Assembly: GCA_017506865.1 (NCBI GenBank)
Contig: JAFCMP010000554.1
Span: 310,001 to 374,000, forward strand
DNA length: 64,000 nucleotides
DNA from: Tribonema minus
Taxonomy: Eukaryota > Sar > Xanthophyceae > Tribonematales > Tribonemataceae
Direction: 5' to 3'
The notes beneath the pieces were generated by a model that was given only the letters and a program-made list of their open reading frames with translations, was not told the DNA's origin and searched no databases. Shown piece by piece: positions 1 through 64,000 of this stretch. The first letter of the stretch is position 1. Each line of letters opens with the position of its first letter. A program made the translations under genes and the position numbers.

Positions 1-354
1 ATCAACGCCGCGCATGTGCAACCGCTGGCCATGGCCTGTGCAGGACCTCTTTCGTCGTTGCAACATGCTTGTCACTGGCTATCGGAAGAATCGCCTCATC
101 TTTCCACTTCTTGAAACGCCATGGCTGCAGCACACATCTTGCAGAGCCAAATCAGATGAGACCTTGTTCGCATGTAGCACATATGCACGCTCAAGAGAGC
201 CAAAAAGCACACAAATCGACTACTTCAACTTGAAGTGTGAAAGTTGAAGTTTGATTTTTTTGCGTCAGGGTTCCACCTACACACCGGCTCCAGCAGTCAC
301 AGCTGTCACATTGGCTGCAGAAGAAAAGACGGACCACTGTTACCTAGTTGCAAT
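1..354. other. 5' flank of the SDH assembly factor gene
   Basis: No gene was recognised in this stretch. It contains several ACTTCAA / TTGAAGT motifs (about 224-250) of a kind scattered through the whole window. It presumably holds the promoter and 5' UTR of the gene starting at 355, but no core promoter element is convincing. Confidence 0.4.
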
Positions 355-2109
355 ATGCTGAGAGCCGCCGCAATCGGTGTCGTGAGAAATCTAAGGCACA
401 TCAATCGTGCACCGGCAACCGCGGCGATAGCGACGCGATCACAAACTTCGGCAGGCGCTGCGCTGCAGCAGCAGAGCGCCGGATCGAAACACGACGACAA
501 GGAGAAACGGAGCGATCATGCGGCCAAGGAAGTGGATCTGGACTCAACGGGAGCTTTAGTGCTGGACGAACTGGAATTAGGTGGGTTGAGTCGAATGCCT
601 AAGAGTTTAGTGTCAGAAACGAACAGAGTGTTTTCCTCCAGTTACAAAGTTTGACAACAACATTCCAAAGCGGCACAAGCTTTTCCGCACACTCCGTCAG
701 CTTTCGTCAAGCTTCAAAGTCGGCGCGCATCAGGTGTGAAGGGCCATCCATCTAGTTCATTAGAAACTAAACTGTGCGGAAAATTTGGCCTGTAGAGATC
801 TTGCATCATAATGCAGTAGTCTTCCAGGCTTCTCCAAGCTCCAGCTCTGTCAGGTCTGCGTGTGCGTGCACAGAACGGCAAAGCCGCAAGCGCACTTGTG
901 TTCTGGCACATGCATTGCCAAGAACCCCGTTGCGGAGCAGACTGCTTCACTTTGCAAACATAGACAAGCCGTGAGGAATCAGATGGCAGGGCACTTTCTG
1001 TAGGCAGCTCACATGTGTGCACGTGTAATGTCTGTTTGCTGCTTCTCATTGCAGCAGTTGTACAAGGCTACGAGGGTTATGAATGCACCAGAGCGCTCTC
1101 CGCTCGTGTATCATAGCTAGGCATAGTACGCTCTCTTCACATATATGATGAGCTCTGGGGCATGTGCTCAGCAAGAGCCTACTAGGAGCACCACAATTAC
1201 GTGAAAGTATTGCAGATTGCATGAGCAGACTGTATCACAAAGCTCGCACATAGCAGCAGCAGGTTCAAACTGCCTAGTGCACTGTGCTTCACGTGACCGC
1301 TGCTTCAACACAGTGGAATTCAATATGCTCTCAAACTTTCCACTGTATCGAGACCTCATGAGCATTTGGTGCTTTTGTAGTCTTGGCAGGCTCTGGTCTG
1401 AACTCAGAATGCCCCAAGTGTGTTTTTCTAAACCCTTCTTTTGTGTGTGATGGTCTACAACTTTTCTACGTGCACGTCTACATAGCAGCTGTGGCCACCT
1501 TACATGGCAGCAATGCCCACACCTACAGAATACAGCATTGTTGCTTGCAGCAAGGTCAACAAACGGGACCGCTTCATTGAGCTTGAGGCGACAAGGAATG
1601 CAGCGCGTGTTTGCGCAGAGTGCGCCAAATACTGGCCAGTGACTGCGACCCTCATGCCAACTTGGTGATTGGTGATTTGCATCTGGTGCCCAATATTGTT
1701 CAGTTGGCTATTAAAAGTGCTCGCATTGCAGGGGATGCATCGCCCATTCTCAGCATGCTGATGCGAACACAGCCATCGCGGGCCGCCAGAACAGCAACTG
1801 CGGGCCAACGAAGTACACTATACAGTGAGAAACAATAAGACGTACAATAAGACGTACACCAATGAGTACTGGCAAGTGCAATAACAAGCACGTGCGGCAT
1901 GTCCCTGCTTGCACACGCTCACACCATGCCTCTGCGTGCACACACACGCCTTCATCCCAACCTCTGCAGAGGAAGAAGACATGGAGCAGATGTTTGTGCC
2001 TGGCCCAGACGGCAGCATGGAATATGGAGGGCCCACACGAGGTGGCAAATTGGCGGAGCCAACGCGGTTCGGGGACTGGGAAAGGAAAGGGCGGTGTACA
2101 GACTTCTGA
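355..2109 (+). CDS. SDHAF4: Succinate dehydrogenase assembly factor 4, mitochondrial (SDHAF4/Sdh8, DUF1674)
   Basis: Two exons, 355-580 and 1970-2109, joined at GT (581) and CAG (1969) in phase 1, give 121 residues. The family normally has about 100-140. SDHAF4 is a matrix chaperone that binds the flavinylated SDHA subunit and promotes complex II assembly. The C-terminus carries the family signature EPTRFGDWERKGRCTDF just before the stop. The first 50 residues start MLRAAAIGVVRNLRHINR and are rich in Arg, Ala and Ser with no acidic residues, as in a mitochondrial presequence. The middle is acidic and poorly conserved, as in the family. The ATG at 355 was chosen because it begins the presequence. 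The 1.4 kb intron contains another open stretch (about 1513-1838) that has no family similarity and was not included. The next gene is convergent. Identity rests on the C-terminal motif, which is highly diagnostic. Confidence 0.92.
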
Positions 2110-2934
2110 GCTTCCAGGCAAAGTTGGGTCAATAGTGCATGGTATTTGGGGGGGGGAGGGGGGGGGGGGGGGGGATCGACCAGAGGGGTAAATTGGGCTA
2201 CCACTGTAAGGCAGCAGAGGGTATCTCTGCCTCGACATCTCAATCTTAACTGCACCAAGTTGAGGCAACTTGAATGCCACGCTGCTTTGCGGCTGCAATC
2301 TTGAGGGAACGAGTGGACACATGCAGTGCGGCGTTCACTTCTGATGGCATGTATATAATAGTGGTGACGCAGGGCTTGTATGTGCATAGAGCAAGTGCAG
2401 ATAAGCATGTGCGCAATACACACGAGCATTGTTTGTATCAGCATCCTTCGGACATGTGTGCTCCCTAGCTTCTGTTGACGTTTGCTGTCGTGGTGAATAT
2501 TAGAACATATGCTTTGTGATCTGCTCAATCCAGAGGTGCTGCATGTGCACAACAATGACGAGTTCGCAACAACAAACATGACACTGGCCACCAACGCGCG
2601 ATAGTATGTTGTCACTGAAACAACGGCTGTATTTCGGTTTGGCACATGTGCCACCATCCTTGCCTGCGTAAATGGCACTGAGTAAATGCCCCCAGCCACT
2701 GCCCCCAGCTACAAGTCGATGCGCGCAACGCGTACTTACAGCCTTGCCTTGCTCGATCCCCCGATTGACATGGTACACAAGCACACCAAGGCATCCTCAC
2801 ACAATGTTTCTTCTGTGTGTGACCGAAAGTGTACCCAGCCACATTAGACACAGGCCACTTCCTCTCTTGTAGACCTGGATTCGTGTAAGCGTCGTGCGTG
2901 TGCTCCGCATTACATTGGCACACTCCCCCCGTCT
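2110..2934. other. Convergent intergenic region with poly-G tract
   Basis: This 0.8 kb lies between the stop codons of SDHAF4 (+) and the PP2C gene (-). It holds a nearly pure G run at about 2148-2175. No gene was recognised. It should contain both polyadenylation regions. Confidence 0.5.
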
Positions 2935-5900
2935 CTATTGCTGCCGGTTTGGTGCTTGCTGATTGAGGCATACGATGATGCAGCTGCAATTGTCCGTGGA
3001 TCTGGTGGCAGCCTGCACATGAAGTTGGGGTAAGGGGGGCAACAACAGCGGCTGAGGTTGCATTCTGAGCACACTGAGACGTGCCAAGTGCTGTAGAGTG
3101 CTTCAAAGGCCGTTGCCACATCGATCTCAGCGGTGGATCGCAGTCTGCTGGTGATTTGGGGGGGGGGGGCATGCGTATACTTCAAAGTATCTGGGAGGGG
3201 GTGAGACAGTCGTGGCAATGTCATCATGGTGTCTCATTCGAACAGCACGTGATCAAGTGCAGATCTACCATACCGCATGCGGACTGAGACACTGGTGATG
3301 TGCGACGCCGCCCCATTTGCCGCATCATAATAACGTCTCATTTGAACAGCACGTGACCAAGTGCAGATCTACCATACCCCATGCAATCACTGAGACACTG
3401 GTGATGTGCGACCACCCATGTGCCGCAACACACACTGGAATGGTATACTTCTACAACACTGTCAATGCCAGTGGGTCTGCATTCATTTCACGGTAATTTG
3501 CTCACCTTGTCAGCGAGCTCCTTGCTAGCGCGCTGCACGTCGCGGTGCGCGAAGAGACGCCGCTGCACAAAGTTCACGGCACCCTGTGTTTGGGAGGGCA
3601 GAAGATCGATCGAGAGGTGTCAGCAGAGCACCATTATGGTCAGCATTTGCAGCGGAGTGAGCGCTTGTGCTGTCCATAGCTCACGGCCGCTGCACAAAGT
3701 TCACGGCACCCTGTGTTAGAGAAGGGAATATTGATGGAAAGGTGATGATTTTAGCAGATGACGGTGTGGCCAGCAGTCGCAGCGGAGTGAGCGTTGTGTG
3801 CTTTCCATAGCTCATGGATGGGAGCAAGGGGGCATGCATGCAGGTTTCTGTACAGCCCTGTGCACAGTGAAAGCGGCGCTACCGCCTTTGTGTATTGACG
3901 TCAATTTGGGCATCTAACTTACCCAAGGTCTGTCCTGGCCATCACCGGTCACGATGCACCTACACACTTGAAGGCATGTCGCTTGAATATACTTCACGAG
4001 TATTTGTGTACAGGCGCGTGTGGCATACCTGCAGGCCATGTGAAAACCTTGCCTGAGTGGCAAATGCACACATTGTCGGATGCAGGCATGACTTGACCGC
4101 TTCTATTTTCGCAAACACACTCTGATTCTATAATTTAAAGAATGCATCGGTCGCAAGCCTGATGCTCAAATCTCTTTCGTCTCAGAAATGGCAGTAATCT
4201 CGTGCTGGTGCTTACCTGGTCATGGACAACGTCCCAGATGCCATCGCTTGCCAGTATCATGAATTCATCCTCCGGTGACACCTGGCGAACAGCATAGCAG
4301 GGTAAGGGTCAGGGCTAGGGCTACGGTAGGGCTAGGGTCAGGAGTAAAGGGGGCATGTTGCAGCAGCCATCTGAGCAATGTGTGCACAACATGAAGCAGC
4401 CGCAGTGAATGCGAGGCTGCTGGTGTGGCAGAAACTCCTGGGTGTGTTGTTGATGCTGCTGCGCCTGCTGAATCTCGCAAAAGCCCAAGTAGATGTTGCA
4501 CATTTAGGTTACTGCTGCAGGGGTGAAAACATCATTGCTTGGTGAAGGGAAAGACGGCAATACGCTTTAAAAGTTGCCACGTCGGGGTGCATGGCTTGCG
4601 GCAGCTCATCACAACCGCTTCCGGCAAGGTGACGCGCAATGATAGCGACATCAAAATTCATCAAGTTTCCACCACATGTGCAGGTGGATGGCCTTTAATA
4701 TCAGCAGATTTTGGTCGTTGTGTGCTGTAATGCAGCCAAGCTGCAGCAGCGCTACCACTTGAGTAATTAGTTCAGTAGTGCGGCAATGCGCTTGTGGTAC
4801 AGGAAGTGGCAATGTGGCGGAGTTGAAGCAGCATAGTATGTCACAATGAGTGGTTCACTCTGCACAAATTAATCCTTTGTAACTTTCACATCTTATCGGA
4901 AAAAGCGAATGGTTGAATCCTGGCACCACGGCAGTGCCGGGCCTCGCAAGCAAAAGGGGCAGTAGTGAGAGTTTTACAACAGGGCAAGACTCACCTCAAA
5001 CGTGCATAGCTCCGGCTTGGCGATGATCTGTTGGTCAGAGCCCCAGAGCCCATCTGAGGCCAGAGGTGCGGGGCCCTCTGCTGTGGACAATGTGTTCCGC
5101 GGTGGGAACACCTGCAGAGAGTGCGGACAGCAGTCGTGTGCACTTGCGCTGAGTGTGCTGAGGCTGACATGAAGTGTCACAAGGGGAAAGCACATCTGAT
5201 CGCATGCATGCGTGCTTGGCACATTATCAGGAGGCAACGCAACACTAGATACTGCAGGCACGTACAGAACTTACAAAAAGTAACAGAGGGCAACATAACA
5301 CAAGCTACTGCAGGCACGTATTTGCAAAACGTAATCGCACCTATACCGCCCCGATGCTGACCCAGGATTGCAAATTCCACGCTTTCCAGTAGTTTTACTG
5401 CCATTGTTGCCCTGAGTTACAGCAGCCTCTAAGTAGACATCGGCAGCTGTGTGGCAGCGGACACGCTCTGCTCACCTTGCAGTGTATGTCGCGGAAGGAA
5501 CGCGTCACTTTGAGCACGCCGTTCACGCAGCCGCGGCTGACTACTCACAATACGTTGGTTAACCGCACAACAAAAAACTGAGCATGCAGTCCATGCTTTA
5601 TTGCAGTCTTACTGTAGTAGTTTGCCCTAAGTTGTGATAGCCTGTAGACATTGGCCCCTCTCTTACGGAGCTGACCTTGCAGTGTATATCGCCGAAGGAA
5701 CGCGTGACCCTGAGCACGCCGTTCACGCACCCGCGGCTGACGTAACCGCCCGCAGCCTCCACGCGCTGCGCCTCGTCCTTGCGCGCCGGCTGAGAAGCGA
5801 AATTCGAAGGCGATTTGAGCGTTTTGCATGACGCCATGCAAGTCCAGGGTTTGGGGTGCACGCTTCTCAACGGCAGAAGAAGTCCGTGCTTGTGCTGCGG

Positions 5901-8900
5901 TGTCTCATATTCGTGACATGGGGGTTTGTAGAAGCCCATGTGATTTAAATGACTGTAATACTGGATAAATGAATGTAATCGTTCATGTTCATGTCCGAGT
6001 GATGCAGTTCACGGTGCTCAACAGTGCTCAACGACGCTGCAACGCTGTATGCCATCCCCACACAGCAGGTATGTCGTCCCACAACTCACAATAGCCTCCT
6101 CCACCTGTCAATTTGGCGAACCATACGTCAATGTCAGTGGAGATGCTGGTACCCAGGTCCAAATGCTTCCGAAGCATCATTGCTAGTTGGACAGGTCATG
6201 CATCTGCTTGTGTGCCGAAGTAACTCGGCATTGCCATAAAGCGACCAGGGCGTGTACGACCCACTGCAGCGTCAGCTGCTATGCATGTACGTTCTGCCAT
6301 CTACCAACACACACGCCTTCCCCTCTAACAACCGTTGACGCACACACACGCAGTGTATGCATACACACATACCTTGTGATCGCTGGTCAGCGCCACCGCG
6401 CGCCCCCCCCCTGCCGACCACGCAGCGCATGCGCGTGTACCTTTTGATCGCAGTGCATGCATACCTACGTACCTTGTGATCGCTCGTCAGCGCCACCGCG
6501 CGCCCCCCCCTGCCGACCACGCAGCGGCAGTCGCCCACGTGAGCGACGTGCACAACGACCGCAGCGCTGCTCAGCGATCGGTACACCACGGCGAGCACTG
6601 CCACGGAGCCCGCAGTGCGCGCGCCGCTCGGCGCGAGCAGCGCCGGCAGCAGCGAGGGCTTGCTGGTTGAGCGTTCGAGCGCTGCCGCAGCCGCGTTTCT
6701 GAGCGAGCGGAGCAGGGAGAGGCGTTCGCGAGGTATGAGGCACTGTGCCTGTGCCGTGCGCTGCGTATGTGAGCGCTGAAACTGGCATTTGCGCGAAGTC
6801 ATGCACCATGTCAGACATGCGTTTCGCTGCAAAGTTGGCCTTCCACAGACGTGGTGCGCACTTCAGCAGCATGCGGGCGCCAGTCAGGATGGTGCTTCAA
6901 AGTACAGTAAACTCCAGCGCATGTTAGTGCTGAGAGTGGCGTAGCGTGCAAGCGTACTTGGCAGGGCCAAGTGGCAGCAGGCGGTGCTTCCGATGGTCAG
7001 GTGGTGGTGTCGTTGAATGCGGATGCACCAGTGCAACGTGCATTCCGCTGGGAGCGTGCACCTGAGTGAGGGTGGGCACATGCAACCTACTTTCTTGATG
7101 TACATGGCAGAGCTTATGTCATTAGAGCATTCATGGGGGATGTCAGTAGTAGATCCACAGGGCTCACGCCCCTACTGCACATGGGGGGTCGCTTTAGTGC
7201 AAATTGCGTATTTCACGGATGAAATGCAGCAATTCTTGATCTCACCTGGCCGTTTCCTGGCGTGCAGCGTAGTCCTTGCTCAGGCACTGCATGTCCACAT
7301 CATATGTTGCCTCAAGGATGGCACGGGAGCGGTCCTCATGAAACGCCTGCACAACGGACAGCGCGCGCGATTCAACTGAGAATTGCGCAGGTTTTGGGCT
7401 CCAGCGTGAGTGGGCACCAGGAGTGGTGGTCTGCTCCGTTGCGAGCATGGCGGCTGCTGATCATGACGAAGCAGGCTATGCAGGCTGGCTGGCAGCGTTT
7501 GAAGCATGGATGAGTGCACACGCGGGAGGCAGCCTGCACCACTCCCCTGCATCATGTACGAGTCATCTGCTTCAACAGTCATAGTCACTCTGAGCCGGCC
7601 CGAGTTGAGAGCACTCCCTGAGCCCCCCGCCCCCCACCCCACCCCCCGGCCCTCTAAGCCAGCCCGACCAGCCTCACAACAGCGCCTGACAACGCCCCCG
7701 CCCGCCCCACCCCATATTCCCACGCACACATGTGTAGCGTACCGTTTCTGCAGCCCACTGAGGTCACGCTGCGCGACACTTACAGTCAACAGTTACAGTC
7801 GACAGTTACGGGCGACAGTCACAGGCGACAGTTACAGGCGACAGTTACAGGCAGCACCTGGTGACGACAGCCCTGTGCAGCTGCACCTGCAGCGCCTCCG
7901 CAACGACACTCACAGTCAACAGTTACAATTGACAGTTATAGGCGACAGTTACAAATAGTTGACGCACCTGGTGCGTGACGATGGCCCTGTGCAGCTGCGC
8001 CTGCAGCGCTTCTGCAACGCTGTCACCGCCGTGCCCGTCGTACACGCCAAAGTAGGCGGCGTGCCCACGGTGGCAGTTGTCCGCGCGCCACTGCGCCTCC
8101 TGCGCTGATGCGCAGCCCTGTGCGCCAACGCAGTGGGCAACAGTTTATACTTGTGCTATGAGTATTTGTGCGACGTGCAGAGCATGGAGTCACACGGTCT
8201 CGGGCTTTTCAGAGTGACTGGCCGCAAGCAAGCATTTGCGCGTCTGATCGGTGAAGAGCGCAGGGTCACGGGTCGTCCTCCTTCCGCCAAGGCGTAATTC
8301 AATGGGGAAGGTTCGATGATGAGTGCGTTACTGGGCGACATCTATTTGCGAGTGATGCGTACACACAATGACATGAGGGCCTGTGGATCACGATGAGCTT
8401 ACATGCACAATAGAGGAAGCAGTATTTCAAGTCAGTGTCCATCATGCAGGGTCAAGTCCCCCATCTGCACCCCCTTTTCTGTGCCTGCTGAACCTCGTGG
8501 AGCAAAGTGCAAGTTTGCGCGAACCTAAAAAAAACGTCCACTTGCTTTTTGCACTTTAAGAGGGGTGAGTCCACAGTCCACTCTCGTAGCAGTGACAAGT
8601 GCTGGGCTGCGCTGGTGGCGGCAGCATCATATGTAGGGTGCTAGTGTTGTGGCATGCGCAGCGGCCTCAGGCAGCTATGCAGAGTGCGCGTTTGCCACTG
8701 ACATGTTACCCTGCACCTTGTGTGCAGAAGATTCACACAAACTTCTCTTGTCACGCACAAGACATCATCAGTCACACTTCAACCGCACCAAACGCGTGCG
8801 GGCTGCACACAATAAAACACCAGATTTTTTCTGGTGCACGTGACCTGCTACTGCTGTCGCCGCTGAGAAACATGAGCACACTCCAACACAGGTGCAACGC

Positions 8901-10306
8901 AAATCTGCAGATCAGACTGGATTTGCGTTTGCGGCTCACGGTGAAGGCGCCAGACAGGTGATAGGCACCCCCCACATCCCCCTCCTCTTCGGGAATTTCA
9001 ATGTCGCAGTCACGGCTCCACGTGCCGCTCGTTGGCGCGGGAAAGAAGCGGGAGCAGTGCTCAGTAGCAGCGGACTTGCCCCACAGCGGCTGGAATATGT
9101 CAGCGATTGCCACGGTTCTGGTGGGCGATTGAATGGGCGGCGACAGCGACAGAAAGTGCCGTAGGAAGGCCGGAGGGAGGGGGGGGGGGGAAAGGGGGGG
9201 TGAGGATATACGCTCTGTGCAAGTGTTTCTCGGCAGTCGTGGTGAGAGGTGGTATGAATCATGGCGGATAGCACGTGCGAGATCATAAAGTGCAGATGCG
9301 CATGACGCGATATGTTGCACCGCAGTGCATAGGCACCTGCGGGATTTGAGTGTATGGACTGCACGAGTGCTGCTGTTTGCGCGCTTTTGCTGCCATGATA
9401 TGCACAGTCCCCCATTGTGCACCTGCACATTGCAGTCGATTACGGCACACTTCTTTGCAAACATGCAAATGAGACAGCAATTTCCTACTGCACAGACGAA
9501 TGAACCTCACGCAAGCACGTTCAGACCGCGCTTGCAAGCACGCTACTGACCTGTCTTCCATGCTGTCCCTGCTGCCTTGCTCAGCAAAGTGGCCGAACCG
9601 CACTCCCAGCTTCAAGTTGACCTGCCCGGCCCACGCGCGCGCTGCACAGTCAAAGGAAGTACACGATGACAGCGATGTGACGTCAGCAAAACGTATTGGT
9701 AAGATTACAAAATAGTTTGTGGAAGGAGGAGCAGTGAAAGTCATGCTGCATGGGTGCACATGATTCGTGCAAGCACGTGTGCTGCGACCATCAAGTCTCG
9801 CAAGACCAAAAGTGGTCTACCAGCTCCACAAGAGCTTCTAAGTATGAGGTGCTTCGCATCGGCTGCAACAACAGCTGCACTCACCCTTTGTCGCCTCTGT
9901 GTCGAGGGACACACCATAACTCGAAAAATGATCATGTGCACGTGCCCATGTCTTGGCATGCAGACCCTTAATCTATATATTCAGAAGGTGAAACACAAAT
10001 GACAAAAACATATGCGTACATTCAGCCTGTGCTACGCGCCAAGATCGGTCACCTGTGCAGTGTGGACACAGCAGCTGCCTCACCTTGCACGACGACACTC
10101 TCCCTGGCTTCCGCATCTTGCTCGTGCCGCAATGGGAAGTGCACAGGACTCTGTAGAAGTGGCGACAACAGCAGAAGCAATGCGTGCCCCGTCAGAAATG
10201 CTGACAATGAAGTTGCGGTCAGTGATGTGTTGTTGAAGTCTGTCGCAGCTCCAGAAGCATCAACTTCAAGGCACAAGGGAGAGGCACTTGAGAGTGACCA
10301 AGGCAT
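2935..10306 (-). CDS. PP2C-family metal-dependent Ser/Thr protein phosphatase
   Basis: Eleven exons on the minus strand, from 5' to 3': 10306-10084, 9641-9551, 9117-8940, 8099-7968, 7346-7246, 6698-6473, 5789-5676, 5111-4995, 4281-4216, 3583-3506 and 3012-2935 (stop). All junctions are GT-AG and all phases match, giving 467 residues. PP2C enzymes use two metal ions to dephosphorylate phospho-Ser/Thr. The metal ligands are visible: Glu103/Asp104 in GSRDSMEDR, Asp185 in FGVYDGHGG, Asp407 in LASDGIWD and Asp449 in RSTDN. Other family motifs are VAHVGDCRCVV, TSDHK, RVEAAGGYVSRG and VTRSFGD. An insertion of about 55 residues separates the first two metal motifs. Exon 1 has no recognisable domain and includes a Leu-rich hydrophobic segment, so the true start is less certain than the rest. 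Several exon ends are duplicated in the adjacent introns (see repeats). The gene follows the giant kinase on the same strand, 509 bp downstream of its stop. Confidence 0.93.
3226..3411. repeat. Tandem duplication, ~105 bp x 2, in last PP2C intron
   Basis: Two direct copies share GAACAGCACGTGA and AAGTGCAGATCTACCATAC and end in GACACTGGTGATGTGCGAC. They lie in the intron between the last two PP2C exons and have no coding potential in the gene frame. Confidence 0.85.
3683..3720 (-). repeat. Echo of PP2C exon 10 start and acceptor
   Basis: This copies the acceptor and first ~30 nt of the exon at 3583-3506 (CACAG, then GGTGCCGTGAACTTTGTGCA). It lies upstream of the real exon in the gene direction and breaks off after about ten codons. 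Confidence 0.8.
5475..5545 (-). repeat. Echo of PP2C exon 7 end and donor
   Basis: About 70 nt copy the 3' part of the exon at 5789-5676, including the donor. It still reads VSRGCVNGVLKVTRSFRD, so the conserved Gly next to a metal-site region is Arg here. An in-frame stop lies just upstream, but an AG in front of the copy could serve as an acceptor. It could be a decayed duplicate or an alternative exon; decay is more likely. Confidence 0.85.
6371..6436 (-). repeat. Echo of PP2C exon 6 end and donor
   Basis: This copies the end of the exon at 6698-6473 (RCVVGRGG... SDHK region) together with the donor. The C run is one base longer (nine instead of eight), which shifts the frame, so the copy cannot replace the real exon. 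Confidence 0.85.
7855..7908 (-). repeat. Echo of PP2C exon 4 end and donor
   Basis: About 45-50 nt repeat the end of the exon that carries the FGVYDGHGG motif (LQAQLHRAIVTH region) and its donor. It sits about 110 bp into the intron and is flanked by short GACAGTTACAG-type repeats (about 7780-7960). Confidence 0.75.
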
Positions 10307-10815
10307 GATTGCGCTGGACTTGCACTTGAAGATACAGCTCAAGCTTGGAGCGGTGGGCTGGCAAGCATCACGTGGCTGCAAGTTTTGCTGTTGGCCACGG
10401 CTGATCTCAGTGAGCACACATGCGCACTGCAATACATTTCCCAGCACTTGGAGAAAGCACATGCCCGCAGTCAACGGGGGTGCGAAAGCTCAATTACGCG
10501 ACAAACCCAACATCGAATCATCCATTGCAATATGCGGGATCGTCCATTGCAACTTTACAAATGTCCCTCGCCTTGTGAGTGTTGACGGTCGCCTTGTAGA
10601 CTTCTGGCTTGGAAGCTGAAATGGTGAAGTTCAATTGCACAAAAACGCAACATCGCATATCTACCCATGGGGTCATCAAGTACAACTCTGCAAAAGTCTC
10701 TTGCCTGGTGGTTATTCATGGTCGCCTTGTAGGCTTCCAGCTCCAATGCTGATATGGTGAAGTTCAACTCCACAAAAACGCAACATTGCAATCTACCCAT
10801 GGGGTCAATTTTCTA
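10307..10815. repeat. Intergenic spacer with two echoes of the kinase gene's last coding exon
   Basis: Between the kinase stop (10816) and the PP2C start, the segments at about 10681-10757 and 10553-10620 repeat the end of the last kinase exon ([18 protein letters not shown] in the first; frame lost in the second). The spacing is about 130-150 bp. The spacer must also hold the kinase 3' UTR and the PP2C promoter. Confidence 0.8.
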
Positions 10816-13800
10816 TTACAACTTCGCAAAGTCCCTTGCCTGGTGGTTGTTCATGGTCGCCTTGTAAGCTTCCAGCTCCAGTGCTGATATGGCATGCAGC
10901 TCCGCGCCAAATGACTGGGCCATAGCGCTGTTGGAGAAGGCCTCATCTAGAGTATCAGTTACATCCTCAACATCGCTGCGCAGCAGAATAGACCACAGGG
11001 TGAGGGGAGTTGGGAATTGCAAAAGCATGTCGATGATTCGGGCAGTGTAGTCTTCGATGCATGAGCTGTGCATATGTGCCATGGCGCTATTCGAGAAGGC
11101 CTCATCTAGGGTATCGGTCACATCCTCCACGTCGCTGCAATGCAGACGAAAATCACAGAGTCATTGTAGTACAAGGAGAGGGGGGACTACAAGAACATTT
11201 CGAGACTATTTGGCAATGCAGTGTTCAATGCGCAAGCTTCACAGCCGAAACCCTATACTTCTGTCGACCGAGAGCAGCAATTCGATGACCTTCAAGAAGC
11301 AGGTTTCATCATGCAACTCACGTGAATCGCGAGCGTGGTACAAGTGAAGTGCAATTGTCACCAACATTGAACCCTGAAACCGAGCACTGGTTCAGTTAGC
11401 TCATTGTACTTTTGTACCGACACGTGCATCACAGACCGACAATCCGTGATCCGTGAGGCTACGTATTATAAATACAATCCACGTAGTTACGCAACTTCAC
11501 CTGTGAGCTTCATCAATTGTACTGTTGCGCCGACATGAGCATCACAGACCGAGAAACTGTGCTCGCGATGCCGCCATAGTTATGCAACTTCATCTGTTAA
11601 CTTCATCATCATCATCACGCGACTTCACATGTGAATTTCATCGTCATCAGCCTCGTCGCTGCCGCTGCTGCTCATAATGTTGCCACGAAAATACGCATGT
11701 TGCTGCCACAATCTCAACAGGGAGAGATCATTTACTCTCTAAGGATGGACCGTCCACATGACAACACAGCACAGTATCACAGACCGGGAGTATCAAAGAC
11801 CGAGGAACTGCGCCCCGTTATGCCACCAGTCACGCAACTTCACCTGTGAAGTTCGTCGTCATCAGCCTCGTCGCTGCCGCTGCTGCTCATGCTGCTGCTG
11901 CTGCCGCTGCTCTTGGTCTGCATCATGGTCGCGCCAGGCACGGATGACAGGTCACGCGCGCGGCCGCTGCTGCTGCGCCGTGCCTTGGGCCTGTTGAACT
12001 GATGCTGAAGGCTGCAATAAACGATGTCGGTTCAAGCGTGGTGGTGGGGGGGATTTGGTCATTGGCGGAAGGCATTTGCAGCTACGTGACCACATCTTGT
12101 TACCTAAAGTTCTTCCATCTTTTGATTCGTTTCCATGTGGTAATTGTGGGTGAGGTGAGCAGGGGCTGCTGCACCTCAGCATGATGAAGTGAACATTGCA
12201 TTGTCGATCTGAATGGCAGAAACGATACTGCGGATCGCAACATCGTCAGCGCCGGCCACGCTTCGGCACCGTGACACTGATCGCACGACGCTGCTCGTAT
12301 GGCGCCGCGCTCCGCCGCCATCTGTGGCCAGCGCAGCGGCCCACCGCTGGCTGTCGCATCGCCATCAACGCTCGGTCATGAGCAGAAACTGTGTTGCCTA
12401 CCAGCTAGGGCTCTGCTGCAGTTGCGTGCCTCGTGTAGGGTTAGGGATAGGGTTAGGGTTAGGGTTAGGGTTAGGGTTAGCCCTAACCCTAAGCCTGTAC
12501 CTTTTCAGCAAGTGATGGCCCTACGCTGCTGCTTCCCCAAGTCTCTCCGCAAAAACTCAGCATTCTATACCAAATGCCTCTTCCCCGACGTGCAACTCGC
12601 AGGCACACCCAGGAAAAGCGGCGCCCACCTGTCAGCGCTGCTGCTGCCGCCGCTGCCGCTGGTCGCGGCGGTGTTGTCGCTCTCGCTGCCATCGCCATCA
12701 GACGCTTTCGAGTCATCGCTGCTGCTGCCGTCCTCCGCGCCGGGCTGCTCGTTGATCATCCTGAGCGCTGATGCAGAGGAAAAAGAGTTGCCGCCGAGCG
12801 CGCGGCGCGCGAGGCCGGCGCTGCTGCCGCTGTGAGCGCTGCCATCGTCGGGGGCGGTATCAGCGTCTGTCGAGCAAGGCGATAAGAACGCAAAAGGAAG
12901 GAAGTGGTGAGCACAGGCCGGTATCACCAATTGCCGAGCAAGGCGACGAAAGAGCAAAAGGAAATAAGCGGTGAGCACAGGCCGGGGCTGCTGCCGCTGT
13001 GAGCGCTGCCATCGTCGGGGGCGGTCTCAGCGTCTGCCGAGCAAGGGGCCAAGGCGATGCAATGAAAAGGAAAGAAGTGGTGAGCACAGGGTGGTAAGAT
13101 GACGTACGTGCTGGTTCGCACAACACCCCAGCGTCGTCGGTTCCGGTTCACCAAGAGTTCATGTAAGAAGGCCATGCCACTGTCTGCCAACTGCGCTGTT
13201 TGAGGTGCTCTGGCTGCCTGTACATCTGAACTTGGTGATGATCCAGCCACCCACCAATTAAGCAGATGGGGTCATTACTGCTTGTGCTTTCGTACAAGCC
13301 TGAGCTCGCATGGGAGCAGGTGGCATTGTGCAGCGCCGCCACTGCTCTAAGAGTTCATGCAACATTGCCCGTGAGCAATTTACCAAGTACAACCATCGTG
13401 GCTGCAGTGCCCTGCCAAGGACAGTTGCGGCGTGCACATATTACACCAAAAAAGCACAGGAGCTGCCGGCAGTTACTATTACAGTTACACTGACCTTGCA
13501 ATGCGACGCCGCTGCCGCTGGACACTGCAGTGGGCGCCGTCCTCTCGTCAGAGTCCATCAGCATCGAGTTGTGGCGGTAGTTTGTGTAACTGTCAGTGGC
13601 ATCATCGTCGTCGCCAAAGTCACGGGCCAGAGACGCCTCCGCTTCCGCCCTGTGCCAGCAAAAATGACAACAATAATGACAACATCAACAATTTTGGTGA
13701 TGTCCGAGTGATCAAAACATGTAGCTGTATCTGCCGACGCCCAACTGTGACCACGATGCACAAGCGATGCCTTCGCTTTCGCCGTGCATATTGAATTCTG

Positions 13801-16800
13801 TTAGCATCAGCAGGCATCGGGCTGTGGCTCTGCATCAATCACAGGCAGATGCCCATATCATCGCGCATCACTACGTGCAGTTATTTGCACAGCGCTGAGC
13901 ACAAGTGGTTTGGTGTGGACGGCAATGACTTCATTGGCCACTTAGAGGGCGCAGCGAGTTCCAAGAGCTGCTGTCGATCATAGCAGCTTGTGATACCGTG
14001 ATCATAGCGGCTTGCAATACCGTGAACCACATGCGTCTGAGCTGCCACGCGGCACAGGCTTGACATCCACAACATTATTTCAGCGCGACGTAGCATTATT
14101 ACTGCAAGAGTAAACATGTTCTGAAGTACAAGATTTACGGTCGCTGGTGTACATCCAGGACACCCACCATGCTAACAGAACCACGAAGTGCGTGTCACGT
14201 GTTGAGTGAGTTTTGCTCACCGAATCATAACAAGGCGAGCATTGTGAGCTCCACTACAAGGGACCGGCGGGCTGTGCTTGCAGTCCAGTGGCGCACATGC
14301 CCCAACCAACATCAACGTCCTGCTCACTTGTGCGGAGCAGCCTGTATTCCCGGTCGAGCACTGGCGGCACTCATTGACATACTTCAACGCAGTATTGGAT
14401 TTAAAATTGTTGGTGACACACAATAAGCCAGGGACTGCATTGGGTTCACAGGGGCATCACAGCAGCAGCAGCGCTCACTTTTGCTTGGCCTCTGTCAGCG
14501 CCATTTCAGATCCATTTTGCGAGTGGGAGCTGGCCTGGCGCTTGAGCACACTGCCCTCCCTGCAGACAGCACATATGCATCACCAAACCACCTGAGTCAC
14601 TTGCAGGACACTTATCACAACATGACGTTGAGTCTTATGCAGGACACTATCAGAATAAAAAGTCGACTCAGTTGCAGGGAACCATCTCATATGCACATCA
14701 CGCGGTGCCTCTGCGGTGTTTGCTCTAAGCCGCTCAGTGCCTTGCTAAAATGCTGAAACGCGAATGCACGTTTTCTTGCCAGCAAACGAATGATATGTGT
14801 GACCTGCACAGCGTGTGTGGTCAACAGTCAATGAATGGCAGAGCAGCGCTGTTCTTTGCATGAAGCTGCTTAGCATGCGACGCCTGCTGCACAGAGTCCC
14901 GGCAGAGGCAGGAAATGCGCATGAAGGGGGCATCTGACGTGAGGCACGCCTCCACATTTGTGTTCAGGTCAAGAATATTGCAGTGCTTGCACCGGCAACA
15001 GTGGCTACGCCTGTGCAAGTACGTGCAACACACAACTAGCAGCCGTGTGCGTGCGGTGGCCTGTCGCGGTAGAAATTCAGCGCGTCAAATGCCGAACAGC
15101 GTGCACATCGAGTTTCAGCGCGCGCGATGGCTTCGGAGGCTGCTGAGTAGCAGAGAACAGCCATGTAGTCGGACCATTCGTTGAGTGTGTGGGCATGCTA
15201 CGGCTTCCTGCTGCTTTCCCAGACATTTAGTGACGACAACTTGCAACAATTTATCACAACTCGTCGATTGCTCGTTGTTCAGCGTGTGCGAGACGAACTT
15301 CCACCGACAAACTTCACAGGACGCCGTTCAGATGCGCACATCATGTGCACTGATCCTAGTCAGTATGCCGGTTGACTAGCTTAGTGCAAAATTATTTTGT
15401 TACCTTGCAGTGGCACTTGAGGCAGCGCGGCACTCTGCGACGTGTGTGCCAGGACCAATTGACCTGCACTCGGATGAGCGTTTGGGTGCAGACAAGCGAA
15501 AAGTGCGGCAGCAGTAATGAGCACACGCATGCAAGGGTGCGGATGCTGCACCTGTAAACGTGTACAAGCAGTGCATGCTTGAGCATGCAACATGACAGAC
15601 CCACACTGGCGCTACATCAAGGCATGCACGGACATACAATTGCAAGGGCCCTGCAAAGTCAGGCGGCAAGGATAAGTTAACTGTGCCGTTAAAGGTTCAA
15701 GAAACATGCTGACAACTCTGTGCTTGTATTGTGAGTTGCACTTGCAAGCTGAACGAGGCATGGTTGAACTGCGCTGTGTTCCACGGTACGCAGCGATGGC
15801 GGCATAACTAAAGGCTGAAGCAGGCAGCGGTTGCTGCAGGATTGTCTATTGCACGTGCCAACGCCCAATCGCTCGTCTAGAACACACGTCTGCATTGTCT
15901 GTTGCGCCCGTTTGCGTACGCTAGGTGCCACTCTGGCACTGCGCTGCGGCATGAACGTTAAGTGGCTCACTTTCTAGATGACCCCGATGGCGATGCGGGC
16001 GGTGCCACCTGCTGCAGCTTGAGGCTGCTGCCGCTGCCACACAGGCCCGTTGTGCGCCTGCGCGCGAGCACCAGGCATAGAGTGTGAATGAGCGGCTGAC
16101 CAGCATTAAGACTATCACAACAAACATGTATCAGCAGGTCAGGAGGTCGTCAGCTGAGGTTCCTGGGAGAATATGCGTTAGAACACCTGGGCTGATGGCT
16201 CGGCTGGAGTGTACGCGTGCACAGTGAACTAGTGCACACTGTGTGTACACTCGAAACATTAGGGCTTAAGGGCGTGTGCTGAGCAGCCCCAGCACATTGT
16301 GCTGATCGATGTCACATCTGCACTCCGTCTCGCCATGCTAAGCTGTTTCTGCTTGCCTGGCCTGAGAGTTGAAACGCTTATTTCCTGACATAAGCATTAG
16401 AGGGGACCGCACAATGCTTCTCGCAATGGCAAGGAGCGCTCACCTGTGCGCAGCCTTGACGCTGCTGCTGCTCCTGCGCGTGTTGACCTCCGCCATGGAG
16501 GAGCGCCTGCTGCTGCTGCCTTGAACAGAGGGCCGAGCCGCACTGCACACCAAATACAATTTCAGGTAAGCACAAGGGTGAGTAATTGCAAAGCGCGCTG
16601 GGCGGTGGCAATGTGACACTTGATCGTTGGCAGCTCGTATATGGGCATCATATCTGTAGTCTGCAATTTGGCTTGAGGTCTAACGGCGAACATGCACGAA
16701 AGGGTCATCAACATCAACCTGAGCGATAACAGTCGGTGTGACTGCAATGGTAATGTACGAGCAATGCTGCAGCACACAATCTTACAGTCCAGCTCCAAGA

Positions 16801-19376
16801 TGGCAAGATGCGCGTAAGATTATGCCCGTGCACAAGGCCATTTGAATCGAGTCATACAACGTGTGTTTCTACCTTGGTCGTGCACTTGATTTCTCACTTA
16901 TGCATATCAGCAACAGGCAGAGGGGCTTCCTGTGAGCAAATCAGCATATGGCGCTCTCTGCGGTTGTTTCACGAGCACTGCAGATCATATTGACGCCGCT
17001 ACCTGATCCGTCTGGCCTGTAGCAGCACAGCGCGCCTGGCTCGTTTACGCGTGCGGACCCTTTACTTGTATGTACACGGTATCAACAACAGGCTGAAGGG
17101 CCACCATCGAGCATTGCAAGATGTCTCCCAGTGGACCACAAGCACTGCAAAGCATGCTGAAGCCGCCACCCCAGTACTGCAGAGCCAGCTGAGGCCGTTG
17201 CCTGATCTGTTTGGCCTGCAGCAGCACAATGCGCCTGGCTCGTTCAAGTGTGCTGACCCTTGTGCGCATCAACAACAGTCAGAAGGGCCATCCTTGAGGA
17301 GCGATGCAAGATATCATGCACTCTACAGTTGGATCGCGGGCACTGCAGATCATACTGAAGTCCCCACCTGATCTGCTTGGCCTGCAGCAGCACAGCGCGT
17401 CTGGCTGTGCCACCCTCCGTCGGCACAGGCACGTCCGTATTGAGCAGCACAAAGTCCGGCTTGCGCACCTGTTTTATTCACAGAGCATGGAGGCACGTTC
17501 AATAAACCATTGACAGACGTGTCAGGCAGGAATGCAAAGGTCGACTGCAAGCGTGAATTGAACAAGGTGGCAATGTAGGGCATGCGGACGTACTTGACGT
17601 TGCACAACATAACATGCGCATTGTGCTTGTGTGCAGGGCAAGGTGCGCAGCCGCCACACCAGGAATGCAGCATTGTCATTGTCCGAGTGTGCTGCTGTAG
17701 GTGCCCTGGCCATTGAGCAGCTGCAAGAGCAGAGTTGCAAGTCTACGAATGGGTGAGCGTGCCTGCCCAGGCCATTTGCCGCTGACAGGTGCCCGTGACA
17801 GCGTTAATCGCGTTTGGCATAACATGTTCATGTTCAAATGCCGCGCAAGGCATAAATTAGTGCCGGGTCATGGGGCACTACTGTTATGTCGTGTGGTACA
17901 CATACAAGTTATCATGCCATGCATGAACCGGCCATATCCTACCATTGCGTTGCGAATTGCACTAACGGCAACTTGATGCTGGTGCATCATGCAAATGCGT
18001 ACAACCATCGACCACCACTTACACCTGCATGTCAGCTTCCTAACTTCAAAATTGAAGTGCAGACTCACCAGGCTGGCGCGCCGCATCTTCACATCCTTCT
18101 CGTCCAGGAACTTGGACTGCGTGTGCCGCAGGCCGCAGCCGCCGCTGCCGCGCGCCGCCGCCGCCGCCGCCGCCGCCGCTGCCCCCTTGCCGAGCCCCAG
18201 GCTGCTGCTGAGGCTGCTGGAGAAGCTGCCTAGGCTGCTGTCGAGCGTGCTGTTGTGGCTGGTCATGGCGCCCGTGTTGCTGCTGTGCCTGCAGCTGAGG
18301 CACTCCGCGTCGTCGCCGCCACAGCTGCAGCAACGCGCGCGCGTCGGGGCGAGAGGAGGTGTGAGACTAATGCATACACGGCGCGAGCTTGACTTGCGCA
18401 GATTTGAATTCTCCGGGGGCGCAGCTGCGGCGGCGCGTACCGGGGCGTGGTGTCAGAGAGCGTTTGCTAACGTAGGAAACAAGGTTTCCAGTTTTTGTAT
18501 GCCAGCAATGCTAATGTGCGTGGCGCAGGCGCCGCAGCTGAGGCAGTCCGCGTCGTCGCCGCCACAGCTGCATTGGGGCGTGAGGCGGCGGTGAGACTGA
18601 AGCATATGTACACGGTGCGAGCTTGACTAGTGTTAGCGTGCAGATTTGAATTCTGTGGAGGCGCAGCTGCGGCAATGCGCATGGGGGCCAGAGGAGGCAT
18701 GAGACTAATGCATGCACGGTGCAGCTTCGGCAAAGCAGGTGACAGCGAAAGGCGGCATGAGATCTACGCATGCACGATGCCAGCTTGAAGTGGTCTACGC
18801 GTGCAGATATTTATTCTTTGGAGGCGCAGTTGCGGCAACACGCTTGGGGAACAGGCCTCAGAATGTGGACTTTTGTGAAGAGTTCAGGGGGAGGTCGTAG
18901 CACGTGTATCACATCCTGACTGGTGCCGTCAAGCAAGTGTAGGCACGTAGCTGCAGCAGAGTACTAGCTAGTAGGCTAGTGTCGTCGCCGCCGCAGCTGC
19001 GGCGATGCGTAACAGGGCGTGGCGTTAGCCAGCATTGCTAATGCAGGCAAGGAGATTTCCTGTTTTTTCATGCTAGCGCCTCCCGTGCTGCGATCCATGC
19101 ATGCACGGTGTAGCTTTGGCAAAGCGGGTTACAGCAAAAGGCGGCATGAGACCTACGGATGCACGGTGCCAGCTTGAACTGGTGTACGCGTGCAGAACTT
19201 ACAATCCTTTCGAGACAAATGGCCATGACGAGCCTCACATGACGCTTGTGCAAGATAGCAGAGCACCAGTTAACAGCATCGATCAGCACTCACCACGCGC
19301 ACGGCGGCTGCCGCTGCTGCTGCGCGCCGCCGCACGACACGTCCTGAGCGCTGCTGCGCGACAGGAACTCAGCGCT

Positions 19377-19408
<32 letters not shown>

Positions 19409-22400
19409 TGCCGTCGCCGCCGCCGCCGCCGCCATCGTATTCGTCAGCACCGTCGCACTCCATATCCTGCGGCGGCGGCGGCGCCGGCGGCAAGTCGTCC
19501 GCAAAGAAGACGCTGCGGCGGCGCGACCCGACGCCGCTGTGCAGCCCCCCGCCCTCGCCCCCCCCATTACTGAGCGCTGCCGCAGTGGCGGAGCCGCCGT
19601 TGTTGCCGTTGCTGCCGGCGCCGTTGTTGAAGGAGAAGGCGGAGGCGGGGGAGATACTGGAGAGACTGTGGGAGGGGGTGTGGGGGTGGGGGGAGACGCC
19701 GCTGATGCCGCCCCCTGCGAGCCAGCTGCCCGTCACGGAGAAGGCCGAGGGGAGGTGGTGGGTGGCGGAGGCGGCGGCGCCCGCGGCGGCGGCGCCGTTG
19801 TTGTTGGGGGACATCTCAATGACGACCTGCGGGGGGGACGGAGGTCGTTGGCGGTGAGGTCGGTGGCGACCAGAAGGGCACACTTAACATTTGGAGTCGT
19901 CTGACGCGATGCCTAATCCTAACCCTAACCTTCAGCGGTGCTGCGCACGGCAGGGCAAAGCAGCACTTGGCCGAAAGTGCAGGTGTAGGAGCCTTAGACC
20001 GTTGACTCGATGCAGCGCATGCAGTCGCTGATAGCAAACAGGGCTTCAAACGCCATCACACGCGCAACCCTGCATTGGACGACCCTGCTGCCTCAAAGCT
20101 ATACAACTACATGCTTCAATGTGAACACAGAAAAGCCACGTTTCGTCTTGCAACCATGATTGCCACTTCCTTCACACGTGTCGCAGGGACGTACCTCCAG
20201 AGCGTCAGACATGTTGGACGGCGGCAGCGCCGCGCGGTTGTCCATGATGAGGGCCAGCGTCTCTTTGGGGAGCTGAGCGCTGTAGCCGTAACCGCTGCCC
20301 CGCTCCTCAGGGGGTACATTTGCGTCCCCGCGCCTCCCGTTGATGGGCAGTGTTGTTGAGCATCGCACGCCAAACTGTCAGTGGAAGTGGCAGGCACGCA
20401 GTGAGCGATTGGTCAGCATGCGCAGTTTGATGGCCATCAGTATGGGTGCTTGAGTACTTGGCACTCGCTTTCACTTGTGGTGTGATGGTCGTTGGTGAAA
20501 CAGTGTCGATAGAATTGGCAGGCGTGCAGTCAACGATCATTGAGGATGCGCACTTCGCACTTTAGTGCTCGCCAGTAGCGGTGCTTTCACACTCTGTCAA
20601 AGTAAGATTGATGGCGTTTGTGAAGCATGACACCTTTGCTGCTAGTACGTTGGCAGTAGTTAAGGACTATTTCCAGCGACAATGTTTGCAGGACACTGAG
20701 CTGTGTGCTCGCTTACGACAAACTGCCATTCCCATGTTGAGCCTGTTGTTTAGTGTGGGGTGCACCATGTCAAACCAGCGGTACAAGGGCCAGCCAGAGC
20801 TGGGCGGACTTAAGAGGTTAGGTTAGGTTGCTTAACCCTAATCCTAACCCTGTCCCTAACCCTGACCCTAAGCTCAGCACCTCATTTACGGCGCCATTGC
20901 ATGTCCGAAGAGTGTCAAAGAATGTAAAATATGGCAGCGCATTCACACATGCCTACCCTTCATACCCTTCATCGCGTCCGCGCGCATCAGCACAGGCAGG
21001 CACCGCTGGCACCACTACTGACATGAGCGGCGCATCACAGCACAAGACCTAACCCTAGCCCTAACCACAACGGCACTGCAGCTCGAAAGGCCTTGAAAGA
21101 CCGCCGTGGTGTTCTAAGGTTGACAGCGCACAGCTCAGCTCATGTTGAGGTTGGTTCCTATTGGGCACAGACGTGTCTGTTTATGTTTGCCTCCCGGTTC
21201 TCAATTATCACTCCTTCTAGCACCACATGCACTAGCTACGAGTCTTGCGTCTGCTTGGGTCCCTCGGATGTCCACATCTGGCACGGCGGTGAGCAATACG
21301 CTCTCAAGGGTCAACAGCATGCACTACCTGCAGCTCCATTCCGCTCAGCAGTGCCTGCAGAACTTGGCTGAGCGCTGCTGCCGCCGCCTGCTCGGCTGAG
21401 CGTTGCTGTGGTGGCATACATACCTACCTGCACCTCTGTTCCGCTGAGCAATGCCTGAAATCTGGCTGAGCGCTGCTGCCGCCTTGCTCCGCTGGGCGTT
21501 GCTGTGATGTTACCTACCTACCTGCACCTCAGTTCCGCTGAGCGATACCTGAAATCTGGCTGAGCGTTGCTGCATGCGGCCTGCTTTGCTGAGCGTTGCT
21601 GTCATGGGGATCAACAGCAGTGCGCAGCGGCGCGCACCTGCTCCGTCATGTGGCGCCGCGTGCTGCGCGCGTCATTGGCATTATTCCTATTTGATTGGAA
21701 TATTTCACCACCGACAACGATTAATGTCATAGAAGTAGTACTTGACAAATTTTGGCCAGGCTTCTTTGCTGTGTGGATTTGTCACTTACGATGCTCTGGG
21801 GGTCAACAGCAGTGCTCAGCGACGTGCACCTGCTCCGTCATGCGCCGCCGCACGCTGCGCGCGTCCCTGGCACTCATGCTTGGGTTAAGGTTAGGGTTAG
21901 AGTTAGGTCACGCTGCCGTCGCGACCCTAATTACAACGTCACTGGGGCGTGAAAGGCTTGCAAACGCCGCCGTGATGCTCTAGGGTCAACAGCAGTGCTC
22001 AGGGGCACGCACCTGCTCCGTCATGCGGCGCCGCGTGCTGCGCGCGTCTTTGGGGCTCATGCTTGTCAGGCTGCCGCCGTGCAGCGTGCGTTTCTTGAGC
22101 GTGCGTGACGCAGCGGACCCGCTGCCGTCCCGGTCGCCGCTGCCGCCGCCGCCGCGCGCCGCTGCGTTGGAGGAGTGAGCGGAGTGGCGGCTGCTCCTGC
22201 GCAGCGATAATTTAATTGCAGCGACGGTACAAGTGGGTCAGACTCAATGCACATAGAATGGAACCCGGAGAGGTGATGTGTGTGCCTCATTTTAAATACG
22301 TCGAGCGCCTGTGCAGCGGCAGAAACGTCAGTTACCGTTGCCGTCCCTGTCGCCGCCGCCGCCGCGCGCCGCTGCGGTGGCGGAGTGCGCGGAGTGGCGG

Positions 22401-24300
22401 CTGCTCCTGTACATAAGGAAATAAGCCGCAGCAATTATAATAAATATATATAGCAATTATAATAAATATATATAGCAATTATACAGGCGGGTCAGACTCA
22501 ATGCGCATGGAATGAAACCCGGAGAGGTGACATGTACACCTCATGAACGTCGAGTGCCTGTGTAGCAGCAGAAACGTCAGTTATGAGGCTATCTGGGGCA
22601 CTGTACCGCAATCGCGTTTAGTGGTCAACTACAACATGCATGCCTGCCTGCCCGGCGCCGCAGCTGCTATGTGAAATATGGCAAGTACCTCGAAGCATAT
22701 ACTGCAAAGTAGATGAGTGGCACTGACCCGTGCATGGACGACCCTTGGCATAGACACGACGAGCTTGGCAGTTTACACGCCACATACAGCAAGTCCTTCA
22801 AAAGCAAATACTTCATGCAAGTACATCAACTATATATACTGGCACTGACCCCTGCTGAGACGAGCCTAAATACAGCGACAAGCTTGAGTACATTGAAGAC
22901 TTTAGAAGTAGACATACGTTGAAGTATATGTATAATGGCACTGACCCGTGCAGAGACGAGCTGGGCGTGCCGGCCTGCCCCTGGCTGCGCTGGCGCGGTA
23001 GCGGCTGCGGCGGCGACGCGGCTGCTGCTGCTGCTGCTGCGGGCAGTGGCGGCCTTCTGCCGGGCGACGACTTGTGCGCCTGTTGGTCTGCTGCTGCCGT
23101 GTTGAGAGGCTCCGAAGGTTGGGCAAGAGGGGGCCGTGGCTGTGAGACAGGGACGGCCATGTTGACGGCAGGGGACAGACACAGAGGGAAGTGAGACTAC
23201 CCCGGTTGCAGGTGGGGGGTGGGGGGGGGGGGGATGTGCAGGCGGCAAAGTGCGATGGAGAAAGCAGTGGGCAGCCTCAGCTCGGGTTTAATGTAGCCTG
23301 GCCTGCAGCACAGCACACACTACGACGCATTGATTCACCAACTAATGGCATGACATTTCTCGGCATGCTGCGAATGGGTCATATCCAATGCGTTTCTTCT
23401 GCCATCTGCAGTGTCCTAGCATGACCGTGCAGTAGGTGGTCAGCGTGCAGAAAAAGGGAGGATTTGTCCTGCAGCCCCGAGTCGACAGGTGTCAGGTATG
23501 TATTTACAAGAAAACTTCAAGTGTCAGGTATGTGTTTACAAGAAAACTTCAAGGTGCCGCGATGTCCCCTTAGTTCAACAGCACACAGGCCCAACGGTGC
23601 CGCAGCTGAACCCTGCTGCGGTGCAGCACAATCATAGGTCATAGAAGTATGTACTTCAATGCCATGCTGCACGCTTCAGATGCCCGTCTTGAAGTATGAC
23701 TGACCTGAAAGTTGAAGTTGGGCTTTGGCAGTGCCGAGAGCACCTCAGCTGGCAGCTGCGACTGCGCATGCGCGCCAGACGGCGATGCGGGCTGCGTGCT
23801 GCGCCTGTCACACAAAGCAGCACACCGGTGACAAACACACTTGTTAGCTTAGCTGAGTGCCACAAGGTGAAGCAGCGCACCAGTGAAGCAGCGCACCAGT
23901 GACAAACACACTTGTGAGCTTACCTGAGTGCCACAAGGTGATGTGCCAAGTGCAATACCCTGTGGACAGGGTTGCAGTCGAGATAGAAAGCAGACAGCGC
24001 AACGCATGCCACACTGAAAATTGTCCCCACTGCTGTAACTTTTGCCGCAGCTGCATGCAAATTGCAGCATCAACTACTTCTACATAAATTGTCGGGTTAG
24101 ACCTTCAACTTCGTGGTGAATGTTAAAGTGAAGCATGAAGTGTTCATGTTCAAGTGGACAAATTGAGCGGCCCATGAAGACGCCTACCCGTGCCCCGAAG
24201 CAAAGCCGCCATCGCTGTCCTCCATGGCCAATAGGCGCAGCGCCGCTTCCGCAGCTGCATTGGGCGTTCGCATGCCACCGCTCGGAGTGGGCACCCATGC
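10816..24300 (-). CDS. Giant kinase: C-terminal low-complexity tail (exons ~26-44)
   Basis: Exons supported by phase: 24300-24188, 23804-23705, 23139-22946, 22196-22013, 20374-20195, 19826-19294, 18324-18069, 17468-17368, 16542-16444, 16057-15971, then 14534-14479, 14369-14328, 13649-13495, 12866-12629, 11990-11844 and 10975-10816 (TAA). The block at 15463-15404 and 14985-14893 is uncertain. One frame there is Cys-rich (RCLKCHCK then HCNILDLN), but it does not join in phase to the exon at 16057 without another exon. The tail is rich in Ser, Gly, Ala and Asp. It includes poly-Gly and poly-Ala runs, basic-Ser motifs ([25 protein letters not shown]) that look like kinase sites, and a final helix-prone segment ending [11 protein letters not shown]. 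No domain was recognised. Confidence 0.72.
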
Positions 24301-27300
24301 CTGCACGACCATGAGCACACAGGGGGTGCGCAGCGGCGTCTGTCAAAAGCGAGTACTCTGGCAAAGGCCAGGAGGTGCTCCCACGGCATGAAATGAACGC
24401 GCCACGTTGTTGTAGTGCCATTGCAAGGTGCGCACGCGCACAGGTTGGCGCGCTGTTTCCTGGAAACGCGGCATTGCCTAGTTTGCGTACCTCAGAGTAT
24501 GGGAAAATAACGTCTGCCGATAGTTAAGTTCGGCTACTCAGTGCGCCAGCTCCAAGGTGGCAACTAACACTGCTAGCAGGCAATTGGGCCCAATTGCAGA
24601 GTGCCGATTCCCAGCAATGCTTTCTGGCAGCTGGATCAACAACTTGTGTTTCTCAACTAATACGCGTATGCAGTAGCTTCAGCAGTGGTATGCCCACATG
24701 CGGTGTAGCTTTGCACGCAGCGCAACTTCGCTTCACTTCCCCATGTGCTCAACGAAAAGTGATGTCGATGGTGCCTGGAGATACCTGTAGGGGGTCGTTT
24801 GAGCGCTGATGCAGGGTGCGCACGTAGCCCAATTACAATCTGCAGAGCCGTATGACGCTTTTTGGCACTCAAAGCTCCAATCGCTTTGTCGCACAAGAGC
24901 TTGACTGCCCATGTTGGCAGATTTAGACGTGGAGCCGTTTTGCACGTGCACTCGATGAAAGGCAATGGCAGCTGCCTATGTACTTTGTATTAATTCTCGC
25001 TCAGGGCGCGAAAAAGCCCACATTATCGTATCTAAGCTTGCTGTGCGGAATCTACACGTCGTGTGACAGTCTGAAATTGTCTCAATGACAACCACCAGGT
25101 ACCTGCAGGGGGTCGTTTGAGCGCTGATGCAGGGCGCGCAATGTGGCCCAGTTGCAGTCTGTCAGTCCGCAACAATGCTTCCTGGCAGCTGAAGCAACAC
25201 CTTGCGTTTGTGTTCTCAAGCAACATGCAAACGAAGTAGAGCAGCGGGATGCCTACATGCGGTGTAGCTTTGCGCGCGACGCGACTTCACTTCATTTCCC
25301 CCATGCGCTCATGACATACCTGCAGGGGGTCGTTTGAGCGCAGATGCAGGGCGCGCATCGGCGAAGACGCCGGCGACCCCGGGTTGGAGTTGGGCAGGCA
25401 CATGACCAGCGCGTCTTGTATGTCCTGTTGAAGTTGGAGAGCACAGAGGGAAATTGGAGAGCGCAAAAGGCAGTGAGCGTGGTGCGTTACCAGCTGTTGC
25501 GATGTTGCGCAGCGACGTGTGGTGCAGGTTTTGCTCCAATTGAGCCCCGTTGAGTTGTGATCTGCAGCTGTAATACGTCACTGGAATATTGAGGCCCATG
25601 TTGGCATCGGGCAGCATCGCTCAGCAGATGAGAGGGTATGTATGCTCCCACATTTTTGTGCACGCGCAGAGGGTGTGCTGTGCGTTGTGAGAATTGTGTC
25701 TACGCTGCCGCGGCCGCTGCAACAAGTGCCGCGCGCTGAGCTTTAGTGCAGGGGGCAGTGTGCACAATGATGCTGCCCCATGTCATGCTATGTAGGTAGG
25801 CACTACCCCAGAGAGGTAGCTGAGCACTGGGCACGCACCATGGTCGTGAGCCCTGCCTTGAGCAGGCCATACATCTCCGGGACATCAAAGTCTGCCCCTG
25901 CCTCAAAGGGCATCTCGCTGCCCTCTCTGGTGACCCACTCATGCTGCATCGCCTCCTGTGGCACGTATGCATGCACACCAGTGCTGAGTGTGAGTAATCG
26001 TAGTGTGAAAGCGGGGTTGGTGGGGCATGCGAACGTGCACGCTTGCCTTGGAATCTTGCATGAAATTCTTGGACGTTTTATGCATGAACGATGTTGCAAG
26101 CCAGTGAATGATGCTGTGCTGGAAGGAATTGCAGTCATCTCAGTACACAACTGCGGCACTACACACCGCTGAGAGGTGGTGGCGACAGAACAGCTGAAGG
26201 GTAGCTCACACGAACACTGTGGCAGTTTCAAAGGACATCATTTAGAACAATATGAAGGGGGAAAGGGAGGGGGGGGGGGAGCAGACCATCACCCGAAGCA
26301 CACAAGTTTCTGGTCGACCGAGAGCACCCTGTGGCAGTTCCAGAGGACATAATGATATTAAAAAAATTGTAAGGGGGGTAGGAGGGGGGGGGGGGGGGGG
26401 GCGACCACTACCCAAAGCACACAGTTGAGAGAACACCCCCATGTTGTCGCAACAGGCCACTGATCGAATCAGACATAAGTAGTGCTGCTGCAAATAGGAC
26501 TCCCTGCTGTGAGCATGTGAGCACAACACCGCGTCTGCGACAATGGCACCTGCAGTTGGCGATGGTGCCACAGTCACAGGTGTACCCACATGCACACATG
26601 GTTGACCCACTTCAACTCTGACGCATGTCGACAAGAATGTGTTGTGGCCGTGATGCATGCTCACTCACCACAAGAGTGATGCGATGCGCCGGATCCTTGA
26701 TCAGCATGCTCCGCAGCAGGTGCTTTAGGTGGGGATCTAGCGCGGGTGATTCTGGAAGGCTCAGCTGCGTGGCGAAACGGTATGTGTGCTTGAGCAAAGC
26801 GTGCGTGATTAGCATGCATTTCATGGCAGGCTCAGCTGCGAGGCGAATTGAATGAGGCATGTATGCTTGAGCAAAGCGTGATTAGACGGCCTTCCATGGC
26901 AGGCTCAGTGGCGGGACAAAATTGAATGAGGCGTGTGTGCTTGAGCAAAGTGTGCGTGATTAGCAGGCCTTCCATAGTGAACAGGCAGTGAATGTTCTGC
27001 ATGTCTGAGTTGGGCATATAGATTGAGCGCTGCTCAGATGTGAAGCACTGGAGCCCGAGGCGTGATGCCCACATGCATGATGACTTCCTCTCAAAATCTG
27101 TTCATCACGTGACAGAGGCAAGAATTCAATCACTAGACCTGTGCAGCACATCGCTGAGGCAAGAATTTGACCACAAATATCAGTATAGGCTGGTAGCAAA
27201 CGCCCTGCCCTCGCTGCAGATGGCAACTGTGTTGGAAAGCATGAGGCTGATGCTTCAGAGTATAGAAGTACAAAACAGAAGAATAACAAAACCATTTAAA

Positions 27301-30300
27301 TACTCACCTCTGTGTGCATGATGGCTTTCTCGAGGTTCTGCTGCCCTGCTGCCCACCATGGCGTCTTGCCCGCCACCATCTGCAAGTTGAAGTTGACGCA
27401 GCAAACACCGGTAGGCAACACAGATTAACATATAAGTCAACGTCAGGTAGGTGCACAAATCTGCAAGCCAGGTTCACGTATCTGCGACCAGTCATGGTGG
27501 TTGTGCAAGCCATGATGATGCATCCGCTTAAGCAATCTGAAGCACTTGCTACTTGCTTAAAAGACAAAATGCCCAGCACGTGACAACCACTCTCAACATT
27601 GATACATCACCTGATACAGAGTCACACCCCATGAATGATATCATGCGCATACATGAGGCGCCTATAAGATTGATATATCACATGATACAGGGTCACGCTC
27701 AGCGCCCACACGTCGCTGGCGGGGGTGATGTTGCTTTAGGGGATGCGGCGTAGTAGAAACGAATGAGAGTGTGCGCATACATGAGGTGCCTATAGAAATG
27801 ATATATCACCTGATACAGGGTCACGCCCAGCGCCCACACATCGCTGGCGGGGGTGATGTTGCTGTGGGGATGCGGCCCAAGCAGTTCGGGCGCCATGAAC
27901 GCTGCAGAGCACATGGAGCAGCCATAATAGCAGCGTCACAGGGTGAAGATTGCAGAACTGATTGAAGCGGACAAAACACGTGAAGCAGCCCAGGTAGCAC
28001 GGTACATGGACAAGCTTGCAGAGTTGTACAATGTGAAAGAAATGCTGTAGCTCATCCTCCACAAAGACTGCAGTACTGCGTGCGGTGGGATGATACTGTA
28101 GCTCACTGGCTCAAGAGCAAGGAACTGCACATGCGATTCATGCGGTCCACCGCAGTCCTGATCTGGTGGCTAACAGGTAGAGTGTCAGCGCCGATGCCTG
28201 CGTGCGCAGTCAAGGTATCACGGGTACGAATGCCGCAGGTAATATACTTGCACAAATGTATGTGCAGCATCCCAAGAACCATCAGCAGCTACCAGTGCCT
28301 GCGTTCATTTTTACTAATGTATGGTTTGCCATGGAAATATGGCGGGAAAAAATAAACTGATGATCGCACAGAAATAGCTAAGGCATCGGCAGCAGCAGCA
28401 GCAATCAGCTGCACTGCTGACTTCATCACGCATTGCAAGGCCTAAGTGCGCGCCATGTGGTCTCATCCTAATCTATACTTCCTTCAAGGTAGTATGTGCA
28501 CAAACTTGCATGTTCGCCTCATGCTCATGCTGCAAGTTCATGTTCAAGTTCATGTTCGACTACAGCCATGTTCAACTTCATCTTCACGTTCACTCGTGCC
28601 GGAGCGTCACACACAGTCGCTCGCAGGCCACCAAAGCCGCACACTCACACTACAAACACCCACAACACCACCAAACAGACACATCAGCAGTGCTCAGACG
28701 CACCCGGGGTGCCAATGAGGGGGACGCGGTGGGGGTTTGCCCCCACCCTGTACAGACAGATCAGCATTGCAAAGACGTACCCGGGGTGCCAATGAGGGGG
28801 GCGCGGTGGGGGTTTGCCCCGTCACACCCCGACGTGCTGCTGCCGTCGCTGTCATCATCGCTGATGTTGATAGACGTGTGCGCCATCACTATGGTGCCGC
28901 CGGCGCTGCTGCCTGTCCCCGCTGCTGCCGTCTGTGACAGCGCGTTGACGTTGTGCAGGGACTGGCCGCGCTTGAGTATCTTGCTGGCGCCAAAGTCGCT
29001 GATCTTGACGGTGCCGTCGGCGCCTGCTCTTGCAGTGAACGCCAGAAGACGCCAGGAAAAAAAGACAGTACTTCGTGAAGTGTGTACATGTATGGAAACG
29101 AATCAAAAGATTGTAGAGCTCTAGGTGACAACGGAAGGGGTGTATATAAATACTTTGTTGAGATTTTGGGAGAGATGAACCAAGCGCAGCACCTGCTCTT
29201 GCAGCGAATGCCAGAAGAGGCCAGAATAATATATTTTATGGGGAGCATTTAATCAAGCACAACACCTGCTCGTGCAGTGACCGCAAGCAGAGCTGAGCGG
29301 AAATACTGATTGGGGGTCGGAAGAGTTAAATTCAGTTCTAGAAGATGCAGTTGGCGTCGTCATGCCAGTGGGGCAGGACCACGTTGGTGTGTCAGGAGCA
29401 GCCTCAGGGACTGCATGGGCATTCGAGGACAGGAGCGCCGCCGACAGACCAGCAGAGGTTTCAATGTCTGGTGTGCAACCCTTGCAAGAAACATACTTTT
29501 GAAGTATGTTAACTCATGAACTGACACCTCCAACTAAGCGGCTAATCTAAGTGAGTGTTTGCGCATGGGTTTGTAGTGGTCTACGCAGACTAATGGCACG
29601 CGCGCTTGTGCAAGCTCAGCCGGCTGGGCTCATGAGTCTTGTGCTTGGAGTGCGTTTCTTACAACGCTGAAGCACAAGCAGTAGTGATTGCATGCAGTGC
29701 TGAGCACAAAGCGGTGCCTGTGACACGTGTTCTGAAGCTGGCCACAATATTGGGCCTCTGCCCGCTCGAAGCTACTGGAATCGGAGCCTTGGAATGAAGC
29801 CTTAGAATCAAGCGTAAAGTAAGCAGTGTTCTGTGCTGGAAAAATTCGGCAAGTTGACAGTCACCAAATCTGGACACATGTATCTTTGCTGTGTTGCCAC
29901 AATAAACACTGAGTCAATGACAGCATGAAACAGGCAAGGGTGCCACAAAAAACAGTGAGTCAAAGACAGCGTGAGTCGAAGACAGCATGAAGCAGGTTTA
30001 GAGAGCTCACCTCACAGCAGGTTTGTTGTTGCAACAAATGAGAGTCCAAGACAGCAAGAAGCAGGCAAGGGAGCTCACCTAGCAGCAGGTTTGCAGGCTT
30101 GATGTCGCCGTGAATGATGCCGTGCATGTGCAGGTAGTGCAGCCCGCGCACCGCGTGCACAAAGTACTGCCGCGCTTCATCCTCAGGCAGGGGCGTCACC
30201 TGCAGCCATCAGCGATAACAATACAAAGGGTCACAAGAGGCAAACATCTTGGCAAATCAGGTTTGATCATCGATCTTGAACACTCATGGGTTGCTACGCC

Positions 30301-33300
30301 ATGAATGATGCCGTGCACGTGCAGGTAGTGCAGCCCCCGCACCACGTGCGTACAAAGTACTGCCGCGCTTCATCCTCAGGCAGCGGCGTCACCTGCAGCC
30401 ATTAACAATAACAAAAGGATGGGACACGTGAGGAAACATCCTGACAACCCAGGTATCATTATTGATCTTGAACACTCACGGGTTGCTACAACAAATTGAA
30501 GAAGGGAGAAGTGACCGCCGCCTGTAGCCATCACCAACGATCATGAGATAGTGTCATTCGAAACATCCCGACAACCCAGACATTATCATCGGGCCTATTG
30601 AGGTGTTGCAACAAATCGGAGCGGAATTTCGTGGCTTTATCGTACCTACAGGATGCGACAAACATTAGTAGATTACGAACTTGGGGTTATGTAGGGTCAA
30701 GGTAAAAAAAAGAGAAGAGCGCGCTGAAGCACACAGAGTCACACACAGAGCACTGGAAGTGCTGGCAGCCTTGCAGAGTGCACGCTAAAACGCAAACATG
30801 CCAACCTGCAGCCAAATGGCAGGTAGATACCTGATATGACCCTGGCAGTATGGTGCCCAGCTCCATGTACTCCTGCACCATGTACACTTTCTCACCCTGC
30901 AGATAGGCACAAGATGGATCATACAGAAATGAATTGCACTGATTGATTGAGTCCCCTTTGCAGTCCATCTGTGCAGTCAATCATCTCGTGTCTGGCATGG
31001 ATATTTTGGACGCAGGGATAGCCCCATGAATCGACATAAATCGTGATTACATGCAGCGGTCGCGCTGTATTGACAGGCAAGCCTCACCAGTGGATACATA
31101 TATATACTCAAGAGCAAGATAGTGGATTTTGTTGCTGAAGAGAAAATCCAGCAGCTAACCCTAACCCTAACCCTAACCCTAACCCTGAAAGCGTTCTCAG
31201 AGCAGCACGGCGCCATGGCCACCACTCAGTGCGTGCATGCAGGTAGATGCAATCTGGCATCTCACAGCGGGCGCATATGTACGCCACAGACAATACGGCC
31301 GTGATGATGATATTGTCACAAATGAACACGAGGCCCGCATCCGCAGAGGTCAAGTGAGCAAGTACTTCAAGTTGAAGTATTGAGATGCGGTCTTCTGCGA
31401 CGCTCACGTGCTCACCCTCACAGGACAAGCAACGGTGATCCAACATGTGTGGTATGGTAACGCAAAACAGTCACGTCAGTATCACCACCTGCGTGTGGAG
31501 ACGAAATACGGGCTGAGTGCGTTGTGGCATCCTGAATGCCACTTTTGACCAAAAAAACTTTGCGAAATGCAACGACCAACCACAGACCTTGGGGTCGCTG
31601 ATGCCCTCCAGTAGGGTGACGATATTTGGATGGCGCATCTTTTTGAGCGCTGCCACATCACGCCTTCTGGCATCCTGAATGCCACAATTGACTTGACGAA
31701 TGCATTGACAAACCACAGACCTTGGGGTCATTGATAACCTCCAGCAGCGTGACGATATTTGGATGGCGCATCTTTTTGAGCGCTGCCACCTGACGCCTCA
31801 GCAACTCAAGTATCCTGAATGTCGCTAGACTTCGCGAACACATTGACAAACCACAGACCTTGGGGTCATTGATGACCTCCAGCAGGGTGACGATGTTGGG
31901 ATGGCGCATCTTTTTGAGCGCTGCCACCTCGCGCCGCAGCGACTCTAGCATCTGCGTCCCGCGCTTGCCGCGCTGCTTCTTGTTCAGGACCTGTACAATT
32001 GAAGAAGACATAGGCGCATTAGAAGGTGCTGTCAGGAGCCAGCTCTGGCAGTGTTTCACTATGACTAAATGAAGCACAAGCGACCATGAGACAAGCTTGT
32101 GCTGGGTCATTATTGCACCAACATTTGCGCGGCAGAGCAGCGTGCACAGGCTTACGGGTAGCTCATTCTTGCGGGCGACACAGGGACACGGACACTTGTT
32201 CACTTTGGTTATGCAAAAATTGTGCAGCAGCGTGTGCTGACACTCGCAGGCCATCGGCGACATTGTGAGCTTCACTTTGGACCTTCAACACGCTAATATC
32301 GCAGCCTGGTAGAACCACTAGTGCACACCTACACACGTCTGGAATAGCTGCTGCGCCGCAGCTTTCCCCCAACAGCACAGGATACAGCAGTTTCAACAAG
32401 TGCCCGTGCACTCTGGAGAAAAAAATAACTACATCCACTTGCCTTGATGGCCTTGAACATGCCGGTCTCGCGGTCAAAGCACTTGTACACGCTGCCGTAG
32501 GAGCCGCGCCCAATCTCCTCCCGCATCTCGTACTTGCGGTTGATGACCTTGGTCCCCTTGCCCTCTCCCGGCCCCACCTCAGCCTGCGCATGCACGTGAC
32601 GCGACATCACAGCTGTCAGAAACAGCAAAACATGCCACATATGCAGCCAGATGAGTGACTGTTCATCAAGTTACGGGCGCCGTACAGATGCACGCCTGCA
32701 CCCGCGGCAGATTGCATCATGTCTCTCGTCACCATCAAACGCGTGGGACCTTGATGCCCTTGCCCTCTCCCGGCCCGACCTCCGTCTGCGCATGCACAAG
32801 ACTGCAGCAACGGTGTAAGCGCATGTGGACACAGCACGAGGTCCGCGCACTGGAGCGTCGCAGCGGAGCGTCACCAAGGTACGGAAACAGCTCAAACTTC
32901 ATGTCATGACAGCGAACCGCACCTCCGCCTGCGCATGTGCATGGCAGCAGCAACGGTGTCAGCGCGCATGGGAACAGCAGGCGTCAGTGCAGTTGGTCAT
33001 CACAGAAGCGCCTGAAAACCCGAACATCGTCACATCGCGGCAGTCAGAAACAGCAAAGCATAGGAGTCCCACATGTGCAGCCAGATGACTGACTGCCTGT
33101 TCGTAGAGTTTCATTGGCACAGCGCAATGTCACTGCATGTAGATAGACATAATGTACCCGCGGCGGCTGCACAACATCTCATGTTAACATCAGACGCGCA
33201 GCAACACCCGCGCTACCATAAAACGCGCAGCAACGCAACGCAACGCAACGCAGCGCCACGCCGCGCCCGCCCCTCACCGTGGTGACCTTCTTGAAGCTGT

Positions 33301-36300
33301 TGCGCCGCGTCGGCACCTTGGCAAAGGGCGGGCTCACGAGCGGCATGCTGCCCTCCAGAGCGCTGTCCGTGGAGAAGCGACTCTGGCGCGCACCCACGGG
33401 GCTCAGAAAGCGTGCGCTGCGCCTGCTCGTCTCAACTGGCCTGTGAGGGGGGGGGGGGGGGAGGGGGGGTCAAGGGGGGCAGGTGGTAAGGGGGTGGATG
33501 GCACCGTGGGTGGCGCGCACGCAGAGGGGGGTGGCAGTTAGTGAGTGGTGGGCTAGTGGCGTCCAATTCCCGACATTCCGCATCTGCCCAGCAGCGCAGT
33601 AGCAGTGCCGCATCTGTGAGGTTGTGTTGGCACGGGGGCGATGGCCAGGTAGCGCGGCATGTCGCTACGCAACCGCAAGACTCTCCACCGAGCCACCAGT
33701 GCCTGCGCACAAACGTACATTCTTGTACATCGTAAACTCACCTCTGCGCGCGATCCTCCCTGTACTTGGCGATCTTGTGCGCGCTTTCCTCCATTACTTC
33801 GTAAAACTGCACGACAGGAGCATTGCAGCAGGCACATGCCAATGAGTGCCGTTCAGCGTTGCGGAGGCTGGAAACCTTGCATTCAGACAACCACGCTCAG
33901 CTCAACTACGACATATGTTACTGTTGTTACTGACTAATATATGATCAAGAGCATGCAGCAACTACGCAGCATTCCGGGACAGCCACGTCATCGCGTGTGC
34001 GTATTGCATCGAGGCACTCGTGTGCTCCAGGAGGAGGATGCTGGTCCCTTTCACAGGCGAGTGCACGTAGCATCAGCATGCCTCAGCTGTGTAGATGCGA
34101 GGGCACTGCACAAACTGCAGCGCTCAGCTTGCCACCCAGCAGGGGGTCTGTTCTGCAAGCCCACCGTGTTATCAGCAGGCACAAGGAGTTGGCTGCAGGC
34201 TTCTCAAGCGTCGCTGCTCAGAACAGCGAGCCGCGAGGCGCGCGCAACACTGACAGCGCCGCCGAGCGCTAGCACAGCCGTTTTGACACAGCAAATATGT
34301 GCAGCACACCATTACAGCGTACAGTGTGTACATGTACGATGAGACACCGGGTGCGAGCGCCGCTGCCACTGCCGCCGTGCGCCGCGGCAGCAGCCGAACG
34401 CTGCCAGTGTGCGACAGAGCAGACCATTATCTGTGTTGCACGTCTGCCACTCCAATCAGACAGCGCACAGCTCAGCTCATGTTGAGGTTGGGTCCTGTTG
34501 GGCACTGGAGTGGCTGTTCAATGTTCGCCTCCTGGTTCTCAATGACCGCCTTCCTTCTAACAACTCATGCACTAGCCGCGAGGCTTGTGTCTGCTTGGGT
34601 CCCCTGGATGTCCATCTCTGGCACGGTGGTCAGCTATTGTATACACAGCCTTGAACCTGGTTGAAGCCGCGCCAATGCCATTCGTTCTTGTATACACAGC
34701 CTTGAGCCTGGTTGAAGTCGCGCCAGTGTCATTCGTTTCTAAAGGCTAGGCAATCATGAAGACACGCTCTCACAATCACATAATCAAGTCGGCGGCGACA
34801 TCACCTTGCTGTCGGTGAGGCACCGGCCAAAGTCCTCTTTGCCAAGGCACACACAGGTGACGTCGGTCATGGCCTTGACGGTGGCGTTACGTGGTTCGCC
34901 GTAGATGAGCGCCAGCTCTCCAAAGAAGTGGCCCTCGTATAGGCTGCAGCGCAAGGAGCGGCGTGCATGAAGACTCCGTTTGTAGCTGGCCTCGATGCAT
35001 CATGGCGTGTGTAAGCGTACGGCAGATGGCGCATACTCGTTTGCAGCGCAAGAAGAGGTGTGTGCGCGCACTCAGTCTGCAGCTGGCTGCTTTGAATCAG
35101 GGCGCGTGTGCATGTATGAAAAGTCGTGCATACGCATTGTAAGCCACTGCGGCAAGCCGTGGCTAGCGGTGCACAACTATTACATCAGGGGGGTGCTGCT
35201 AGTCATGTTGATGTGCAGCGCTCTTACTATCTGCCACACAAGGCCACGACATCGCTGCCACAATAATGTGTTTGAATGCAGTGAGCAATCATCGCTGAGC
35301 AAGCGTTGCAGGTTTTGTAAAACAGCACTTTGGTGGCTGCCATACCAAGTACAACAGGCAGCCCTGGGGGGCGTGGCTTGTCGGGAACCTGTATACTTCA
35401 ACTCTTGCACACAGGCGATTGTTGATACTAAGACGCTCTGCCGCTTACCTGGTAAGAAATCGGTCTGCAGGCAGGCCATCCTCTGCCTGCACCGTATCGG
35501 ATACATCAGCCTCCCCCTTCATCATCATATAGAACATGTCGCCAGGTGTGTCCTGCATGCGTAGGCCGGTGGCGTGGCAACTTTATTATTTTTGACCACC
35601 AGTATAACGAGAACATGCCAGTACAAGCTCACCATAAGGCGCTGCAGCGTAAGCATCAGAGTATACATTTCAGCGCTCTGTATTGTGTTGGCACGATCCT
35701 TTGCTGTTGGTGGCGCAATGGCGTTCAACAATGCTGCTTGTGATGTGACCATGCGCCACATGTGGCTGAACGTCATAATGACAATCCGTTGACACCACAA
35801 TGGGAAGGCCTCACATTGTGAGTCCATCGCTCATTTGCTGCTGCTGCAATGTTGCCTACAGAGCATCATTCAACCTGCATGGTGCTGCACACATGCATGT
35901 GAGACAAGTGCGCCTGGTGTTCGTGTGTGACATGATGTGCCGGCCGTTGCAAAAAAACGAGGCTGTCGACAGGTAAGTTGGAAGCGCCCCTGTTGTCAAC
36001 ACACACACGTTCGGCTGCTGCAGGCTGTCTGCTGAAAAACAGCAATAGCAGCAGCTATAGCGCCATCAGACACAAGCCATTCTCGTCATCAGACTGATAG
36101 ATCGTCATTGGCATATGGTATGTATGTAGGTATGTCGTGCTCACCTGCTCCACAATCAAGTCTCCGGGCTCGAAGTGCTTGAATACGAGAGCCCTCAACA
36201 GGTGGCCGTGAGCGAGTGCCGGCAGTTTTGCGAGTAGAGGCACCTGCGCATTGGAACATAACAGAAAATCAGATTGGCGCTGAGCGAAGACATCGTTTCG

Positions 36301-39300
36301 CCAGCAATCACGTACTTCAAAGTATTCAAGAAATGATTGTTGTCGACAGACATAAGAAGCGGGAGGCTGGTCGCGCCAGCGGCAGGAGGGCGAGGGTTTA
36401 GGGTCAGATTAGGGTAAGGTTTAGGATAGGGGTAAGGGTTAGGATGAGGGTGCAGATTAGGGTTAGGCTTAGGGTTTGGGCGCCGGCGCGGCGCCCCGTG
36501 AGCAGGGACTGCAGCAAGCGGGCATGCTGCCAGTGAGCATCAACAATCTGGAGGAGGTGGTACGCAACGTGATGAGGGAGCCTAATTTTTTTACCTAACC
36601 CTAACCCTAACCCTAACCGTAACACTAGGGGCGGCCGGGTTGCGGTCGTCGGTGGTCGGTGGTCGTACCGCAACCCAGACCACCCCTGGTGATCATCGCC
36701 CTCCTTGTGCTCCTTCATTGCCTAGCGTACCACCTCCTCCAGATGCTCCCGCCAGTGAGCATTAACGACACACACGTGACAGGTCCACCTGTGGCGTCCA
36801 TGCGCCACTGCTGAGGTCCATGTGCCTCATCATGTTCGCACCTATCGTGTTCGCACCTATGGTCCACACAGGCAAAGTGAGGCATTGCCAAGACCCAAAC
36901 GCGGCCTTCAGTGCTGCACTGAGGCGATTAAACTGATGAGCTTGCGCACTTGGAACCTTGTGTATGCCGTCACATACCCCTACATACCTCGCAGTTACAC
37001 TTGCACACACGCCACATCCTCCGCGTCTCCCACGCTGCACTCGCATACGCATGATAACAACTCTGCTAGGCAGTGCAACAGCCCCTTCTCCTCCCCCCCC
37101 ACACTCAACCCAGTCACCCACCCTACCAATGACGACACCAGTCCTGTATTGTTATTACCTCGGAGTCTTTTCGCTTTGGGCGCGAAAAGCCCGCTCCTGC
37201 ATCAGTCTTGCACCTTCTTTGTGAGCAGGTACATGCGGAACGGCGCTCAGCACTGATACGTGACCACAACTCTGCTGAGCACTGCAACGACCACACGCTA
37301 CATACCCCCTCCCAACAATCGACCAGACACCCCCTGTACCAATGACACCACTCCTGTACTTTTCATGAATTTTCTCGCTGAGCGCGTGAAGAGCCCAGAC
37401 GGGTGAATGTCCAGCTTGCAATCAGAATCTACATGTGTCTGGTTGTGATTCAAGTACTTGAAGTACCTTCTTTGTGAGCAGGTACATGCGAAACGGCGCC
37501 CAGCTCTGGTGCGTGCCCAATGACACCAGCCTTGTACTTTTATTGATTCTCGCTCAGGGCGCGATAAAGCCCAACACTTTGGTGAATGTCGCGTGGCGCC
37601 CAAAAAGCCCTCTCTGCATCAATTTTGTACCTTTTTGGTGAGCAGGTACATGCGGAACGGCGCCCAGCTCTGGTACGTTCCCGCGGGTGCGCGCACGGCA
37701 TGCACCGCAGTGGCCGCGCGCACCGACGCGCCGCGCGTGCAGGCCGCGTTGCAGATCAGGCCCTCCTCGCCAAAGTAGCGCCCCGCGCCCAGGCGGTTCA
37801 CCTGCATCAGCGATCAGCGCGAGGGGGCGTATGTATGTGTGTATGTGATGAGTGGATTGAATGCGGGGGGTATGTGTGTGTGTGTGTGTGTGTGCACGGG
37901 GGTATGTATGCATGTATGTGGTGAGTGAAGTGAATGAAAACGAATCAAAAGATCGTAGAGCTCTAGGTGACAAGGGATGGTTAGGCGCATGCTATTATGG
38001 GCGGTTCACCTGCATCAGCGCTCAGCACGGGGCGTATGCATGTACTTTAAAGTGTGTATGTATGTGCTGAGTGAATGCTACTGGGAGGTTCCCCTGCATC
38101 AGCGCTCAGCGCGGGGCATATGTATATATGAATGCATGTATGAATGTGCTGAGTGATGAATGTGCTGAGTGAATGTGAATATAAATGCTAGCGAGGTGGC
38201 AGTCGGTGCTGCAAAGGTGAGGGTCAAGGGAGTAAGGGGGGGATGTGTAGGGGCGCTGGCAGTAATAAGCGCGCTGCCGCTGCAGTACACAATACAACGT
38301 ATACATTCCGCCCCCAAACACAATGTATGAAGGTGCAGCAGAGTGTCACTGTTTGGCGTGCAGCGCACCTCTTTCTCGGTGCCGCCGTAGCCCTCCTGCA
38401 GAACTTCAACACTGGTGTCTTGGGGTCCCACCACAATGTAGAAGCCGTCCGCCGGCTCATCGCGCTGCACAATGTAGTCGCCTGGGTTATACCTGTATAT
38501 ACATACATACATACATACATACATACGCATCAAGAGCGTAGCGTTAGCACACAGGTGTGCCTCGGGTGTCGAGTGCCTCGGGTGTCGAGTGTCACTGGAA
38601 AAGGCCTGCATTTGCGGCGTACAATGCAGCTAGGCTTAGTGAACGTGCTTGCTCGAGTACAGAGCAAAGCGGCTGCGGGCATGCAATGCTCAGCAGTACA
38701 TACTTAGTACACAAGTGCATACGCATCAAGAGCTGAGTGTGTTAGCACACAGGCGTGCCTCGGGTGTCAAGTGTCACTGCAACAGGCCTGCATTTTTTTT
38801 TTGCGGCGTAAGATGCAGCTGGGGGACGTAGCAAACGTACTTGCTCGAGTGCAGAGCTACATGGCTGGGGGGATGCAGCACTGCTCTGCGGAGTAATGAC
38901 ATGGTCATTCGACAATGGCTCTGAGAGCGTTGTGGCTGATTGGCTTGGGATGACGCACACTCCCCTTCCATGCGTAGAGTGCAGTATGCATGCAAACAGG
39001 CGATTTGCACGCTTCGCATCAGCACACGAGACTTGCATGTCGATTGATTTGCCTCCTTCGCTGCAGCCGTTGCACATGTCTCTACACACATGCTGCAATG
39101 CGGAAGATCATTAGCAGGCGCACAGAGCCAGAACAAGCTCAAGTACTTCACTCTGCATGAATATTGCAACCTGAAAAAAAAGTGTCATGTCAACTTGAAA
39201 AAAAAAGAGTATACATACATACCTGACATCCTGCAGGCCTCTCAGTGCCTCGGCCTGCTTCTGTAGTGAAAGCTGGGCAAAGTGCAGGTCCTCTATGCTC

Positions 39301-42300
39301 AGCAGAGCCTCCCTCAGGCCCTGCCGCCGCTGCAGCACTCGCCTGCTTGCAACAGCACGCAATTCATACACCATGTGATGGAGGCAGCAAGGCAACGTAA
39401 AGCACCAATTTGAACTCGTGTGCACAAAGCACGCCCGTCATTGAATCGTTCGCATTGTAATCTGTCCTACAAGCGATGAATGGTGGCATACATCATGCCA
39501 TCTGTACACACACCCCTGACACAGCATGGATGCTGTACCAACTGATCACGTTGTCGGTCTAATGAGAATGGTGCATGGTGACGGCTCAAGAACACAAAAC
39601 GGTGCATCGCCCATAGCACATACACAGCTAGCTTTGCCTTCCGTGTTGACCAAAATGTCACAATTCAGTGTTCAGTGTTGGCCAAAATGTAACAATTCAG
39701 AGTTCACGTTGCAAAATGTCACAGGTTCATGGTCGCTTGGCCTCTCAGATGATTGAGCTCCCTCATGGGGTTCAACCGGTTGACACGAACACAACAGCAC
39801 CGGTCCAGGGCCGTTCGCACCAAGTACACAATTAACGCTTTCGAATGAGCATCAAGTATAATAAGAGTGTACCTGTCCTCTCTGGTGAGTTGCTCCGGCT
39901 TTGCAGTTTCGCCCAACAGCCACTGTGCGCCTTCTCCGTCTGCAGAATCGCACAAGAAGGAGTTACAAGTGCGTTAGCACCACAGGCGACCCCATCAATC
40001 ATGCACGATCAGTAGAATTTGTGCAGTTCATGCACATTTGAATAAAATTGAGCGTGCACTCACTGGACAAGTTCTGTCTCATTTTGCCTTTTGCAAACCA
40101 GTGCCATTGCATGGCCAGTCACCCAATGGATACATCAGTTTGGTGAACATGAAACCTTTTGATGGCCCTGTGGCATGAGCTATGACAGCGCTACATTCTG
40201 TAACACTTATGCATGCGCGTTCACCAGGCACGAGTGCCAGCGGCTTCACAGATGCTTTTCGGCAGTGCCCTCAAAGGCATGGCACATGGCAGCAAGTCAG
40301 CAATCAGCAGCTGAGTGTGCTCCACTGTTCAGAGGCGACGCGTAACACGAAATGCACACATACACTCGAGGCATATGATTATGCTCGGCGACCAGCAGTT
40401 GAGCGTGCTGCAAGTGTAGAGGCAAATTACAGCAGCCAAATGTGCTGCACTGTTCAGAGGCGGCGCGCAACACAACGTAGTGATCGGCAACCAAGTTCCA
40501 ATCCCCCCATGGCATTCAACACATTGTCACATTGCTCAGAAGCTGTCGCCACCAGCAATGTCCCCGCCGCTCACCCTTCCCCTATGCTGCTGCTCGACAG
40601 TTGCAAATACGATGACCACTGACGCAATTATGTACCGTCGCCAGCGGAATCCTGATCCCCATCCCCCACTGCACCCCCCTTACCCAATGGCACAGTATCT
40701 ATCACCTACATTATTGAATGGCCTAATGGCACAATATCCATCACCCAATGGCACAATGCTGATCACCCAATGACACAGTATCAACCACCCAGAGGCACAG
40801 TAGCACTGACGTACTGTACCTACATTATGAGTGGCGCCATGTCATGTACCCTCACCAGCGCTACTGCAAAGTCATGTACCTTCGCCAGCGCTGGCAATGA
40901 AGTACTGTACTGTACATCATGAGTGGTGCAATGTCACGTACCTTCGCCAGCGCTGTCGTCTTCTGCATCCCCCAGCGCACCCCCTCCCCCTACGGAGTCA
41001 TCCTCCTCCCCCACGGTGTCCAGCCACTGAGCCGCAGCGCATGCCTGTGCCGCCATCGCTGCCGCAGTCATTGGCGGGCCAGCAAGTGCGCCGCCGCTTG
41101 CTCCTGAGGGGCGGTGCGATGGCAGCACATATACAAATCAGCAGCAAAACAGTACTTCTATGGGCCAGCAGTGGTCCGCATGATGTGGGGTTAAAGGAGG
41201 CCTGAATGGTAGGTGAATGCTGCCATTGAAGAGCTACTGAGAGGAGCACCCGCAGGCGAGACGACGCCACGTGGTGTCAGCATCAAATAATTTGCCATCC
41301 ATGTCTCTAAAGCGGCACCAGAATGCGTAGCCTTCGGACTAGCAAATGTCTCCTTCCCAGCAGAACTGAGCCGCAAATGTCAGACATACTCCTGTGTCGT
41401 CGCTAGGGGTATGGCCGGCATGGTATCAACGAGAATCAACAAACTTTCTAAGCTCTGCATAGTCCACAGTGGCTTTGTTTTGTGGGTCCACCTTCCACCA
41501 ACAGGCCGGCCAAAAAGCCTAAACAATCCGAAGATCGCGTGTCAGCTTCCCGTTTCAAGACGGCACCATACATGCCCACACCAACGGACCTATGCCGCCG
41601 CCGCCCCAGTCATCCGCGCCCGTCGCCAGGGGGTCGTGGACCATGCTCTGACTGCTCTCCGTGCTGGACATGAGGTCGCTCGTCGTGGTCTGGAAGTGCA
41701 AGTTGAGGTTGTCCTCCGCAGCAGCAGCAGCGCTCGCCGCAGCAACAACGCTCAGCGCAGCGGCTGCCGCGCGAGGCGATGAGGGCGTCGACCTGGGGCC
41801 TGCAGGCAAGGCAAGGGCGTCATGCGGGGCACCACCGGAGGAGGTTGTGAGTACGGTGGCGTGTGCGAGTATGTGGGGGGCCTGTTGGCAGTGCGACGCT
41901 GTGTTGAAGCGGCAGAAACGGCTGAGTTAGGCGACGAAGGCGTCGACCTCGGGGCTGCAGTCGAAAGCAAAAACGACATGCGGCGCACCACCGCTAGGGA
42001 CTGTGAGTCCGTGACACGCGGGGAGCATGTGGGGGGTCTGGTGGCAGTGCGACGCTGGGCTATGATGGCGGCGCCGGCCGTTGCAACGGCGGCGACAGCA
42101 CGGCTGCCGCGGTCATTCCTACAAGTGGCCGTGGCAGAGTCAGCATTGATGCTGTAGTGCGCCGACGGCCATGCCATCATTCATGGCAACTCTCGTGGGT
42201 CATCCTACAGTGCTGAGCTATGTTCAACCCTCAAGCAATACACACCATCACCTGCGGTCGACTATGCCTCACAGTCTCTGAGCAGCGCCTCGTTCACCAC

Positions 42301-45300
42301 CAACTTGCAGGGTCAACATACCGGCACACGCATTAGTACAGCAAACGCAGCCTGCCCAAACACGTGTCATTGTCCCCGCCTGCCGTGCGTGCATGCACTT
42401 ATGCTGAGCACCAACTCACCGCATCATTGGGCAGATGTTTGAGTTCTCGTGACTCCAAGCTGGCTTGACCACTATGGGACAGATATAGTGCAGCCGGTAG
42501 GCACCCAGCCTCAGAGTGGTCCTACACGTCTCCTCCCTTCAAAGACTGACATGCCCTATCAGGGTGGCCGTATGTGATTTTGAGTATCTAAACATAGCAG
42601 CGCGCCGCGCGGCGCTCGTGCCGCCGCGGCCGGGGGTGCCACAGACACCCGCTGAACGTCGCGTACCGTCTGTAACGTGATCTGCCTGCGTTGAGCGCTG
42701 ACGTCCTGCATCTATCTACCGAACGCTGCTGTGTGTTGAGCACTGCCTCTACATGCCTGCACCTGACGTAGATGCTGAGCGCTGATGCAAATGCTGAACA
42801 CTGACATCACAAAACTGTAGTGCCGCCCCCCCTGCTGAGCGTTGACATAGTGCGGTCGGGCGCCTACAGACAGTGCTAAAAGTATATATATATATACTTC
42901 ACGAAGTATACATATATATGCCACTCACCGCTGGCGCGCGGGCTGCTGCTGCGTGCCATGGGGCTCCCCCTCGGCGTACCCGTCCGCGACCCCAGGGGGC
43001 GCACACGGGGGCTCTGGCGGCCGCGCTTGGAGGGGCTCACAGGGGTGCGCACGCGCTGCTGCGTGGCGCCGCTGTCGATGCTGAGCGCTGTCTGAGGCTC
43101 CTGATGGTGGCGATGATGAGGGGACAGGAGAGAGCATGGACATGGCGTTGTCAGGGAAGTGACGACGTGCGTGTGTATGTATGTATGTATATTGAGCTCC
43201 AATACTGAGGCTCCTGGTGGTGATGATCAGCGCAGAGGAGAGAACTTGGCGACAGGGTTGTCAGGGAGGTGTTGATATGTGGCGACGTGTGTGTGTGGGT
43301 ATGTATGTATGTACGCGCTGGTGCGCGCCGCCGCTGTCAATGCTGAGCGCTGGCTGAGGCTCCTGGTAGTGATGATGATCAGCGCAGAGGAGGGAGCATG
43401 GAAGTGGCGTTGTCAGTGATGGTGTCAGTGCAGGCAGCGCCTGACGGCGACTTATACTACCGCAATGTTATCTGCTGTGATGTGACGCCATTGGCTGCTG
43501 CGGCAACAGAGGTCAACATGTTTCGATACACAAACGGCCGCCAAACTGAGACGGTATTGCAGAAGGCGATTCCAGCAGGAGTGCTTGTGTGCAATTGGTA
43601 ACAACCCCTGCGCATGGGCCGACGGCACTCCTAACTCTAACCCTAACCCTAACCCTAACCCTAAGCACAGTGGCAGGCATCACGAGAGTTTGCTACACAT
43701 GTTGCAAGTGGTTTGTCGACTTCTATGGTGATCACCCGCAGGTGATTCGCAGCACACGCTGTCATTGCCAACTGCCATGCATGTAGGCAGAGGGTGCTGA
43801 GTTGGAAAATATATCCAGTCAGCGCACTGTGCTCGAGCAAGTATCATGCCTACATATGTGTTTCAAGGGTGCGTGCATGACATACTCACCCGCTGAGTGA
43901 GCACACTCGGGGGACGAAAGCTCCCAGCTCCAATCCTGTTGACAGACGCAGTTCAACAGTTGCATTTGTGCGACATTGTAATCAGCACGTGACGCTGACA
44001 TGCTTACTCTCATCGAGCGCATATTGCAACATGTACAGGAATGCTTGGCATCCTTAGCATACACTCAGAGAAGTTGCAGAGCCTGAGATGTCGCACGTAC
44101 AGCCAATCCGCATGAAATGTCAGACAATCCGCATGAATATGCCTGTTGTTGCCGCAATGCCGTGCGCTGACGATCGCACGCAGCGAAACGTACGTCAGCC
44201 GTCGTACTGCCTCGACACCATGTGCTGGTTTTGGGGTCACAATACGTGCTGACATTGTCGTGTATGTCAAACCATACCAATATTCTGAATTGTGATTTTC
44301 ATGCTGCACTCGCTGAGTCCCACAGTCACTGGCCTCCCTCACCTATCTGACATGAGGGTGGTTTTGCCGCTCAGGCTCTGCCTCCCATGCACACAACATG
44401 TGCTGGCACGGCAGGGCACACAAAACAGTGCACTTCAACACTTCGAAGTGCACTTCTAGCAAGCAACCCAGGTGCTTTCTGAAGCTGAGACTGTTGAGTG
44501 ACAAAGTCGCCGGGCCCTGACCTATCCGACATGAGGGTGTGCGATCTTGCCGCTGAGTCGCCACAATGCCCAGTGCTCGCCGATAGTCACACCACAAACA
44601 ATTACAACACTTCAAACTGTGGTTTTGATGCTGCACTCGTCGAGGCCCTCAGTCACCGGCCTCCCTCACCTATCTGACATGAGTGTGATCTTGCCGCTCA
44701 AACGGCGTGACCCAGGCGACAGCGGCGGCTCCAAGGGGGGCGTGCGGGGGCTGCCCAGCGGCAGTGGCAGCGGCGGCGGCGCGTAGCGCCGCGATGGCGA
44801 GCTCGGCAGCACCAGCGGAGGCACGCACGGCGCCTGCGCAGGTACGAGCGGCACAGCATGGCTCAGCGCGGCGGAGCGTTACCATATAAGGTTGCGTGGC
44901 GCGGCTCAGCACAGCGGAGCGTCACCGGTCATTGATGCGTGGCAGCACAGCATGGCAGCATGGCGGAGCGTCACCATGCAAGGTTGCGTGGCACGGCTCA
45001 GCACAGCGGAGCGTCATCAGGCGGTGGCGCATGGCAGCATGGCTCGGCAGAGCGTCACCGGCGGTGGAGCGTCACCAGCGCAGTGGTGCGCGGTTGTACG
45101 GCACGGCTCAGCGCAGTGCAGCGTCACTGGCGGTGGTCGCCATTAGGAGTGCGAAATGCCGGGGCGGCGCGGCCTTGTAATCACCAGGGAAATGAGCACC
45201 GTTGCAGCACAGCAATACAGCGAGCTCGCCGCAATTGGTCAGTGTGATTATTGGCCGGCATGCGTCTTGTTGATTACCAGTGATCTGGTGAGCGACTCAA

Positions 45301-47158
45301 TTCAGAAGAGCTGCATAGCTGGCGTACGTGTGCACTTCAGAATGCACAGTTCTGACAGACCGGACACATTCTGTTGAGGCACCCAGAGTGGAACAAGAAA
45401 GCGTGTCACGCGAGCATTACTTCAGCTGTGGAGATGGGTTTAGCTAAGAAAACGCCTCGTTGTCTGCATCAGACTTACTAACTATACTGAGCAATGTCAC
45501 ATTGCATGTGGCATTCTGTCAGCCTCACACCGGCCGTCGCAGCAGCTCCCACATGATTGGTACTGCAAACTATACTTTGCAGTAGATGCCCGGCAAGGTG
45601 CCTTCATGCTCAAACCAAATGGTCGAGCAGACTCTTCAACGATGTTAAATTTACTGCTTGGCATAGTCACTCCCCTAACAAGGTACAGTACCAGCACACT
45701 TGTCCCACATCAAGGACTGAGGATTGTAGACTAGGTTGTCTGCTGACTCTTACAGGCCGTATTCTGAGTGCAGCAGCACCTCCAACTTGACTGCAACGAC
45801 AACAATACAGGGTGTTCATCGCGACTTACGGCACTGCTGCCGCCCCTTGCAGTCGACGCCCCCCCCCTGCCCATTCCCCCCTCCCCCTCCCCCTCCCCTT
45901 CCTTTGGCCCCTCGCTCGCATCGGCGTCGCTGGCGCTGTCATCATTCAGCCAGCTGGACGCACGCGCCACGGCCATGGCCTTGAGAGGCGCGCTCGCCTG
46001 CTCTGAGGCACTCTGCTGCGGTGCGTGTGACGCAGCAGGCAGGCAGCGCACGGGTGTGTTTGTGGGTCAACTCGTGGCTCATCCCCGCCGCGCATTGGCC
46101 TCTATCAGACAAGCGCAAGTGGTCTGTCCGTACTTTGCATACGGCTACCGGCTCAGAAGCGGCTCGCACATTGGACACTTGGGCTTTGCTAGTTGGCGCA
46201 CAGCATCAATAGGTACAATGCAAATACTACCATGGCTCACGGTATCAGTCCGTGCTTACAAAAGCTAGCCATGCTGTATTGAAGACTTCCATGATGACGG
46301 GTAACCATCGGCGCCAGTGAGCTAGCCGCGTTGGCCGGGTGTAATCAATGACATGCGTGCAGCACCTGGGGGCAGCACGACGTTGTCTGCCATTATTATG
46401 CGCCTTACGGAACATCAACAGGTCCAGTTGGTCCAACTCACCTTCAATAGCTCTGCATCATTTTCTTCCTCATACTCCACGGTGCACATCATGTCAAAGG
46501 ATCCGCTCTCCTCTTTTACGCTCCCTGAATTGCCGCTGTTGCGCCCAGCAGCGCCGCCATCAGTCGCAGCAGCATCAGGGCCTGATGCTGCCATCGCCGT
46601 TGATGCCGCTGCTCCTGGCTCTCCACTATCGTCATCAGAGTCCTCTTGCAGCCATTGCATGCTGTTTTCCTCGCTGTTCAGAAAAGAGGCATCAGCGGCA
46701 GAGGCTGCGACGGCAGAGACCCCTCCTGTCCACCCCCCTGCCCAGCTCTGCTGCCCAGATGACTGCGCCGCTGCTGCAGTCGCCTGCATCCTCCACTCCA
46801 TGCTCCTCTTGTGAGTGAGCACCTTGGCAGAAGGTGTGGACCCAGAGGAGCCCACGCATTCTATAGGCCTCTTGCGAGGGCCGCCTGTCTCTGTTTCGTC
46901 TCCCCAGCCGAAGCCGCTGCCCAATCGACCTGCCGACATCAAGGTCCGGAGCCTTGGAGGCCGTTCTTCCAAGCGCATTGCGCGAGGAGCAAGGCTCGAC
47001 GTTGTGGCGCTCTCCTGGCCTTGTTCTGAAGTCGACATTGCCATAGCATTCAAGTTCGGGTTACTTTTGTGGTTGATCCTGAGCCCGGACAGGTCTATAT
47101 CGCATCTGCCACTGACCCTCCCTGCCGCAGCCTCTTGCCGCATGGCGTCGCCACTCAT
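10816..47158 (-). CDS. Giant tandem CNBD - CaMKK/GRIK-like protein kinase
   Basis: About 44 exons over 36.3 kb encode roughly 2,200 residues. Exons 1-25 (47158 down to 25320) join in matching phase to exactly 1,268 codons. Most of the remaining exons down to the TAA at 10816 also chain in phase; only the link at about 15.4-14.9 kb is unresolved. Domain order is: disordered N-terminus (1-~550), CNBD-A (~553-691), CNBD-B (~692-805), linker with RRNSF (~806-885), kinase (~890-1205), then a low-complexity tail of ~900 residues. The kinase would phosphorylate Ser/Thr. The CNBDs suggest control by cAMP or cGMP (family knowledge plus inference). The ATG at 47158 is the first in the frame, 119 bp from the divergent HIT gene. 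Splitting into two genes cannot be excluded without transcripts, but no internal stop/start break was seen. The four entries below give details. Confidence 0.85.
11078..11138 (-). repeat. Echo of the start of the kinase's last exon
   Basis: This repeats [17 protein letters not shown] and its acceptor, about 160 bp upstream in the gene direction of the exon at 10975-10816. A longer frame joins it to the real exon, but phase from the previous exon favours the real exon alone. Confidence 0.8.
11500..11680 (-). repeat. Echoes of the end of the exon at 11990-11844
   Basis: The copy at about 11625-11678 repeats the [13 protein letters not shown] end and the donor area. Weaker copies of the TTCACCTGTGA donor context lie at about 11500-11610. 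Confidence 0.7.
12434..12492. repeat. Head-to-head interstitial telomeric repeat
   Basis: About six or seven TTAGGG-type units on the + strand run directly into two CCCTAA units at 12481-12492. They meet at GGGTTAGCCCTAACCC, an inverted (telomere-to-telomere-like) junction. It lies in an intron of the giant kinase between 12629 and 11990. Confidence 0.92.
12980..13046 (-). repeat. Echo of the start of the exon at 12866-12629
   Basis: This repeats the acceptor and [17 protein letters not shown] part of the exon, about 150 bp upstream in the gene direction. A shorter remnant of the CTTGCTCGGCA segment lies at about 12920-12945. Confidence 0.8.
16999..17242 (-). repeat. Two echoes of the end of the exon at 17468-17368
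   Basis: The copies at 17198-17242 ([13 protein letters not shown]) and 16999-17042 ([13 protein letters not shown]) repeat the [13 protein letters not shown] end of the exon. Both keep the AG before a GT or G-rich donor. Spacing is about 170-195 bp. Confidence 0.85.
18415..19015 (-). repeat. Repeat cluster upstream of the exon at 18324-18069
   Basis: The Cys-rich start of that exon ([11 protein letters not shown]) recurs near 18530-18570 as [11 protein letters not shown] and as shorter GCAGCTGCGGCG remnants at about 18425, 18660, 18825 and 18975. Units are about 150-250 bp and include AGATTTGAATTCT and a TGAGACTAATGCATACACGG type segment. Confidence 0.75.
21122..21300. repeat. Interspersed repeat A, copy 1 (~180 bp)
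   Basis: Starting GACAGCGCACAGCTCAGCTC, this matches 34459-34636 along its length at roughly 80% by eye. Shared blocks include GTCTGCTTGGGTCCC and TGGCACGG. Both copies lie in introns of the giant kinase, in the same orientation. Confidence 0.85.
21330..21600. repeat. Tandem ~90-110 bp repeat, three copies
   Basis: Units contain CCTGCACCTC, TTCCGCTGAGC, CTGAAATCTGGCTGAGCG and TTGCTGT. They lie in the kinase intron between 22013 and 20374. Confidence 0.8.
21634..21880 (-). repeat. Two echoes of the end of the exon at 22196-22013
   Basis: The copies at 21827-21880 ([14 protein letters not shown] then GTGCAC) and 21634-21680 repeat the [13 protein letters not shown] end plus donor. The surrounding GGTCAACAGCAGTGC is also repeated. 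A copy of the exon's 5' part ([15 protein letters not shown] coding, acceptor context) lies on the other side at 22330-22412. Confidence 0.85.
22330..22412 (-). repeat. Echo of the start of the exon at 22196-22013
   Basis: This repeats the CAGGAGCAGCCGCCACTCC acceptor/exon start and the GGC-rich stretch, upstream in the gene direction. This exon therefore has echoes on both sides, each copying the nearer end. Confidence 0.8.
22436..22484. repeat. A/T-rich tandem repeat, ~23 bp x 2
   Basis: AGCAATTATAATAAATATAT is repeated in tandem within a GC-rich intron. Confidence 0.8.
22720..22866 (-). repeat. Two echoes of the end of the exon at 23139-22946
   Basis: CTGCACGGGTCAGTGCC at the true donor recurs with small changes at 22842-22866 and 22722-22745, each keeping GGTCAGTGCC. 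Confidence 0.75.
24784..25140 (-). repeat. Two echoes of the end of the exon at 25424-25320
   Basis: The end of the exon ([13 protein letters not shown] and donor) is repeated at 25100-25140 and 24784-24824 with the following intron sequence. Spacing is about 220-315 bp. Confidence 0.87.
25320..33806 (-). CDS. Giant kinase: CaMKK/GRIK-like catalytic domain (exons 14-25)
   Basis: Exons at 33806-33742, 33416-33278, 32583-32443, 31990-31859, 30896-30831, 30199-30079, 29023-28781, 27901-27810, 27379-27308, 26764-26669, 25955-25839 and 25424-25320. Kinase motifs in order: [10 protein letters not shown] (~897), catalytic Lys in FKAIK (920), [41 protein letters not shown] (Asp ~1018), ISDFGASK (~1036), [11 protein letters not shown] (~1105), [26 protein letters not shown] and HEWVTREG. 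The order and motifs match CaM-kinase kinases and plant GRIK/SnAK kinases. HGD instead of HRD is also found in plant GRIKs (family knowledge). The activation segment from DFG to APE is about 75 residues, against about 30 in CaMKK, with a Ser/Asp-rich insert. The exon ending at 32443 uses a GC donor (AAG|GCAAGT). Confidence 0.9.
26218..26430. repeat. Tandem ~115 bp duplication with poly-G
   Basis: Two copies share TGTGGCAGTT, AGGACAT, a long G run, then GACCA and AAGCACACA. G runs lie at 26263-26280 and 26376-26401. Confidence 0.8.
27600..27748 (-). repeat. Echoes of the [12 protein letters not shown] exon end
   Basis: The segment 27678-27748 copies the end of the kinase exon at 27901-27810. 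Its donor context is changed from CAGGTGATA to CATGTGATA, which should kill the splice site. A shorter copy near 27608-27640 keeps CAGGTGATG. Confidence 0.82.
28690..28745 (-). repeat. Echo of the DFG-exon end
   Basis: This repeats GGCACCCCGGGT and about 50 nt before it from the exon ending at 28781 (APLIGTP). The unit is about 80 bp. Confidence 0.82.
29093..29132. repeat. Interspersed repeat B, copy 1
   Basis: GAAACGAATCAAAAGATTGT followed by AGAGCTCTAGGTGACAA recurs almost unchanged at 37937-37972, 8.8 kb away in another kinase intron. Confidence 0.85.
29187..29296 (-). repeat. Echoes of the DFG-exon acceptor
   Basis: CTGCAAGAGCAG acceptor context and neighbouring CCAGAAGA sequence from about 29020-29065 recur at 29187-29230 and 29258-29296, upstream in the gene direction. 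Confidence 0.65.
30299..30396 (-). repeat. Near-complete echo of the HGD catalytic-loop exon
   Basis: This copies nearly all of the exon at 30199-30079, including its acceptor, on the upstream side. One extra base after TACTTTGT shifts the frame before the catalytic Asp, so it cannot encode a functional loop. Remnants occur at about 30480-30610. Confidence 0.87.
31155..31186. repeat. Interstitial telomeric repeat (CCCTAA)5
   Basis: Five perfect CCCTAA units lie in the intron between kinase exons 31990-31859 and 30896-30831. Confidence 0.95.
31587..31803 (-). repeat. Two echoes of the kinase alpha-C exon
   Basis: The segments 31719-31803 ([21 protein letters not shown]) and 31587-31665 ([19 protein letters not shown]) copy the 3' two-thirds of the exon at 31990-31859. 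Each copy ends in DPK followed by the same GTCTGTGGTT donor and about 40 bp of intron. The reading frame is intact in both copies. Units are about 130-140 bp. In-frame inclusion is conceivable but would insert a second alpha-C helix. Confidence 0.92.
32442..32443 (-). promoter_or_regulatory. GC-AG 5' splice site
   Basis: The exon with the kinase glycine loop and catalytic Lys ends AAG and is followed by GCAAGT. This is the classic sequence of a GC donor, and phase 0 fits the next exon. A GT four bases further gives a worse site and a frame break. Confidence 0.8.
32735..32945 (-). repeat. Echoes of the kinase glycine-loop exon start
   Basis: The segments 32740-32790 ([13 protein letters not shown] with acceptor) and about 32918-32945 (shorter) repeat the [13 protein letters not shown] start of the exon at 32583-32443, on its upstream side. 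Confidence 0.82.
33447..33478. repeat. Poly-G tract (poly-C on the gene strand)
   Basis: G-rich on the + strand, so C-rich upstream of the acceptor of the exon at 33416-33278. Similar tracts precede acceptors at about 54645-54670, 9178-9201 and 23214-23232, consistent with use as polypyrimidine tracts (inference). Confidence 0.7.
34459..34636. repeat. Interspersed repeat A, copy 2 (~180 bp)
   Basis: This is the counterpart of 21122-21300 in the same orientation. Confidence 0.85.
34636..34742. repeat. Tandem ~53 bp x 2
   Basis: GTATACACAGCCTTGA, CCTGGTTGAAG and CGCGCCA appear twice in direct order. Confidence 0.85.
34805..39342 (-). CDS. Giant kinase: tandem cyclic-nucleotide-binding domains (exons 8-13)
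   Basis: Exons at 39342-39223, 38492-38369, 37801-37631, 36243-36145, 35552-35449 and 34943-34805. CNBD-A reads [20 protein letters not shown], then GRYFGEEGL and a phosphate-binding loop ending [15 protein letters not shown] reads [10 protein letters not shown], then [14 protein letters not shown] and [20 protein letters not shown]. In both cassettes the Glu of FGE and the Arg of R-(A/N)-A-T, which contact the ribose and cyclic phosphate in PKA and PKG, are present, so both sites look competent. CNBD-A's loop between Glu and Arg is longer than usual ([12 protein letters not shown]), which could weaken binding. The tandem arrangement resembles PKG and PKA-R, but the kinase behind it is not of the AGC type. 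Confidence 0.9.
36395..36625. repeat. Facing telomere-like arrays
   Basis: Degenerate TTAGGG-type units at 36395-36480 face CCCTAA units at 36597-36619 across about 115 bp. This is a second inverted telomeric arrangement in this gene, lying in the intron between CNBD exons 37801-37631 and 36243-36145. Confidence 0.85.
36549..36745. repeat. Inverted repeat with internal hairpin
   Basis: CTGGAGGAGGTGGTACGC at about 36549 pairs with GCGTACCACCTCCTCCAG at about 36724. Between the arms, GGGTTGCGGT and ACCGCAACCC (about 36637-36676) form a second hairpin. GCCAGTGAGCAT also occurs on both sides. Confidence 0.8.
37212..37517 (-). repeat. Two echoes of the CNBD-A exon end
   Basis: The segments 37465-37517 and 37212-37260 copy the [15 protein letters not shown] end of the exon at 37801-37631 with its flanking intron. 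The RMYLLT part stays readable. Confidence 0.85.
37354..37600. repeat. Interspersed repeat C copies
   Basis: A segment with TTCTCGCTCAGGGCGCG, AAAGCCC and then AGAATCTACACGTGTCT and GTGTCTCAATG occurs, more or less completely, near 24983-25090, 37140-37205, 37354-37445, 37530-37600, 51850-51960 and 55328-55440. It occurs both inside the giant gene and in other regions. Confidence 0.75.
37868..37898. repeat. (TG)n microsatellite
   Basis: About twelve TG units lie in a kinase intron. A (CATA)n run lies nearby at 38493-38526. Confidence 0.9.
38493..38526. repeat. (CATA)n microsatellite
   Basis: About eight CATA units lie immediately upstream (gene direction) of the acceptor of the CNBD-A exon at 38492-38369. 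Confidence 0.9.
39873..47158 (-). CDS. Giant kinase: N-terminal low-complexity exons 1-7
   Basis: Exons at 47158-46442, 46015-45830, 44833-44670, 43080-42929, 41799-41590, 41103-40942 and 39939-39873. They encode about 550 residues rich in Ser, Ala, Pro, Gly and acidic residues. The first exon alone gives 239 residues starting [13 protein letters not shown] and ending [13 protein letters not shown]. Basic-Ser clusters such as [14 protein letters not shown] and [10 protein letters not shown] suggest phosphorylation sites (inference). No folded domain was recognised. Exon 4's acceptor was set by phase. It lies in a segment whose upstream copies at about 43190-43365 also contain the same acceptor context. 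Phases run 0,0,2,1,1,1,2 and match throughout. Confidence 0.8.
40835..40910 (-). repeat. Echoes of the end of the exon at 41103-40942
   Basis: Two short copies of the CAGCGCTGGCGAAGGTAC donor context lie downstream in the gene direction, at about 40848-40870 and 40873-40900. Confidence 0.7.
41930..41975 (-). repeat. Echo of the start of the exon at 41799-41590
   Basis: The acceptor CTGCAG and the PRSTPSSP coding start are repeated about 150 bp upstream. Confidence 0.75.
42884..42922. repeat. A/T palindrome at a donor
   Basis: AGTATATATATATATACTTC is followed by ACGAAGTATACATATATAT, forming a near-perfect palindrome just inside the intron after the exon ending at 42929. Confidence 0.8.
43180..43365 (-). 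repeat. Echoes of the acceptor region of the exon at 43080-42929
   Basis: CAGGAGCCTCAG and the CAGCGCTCAG acceptor context recur at about 43185-43225 and 43315-43370. Confidence 0.7.
43631..43665. repeat. Interstitial telomeric repeat (CCCTAA)n
   Basis: Four perfect CCCTAA units plus a variant. Further shorter or degenerate arrays lie at about 4301-4344, 19912-19931, 20814-20872, 21048-21066 and 21889-21906. Confidence 0.9.
44340..44555 (-). repeat. Two echoes of the end of the exon at 44833-44670
   Basis: The end [11 protein letters not shown] plus donor is repeated at 44519-44555 and 44340-44374 with substitutions and a changed frame. Confidence 0.82.
44880..45140. repeat. Imperfect tandem repeats with GGCTCAGCxCAGCGGAGCGT
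   Basis: About six short units built on GCACGGCTCAGC and GCGGAGCGTCACC lie in a kinase intron. No coding meaning was seen. Confidence 0.75.
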
Positions 47159-47277
47159 GGGCTCGCCAGCTCCCTGCTACGCTGCAAAACCTCAACCTCA
47201 ACCGAGTTGGGAGTTTCAGGAATAAACTTCAAGAAGAAGTTGAAGACGAAAAATCAGGTGCCTACTACACAGCGCGT
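47159..47277. promoter_or_regulatory. 119-bp divergent promoter region
   Basis: This separates the ATG of the giant kinase (-) from the ATG of the HIT gene (+), so it must contain both 5' UTRs and promoters or promoter parts. It contains the inverted repeat CTTCAAGAAGAAGTTGAAG near 47228-47246. No TATA box was recognised. Assignment as a bidirectional promoter is inference from position. Confidence 0.6.
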
Positions 47278-48235
47278 ATGCTGGCGCTTGCGACCGCATT
47301 CTTTGGCATCTTCAGCGCCGCAGCTTTCTCGCCGTCAGACTACACGACAATTGCCGATTTGTTCAGACTTACAAAAATACAGGAGCTGCCGTTGTCAATG
47401 TCAGAAGGCGCAGGTTCGAGCCATGCCTGCTTCTGCGTGCCGATGGGCGGACTCCGTCTGGGCCATGTCGCCAAGGGCGTGACTTATGACGCCGACAACA
47501 AGATCATAAGTTGCCTGTTTTGCAACTTCGCAAGGCGGACCGATGCCAAGCCACTACTGTTCGAGGACGATCATTGCGTGGCTTTTCTACCACTGGATAT
47601 TGCGGCTGAACAACACATCCTCGTCGTACCCAAGACACACATCAAAACGGTGAGGGAGGCTGCGGGTGCTCAATTGTCACAGTTTGTGACAATGATGATG
47701 CTTGGCTTCTGTATGTATCTGTTTGACAAGCCAAGCCCGCAAGGTGCTGTACGCAAAGTTGTTCTAATTCCTGTGCACCACGCCTTCTCTGCGCAGGCAC
47801 TCAGTGTTTGCCGCATCATATATTACGCCTGTGACCTTCACAAAGTCCAAACGCCCAAAGCAGTACCTCAAGTATGCTTCTTTTGCCATGCTGCCTGTAT
47901 CCGTGCCACAGGTTAATGATTTACGGACAGAGGACGCGTCTCTAGCAGCTCACATGCGCCAGGTCGCGACGGCAACGCTCACGCAGCAGGCTGCGGCACA
48001 GGCGCGCACACTCGACCCACGCGACATCCGACTCACGTACCACGCCCCGCCGTTCAACTCCATAGATCACCTTCACCTGCACGCTTTCGAGATGCCGTTC
48101 GCCAAGAACCCGCTGCTGTCCATCAAGTACGCACCGTGGGCGCTATGGTGCAAGCAGCACGAGGACGTAGAGCGGCGGCTCACTGCAGCGGCTGCGGTGG
48201 CGGCGGAAGCGGCGGCGCCATTCCCGGAGCCTTGA
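47278..48235 (+). CDS. HIT-family (histidine triad) hydrolase, HINT-like
   Basis: Two exons, 47278-47649 and 47912-48235, are joined GT-AG in phase 0 and give 231 residues. HIT proteins hydrolyse nucleoside phosphoramidates or AMP/NMP conjugates. The core is visible: CLFCNFARR (79-87, Cys pair), LLFEDDHCVAFLPLD, AEQHILVVPKTHI, and the catalytic triad HLHLHAF at 177-183. The N-terminus MLALATAFFGIFSAAAF looks like a signal peptide with Phe right after the Ala-Ala-Ala cleavage region, resembling the ASAF-type motif of plastid proteins in algae with red-derived complex plastids. Location is therefore possibly plastid or secretory (inference). The Ala-rich C-terminus is not conserved. The gene is divergent from the kinase. 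Confidence 0.94.
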
Positions 48236-50170
48236 TTGCGCACGCGGCGCGGCGCAAGTGCAAAGGCAACTTTGAAGTTGCTGCGGTAGCAGGGATGGCA
48301 GGAGCGTGGAGCTCTGTGCCGGAGTCACAATGGTGGCGGTGCACGCGTTTGGGGCAGCAGCATGTCACTGCGGTCTGTCACAGGTGCCGTGCGCCGCCAA
48401 CGCCGCTGCGGCGCCATGGACGCTCAGCTGAGCACTGCTGCTTGATGTGTGGAGCTGCTCAAGCGTTGCTGAAGGGCAGCAGCAGCTGTCATGCATTGTG
48501 GTGCCAAATTCCAGAGCGTGCTGGGTCCTCCCAGGGCTGCAAGGCATGTGCAGCAGTGACGGCAGCAGTCGCCGCAATAGCAGCAGCAGTGGGTGCGGGT
48601 ACCAGCAGCAGTTTGACTCTGCACTTGTTATAAGTGCTCCAATGCCAGCAGCGGCGTCAAGGCATTTCAGGGCGCGGTGATCGTGACCATAGAAGGCAGA
48701 CGGGTCATGTCCAGCAACTGGTTTGAATTTGGTGCCACAGCCAGACGTTACAGTTGCATTCGTGACGAAAGTGCACAAGGCAAGAGTTGGTGCAGTGGTG
48801 CGCTGGCCTTTTGGCTGCACACAGCATTACACATCTGTCGCACGAAGTCAGCAGGGGCTACAGAAATATTCGCCAGCAGCAGTATTTTTGAGAGAAACTG
48901 CGGTTTGTTCGTGCGTACATCTACAATGTCAGTGCCAAGAGCCAATTTTGGTTATGGTCCCACTGATGATTTTTTATAAATTAACTGTCAATACAGTTGA
49001 TCTGGAAGTGAGCAAGTGGGCGACTGCTTTTGCCATCAGGTGCCTTTGTTGTCGGGAAGAGGTACATTATCAAACAACTCTAATTGCAGGTGTAGCCAAA
49101 CATGAATGCTGTTGTGCTGCTGGTCCAATGCTGTGATGGCAGTGCGCTTCTTTTCTTCTTCAAGTACGCATCTGCTGGATGTAGGAGATATAACTCAATC
49201 GTCGTGTTGGTAAGGAATATGGTCAGCTGCAGGCTGGTTTTCATGCAGGCTGCTGTGCGCTGCTGCTTGGCGGCAGTCCTGACAACGGACGAGGCCCCGA
49301 GAGAGAGCACATCTGCCGCACAGCATGATGATCACATGTACCTTGTCATTGATGGCGATTGTCTGCGAGCATGCATTGAGGCTTTTCATGCGACAAGGTC
49401 TAAACTCTGGTAGCAGCACATTTGATGATGACAATCTAAGCTTCATTGCGCCTTTAGTTTTCGTGTAAACAAGAGCACACGAGTCCCTTTGGTGCATTCT
49501 GCATGTATACACAGCAAGATGCATGGGGTGCATGCACCCCTTGTGCGATGCCAATGCCACGGCTGCCATGATAGTGGCCATAACCCCTGCGGCTTAGGTA
49601 CAGGTGGTTTGCCTGCTTTACACGCGGACAGTGTCACACAAACGGTGTGAGGCACTTTTGTGGACACTTGCAGTGATGTGCCAACATGACTGATGCTGTG
49701 CCTGCAACCTAGCACTTGTGAAGCTTGCGATGAACTTTGATACTGATGGCACAAATGGCATACAAGAATGCAGCAGTGATTAAGCACGTCTCAGCGAATC
49801 AATTGGCAACAACACACAGAAAAGAGGCAAGTCACCAATGCTGCCGTCCTTAAATACGAGCATTCACTATGTACACATTGTTGCAGATGCCCCTTCAGGA
49901 GCAGGAAGGGCTGCTAAGCTAGTGAAGCGATAATAGTGTTACAACTTCCCCCTCCGGCGCAGTTACGTATCAACTGCATGCCAAAGCGTGCAAAACAAAT
50001 GCACGCTGCGGCGTTGCAAGACGATCAGACGATTTTCACGAAAGGAGGTCGCTGGCCTCAGTTACTGGGCACTGCTGACACTCCAATCCTACGTGCCCCT
50101 TGCCCCTTGCACTGATGACACCATCATTGACACGGGGGTATTCCCAGCTGTTGGAAGTACATGCGACAGA
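48236..50170. other. Convergent intergenic region
   Basis: This 1.9 kb lies between the HIT gene (+) and the carbonic anhydrase gene (-). Several open frames exist but none has a recognisable motif or exon structure. It is rich in CAGCAG at about 48440-48620. Confidence 0.5.
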
Positions 50171-52881
50171 CTACTTGAGCTGAACCTCCCGCAGGTGCCC
50201 CGTCTCCACCTCGTAGATGAAGCCCCGGATCTTGTCCTTGTGGGGGATGTGGGGGTCGGCCCTGATGCGCGCTGCACTCTGACGCACGTCCTCCTCCAGG
50301 TCCTTGAAAGACTCAGGGGCCCACGCTGGTTTGATGCCGGTGTCTGCGTGGATCTGTGATTGCACAATAGACGTTGTTCATGCGCTTTGAGGGTCATTGG
50401 CAAGAGGGATCAGGACTTGACCTGCGTCAATCTGGTGTTTTTCTGTGAAGCGTGGCCAGCATTGCACCCAGGCAGTGATGTGCCTGAAGAAGGGAGTTGA
50501 CGTGCCATGCTGGGTTGTTCTGGGGAGTGTGCTACCTAGAGCTCACAAATACGAGCTACTGAACAAGAGGAAAAACAACAACAGAATGACGCTCTCTGAG
50601 CTCCGCCACAGATGCATCAGCAGCAGCACCATATCAGTGTTTGAGGAAAAACACACACTCGCGTCCAGCAAACTGGCGGGAATTTGCATAGATGACAAGT
50701 GACTGACCATGCATGCCGATGACTCGACTAATGCTGAGCTGTGAGCGGTGGTGATGATCATCACGGCACACGATACATCATGCAACGCCACGCACCCGCT
50801 CCGCTCATGAGCATGCATCAACGCCCAATTGACAAAGACAGCGACAGCTATCGCATCCATCACCCCAAAGCGTACACAGCTGCTGAGTGCTCTAGCGGCA
50901 GTGTGTAGTTGACTGCGTAAATTCAACTTGCTTACCTGTGCTCGGAATTCATCGTCAGTAAATGTGAGCATGCCTGCAGCACAAACAGCAGCAATTGGCG
51001 GGGGCAGACAGGGCACAAACGGCTTGCACGTTAGATCTGTGACCCCAAGTGAATGGAAGAAGGCAAGGTGGTCTCTTGCAGGGTTGACATAACATGCGTT
51101 GTGTCAGTTATTTAAGGCATGACGTCGGTCAATGACGCGTCTTGGGTAGCAGAGCAAGATAGGGAAGTAGGTAAGATTGTCTACAAAACGCATTCTAGAC
51201 AGCGGCTGTGATTTTTTGGTTTGTCAATAGCATGCATTTACGACAGAACACATATCTACATGCTGCCGAATGTGTGCCATCAGAATCTAGCAACAAGACA
51301 GTATGGATGGCAAGTGCGCTGCATGCGTGGCACAGTGCGCGCGCAGGTACACTCACCGCAGTCCGTGTGGTGTACCAGCAAGATCTCCTTGGTGCCCAGC
51401 AGGCGTTGGCTGATGCTCAGCGAGCGCAGCTCGCCCGCGGTGACGACGCCGCCGGCGTTGCGGATCACGTGCGCGTCGCCTGCAGACAGCAGCACACGCA
51501 GCAGCGCTCAGATGTCAGCTGGGCCATACCGGCTTGTTATAGCACAGAGTGATAAGTCTGATGTGTGAAAGAGCTCGTGAAGGACGAGTGCACAGTCGGA
51601 CGCGTTGCCACAATAGTTTGTTAGTAGGTTGGCGGGCGCTGCAGACGCGAAGGTTTCACTTCAAGACGTTGTTGGCGGACGGGACAACACTTAGAGAAAG
51701 TTCACAAATTTGCAACAAAAGGCCAGGTGAGAGCAATTCCAGATGTGCACAGTGCTGAGTTGCAGAACAACATACAATTTCAACAACAAATATGGTTGCT
51801 CTACATCATCAATTGCTGCAGTGCAAGTGCTCATGGTCTAGTAAAACTTGTGCGTTCTTGCTTGCGGCACCAAAAAGCCCAAATGGTGGGTGTTCAGTGT
51901 GCAACCAGAATCTACACGTGTCTTGTGAACACCTTGAAAGTGTCTCAATGCGCATTGCCAATCACTTCTGAACGACATCGCCACCTGGGCGGCTTTAAGT
52001 ACTTTTCAATGTTCAACTACATGTTCACTTGGGCAGAGAGCCAAAGCACACACACTTCGGCGGGGCGTGTTTGCGCCCTAACCAAGATCTAACATACTTC
52101 AAGTACTTCTCAGTGCTTACGGAATATCTTGCTGATGTGTGGATTCTGCACATGCGAAGGTAGGTAACCATGCATGCGGTGGTCGGCGGGGAGGTATGTG
52201 CTACTGATGCGGCTGTTTAAAAAGAAGTCCGCCACGAGCTGTTACACGAATAAACGGCAGGAGAGTGATGTAGGCGGTACCACAAAAAATGTGGATGTAC
52301 GTAGAACATAGTGGGCACCATGAAGTTGGAATGAAGTACGTAATAGAGTGAACGGGCGTACACAGTGATCTGGATACAACCAGCAAAGCGTTATCCCAGA
52401 ATATTCATTGACGTACCGACTGCTTATGTTCAGTATTTACTCGCCCAAGCGTAAAGCGAAATACTGCACTGAAACATGATGCAACATCAAAGCACAATGG
52501 GAAGATCATCACAGATCCCAGCCCATTCGCTGAAAGATCCTGCAGCAGGCATCACTTCCTCTGAATGCTGCTGCAAAAGTAGAGGCTGTCAGTTGGATCC
52601 ATTGCAGATATGGCTGCATTGCCAGCCTCTCACCATTCCAGAAATGTACCAAGCACATGGTGCTCTACTTAGCGACGAGTATTGCAACCAAGTAAAAACT
52701 ATGCGAAGTGATGCATCTTGACCGTACCTTCGGCGAGCCCAAATAGTCCATACACGTTAAGTCTGGCGTCCATGCATGCAACGATGGCCACATGCTTGGC
52801 CGGAGGTAGTGGCAAGGCGCCAGTGTCGGGGCTGAAGGCAGCCTCGTAGTTGGAGGCGTTGGCGATCAGATTTTCGGCCAT
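50171..52881 (-). CDS. Beta-class carbonic anhydrase (Rv1284-like clade)
   Basis: Four exons, 52881-52728, 51479-51357, 50973-50936 and 50353-50171 (stop), are joined GT-AG with matching phases (1,1,0) and give 165 residues, the usual size for this small beta-CA clade. It should interconvert CO2 and bicarbonate. The zinc site is intact: Cys36 and Asp38/Arg40 in ACMDARL, and His89 and Cys92 in VHHTDCG. Other clade motifs are [34 protein letters not shown] and the ending with [15 protein letters not shown]. The Met at 52881 matches the family's usual N-terminus ([16 protein letters not shown]). The frame stays open for about 95 codons further upstream without an ATG that I could use, so a longer targeted form is possible. 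No exon echoes were seen in its introns. Confidence 0.94.
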
Positions 52882-54335
52882 GTTGCAAAGTGGATTGAAA
52901 ACCGTCACGTACGTGTAGCAGTGTGCCTGTGCACGTCTACAGTAAGCGTGAGTTATGCTCCGCACAACCGCAACACTTTCTGGCCACGAGAAGCCGCATC
53001 GTGCGCCGTCTACAATGGTCGCCAGCAGGAGCAAGCCGTGTGGTACACCTCCACACAGAAAGGCAAAGTTGACGCTGACGACTGCTGCAAGGATCGACGA
53101 AGGTGGAGCGTGGCAGCGCCTGCCGCGGTGCTCGTGATGCAGCTGACAGATGCATCTATATGACACATGTCAGGAAACGTCCGGAAGAAAACACAGTTGC
53201 AGTGGGAAAGTTCAACTACTGACACGCCATTTTCTGCTGACTCGCGATGACAATGTGCATTTAGACAACCTGAGTTGTCACGTGCAGAGCATGTGTCTCA
53301 TAAATGTCAAGCGATGCAAGGACACGTCAACACAATGGGCCAAGAAGACACAACCCTCATGATGATCGAGTTTACTACACACAGGTCGCCGATGATACAC
53401 ACACACGACGTGGAACGCACAAACACATGTGTCACAAACAAGTGATGCAAGGACCTGCCACCAACAACAGGCCAAAAACTTTGTGGCAATGACAGACACA
53501 CAGGACACACACCTCATGATGATTGACTTGCACAGCGAGCACATGGCATTAGACCCCTGATATGAATTGCGGAGCACGAGGTCCTTCAGTGCCGTACGCG
53601 CAGCGGGCCAAGCGCCCCAAAATTGGACAGCACAGCTGACGCCAAGCAGATAGCAACACACCACTATGTCCCTCACGCAACCAAGCTTATGCTGCCGACT
53701 ACCAATGCTGACTACAAAACACTTGAGCAGCCATGATGGCTGCAGGATCCAGTGGCAATCATTGCCTTGCGGGCTCATCTATGTGAAGGGTCCGCAACTG
53801 ACGCTTTCCATGTGAACCGAGCGTTGATGGGTCCAAAGCGCACACTGGTGTGCCGCCGGTGCATGCGTGCCCCGTCTCACACACTTGTTTCTCTCTTCTT
53901 CAGACACCCCAAACCGTCTACATCATCGCAGCCACAGTGGCAGACCACTTCCTGCGCGCTGTCGTCCATCGCCGATTGTGTACATGTTCACACCGTCTCA
54001 GGCCGGCCGGCACACACACAGGCTGAAAATGAAAGCCCCGCCCGCTGTGCACCCCCCCATCACGGAGAGCATCGGGGCGAGGGCTGAGCTGCGCTGCACG
54101 CGCTCTTTAAAGAGCGTCCGCTCCTGCGCCGCCCATGCTGTACGAACGACCAATGCGTCGGCAGGGCAGGCATCTCCTCTGCCCCTCTTCCATAGGGTAC
54201 ACGCCGCCACCGCAGCGGCAGCAGCTGCGAGCCACGCGCACCGTCTTACGACAGAGCGTCGATAGGTCCGCGCGCGTGTGCGCTGCGTGGCGAAACCGAC
54301 GGACCGCAATTCTCTCGACCCTCGCGCACGCGGCA
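52882..54335. other. Intergenic region upstream of the carbonic anhydrase gene
   Basis: This contains the carbonic anhydrase 5' region and the 3' flank of the gene ending at 54336. A short duplication is visible: CACACACACGACGTGGAAC-type sequence and AAGCGATGCAAGGAC / AAGTGATGCAAGGAC at about 53300-53520. No gene was recognised. Confidence 0.5.
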
Positions 54336-57300
54336 TCAGATGACCAGCACCCTGTTGCCCGTAAACTCATTCGTCTCCAGCGATGGCGACGCCTGTTCGT
54401 CGCCGTCGCTGCACTCCGTGGCCTCCGTGGCAACGCTCAGCGCCTTCCTGAACTCGGCGACGCCGCCGCGAGCACGATCGCTGCGCGCGCTGTCGCCGCG
54501 GCTGCTGAGCGCTGCGTTGCACTTGAGCGCGAGGTGCGCTGCGGAGCGCAGCGCGGCGCGCTTTGGCGGCGGCAGCGGCGACATGGGCGCCGGCTGCGCG
54601 TCCACTATGGTGCGCTTGAGGCCTTGCACCTGTGGCGTTATATTGGGGGGTAGGGGTAGGGGGGGGGGGTAGTGCGTTGGAGAGGGTGACGGAAGGGATT
54701 GACGTGCACCATTGTGGTGGTGATGTGGTCTTTGTGCGGACATCAGCAGTATTTTGCCAGCGAGTGCTGCCTGATGTGTGAATACCAGAATGATGGTGTC
54801 ACAACCTACGAGCATCCATCCAGTCGCTGTACGCAGTTTGAGCAAGCACCATGATGGAGGCACGGACACGGAAGGCACACCATACAAAAGACACAAGGAC
54901 TGTGATGGTGTGACCGGTGTGAGTAAATACAGGTGCTGCCACCACAAATCAGTACCGTATGGTGTTTTGTGCATGATTGCTGCCTGTGTCATCCTTGTTG
55001 ACACGATTGCCTCTGACCGAGGTGTGCACCACTCGTCACTATGCATCCAGATAGTCTACTAGACTACTGCTTCCGCTCCCCGCATTCACTAATCTGGTTA
55101 TGACTCTGTGCCTGATCCAGCATCAGTGGTTATGTGATGCCTGCACTGGCAAATGCTGGGGACCGATGCAGCGCGCACATGCACAACGTGTGCACATGTG
55201 GTATGGTCCATCAGTGTATGGGTGTTGAGAGAACACACTGCTCATTGGGTGACTCAAAATCTAAAAAGGTCCGTGTCAGCAGAGTACGCCGACCATTGCA
55301 CCATCGTATCGCTCACAACACATGCCCATGCTTGCTTGTACTCGTTATCACTCTCGCGTAGGGCGCGAGAGGATGTCAAGCTTGCTACCAGAACCTGAAT
55401 GCATCTTGCGACAACTTGCGTGTCTCAAAGCGCATTCACGATCACTCCTTGCTTGCACTTCACTCACTCACTGCTGCACTGTCAGTCAGGCATACACGCA
55501 TGCATGTATACTGCATACTTTCAGTACATATACATACATGCCCTACACACCTGTGACATCATCTCCATCAGGGCTGTCAGCTCCGCCTTGCGCGCCACCA
55601 GTATGTCCCGGTACTTGGAGGCAGCAAAGCAACCCTCGCGAGCGTCCAAGTCAGGAAACAGCGAACGCGCTCCGTCCCCCGAGCTGCTGACTACCGTGAG
55701 CAGCTTTTCCACCATGGCACCAATACCTGTTGTGGGTCAAACGCATGGTGGGTCAGCTCACACGACCTGGGGATTGTCTCTGTTACTGGCTGGCTGTGAG
55801 TGGAAGGCTACGAGCTGTTGTGTACGGATGATGCGTGATCAGCATACACTTCACTGGGTTCAAGCGCGATTGACAGATCTGCACCTCGAATGCCTGACAT
55901 TGCAAGCATCACTTTGTTGATGCTGTCGCCTCTGCCGTGTGCTGTTACAGTGTGCCGCACTTGCTTGTGCCTGATGCTCTGCACATTGCATGCGCTGCAG
56001 CCCCCATACTGACTGCACTGATGACACCAGCTTATCTTTTTCTGTCGCCGGTGCGCATGCCCAGGGCGTCAACGTTCTCCACGCTGTATATGGTGATGCA
56101 GTTGTCGTACCCCTCTCTAGTCTGAGCAGGTGCCTGTGTCGCAAGGCACGCAAGCACTCTTACTGCGCTGCCAGCAAGGTCATTATATTTGGTGACTACT
56201 GCCATCTTAGTAATGATCGTACCCTGTGTTGCCGGTGTCGTCGCTGGCCGTGCGCCGTGCGCAGTGACGGCGTTGCTGTATCGAGTCTTGCGCTCCTCGG
56301 ACATCATGCGCGCCAACACGACGCCGAGCGTGCAGCTCAGCGCGCTTTGCAGTGCGTCCATGTCATCGCTGTGGTGGTGGTGGGGGAGGGGAAGCACAGA
56401 GGAAGCAAAAACAGCCGTGAGCAGGAAGGACACTTTGCATGTAGCTAATGTGGATTGTGATAGGGACGAAAAAGAGAGGCAGGCGTCATTCTACTGCAAC
56501 AAACAATAGCTGGCGGCACCTCATGATGTGGAGCAGCATGTAATGGCATACTTGGAAGTACAAGTTTGCCATATTGCACGCCTGTGTTGCATTTATGTGT
56601 GACGTTGAAAGAGACAGCATGGCAAAAGAGTGCTTACCTCAATGATGCAATATGAGGTATCAACGATACAGACAGAATGCCTCGAGCTCTTGGTAACGCT
56701 GGTGCGGGATGGAGATCCATTTAAAGCTGCTACTAGTGTTATGTACTGTGCAGCTACAGAGACAACTAGGGTAGGGACTGACTTGATTCTCGGAATCCGC
56801 ATCAGAACAGTAATCCAGGGCATCCATTCAGTTGGTAATCGAGGGTCAGATACTTAGCAACAGAATCAGGCCAAACCAGGTTGGCAATGTTTTGAAGCCG
56901 CAGACAACCTTCAGAGGCAAGAAGTGAGTGCATCAGGCCGCTCCCGTGCACACAGCGCTTTTCATGACCATGCGCCAATGCAGAGTGGCCGCCAGAGGTA
57001 GAATTGGAGTTGTGCAAAAGCGTCACTTGAAGTTTCAAAGGTAACTTGAAGTACTGACCTGTGTCGTTACACAGGCAACCAATGCCAAACTCCCACTTCA
57101 GCGACATCATTAGCAAACCCTAGTGACGTCAAAAAACATCACTACAGCAGCCACATCCACCATTTGTAACTAGGAGCATAGGGAGCATACGCACATCTTT
57201 AAACATCGGTATATACATAGGACAGTGATTTTTCTCACCTGTCCAACCGCGCGCCATTGGGCAGCAGCGCGTGCGCCTTTTCCTCTTTGTCCCCTGCCAC

Positions 57301-59475
57301 CAAACCCAGTGCCACCTGCTCCGCAACCAGCATTAGCGAATCTGCCCGTACGACCTCCCGCAATGAGGCCATTGCCTGTTGAACAATGCAGGTGGCGTGG
57401 TGTCAGCGTGGGGCATGGGCACCCGGCATTGGCAGTGTGTCAGTGCACTTCCGTGGTATGGGCCATACTGTCAGAGGCAGCACAGTTGACATGACAGGTG
57501 TCAGGCGTACTAGAGGTCTAGCGAGCATGAAGGTGGTATGGTGTGCAACACCACCATGCGGTACACACAAAGTACAACAAACATCAAACGTGGCCACATA
57601 TGACAGTGATTGCAGCAACATAGTAGCTCTGAACTAGCCATTGAGTGCTTCTGAGGCTTGCAATTACACACTCACAGCGGCGCTGACTACTACAGCTTAC
57701 ACACTGACAGCGGTGCTGTGTCATGATTGATGTGAAGCTGACCTGATTGAACACGTCCATTGACAGCTGCGATCCCATGTCCCCCACTGCTCGCTCCGCG
57801 CTTTCAATCAACTCCATTGCTGCAACTCAAAGTCATATCACAAGGACATTGCCGAAACATGAGCATAATGTTCAGTGCGGTTTTGCCCTTGCTGACAAGG
57901 AAACACACTGTCCTTGCTGACAGGTGTACATGGACCTCATGTATCATGCTGGCATGCAAAAGTCGTCGAATGCGACATGTCCGGTAAGAATGGCTGCATG
58001 GTTGCCACCGTGACCGCTGGGCTCAGGTTGTTTGTGTCGTATGTTTGCTGCACGTGTATCTGGTCTACTTTCTCACGCTGCTCATCATGTCAGATGGGAC
58101 ACATTCTACCATTGAACAAAACGATTAGTGGCATACTGTTGCACACTCTTGGCAACTGTTCAGCCAGCACCAGTCATGACAGAAGCCAGGTTTGCATCAA
58201 TTGACGCTATGGTGACCGACATCTCAATGAGAACTTGTGCTCACCTATGGGGGGCAGCAATGACTGCTCCTGCAAGCGCACCAGCTCCGCTATTCGCTCA
58301 TGCACGCCGTCAAATCCGCACATGTTCCTGCTGCTGCTGCTGCCATCTCCCTGCTCCATTACAGCCCGGCCATCTGCAGACACACAGGCGAACAGAACCG
58401 TATTAGCCAATGTAGATGTAAGTGCTGCAGTTCTGTGCATTCGGCTTGGACATGCAGTTTGACACAGCGTGCAAGAGAATCATACGCAGGAACACTAACA
58501 CTCTGAATGACCTGACCAGCATCGCTGCCTGTACGAATATGTGCATTGTGAGCAGGTGCATGCACTTGTGTGATGCGTACCTTGCCAGTCCAACAGTGCA
58601 GAGTCTGGGAGAAGAGCGTACTTTGAGGATTTGTCCAAGTCTCCCAATGCTGAGACAGCTTGTCTGAATGCTGTGCGCATGTCTGATATTGCCGTCGCAG
58701 CAGCCCGTATTTCATTGCAGAATACCTGCAGACAGCACCATTAACAGTGATCAGCAAGGTCCAGATGAACGCCGCATATATAATGTTGCTGAGCAGCAGC
58801 AGCAGCAGCAGCAAAGCAGCAAGGCACTGGTTTGTGGAGTACGGGAGGTGGTGCCTACCTGCTCATAGCAGTGCCGGACACCTGGAAGCAGCCACAGCGG
58901 GGCCGCTTCTGCAGATGCTGGTTCTCCTGTTTGCTCGTTTTCGGAAGGCACTGCTGATGCCCTACGCTTGGCGTCCTCCGCCAGGACACCATCGACGTCC
59001 AGCTTGTTGGACGTGGTGGAAGCAAACATGCCATGCATAGGAGCGAACGCTCCGTTGCTGCCCCTGCTGCCTGCCAGCGACAGCCGTGCGAAGAAGCTTC
59101 GCATGCCGCAGTCGAGCAGGGATTGCAATGCCTCTGTCTCGTCGCCTGTGGCAGAATTACTCGCGTACTGCGATGACGCCAGCGAGAGGGCGGCTAGCAG
59201 GCGAGCGGGCTCCTCGAGCCTGAATGAAACGAAAGCAGCAACAGCAGCACCGCAGCACGAGAGCTTTAGCGTGTGCAATGGCCGTGAACCGGATGTTACA
59301 GCAAGCAACTCTGCAAGGCTTACCGTCCGGCTAGACCACGTGCTTTGCGCTGCTCAGCGCCCTGCAGCAGGGAAATGGCGTTGAGCAGATGAAGCTTCAC
59401 CGTCGTTGGCAAGACTTGCTCCTCAATCCCATAGAGCTTGACCATGACAGCGGAAGGCATTGGCGGCGCCGCCAT
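54336..59475 (-). CDS. Unrecognised helical protein, 538 residues
   Basis: Nine exons: 59475-59324, 59219-58859, 58725-58581, 58373-58245, 57819-57743, 57375-57239, 56368-56223, 55726-55551 and 54629-54336 (stop). All are GT-AG and every phase matches, which makes the model convincing although I do not recognise the product. The sequence is mostly amphipathic helix (EEQVLPTTVKLHLLNAISLL; EPARLLAALSLASSQY; HERIAELVRLQEQSLL; IGAMVEKLLTVV). There is a Ser/Ala/Glu-rich loop in exon 2 and a Pro-rich then acidic C-terminus ending EFTGNRVLVI. No signal peptide or membrane segment is obvious. The frame is open upstream of the ATG at 59475, and a helical stretch FRGGDARELVKAFLAVLP at about 59700-59750 could be an additional 5' exon. 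No exon echoes were seen. Confidence 0.75.
58790..58815. repeat. (CAG)n microsatellite
   Basis: About eight AGC units lie in an intron between the second and third exons of the 54336-59475 gene. Confidence 0.85.
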
Positions 59476-61298
59476 GATGATACTAGCAGTCAATCTGCTC
59501 CCGCTCTGTTCTGCCTTCTGGCACCACGCGTTATCGCAGAGAGTCCAGCCGCTGCTCTCCTCTCCCTCTAGCCACCTGGCAGCCTAAGCAGCTTGCTCGC
59601 GCCACCCGAAGGATGGCAGCGCAGACAACTTCGCTTGAACACTTGCACAGTCCGAGTGTCGGCGAATAGGGGGGGGGCGCGTTGACGCGAGAGCTCGCTG
59701 GCAGCACAGCAAGGAACGCCTTCACCAGCTCACGAGCGTCGCCTCCACGAAACTTTGTTTCTGAAGAGTAGTAGGTGTACAACTGCTCTGGGGCCGCACC
59801 AATTTAGCATAGTGGCTGTTCAACTTTTCTAAAGATTGAAGTCGAAGTCGGTTTTTCCTAACTGCAGTGTCGACGTCGGACCGAAACCTCGACCGACTGT
59901 CAGAGCAAGCCTGCCACGCGCCCCAGCACACGGCAAGGGGCAAGACGTGGAGGGACGTGCCAAATGCTAAGAAATGTTACATGAAGTGATCCAAGGCTTC
60001 GTTGCAGATGTTTACGCGCCGCACGCCATCTGTCCGCTGGCAGTGCTCATACTTACAGACGGAAGTAGTGGGCGCGCCTTTTACCTACTCTGTGTGTATA
60101 CAACTGCTCTGGGGGCGCCGAGTAAAAAAAGTGGCTGTTCAATTTTTTTTCAAGGGGATGTCGGTTGTCGGAAACCTCAAAACCGAGTGACGTGCCCCGT
60201 GAGCTGTGGTACCTCAAGCGTGCCCTGAGCACTGCTCTCCGCGCGCCAGTGCACGGGCAAGGCCGCCAAGACTTGGAAAGACGCCCTAAATGCCAGGACA
60301 CGTCACATGAAGCGATCCAGGATGGCCAAGGCTTCGCTGCAGATGCCTTACGCGCCGCACACCATCTGTCCGCTGGCAGTGCTCATACTATACACACAGT
60401 GTGACAGAAGTAGTGAGCGTCCTTTACGCTACTCGCAATCAGAGGGAGTAACGGCGTTTTGTGCAACTGGTCACAAATATGGCATTGTCGGTACTACACT
60501 GAATCCAGTCCAGCAGGAATCCACAACAGCAATGGCGAATGTGCAGGTCATTGTGACAGAGCTATATTTGTTTATGTACAAAGAAGTGAAGCTGAGGAAC
60601 GGTAAGCGCTGTGCGAAACTGCCAAAGGAGTCTTACGCGCCAAAGCAAGCGCACATGAAGAAAAAGAGGTACATATCGGAGGAATGCGGCTCGACCGCAC
60701 ACACATGAATGCGCTGAAGAGGACTCACAGGATCCTGGATGCCTGACAGCATTCCAATCAACTTGTGTACGCTGACGATGCAAAGAGAGCACGTTGATAG
60801 GATAGGAATGCTTTCAGGCAATTGATGCGCGAGGCAAATGGTCAGGCCAGATGTTGAGGTGTGTCGCGATGACAGCCGTAGCTATCAGCATGCACAAGTG
60901 ATACAGCGTGATGCAGCTTAGGGGTGCCATTGACACCTCACTACATGACGAATCTCTGATGCACTGGCGCTTTGAAAACTGCTTTGATACACATGCACAC
61001 CATTGTACCAGCTCAAACCACAACCATCACACCGAGCAGCACTGTAACATGTGACCAGAGGCCCCCGTTGCCATGTATGTCAAGTCCCTCGAAGTAAATT
61101 GCTGGAGTACTGTAGCAATAGGCCCGAATGCTGCAAATAGCAGGGCTTGACGTTCAACGCACGATGTGTTGCTGATCGCTATAGGTTAAACTTCAACCAT
61201 GGGACGCAACGACGTCCGTCCGTGTGCTGCTAAACTGCCTTAATCACGCACTGCCGCTGTCGCGGCGCAGCCAACGCTCAACAACGTGAAAAAAAAAT
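59476..61298. other. Intergenic region containing a large tandem duplication
   Basis: This lies between the start of the helical-protein gene and the stop of the next gene. No gene was recognised beyond a possible 5' exon near 59700-59750. It contains the duplication listed separately. Confidence 0.5.
59768..60418. repeat. Tandem duplication, ~310-330 bp x 2
   Basis: Copy 1 (59768-60075) and copy 2 (60091-60418) share TACAACTGCTCTGGGG, GTGGCTGTTCAA, ACATGAAG(T/C)GATCCA, CTTCG(T/C)TGCAGATG and GCCATCTGTCCGCTGGCAGT, in order and orientation. Confidence 0.88.
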
Positions 61299-64000
61299 CT
61301 AGTCGAAGCGACGGTCCTGAGCGCTGCGCCACCCGCCCTTGTGGCACCCCTGCTGCGGCGGCATGTCCCTGGTCAGCAGGTGGCAGACCACGCACTTGCC
61401 GTGGCCGTGGCGGCACTGCGGGCCGCAAGTCAACTCTCCCCGGCCGCCGTCTAAGGCCAGTGCGGAGCCGCCGCTGTGGCCGTTGTGCTGCGAAGCCGTT
61501 GAAGTTGCCTTGGGATGTGAAGCGAAAACTTCAAGTATTGCCTTGGCCAGGCGTACCATAAGCGTTGCGGTGGACAGGCCGGTGACCACGTTGGCGAGGG
61601 CGTGCAGCGCCCAGACCTGGCGACGCAGCACGCGCAGGAGCACACCGCAGCAAGTGCCATCACGCAAGTTGCAATGTCAGCTCGACTGCCAAAAGAATGG
61701 TGGACCGAGAGTATACCCGATGCAAGGATTGGGCCGAAGCTCAGTCAAAAGTGCGTTATGACGTGTATACGGATGGCGGCAGGTTTTACTGTAGATGTAC
61801 ATAATTGAAGCTGTACATGCACACACACAGCAGACAGCAATTGATGAGCTTGCAAGTGAGCACGCTGTATCGGGGCGCGCATCGCACACACGCAGAGCGG
61901 TGGTGATAATGGTGGCCAACAAAAGACAGATGAAAGGTAGAAATACAGCACAACGTACGAGGACGCATGTGAGGCAACGCTGAACGTTGCGTTCTGGTTC
62001 GGACATGGCCCAAAGCTGTTGTCATCTCAACAGAAGCGGCGCCACAAGTGCAGGTCACCATGCCAATCCTTGACAATGCCACATTGCATTGTGTCATTGC
62101 ATTGATGAATAAACACCTTCACAACGCTGCATTGCCATATGTACGCTTACCAATGAGGTTATGACCACAAGCCGCTCCAGCTCAGCGCTTGCAACCGAGC
62201 GCGTCATGCGGCCAGACACCAGGTCCCGCACTATGAGGACATGCGTCAATGAGTCAAATGCCTGACAGAGGCAATCGCACGTTGTGGGTAAAAGGACATG
62301 AGATCAGTTTGTGATGCCAAACAGCGTATTCGGTGTCTGCTTGCAATGCTGTGCAGTGTGGCGAAGCACATCTTAAATGGACAAGACCATTGAAGGCACG
62401 CAATCTTTGGTCACAGTCGGCCAGGTATCGCCACGGCCAAGCCGCGCAGCACACGATTATGCTGACCAAGTAAGCCAGCCTAAAAGCCGCATTGATGCTG
62501 CTGCGTGTTGCAGCCCACGATATGCAGCATTTGCAGACACAGAGCAAATACATCTACAATGTCTGATCATAAGCGTTTGAGGGTCACCAATCACATCCTC
62601 AAATATGGCATCGTACCCCCGTCCACAGTATCACAACAGGAGCTGACATGTATTGCTGCACAAGCAGGCGTCTTGCGGCGGCGTGCTGTGGACTGTTCGC
62701 TGGCTGCAGCTATGCGCTTGTAGCTGTACACCGCCATTCACCGCTGCCAGGTTTCATACGCAGTGCGACAGCTGTCTTGCCTGTAGTGCGAAGCGCTTGG
62801 CACTGATCATCAGATCCGCCAGCGACCGCAGGTGCCAGTGGTCGATCAGTAGCCGCATGATGCCCAAGGTTGGTGACCATCCCCGCTGTGCGTCGATGCT
62901 GACCTGCAGCAACATGAAGCAACAACAAGCCATAGCAGAAAGCGTGAAGACTTGACGACTGAATGAGATCCAGCAGGTGCTCTGTTTTAGTGTTGTTGTT
63001 ACTGGACAGTGAAAGTGAAAGAGGCGGCTTTGAGGTTGCTGTTTGCCACATGCTGCATGGCATGCAGAGCAATTTAGGATCAAGGTATTGCGGCACGCTG
63101 AAGGAGGACAGCTGCATGGATGTATGGATGTGTGCATGGTAGCCCAACTACTATATGCTCATCAGCTGATTAAAACGCATGCAGCAACATGCTTCTCGCC
63201 AACGCTAGGCTGCCAAAAGCAAGCGTACACATCCGCTGGTGGCTTGATCAGAACCTCTGCGAGTGAAGCATGCACAAAGGCCGAGATGGTCAAGCCATGC
63301 CACTATCACACAGCGGCACTTGCATCACAGTGTGTCTATGTGACGGAGCCATGTAATAGCATGCGTCTCGTTGCCATATGACCTGCAACAACAATTGATG
63401 ACATTAACATCATATGACACGCGATGCAAAGCCTCACCAGAATGATCTTGCCCAGATGATAGACGCAGCTAACTGCAATCATGTTGCTGGTCAAGGGTGC
63501 TGTGTAGGGCAACGCCGCCAGCATAGACAGAATCTCTCGCAGCCAATATGCGCCCAGCACGCCTGCATTGAGCCAGCACACGAACGCTTCATTAATAAAG
63601 GCTCTTGAATGCCACATGTCTGCACACGCAGCAGACTGTGAACACACACACCAGGTGTGAAGGTGGGGAACTCATGTGGTCGGGCGACGCTGACCAAATG
63701 TAGACTAAGTTAATTGGTCAGTAGGCTCATCGTCAGCACCATAACCATCTACTGCAGCACAATCACATGCTGAAGACGTCCATTATGGCACAGCACGCAC
63801 CTGCAATCACCCAGTACTGTCGCTTTTTCAAAAGCGAGATCCCATAGCCCCGGTCTAGCCTCTGACAAAGAGGATTGAGAAGCACGTTCAGATGTTGCAG
63901 CATCACCCACACCTCGTGCACCAGCAGCAGCGCTACCAGCCTCTGTAGTGTGCCGTCCTGTGCGTGCCAGCGCCAGCCCGGCTCCCCATGCTCATCTTTT
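61299..64000 (-). CDS. Unrecognised helical protein with Cys/His-rich C-terminus (5' end outside window)
   Basis: Five exons are visible: 63999-63801 (continues beyond the window), 63601-63438, 62903-62781, 62261-62151 and 61616-61299 (stop). Phases match throughout and give about 237 residues of the C-terminal part. The exon ending at 62781 uses a GC donor (CAG|GCAAGA). The protein has long hydrophobic or amphipathic helices (LQRLVALLLVHEVWVMLQHL; AYWLREILSMLAALPYTAPL), and whether these are membrane-spanning is unclear. It ends with a Cys/His cluster, CGPQCRHGHGKCVVC ... CHKGGW, that could bind zinc. I do not recognise the family. Confidence 0.72.
62780..62781 (-). promoter_or_regulatory. 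GC-AG 5' splice site
   Basis: The exon 62903-62781 ends FALQ with CAG followed by GCAAGA. Phase 0 matches the next exon at 62261. This is the second GC donor in the window. Confidence 0.72.

Follow-up and report, generated by a model that had tools for sequence, protein, structure and literature searches.

Decaying, same-direction copies of neighbouring exon edges in introns of Tribonema minus

The stretch of Tribonema minus DNA analysed here (the window; 64,000 nucleotides of contig JAFCMP010000554.1, positions 310,001 to 374,000) carries on its minus strand exons of a PP2C gene, a kinase gene and a cyclic-nucleotide-binding gene, together with copies of their edges and with interstitial telomeric tracts (Table 1). 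The joined PP2C exons match Pfam PP2C at E=4.4e-50, and the joined cyclic-nucleotide-binding exons match Pfam cNMP_binding at E=4.2e-32. The kinase exons were found by tblastn with Phaeothamnion and other kinases and their edges were set by reading; an HMM model was used for K2, K3, K6 and K7. An Rfam scan of the window gave 0 matches at the gathering threshold.

Table 1 Functional or predicted exons, their partial copies and telomeric tracts in the window
Feature	Position	Strand	Basis and details
PP2C, last modelled exon	3506..3583	-	HMM, Pfam of joined exons
Acceptor-side copy of 3506-3583	3686..3817	-	78.5% over 135 bp
PP2C exon, functional (RVTRSFGDIHCK)	5676..5789	-	Pfam PP2C E=3.5e-10 alone
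Donor-side copy of 5676-5789	5470..5541	-	90.3% over 72 bp
PP2C exon, functional, HMM edges	6473..6760	-	HMM, Pfam of joined exons
Donor-side copy of 6473-6760	6349..6427	-	92.4% over 79 bp
PP2C exon, functional (GVYDGHGG)	7968..8099	-	HMM, Pfam of joined exons
Donor-side copy of 7968-8099	7800..7905	-	75.9% over 116 bp
Interstitial telomeric tract (TTAGGG)n/(CCCTAA)n within dispersed repeat	12436..12495	.	TRF, empty-site comparison
Two donor-side copies of predicted exon 22013-22161	21608..21882	-	91.5% and 86.0%
Copy across acceptor of predicted exon 22013-22161	22335..22583	-	68.8% over 260 bp; pairs with 22119-22334
Local direct repeat set beside weak predicted exon 25320-25424	24779..25357	-	self-BLAST
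Kinase exon K9, functional	26669..26764	-	tblastn, edges read
Acceptor-side copies of K9, unit ~72 bp	26824..26975	-	self-BLAST, TRF
Kinase exon K7, functional	27810..27901	-	tblastn, edges read, HMM
Donor-side copy of K7	27633..27749	-	88.9% over 117 bp; remnant 27600-27629
Kinase exon K6, functional	28781..29023	-	tblastn, edges read, HMM
Donor-side copy of K6	28675..28743	-	91.3% over 69 bp
Acceptor-side copy of K6 (36 bp)	29189..29224	-	self-BLAST
Weak, older acceptor-side copy of K6	~29251-29292	-	E 0.08-0.99
Kinase exon K5, functional, holds catalytic loop	30079..30199	-	tblastn, edges read
Donor-side copy of K5	29973..30025	-	84.9% over 53 bp
Acceptor-side copy of K5, running from intron 3' end through acceptor into exon 5' start	30297..30489	-	86% over 194 bp, spacing 191
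Interstitial telomeric tract, K3-K4 intron	31155..31186	.	TRF
Kinase exon K3, functional copy, donor GTCTGT	31859..31990	-	tblastn, edges read, HMM
Donor-side copy 1 of K3, spanning exon 3' end, donor and early intron	31718..31816	-	self-BLAST, tblastn, reading
Donor-side copy 2 of K3	31574..31664	-	90.1% over 91 bp
Kinase exon K2, functional, GC donor	32443..32583	-	tblastn, edges read, HMM
Acceptor-side copy of K2	32747..32797	-	self-BLAST; further copy 32921-32979 pairs with 32778-32836
Cyclic-nucleotide-binding exon, functional, 3' edge hand-set (one base off in counts)	37632..37801	-	HMM, Pfam
Donor-side copy of 37632-37801	37463..37519	-	91.1% over 56 bp
Second donor-side copy of 37632-37801	37212..37266	-	89.1% over 55 bp to first copy
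Acceptor-side copy of 37632-37801	38000..38043	-	self-BLAST, reading; another at 38084-38134
Other telomere-like tracts	20833-20871, 36398-36476, 36594-36627, 43630-43664	.	TRF

Self-BLAST of the window yielded 75 pairs at E<=1e-3, 62 of them direct and within 800 bp, 5 inverted and 8 direct but distant. Across 19 stretches (236 kb), 181 direct and 6 inverted pairs lay within 800 bp; the copies are thus local and in the same orientation. The satellite-array locus L016 was omitted from the 19-stretch count and from the gap/tract, nearest-pair, all-pairs, side-rule, telomeric-correlation, GC and motif counts below, as were loci L001-L003, which are window pieces or the sole outside match. The initial annotation had described exon-edge echoes, and this observation is confirmed: many introns hold one to four decaying, same-direction copies of the neighbouring exon edge, within a few hundred bases, singly or as nested arrays. 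All of its examples reappeared in the self-alignment, namely 31587-31803 (as pair 31519-31814 and 31662-31952), 30299-30396 (30297-30489 and 30106-30297), 24784-25140 (24779-24842 and 25097-25161, plus neighbours), 6371-6436 (6349-6427 and 6449-6526), 5475-5545 (5470-5541 and 5670-5741), 37212-37517 (37212-37266 and 37465-37519; 37463-37518 and 37627-37682), 21634-21880 (21608-21678 and 21983-22053; 21790-21882 and 21974-22065) and 22330-22412 (22335-22583 and 22119-22334). Assembly misjoining is an unlikely source, since most copies differ by 5-30%.

As had been proposed, the copies are local direct duplications that straddle exon/intron junctions, and they far outnumber what chance would give. 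In five homology-supported genes, three inside the window and two outside it, 19 of 22 families (0.86) span a junction, about two-fold more than the 8.5-10.5 obtained by simulating random tandem duplication, a null that may be low because the simulation was only roughly matched (coverage in L021 of 0.38 versus 0.49 observed) and lacked low-complexity DNA. The corresponding P was 0.00000 and 0.00015 in 200,000 simulation draws, and 20 of 68 junctions had a copy, compared to 9.1-9.3 simulated. Within the window, the homology-supported exons of the three genes gave 12 of 14 junction-spanning families and 13 of 50 junctions with a copy. Exons predicted by a purpose-built HMM gene finder, plus three hand-set kinase exons, gave 20 of 31 junction-spanning families between 2,900 and 47,200, versus 11.0 +/- 2.5 once the families were shifted (P=0.0005). 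Five hand-set window exons have an edge one or two bases off, which is smaller than the 6-bp margin used. The earlier figure of at least 20 exons with copies is reached by counting predicted exons touched by junction families in this interval (20, of which the three at 18529, 25350 and 41940 are called on the opposite strand and doubtful), but not with homology-supported exons only.

The expected sidedness held without exception in the homology-supported genes, where donor copies lie downstream (25/25) and acceptor copies upstream (13/13). With the cruder predicted exons and more loci, 49 of 58 pairs follow this rule and 9 break it, after 11 of 69 pairs with less than 10 bp of exon or intron had been left out; some of the nine are copies themselves called as exons, and others may be wrong-strand calls. 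Sidedness carries no mechanistic information about tandem duplication, for which it had been taken as a signature: the rule is forced, because a tandem copy placed otherwise would break the exon, so that the observed geometry is the only one to persist.

Simple adjacent duplication probably does not account for all the echoes: among the nearest pairs of 80 families the aligned length is below 0.6 of the spacing in 33; it is at least 0.9 of the spacing in 35 and between these values in 12. The all-pairs version, which includes non-neighbouring array members, gave 115 of 179 below 0.6. The acceptor-side copy of K5 abuts its source, and an extra base breaks its frame; the copy at 5470-5541 lies 128 bp from a source part that includes 6 bp of intron. 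GC-driven duplication was judged weak, duplicated noncoding DNA having a GC content of 0.555 versus 0.537. The word TTGAAGT is over-represented (198 versus 18.8 expected from base composition) and shows no link to breakpoints, as 21 of 680 repeat ends lie near it versus 19.6 expected; locus L006 was additionally omitted from both counts. Only 7 of 171 pairs, two of them in the satellite array, are at least 95% identical, while 13.6% would be expected under steady production. Because young copies are so scarce, the process looks slowed or episodic. RIP-like hypermutation was rejected as the cause of this scarcity (transition/transversion ratio 0.95, no cytosine-to-thymine excess).

The echo pattern is patchy rather than genome-general. 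Of 14 non-satellite 10-kb loci chosen by contig number, three have 25-40% of their bases in local direct repeats and 11 have at most 9%; the window from 47.5 to 64 kb has 2.9%. Contamination does not account for this, since the duplication-rich L020 and the poor L004 share one contig. The contrast that makes the pattern unusual is one drawn solely inside the T. minus genome. Our search of open-access literature found no earlier report of exon-edge echoes. An allelic copy of the duplication-rich loci was sought, and only short repeat matches were listed. Possible haplotig contigs were noticed in the assembly.

Duplication load tracks interstitial tracts of TTAGGG, which we take to be the telomere unit of the Tribonema lineage. 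This relation is new here; tract-masked duplication coverage correlates with telomeric-tract clusters at a Spearman coefficient of 0.93 both in 20 stretches and in the 14 loci chosen by contig number, and families per 10 kb at 0.82, all across loci of unmatched intron content. The link may partly arise from both marks gathering in old introns. In 1-kb bins of rich loci, coverage was 0.328 with a tract (33 bins) and 0.203 without (60 bins; P=0.004), whereas in the window it was barely higher with a tract (0.213 versus 0.193). Repeat ends lay near telomeric hexamers in 44 of 555 cases (27.9 by shift, P=0.0015) and near longer tracts in 33 of 535 (22.0, P=0.02), and 25 of 133 inter-copy gaps held a tract (16.3, P=0.03). 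By eye, most tracts in the window lie away from repeat ends, and in intron 5 of L021 TTAGGG-like DNA precedes each of the four D' exon-tail copies. The tract at 12436-12495 was inserted into an older repeat with a few bases lost: the host repeat is uninterrupted in 6/6 fetched copies, which were chosen for having the two repeat pieces listed near each other, and the pieces are 17-32 bp apart in all 14 copies listing both, compared to about 70 bp here.

Taken together, the echoes are probably footprints of error-prone double-strand-break repair that collect in introns, where the break-repair step is one that we infer. Recurrent short local duplications would arise during such repair as staggered ends are filled in and then joined, with some gapped or templated insertions. 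Selection would remove duplications within exons, while a donor-crossing duplication would persist only with a downstream copy and an acceptor-crossing one only with an upstream copy; introns would therefore gather functionless, decaying copies and grow longer. TTAGGG repeats would occasionally be inserted by the same repair, so that duplications and telomeric tracts would build up in the same introns. Against this reading stand the scarce young copies, the non-adjacent copies (33/80), the nine of 58 predicted-exon pairs that break the side rule, the weak tract link in the window and the junction excess, which random breaks do not predict and which we tentatively attribute to breaks favouring transcribed exon edges.

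The junction bias could instead be the mechanism itself, if transcription, R-loops or polymerase paused at splice sites, for instance, directed breaks or template switches to exon/intron junctions. This possible but somewhat doubtful explanation fits the 19 of 22 families as well as the junction families seen with predicted exons in L009 (6/8 versus 1.8 expected), L017 (5/9 versus 2.5) and L018 (4/5 versus 1.5), but L007 (2/4 versus 1.6) and L016 (1/4 versus 1.6) have no excess. After exon masking, contact with exon edges remained more frequent among intron-only families than under a null that is biased low because truncated lengths were used (window 18/30 versus 8.6; L009, L017 and L018 together 12/24 versus 5.4; kinase 5/8 versus 2.2), yet masked duplication coverage is roughly flat with exon distance to 400-600 bp in the window and further in other loci. 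The possibly low simulation null also counts against targeting, an earlier high-density run having given a junction-spanning share of 0.58. It is rather unlikely that duplication was ordinary and unbiased and that only copies anchored in a conserved exon remained recognisable. Such survivorship would make the side rule automatic and agrees with the lower divergence of exon parts (10.2% over 3,061 bp) than of intron parts (15.7% over 4,975 bp), but exon-constrained simulations that applied an identical or equivalent score cut-off, part of which also modelled deletions and ran BLAST itself, reached junction-spanning shares of only 0.23-0.58 versus the 0.86 observed. Moreover, the intron parts are recognisable at their mean divergence, so equally old pure-intron copies should be detectable. 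Deletion survivorship was rejected as a source of the junction bias, 527 gap bases per 4,975 aligned intron bases being judged too few.

A role of the copies as tandem cassette or mutually exclusive exons, or as decoy splice sites under selection, is very improbable. Splice dinucleotides are kept in 22/25 donors and 13/13 acceptors (19/25 and 11/13 before visual re-reading of five rows with an offset of one or two bases), which we estimate to be about as expected at the observed divergence, with junction-crossing alignments favouring retention. K3 and its donor-side copy 1 share one open frame, kinase pair differences lean synonymous (21 to 15), and the annotated kinase P0139 draws residues RWVQETLSAQSNVHTHR from a copy in L021, either by real splicing or by gene-caller error. 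The copies read, however, carry one exon edge rather than a whole exon flanked by two splice sites, and some have stop codons or a frameshift. Overall, 171 nonsynonymous versus 141 synonymous differences fit mostly neutral decay, as does the exon/intron divergence ratio of 0.65, which would be expected where a dead copy faces a constrained exon. The copies thus look dead, and the decoy role suggested in the initial annotation, like any regulatory one, is unsupported; its suggestion of intron lengthening is borne out in that the copies add length to introns. Intron birth, whether through a mobile intron element or under the AGGT duplication model, we regard as likewise very improbable. A young pair in L007 (80 bp, 98.75%; third copy 90-92%) has AG|GT at the end of each copy and might represent a new intron, and dispersed short repeats are present in some loci; but in the homology-supported genes the splice sites in use, donor and acceptor, come from different exons, the working acceptor being a separate downstream site and not the copy's AG. 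The echoes also look local: apart from itself and its own repeat, an echo-rich 2-kb query matched one 70-bp stretch in another place, lying in exon K5, in a search that skips very common words.

A more specific proposal, to which we give a small chance, is that transcribed exon edges are preferred for breaks mended by a telomere-type pathway (telomerase addition, C-strand fill-in and end joining), which would stamp an exon-edge copy, often with TTAGGG, into the adjacent intron and, in repeated rounds, grow introns outward from splice sites. If true, this would be an intron-growth mechanism coupling gene structure with telomere-like break repair. Intron lengthening and the long introns of some lineages are usually ascribed to transposons. 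Here, some introns are in sizeable part made of decayed copies of the exon edges that flank them, so that intron growth by local duplication can be read copy by copy, and the association with telomeric tracts makes a link between break repair and intron size open to testing. Copies also leave splice-site look-alikes close to genuine sites, a situation that tests splice-site choice naturally and can mislead gene annotation; the annotated kinase P0139 appears to draw on one such site.

Several known systems resemble the echoes in part. Tandem duplication of exons, including mutually exclusive exons, likewise repeats exon sequence next to the original; the T. minus copies, however, are mostly one exon edge and decaying, and those read are not complete exons with both splice sites and an open frame. 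Introner elements are another unusual intron change in a protist-type genome, but they are near-identical copies dispersed across many genes, whereas the echoes derive locally from their own exon, and the 2-kb query returned no dispersed near-identical set. Vaughn and Bennetzen reportedly described, in 2014, natural insertions in rice as small tandem duplications from staggered-break repair. Fill-in of staggered breaks by CST/Pol alpha-primase yields small tandem duplications (PMC8355091) which, like the echoes, are local, direct, tens to hundreds of bases long and independent of a mobile element; unlike those described there, the T. minus duplications take up at least a quarter of the bases in some loci, often lie apart from their source, form arrays at one junction and co-occur with telomeric tracts. 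In the potato RdRp gene, a tandem duplication across an intron/exon boundary involved a comparable segment, running from the 3' side of the intron through the acceptor into the 5' side of the exon (PMC4974935); it is a single recent case that created a new intron, while T. minus has many cases filling existing introns. Mammalian interstitial telomeric sequences are similarly short TTAGGG tracts inserted at break sites, sometimes with duplication (PMC2246262); by comparison, the T. minus tracts accompany local duplications, with 83 of them in 93.5 kb of duplication-rich DNA.

Self-BLAST of the window returned 75 pairs, 62 of which were direct and less than 800 bp apart, and recovered all example copies cited in the initial annotation, which had described decayed duplicates ("echoes") of exon edges in neighboring introns. 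Across 19 stretches (236 kb) of Tribonema minus, a xanthophyte of the PX clade, 181 local pairs were direct and 6 inverted. The nearest copies were non-adjacent in 33/80 families (groups of local repeat copies), so that simple tandem duplication does not suffice and either templated insertion or subsequent change must be invoked.

The assembly holding the window comprises 158 Mb in 554 contigs. With telomeric tracts (interstitial TTAGGG-like repeats) masked, duplication coverage was 0.19 at 0-47.5 kb of the window and 0.03 at 47.5-64 kb. A further 14 loci were drawn by contig number, all from long contigs, and L018 among them shares its contig with the window; their coverage ranged from 0 to 0.40, with at least 0.25 in three (L009, L017, L018) and at most 0.09 in the remaining eleven. 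L016 was excluded as a near-identical satellite-like array (positions 1-3500; repeat of about 400 bp, 98% identity).

Features in the window and in the kinase locus L021
Feature	Location	Remarks
HIT-domain protein, spliced	window 47.4-48.2 kb	96% match to a T. minus protein
Cyclic-nucleotide-binding exons	window, minus strand	joined: Pfam E=4.2e-32, two stretches
Protein kinase domain	window, minus strand	Pfam E=1.3e-57
PP2C exons	window, minus strand	joined: Pfam E=4.4e-50
Dispersed repeat, about 48 + 80 bp	window 12389-12586	matches on many contigs; holds TTAGGG tract
Repeat clusters, introns 3, 4, 5	L021 2360-3005, 3104-3748, 3843-4636, 5305-5871, 6137-6886	each includes exon edge

Exons of five genes, three in the window and one each in L020 and L021, were set by homology and splice-site reading, and the joined PP2C and cyclic-nucleotide exons were checked with Pfam. 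Cyclic-nucleotide-binding, CaMKK/GRIK-like kinase and PP2C exons form a row on the minus strand of the window (3500-41000), possibly as one gene. L020 and L021 were duplication-rich, L019 and L022 were not; these four loci had been drawn from the kinase match table for partial kinase matches, blind to repeats. In the five genes, 19/22 families crossed an exon/intron junction and 20/68 junctions had a copy. Random tandem duplication was simulated forward in time together with deletion, substitution, exon constraint, rejection of exon-breaking events and the same BLAST scoring. Median units of 130 and 170 bp gave 8.5 and 10.5 junction-crossing families, respectively, and 9.1-9.3 junctions with a copy; at least 19 families were reached in fractions of 0.00000 and 0.00015 of 200,000 draws, respectively. 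Junction-crossing families in these genes thus exceed simulated random tandem duplication; the simulations matched the loci roughly (coverage 0.38 simulated and 0.49 observed for L021, 0.15 and 0.11 for PP2C). Earlier simulations agreed in direction, with junction shares of 0.23-0.33 (single events) and 0.41-0.58 (whole genes).

A small HMM gene finder built here placed eight of nine kinase exons exactly and the ninth with a different 5' edge, which is no independent test since kinase exons formed part of its training set. Using HMM exons, 20/31 families at 2.9-47.2 kb of the window crossed a junction, compared to 11.0 ± 2.5 in shifted families (P=0.0005). Observed versus expected numbers elsewhere were 6/8 versus 1.8 (L009), 5/9 versus 2.5 (L017), 4/5 versus 1.5 (L018), 2/4 versus 1.6 (L007) and 1/4 versus 1.6 (L016). 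Exon-masked duplication coverage was approximately flat with distance from exons up to 400-600 bp, which counts against a junction preference. Junctions are favored about two-fold and non-exclusively, the magnitude of the excess being model-dependent.

The expected sidedness also held: the five genes yielded 38 mapped copies, with all donor copies downstream (25/25) and all acceptor copies upstream (13/13). This rule is forced by tandem duplication, as the first copy stays joined to the exon when a donor is crossed and the last when an acceptor is crossed. With HMM exons at more loci, 49/58 pairs kept the rule. Three of the nine exceptions involve a copy that was itself predicted as an exon next to its partner (at 12979, at 22336 and, on the acceptor side, at L018 9239); the remaining ones may be wrong-strand exon calls.

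The copies decay largely neutrally. The 58 functional/copy pairs of HMM exons diverged by 10.2% in exon and 15.7% in intron parts, a ratio of 0.65 that we expect for a neutral copy compared with an exon keeping about 0.3 of the neutral rate. Differences were synonymous in 141 and nonsynonymous in 171 cases (21 and 15 in eight kinase pairs). Gap bases numbered 62 per 3,061 aligned exon bases, below the prediction of the neutral-copy model, and 527 per 4,975 intron bases. Splice dinucleotides were intact in 19/25 donor and 11/13 acceptor copies as tabulated, and in 22/25 and 13/13 after re-reading rows displaced by one or two bases; this survival is close to what such divergence leaves and therefore no proof of use. 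The kinase model from L021 matches the annotated T. minus kinase P0139 (100% across all 255 residues), in which RWVQETLSAQSNVHTHR derives from the echo copy at L021 6335-6385, yet the contiguous copy at 6837-6965 has an open frame. P0139 appears to enter this contiguous exon via an internal acceptor. Its use of an echo as an exon is due to genuine splicing or to an annotation error.

TTAGGG-like tracts numbered 83 in six duplication-rich stretches (93.5 kb) versus 1.0 in mononucleotide shuffles. Over 20 stretches, tract clusters correlated with duplication coverage (Spearman 0.93, P=4e-9) and with families per 10 kb (0.82); the 14 contig-number loci alone gave 0.93 for coverage (P=2e-6). TTAGGG hexamers lay close to 44/555 repeat ends versus 27.9 (P=0.0015) and longer tracts to 33/535 versus 22.0 (P=0.02), and 25/133 inter-copy gaps contained a tract versus 16.3 (P=0.03). 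When the rich stretches were divided into 1-kb bins, bins with a tract had a coverage of 0.328 and those without one 0.203 (P=0.004, loci pooled), the window alone differing slightly (0.213 versus 0.193). By eye, degenerate TTAGGG DNA precedes all four D' exon-tail copies in L021 intron 5. The tract at 12436-12495 interrupts a dispersed repeat, with about six bases lost at insertion. This repeat was intact in 6/6 fetched copies, chosen among those whose two pieces were listed close together; the pieces lay 17-32 bp apart in all 14 such copies versus about 70 here. Another dispersed repeat of 180 bp (L009 562-741) had 89-94% identity at the best 39 places listed. TTGAAGT/ACTTCAA occurred 198 times versus 18.8 from base composition (18 stretches, 226 kb), an excess common to duplication-rich and duplication-poor loci.

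Among 171 pairs of at least 60 bp, 7 reached at least 95% identity (4.1% versus 13.6% under uniform ages), two of them in L016 and one (L020, 95.5%) in the six duplication-rich stretches. Given so few young pairs, copy production in duplication-rich introns appears to have slowed down. Since the assembly does contain near-identical arrays, a general collapse of young copies is unlikely. Young copies exist, as in L007, where a predicted exon 3' end with its donor occurs three times (7128-7178, 7503-7582, 7639-7718). Two of these, separated by a 56-bp gap with an inverted repeat, share 98.75% identity, with AG|GT at each, and are possibly a new intron. Collinear kinase matches with similar spacing on contigs C90/C179 and C144/C223 suggest haplotig or homeologous contigs able to date duplications.

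Most simply, local duplications and telomeric tracts would both be traces of error-prone repair of breaks within introns. Small tandem duplications have been tied to the filling-in of staggered breaks by CST and Pol alpha-primase (PMC8355091); for telomeric tracts, an origin in break repair has been described, in some cases with target duplication (PMC2246262). The data show the copies, their sidedness, their largely neutral decay, their co-occurrence with telomeric tracts and one telomeric insertion. We infer that breaks caused the copies, and exon edges may break more often. In searches of open-access literature, which omits most subscription papers, we found no report of pervasive exon-edge arrays or of a link between local duplications and telomeric tracts. 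Duplications across intron/exon borders are already known as single cases (PMC4974935), whereas the T. minus echoes form pervasive arrays.
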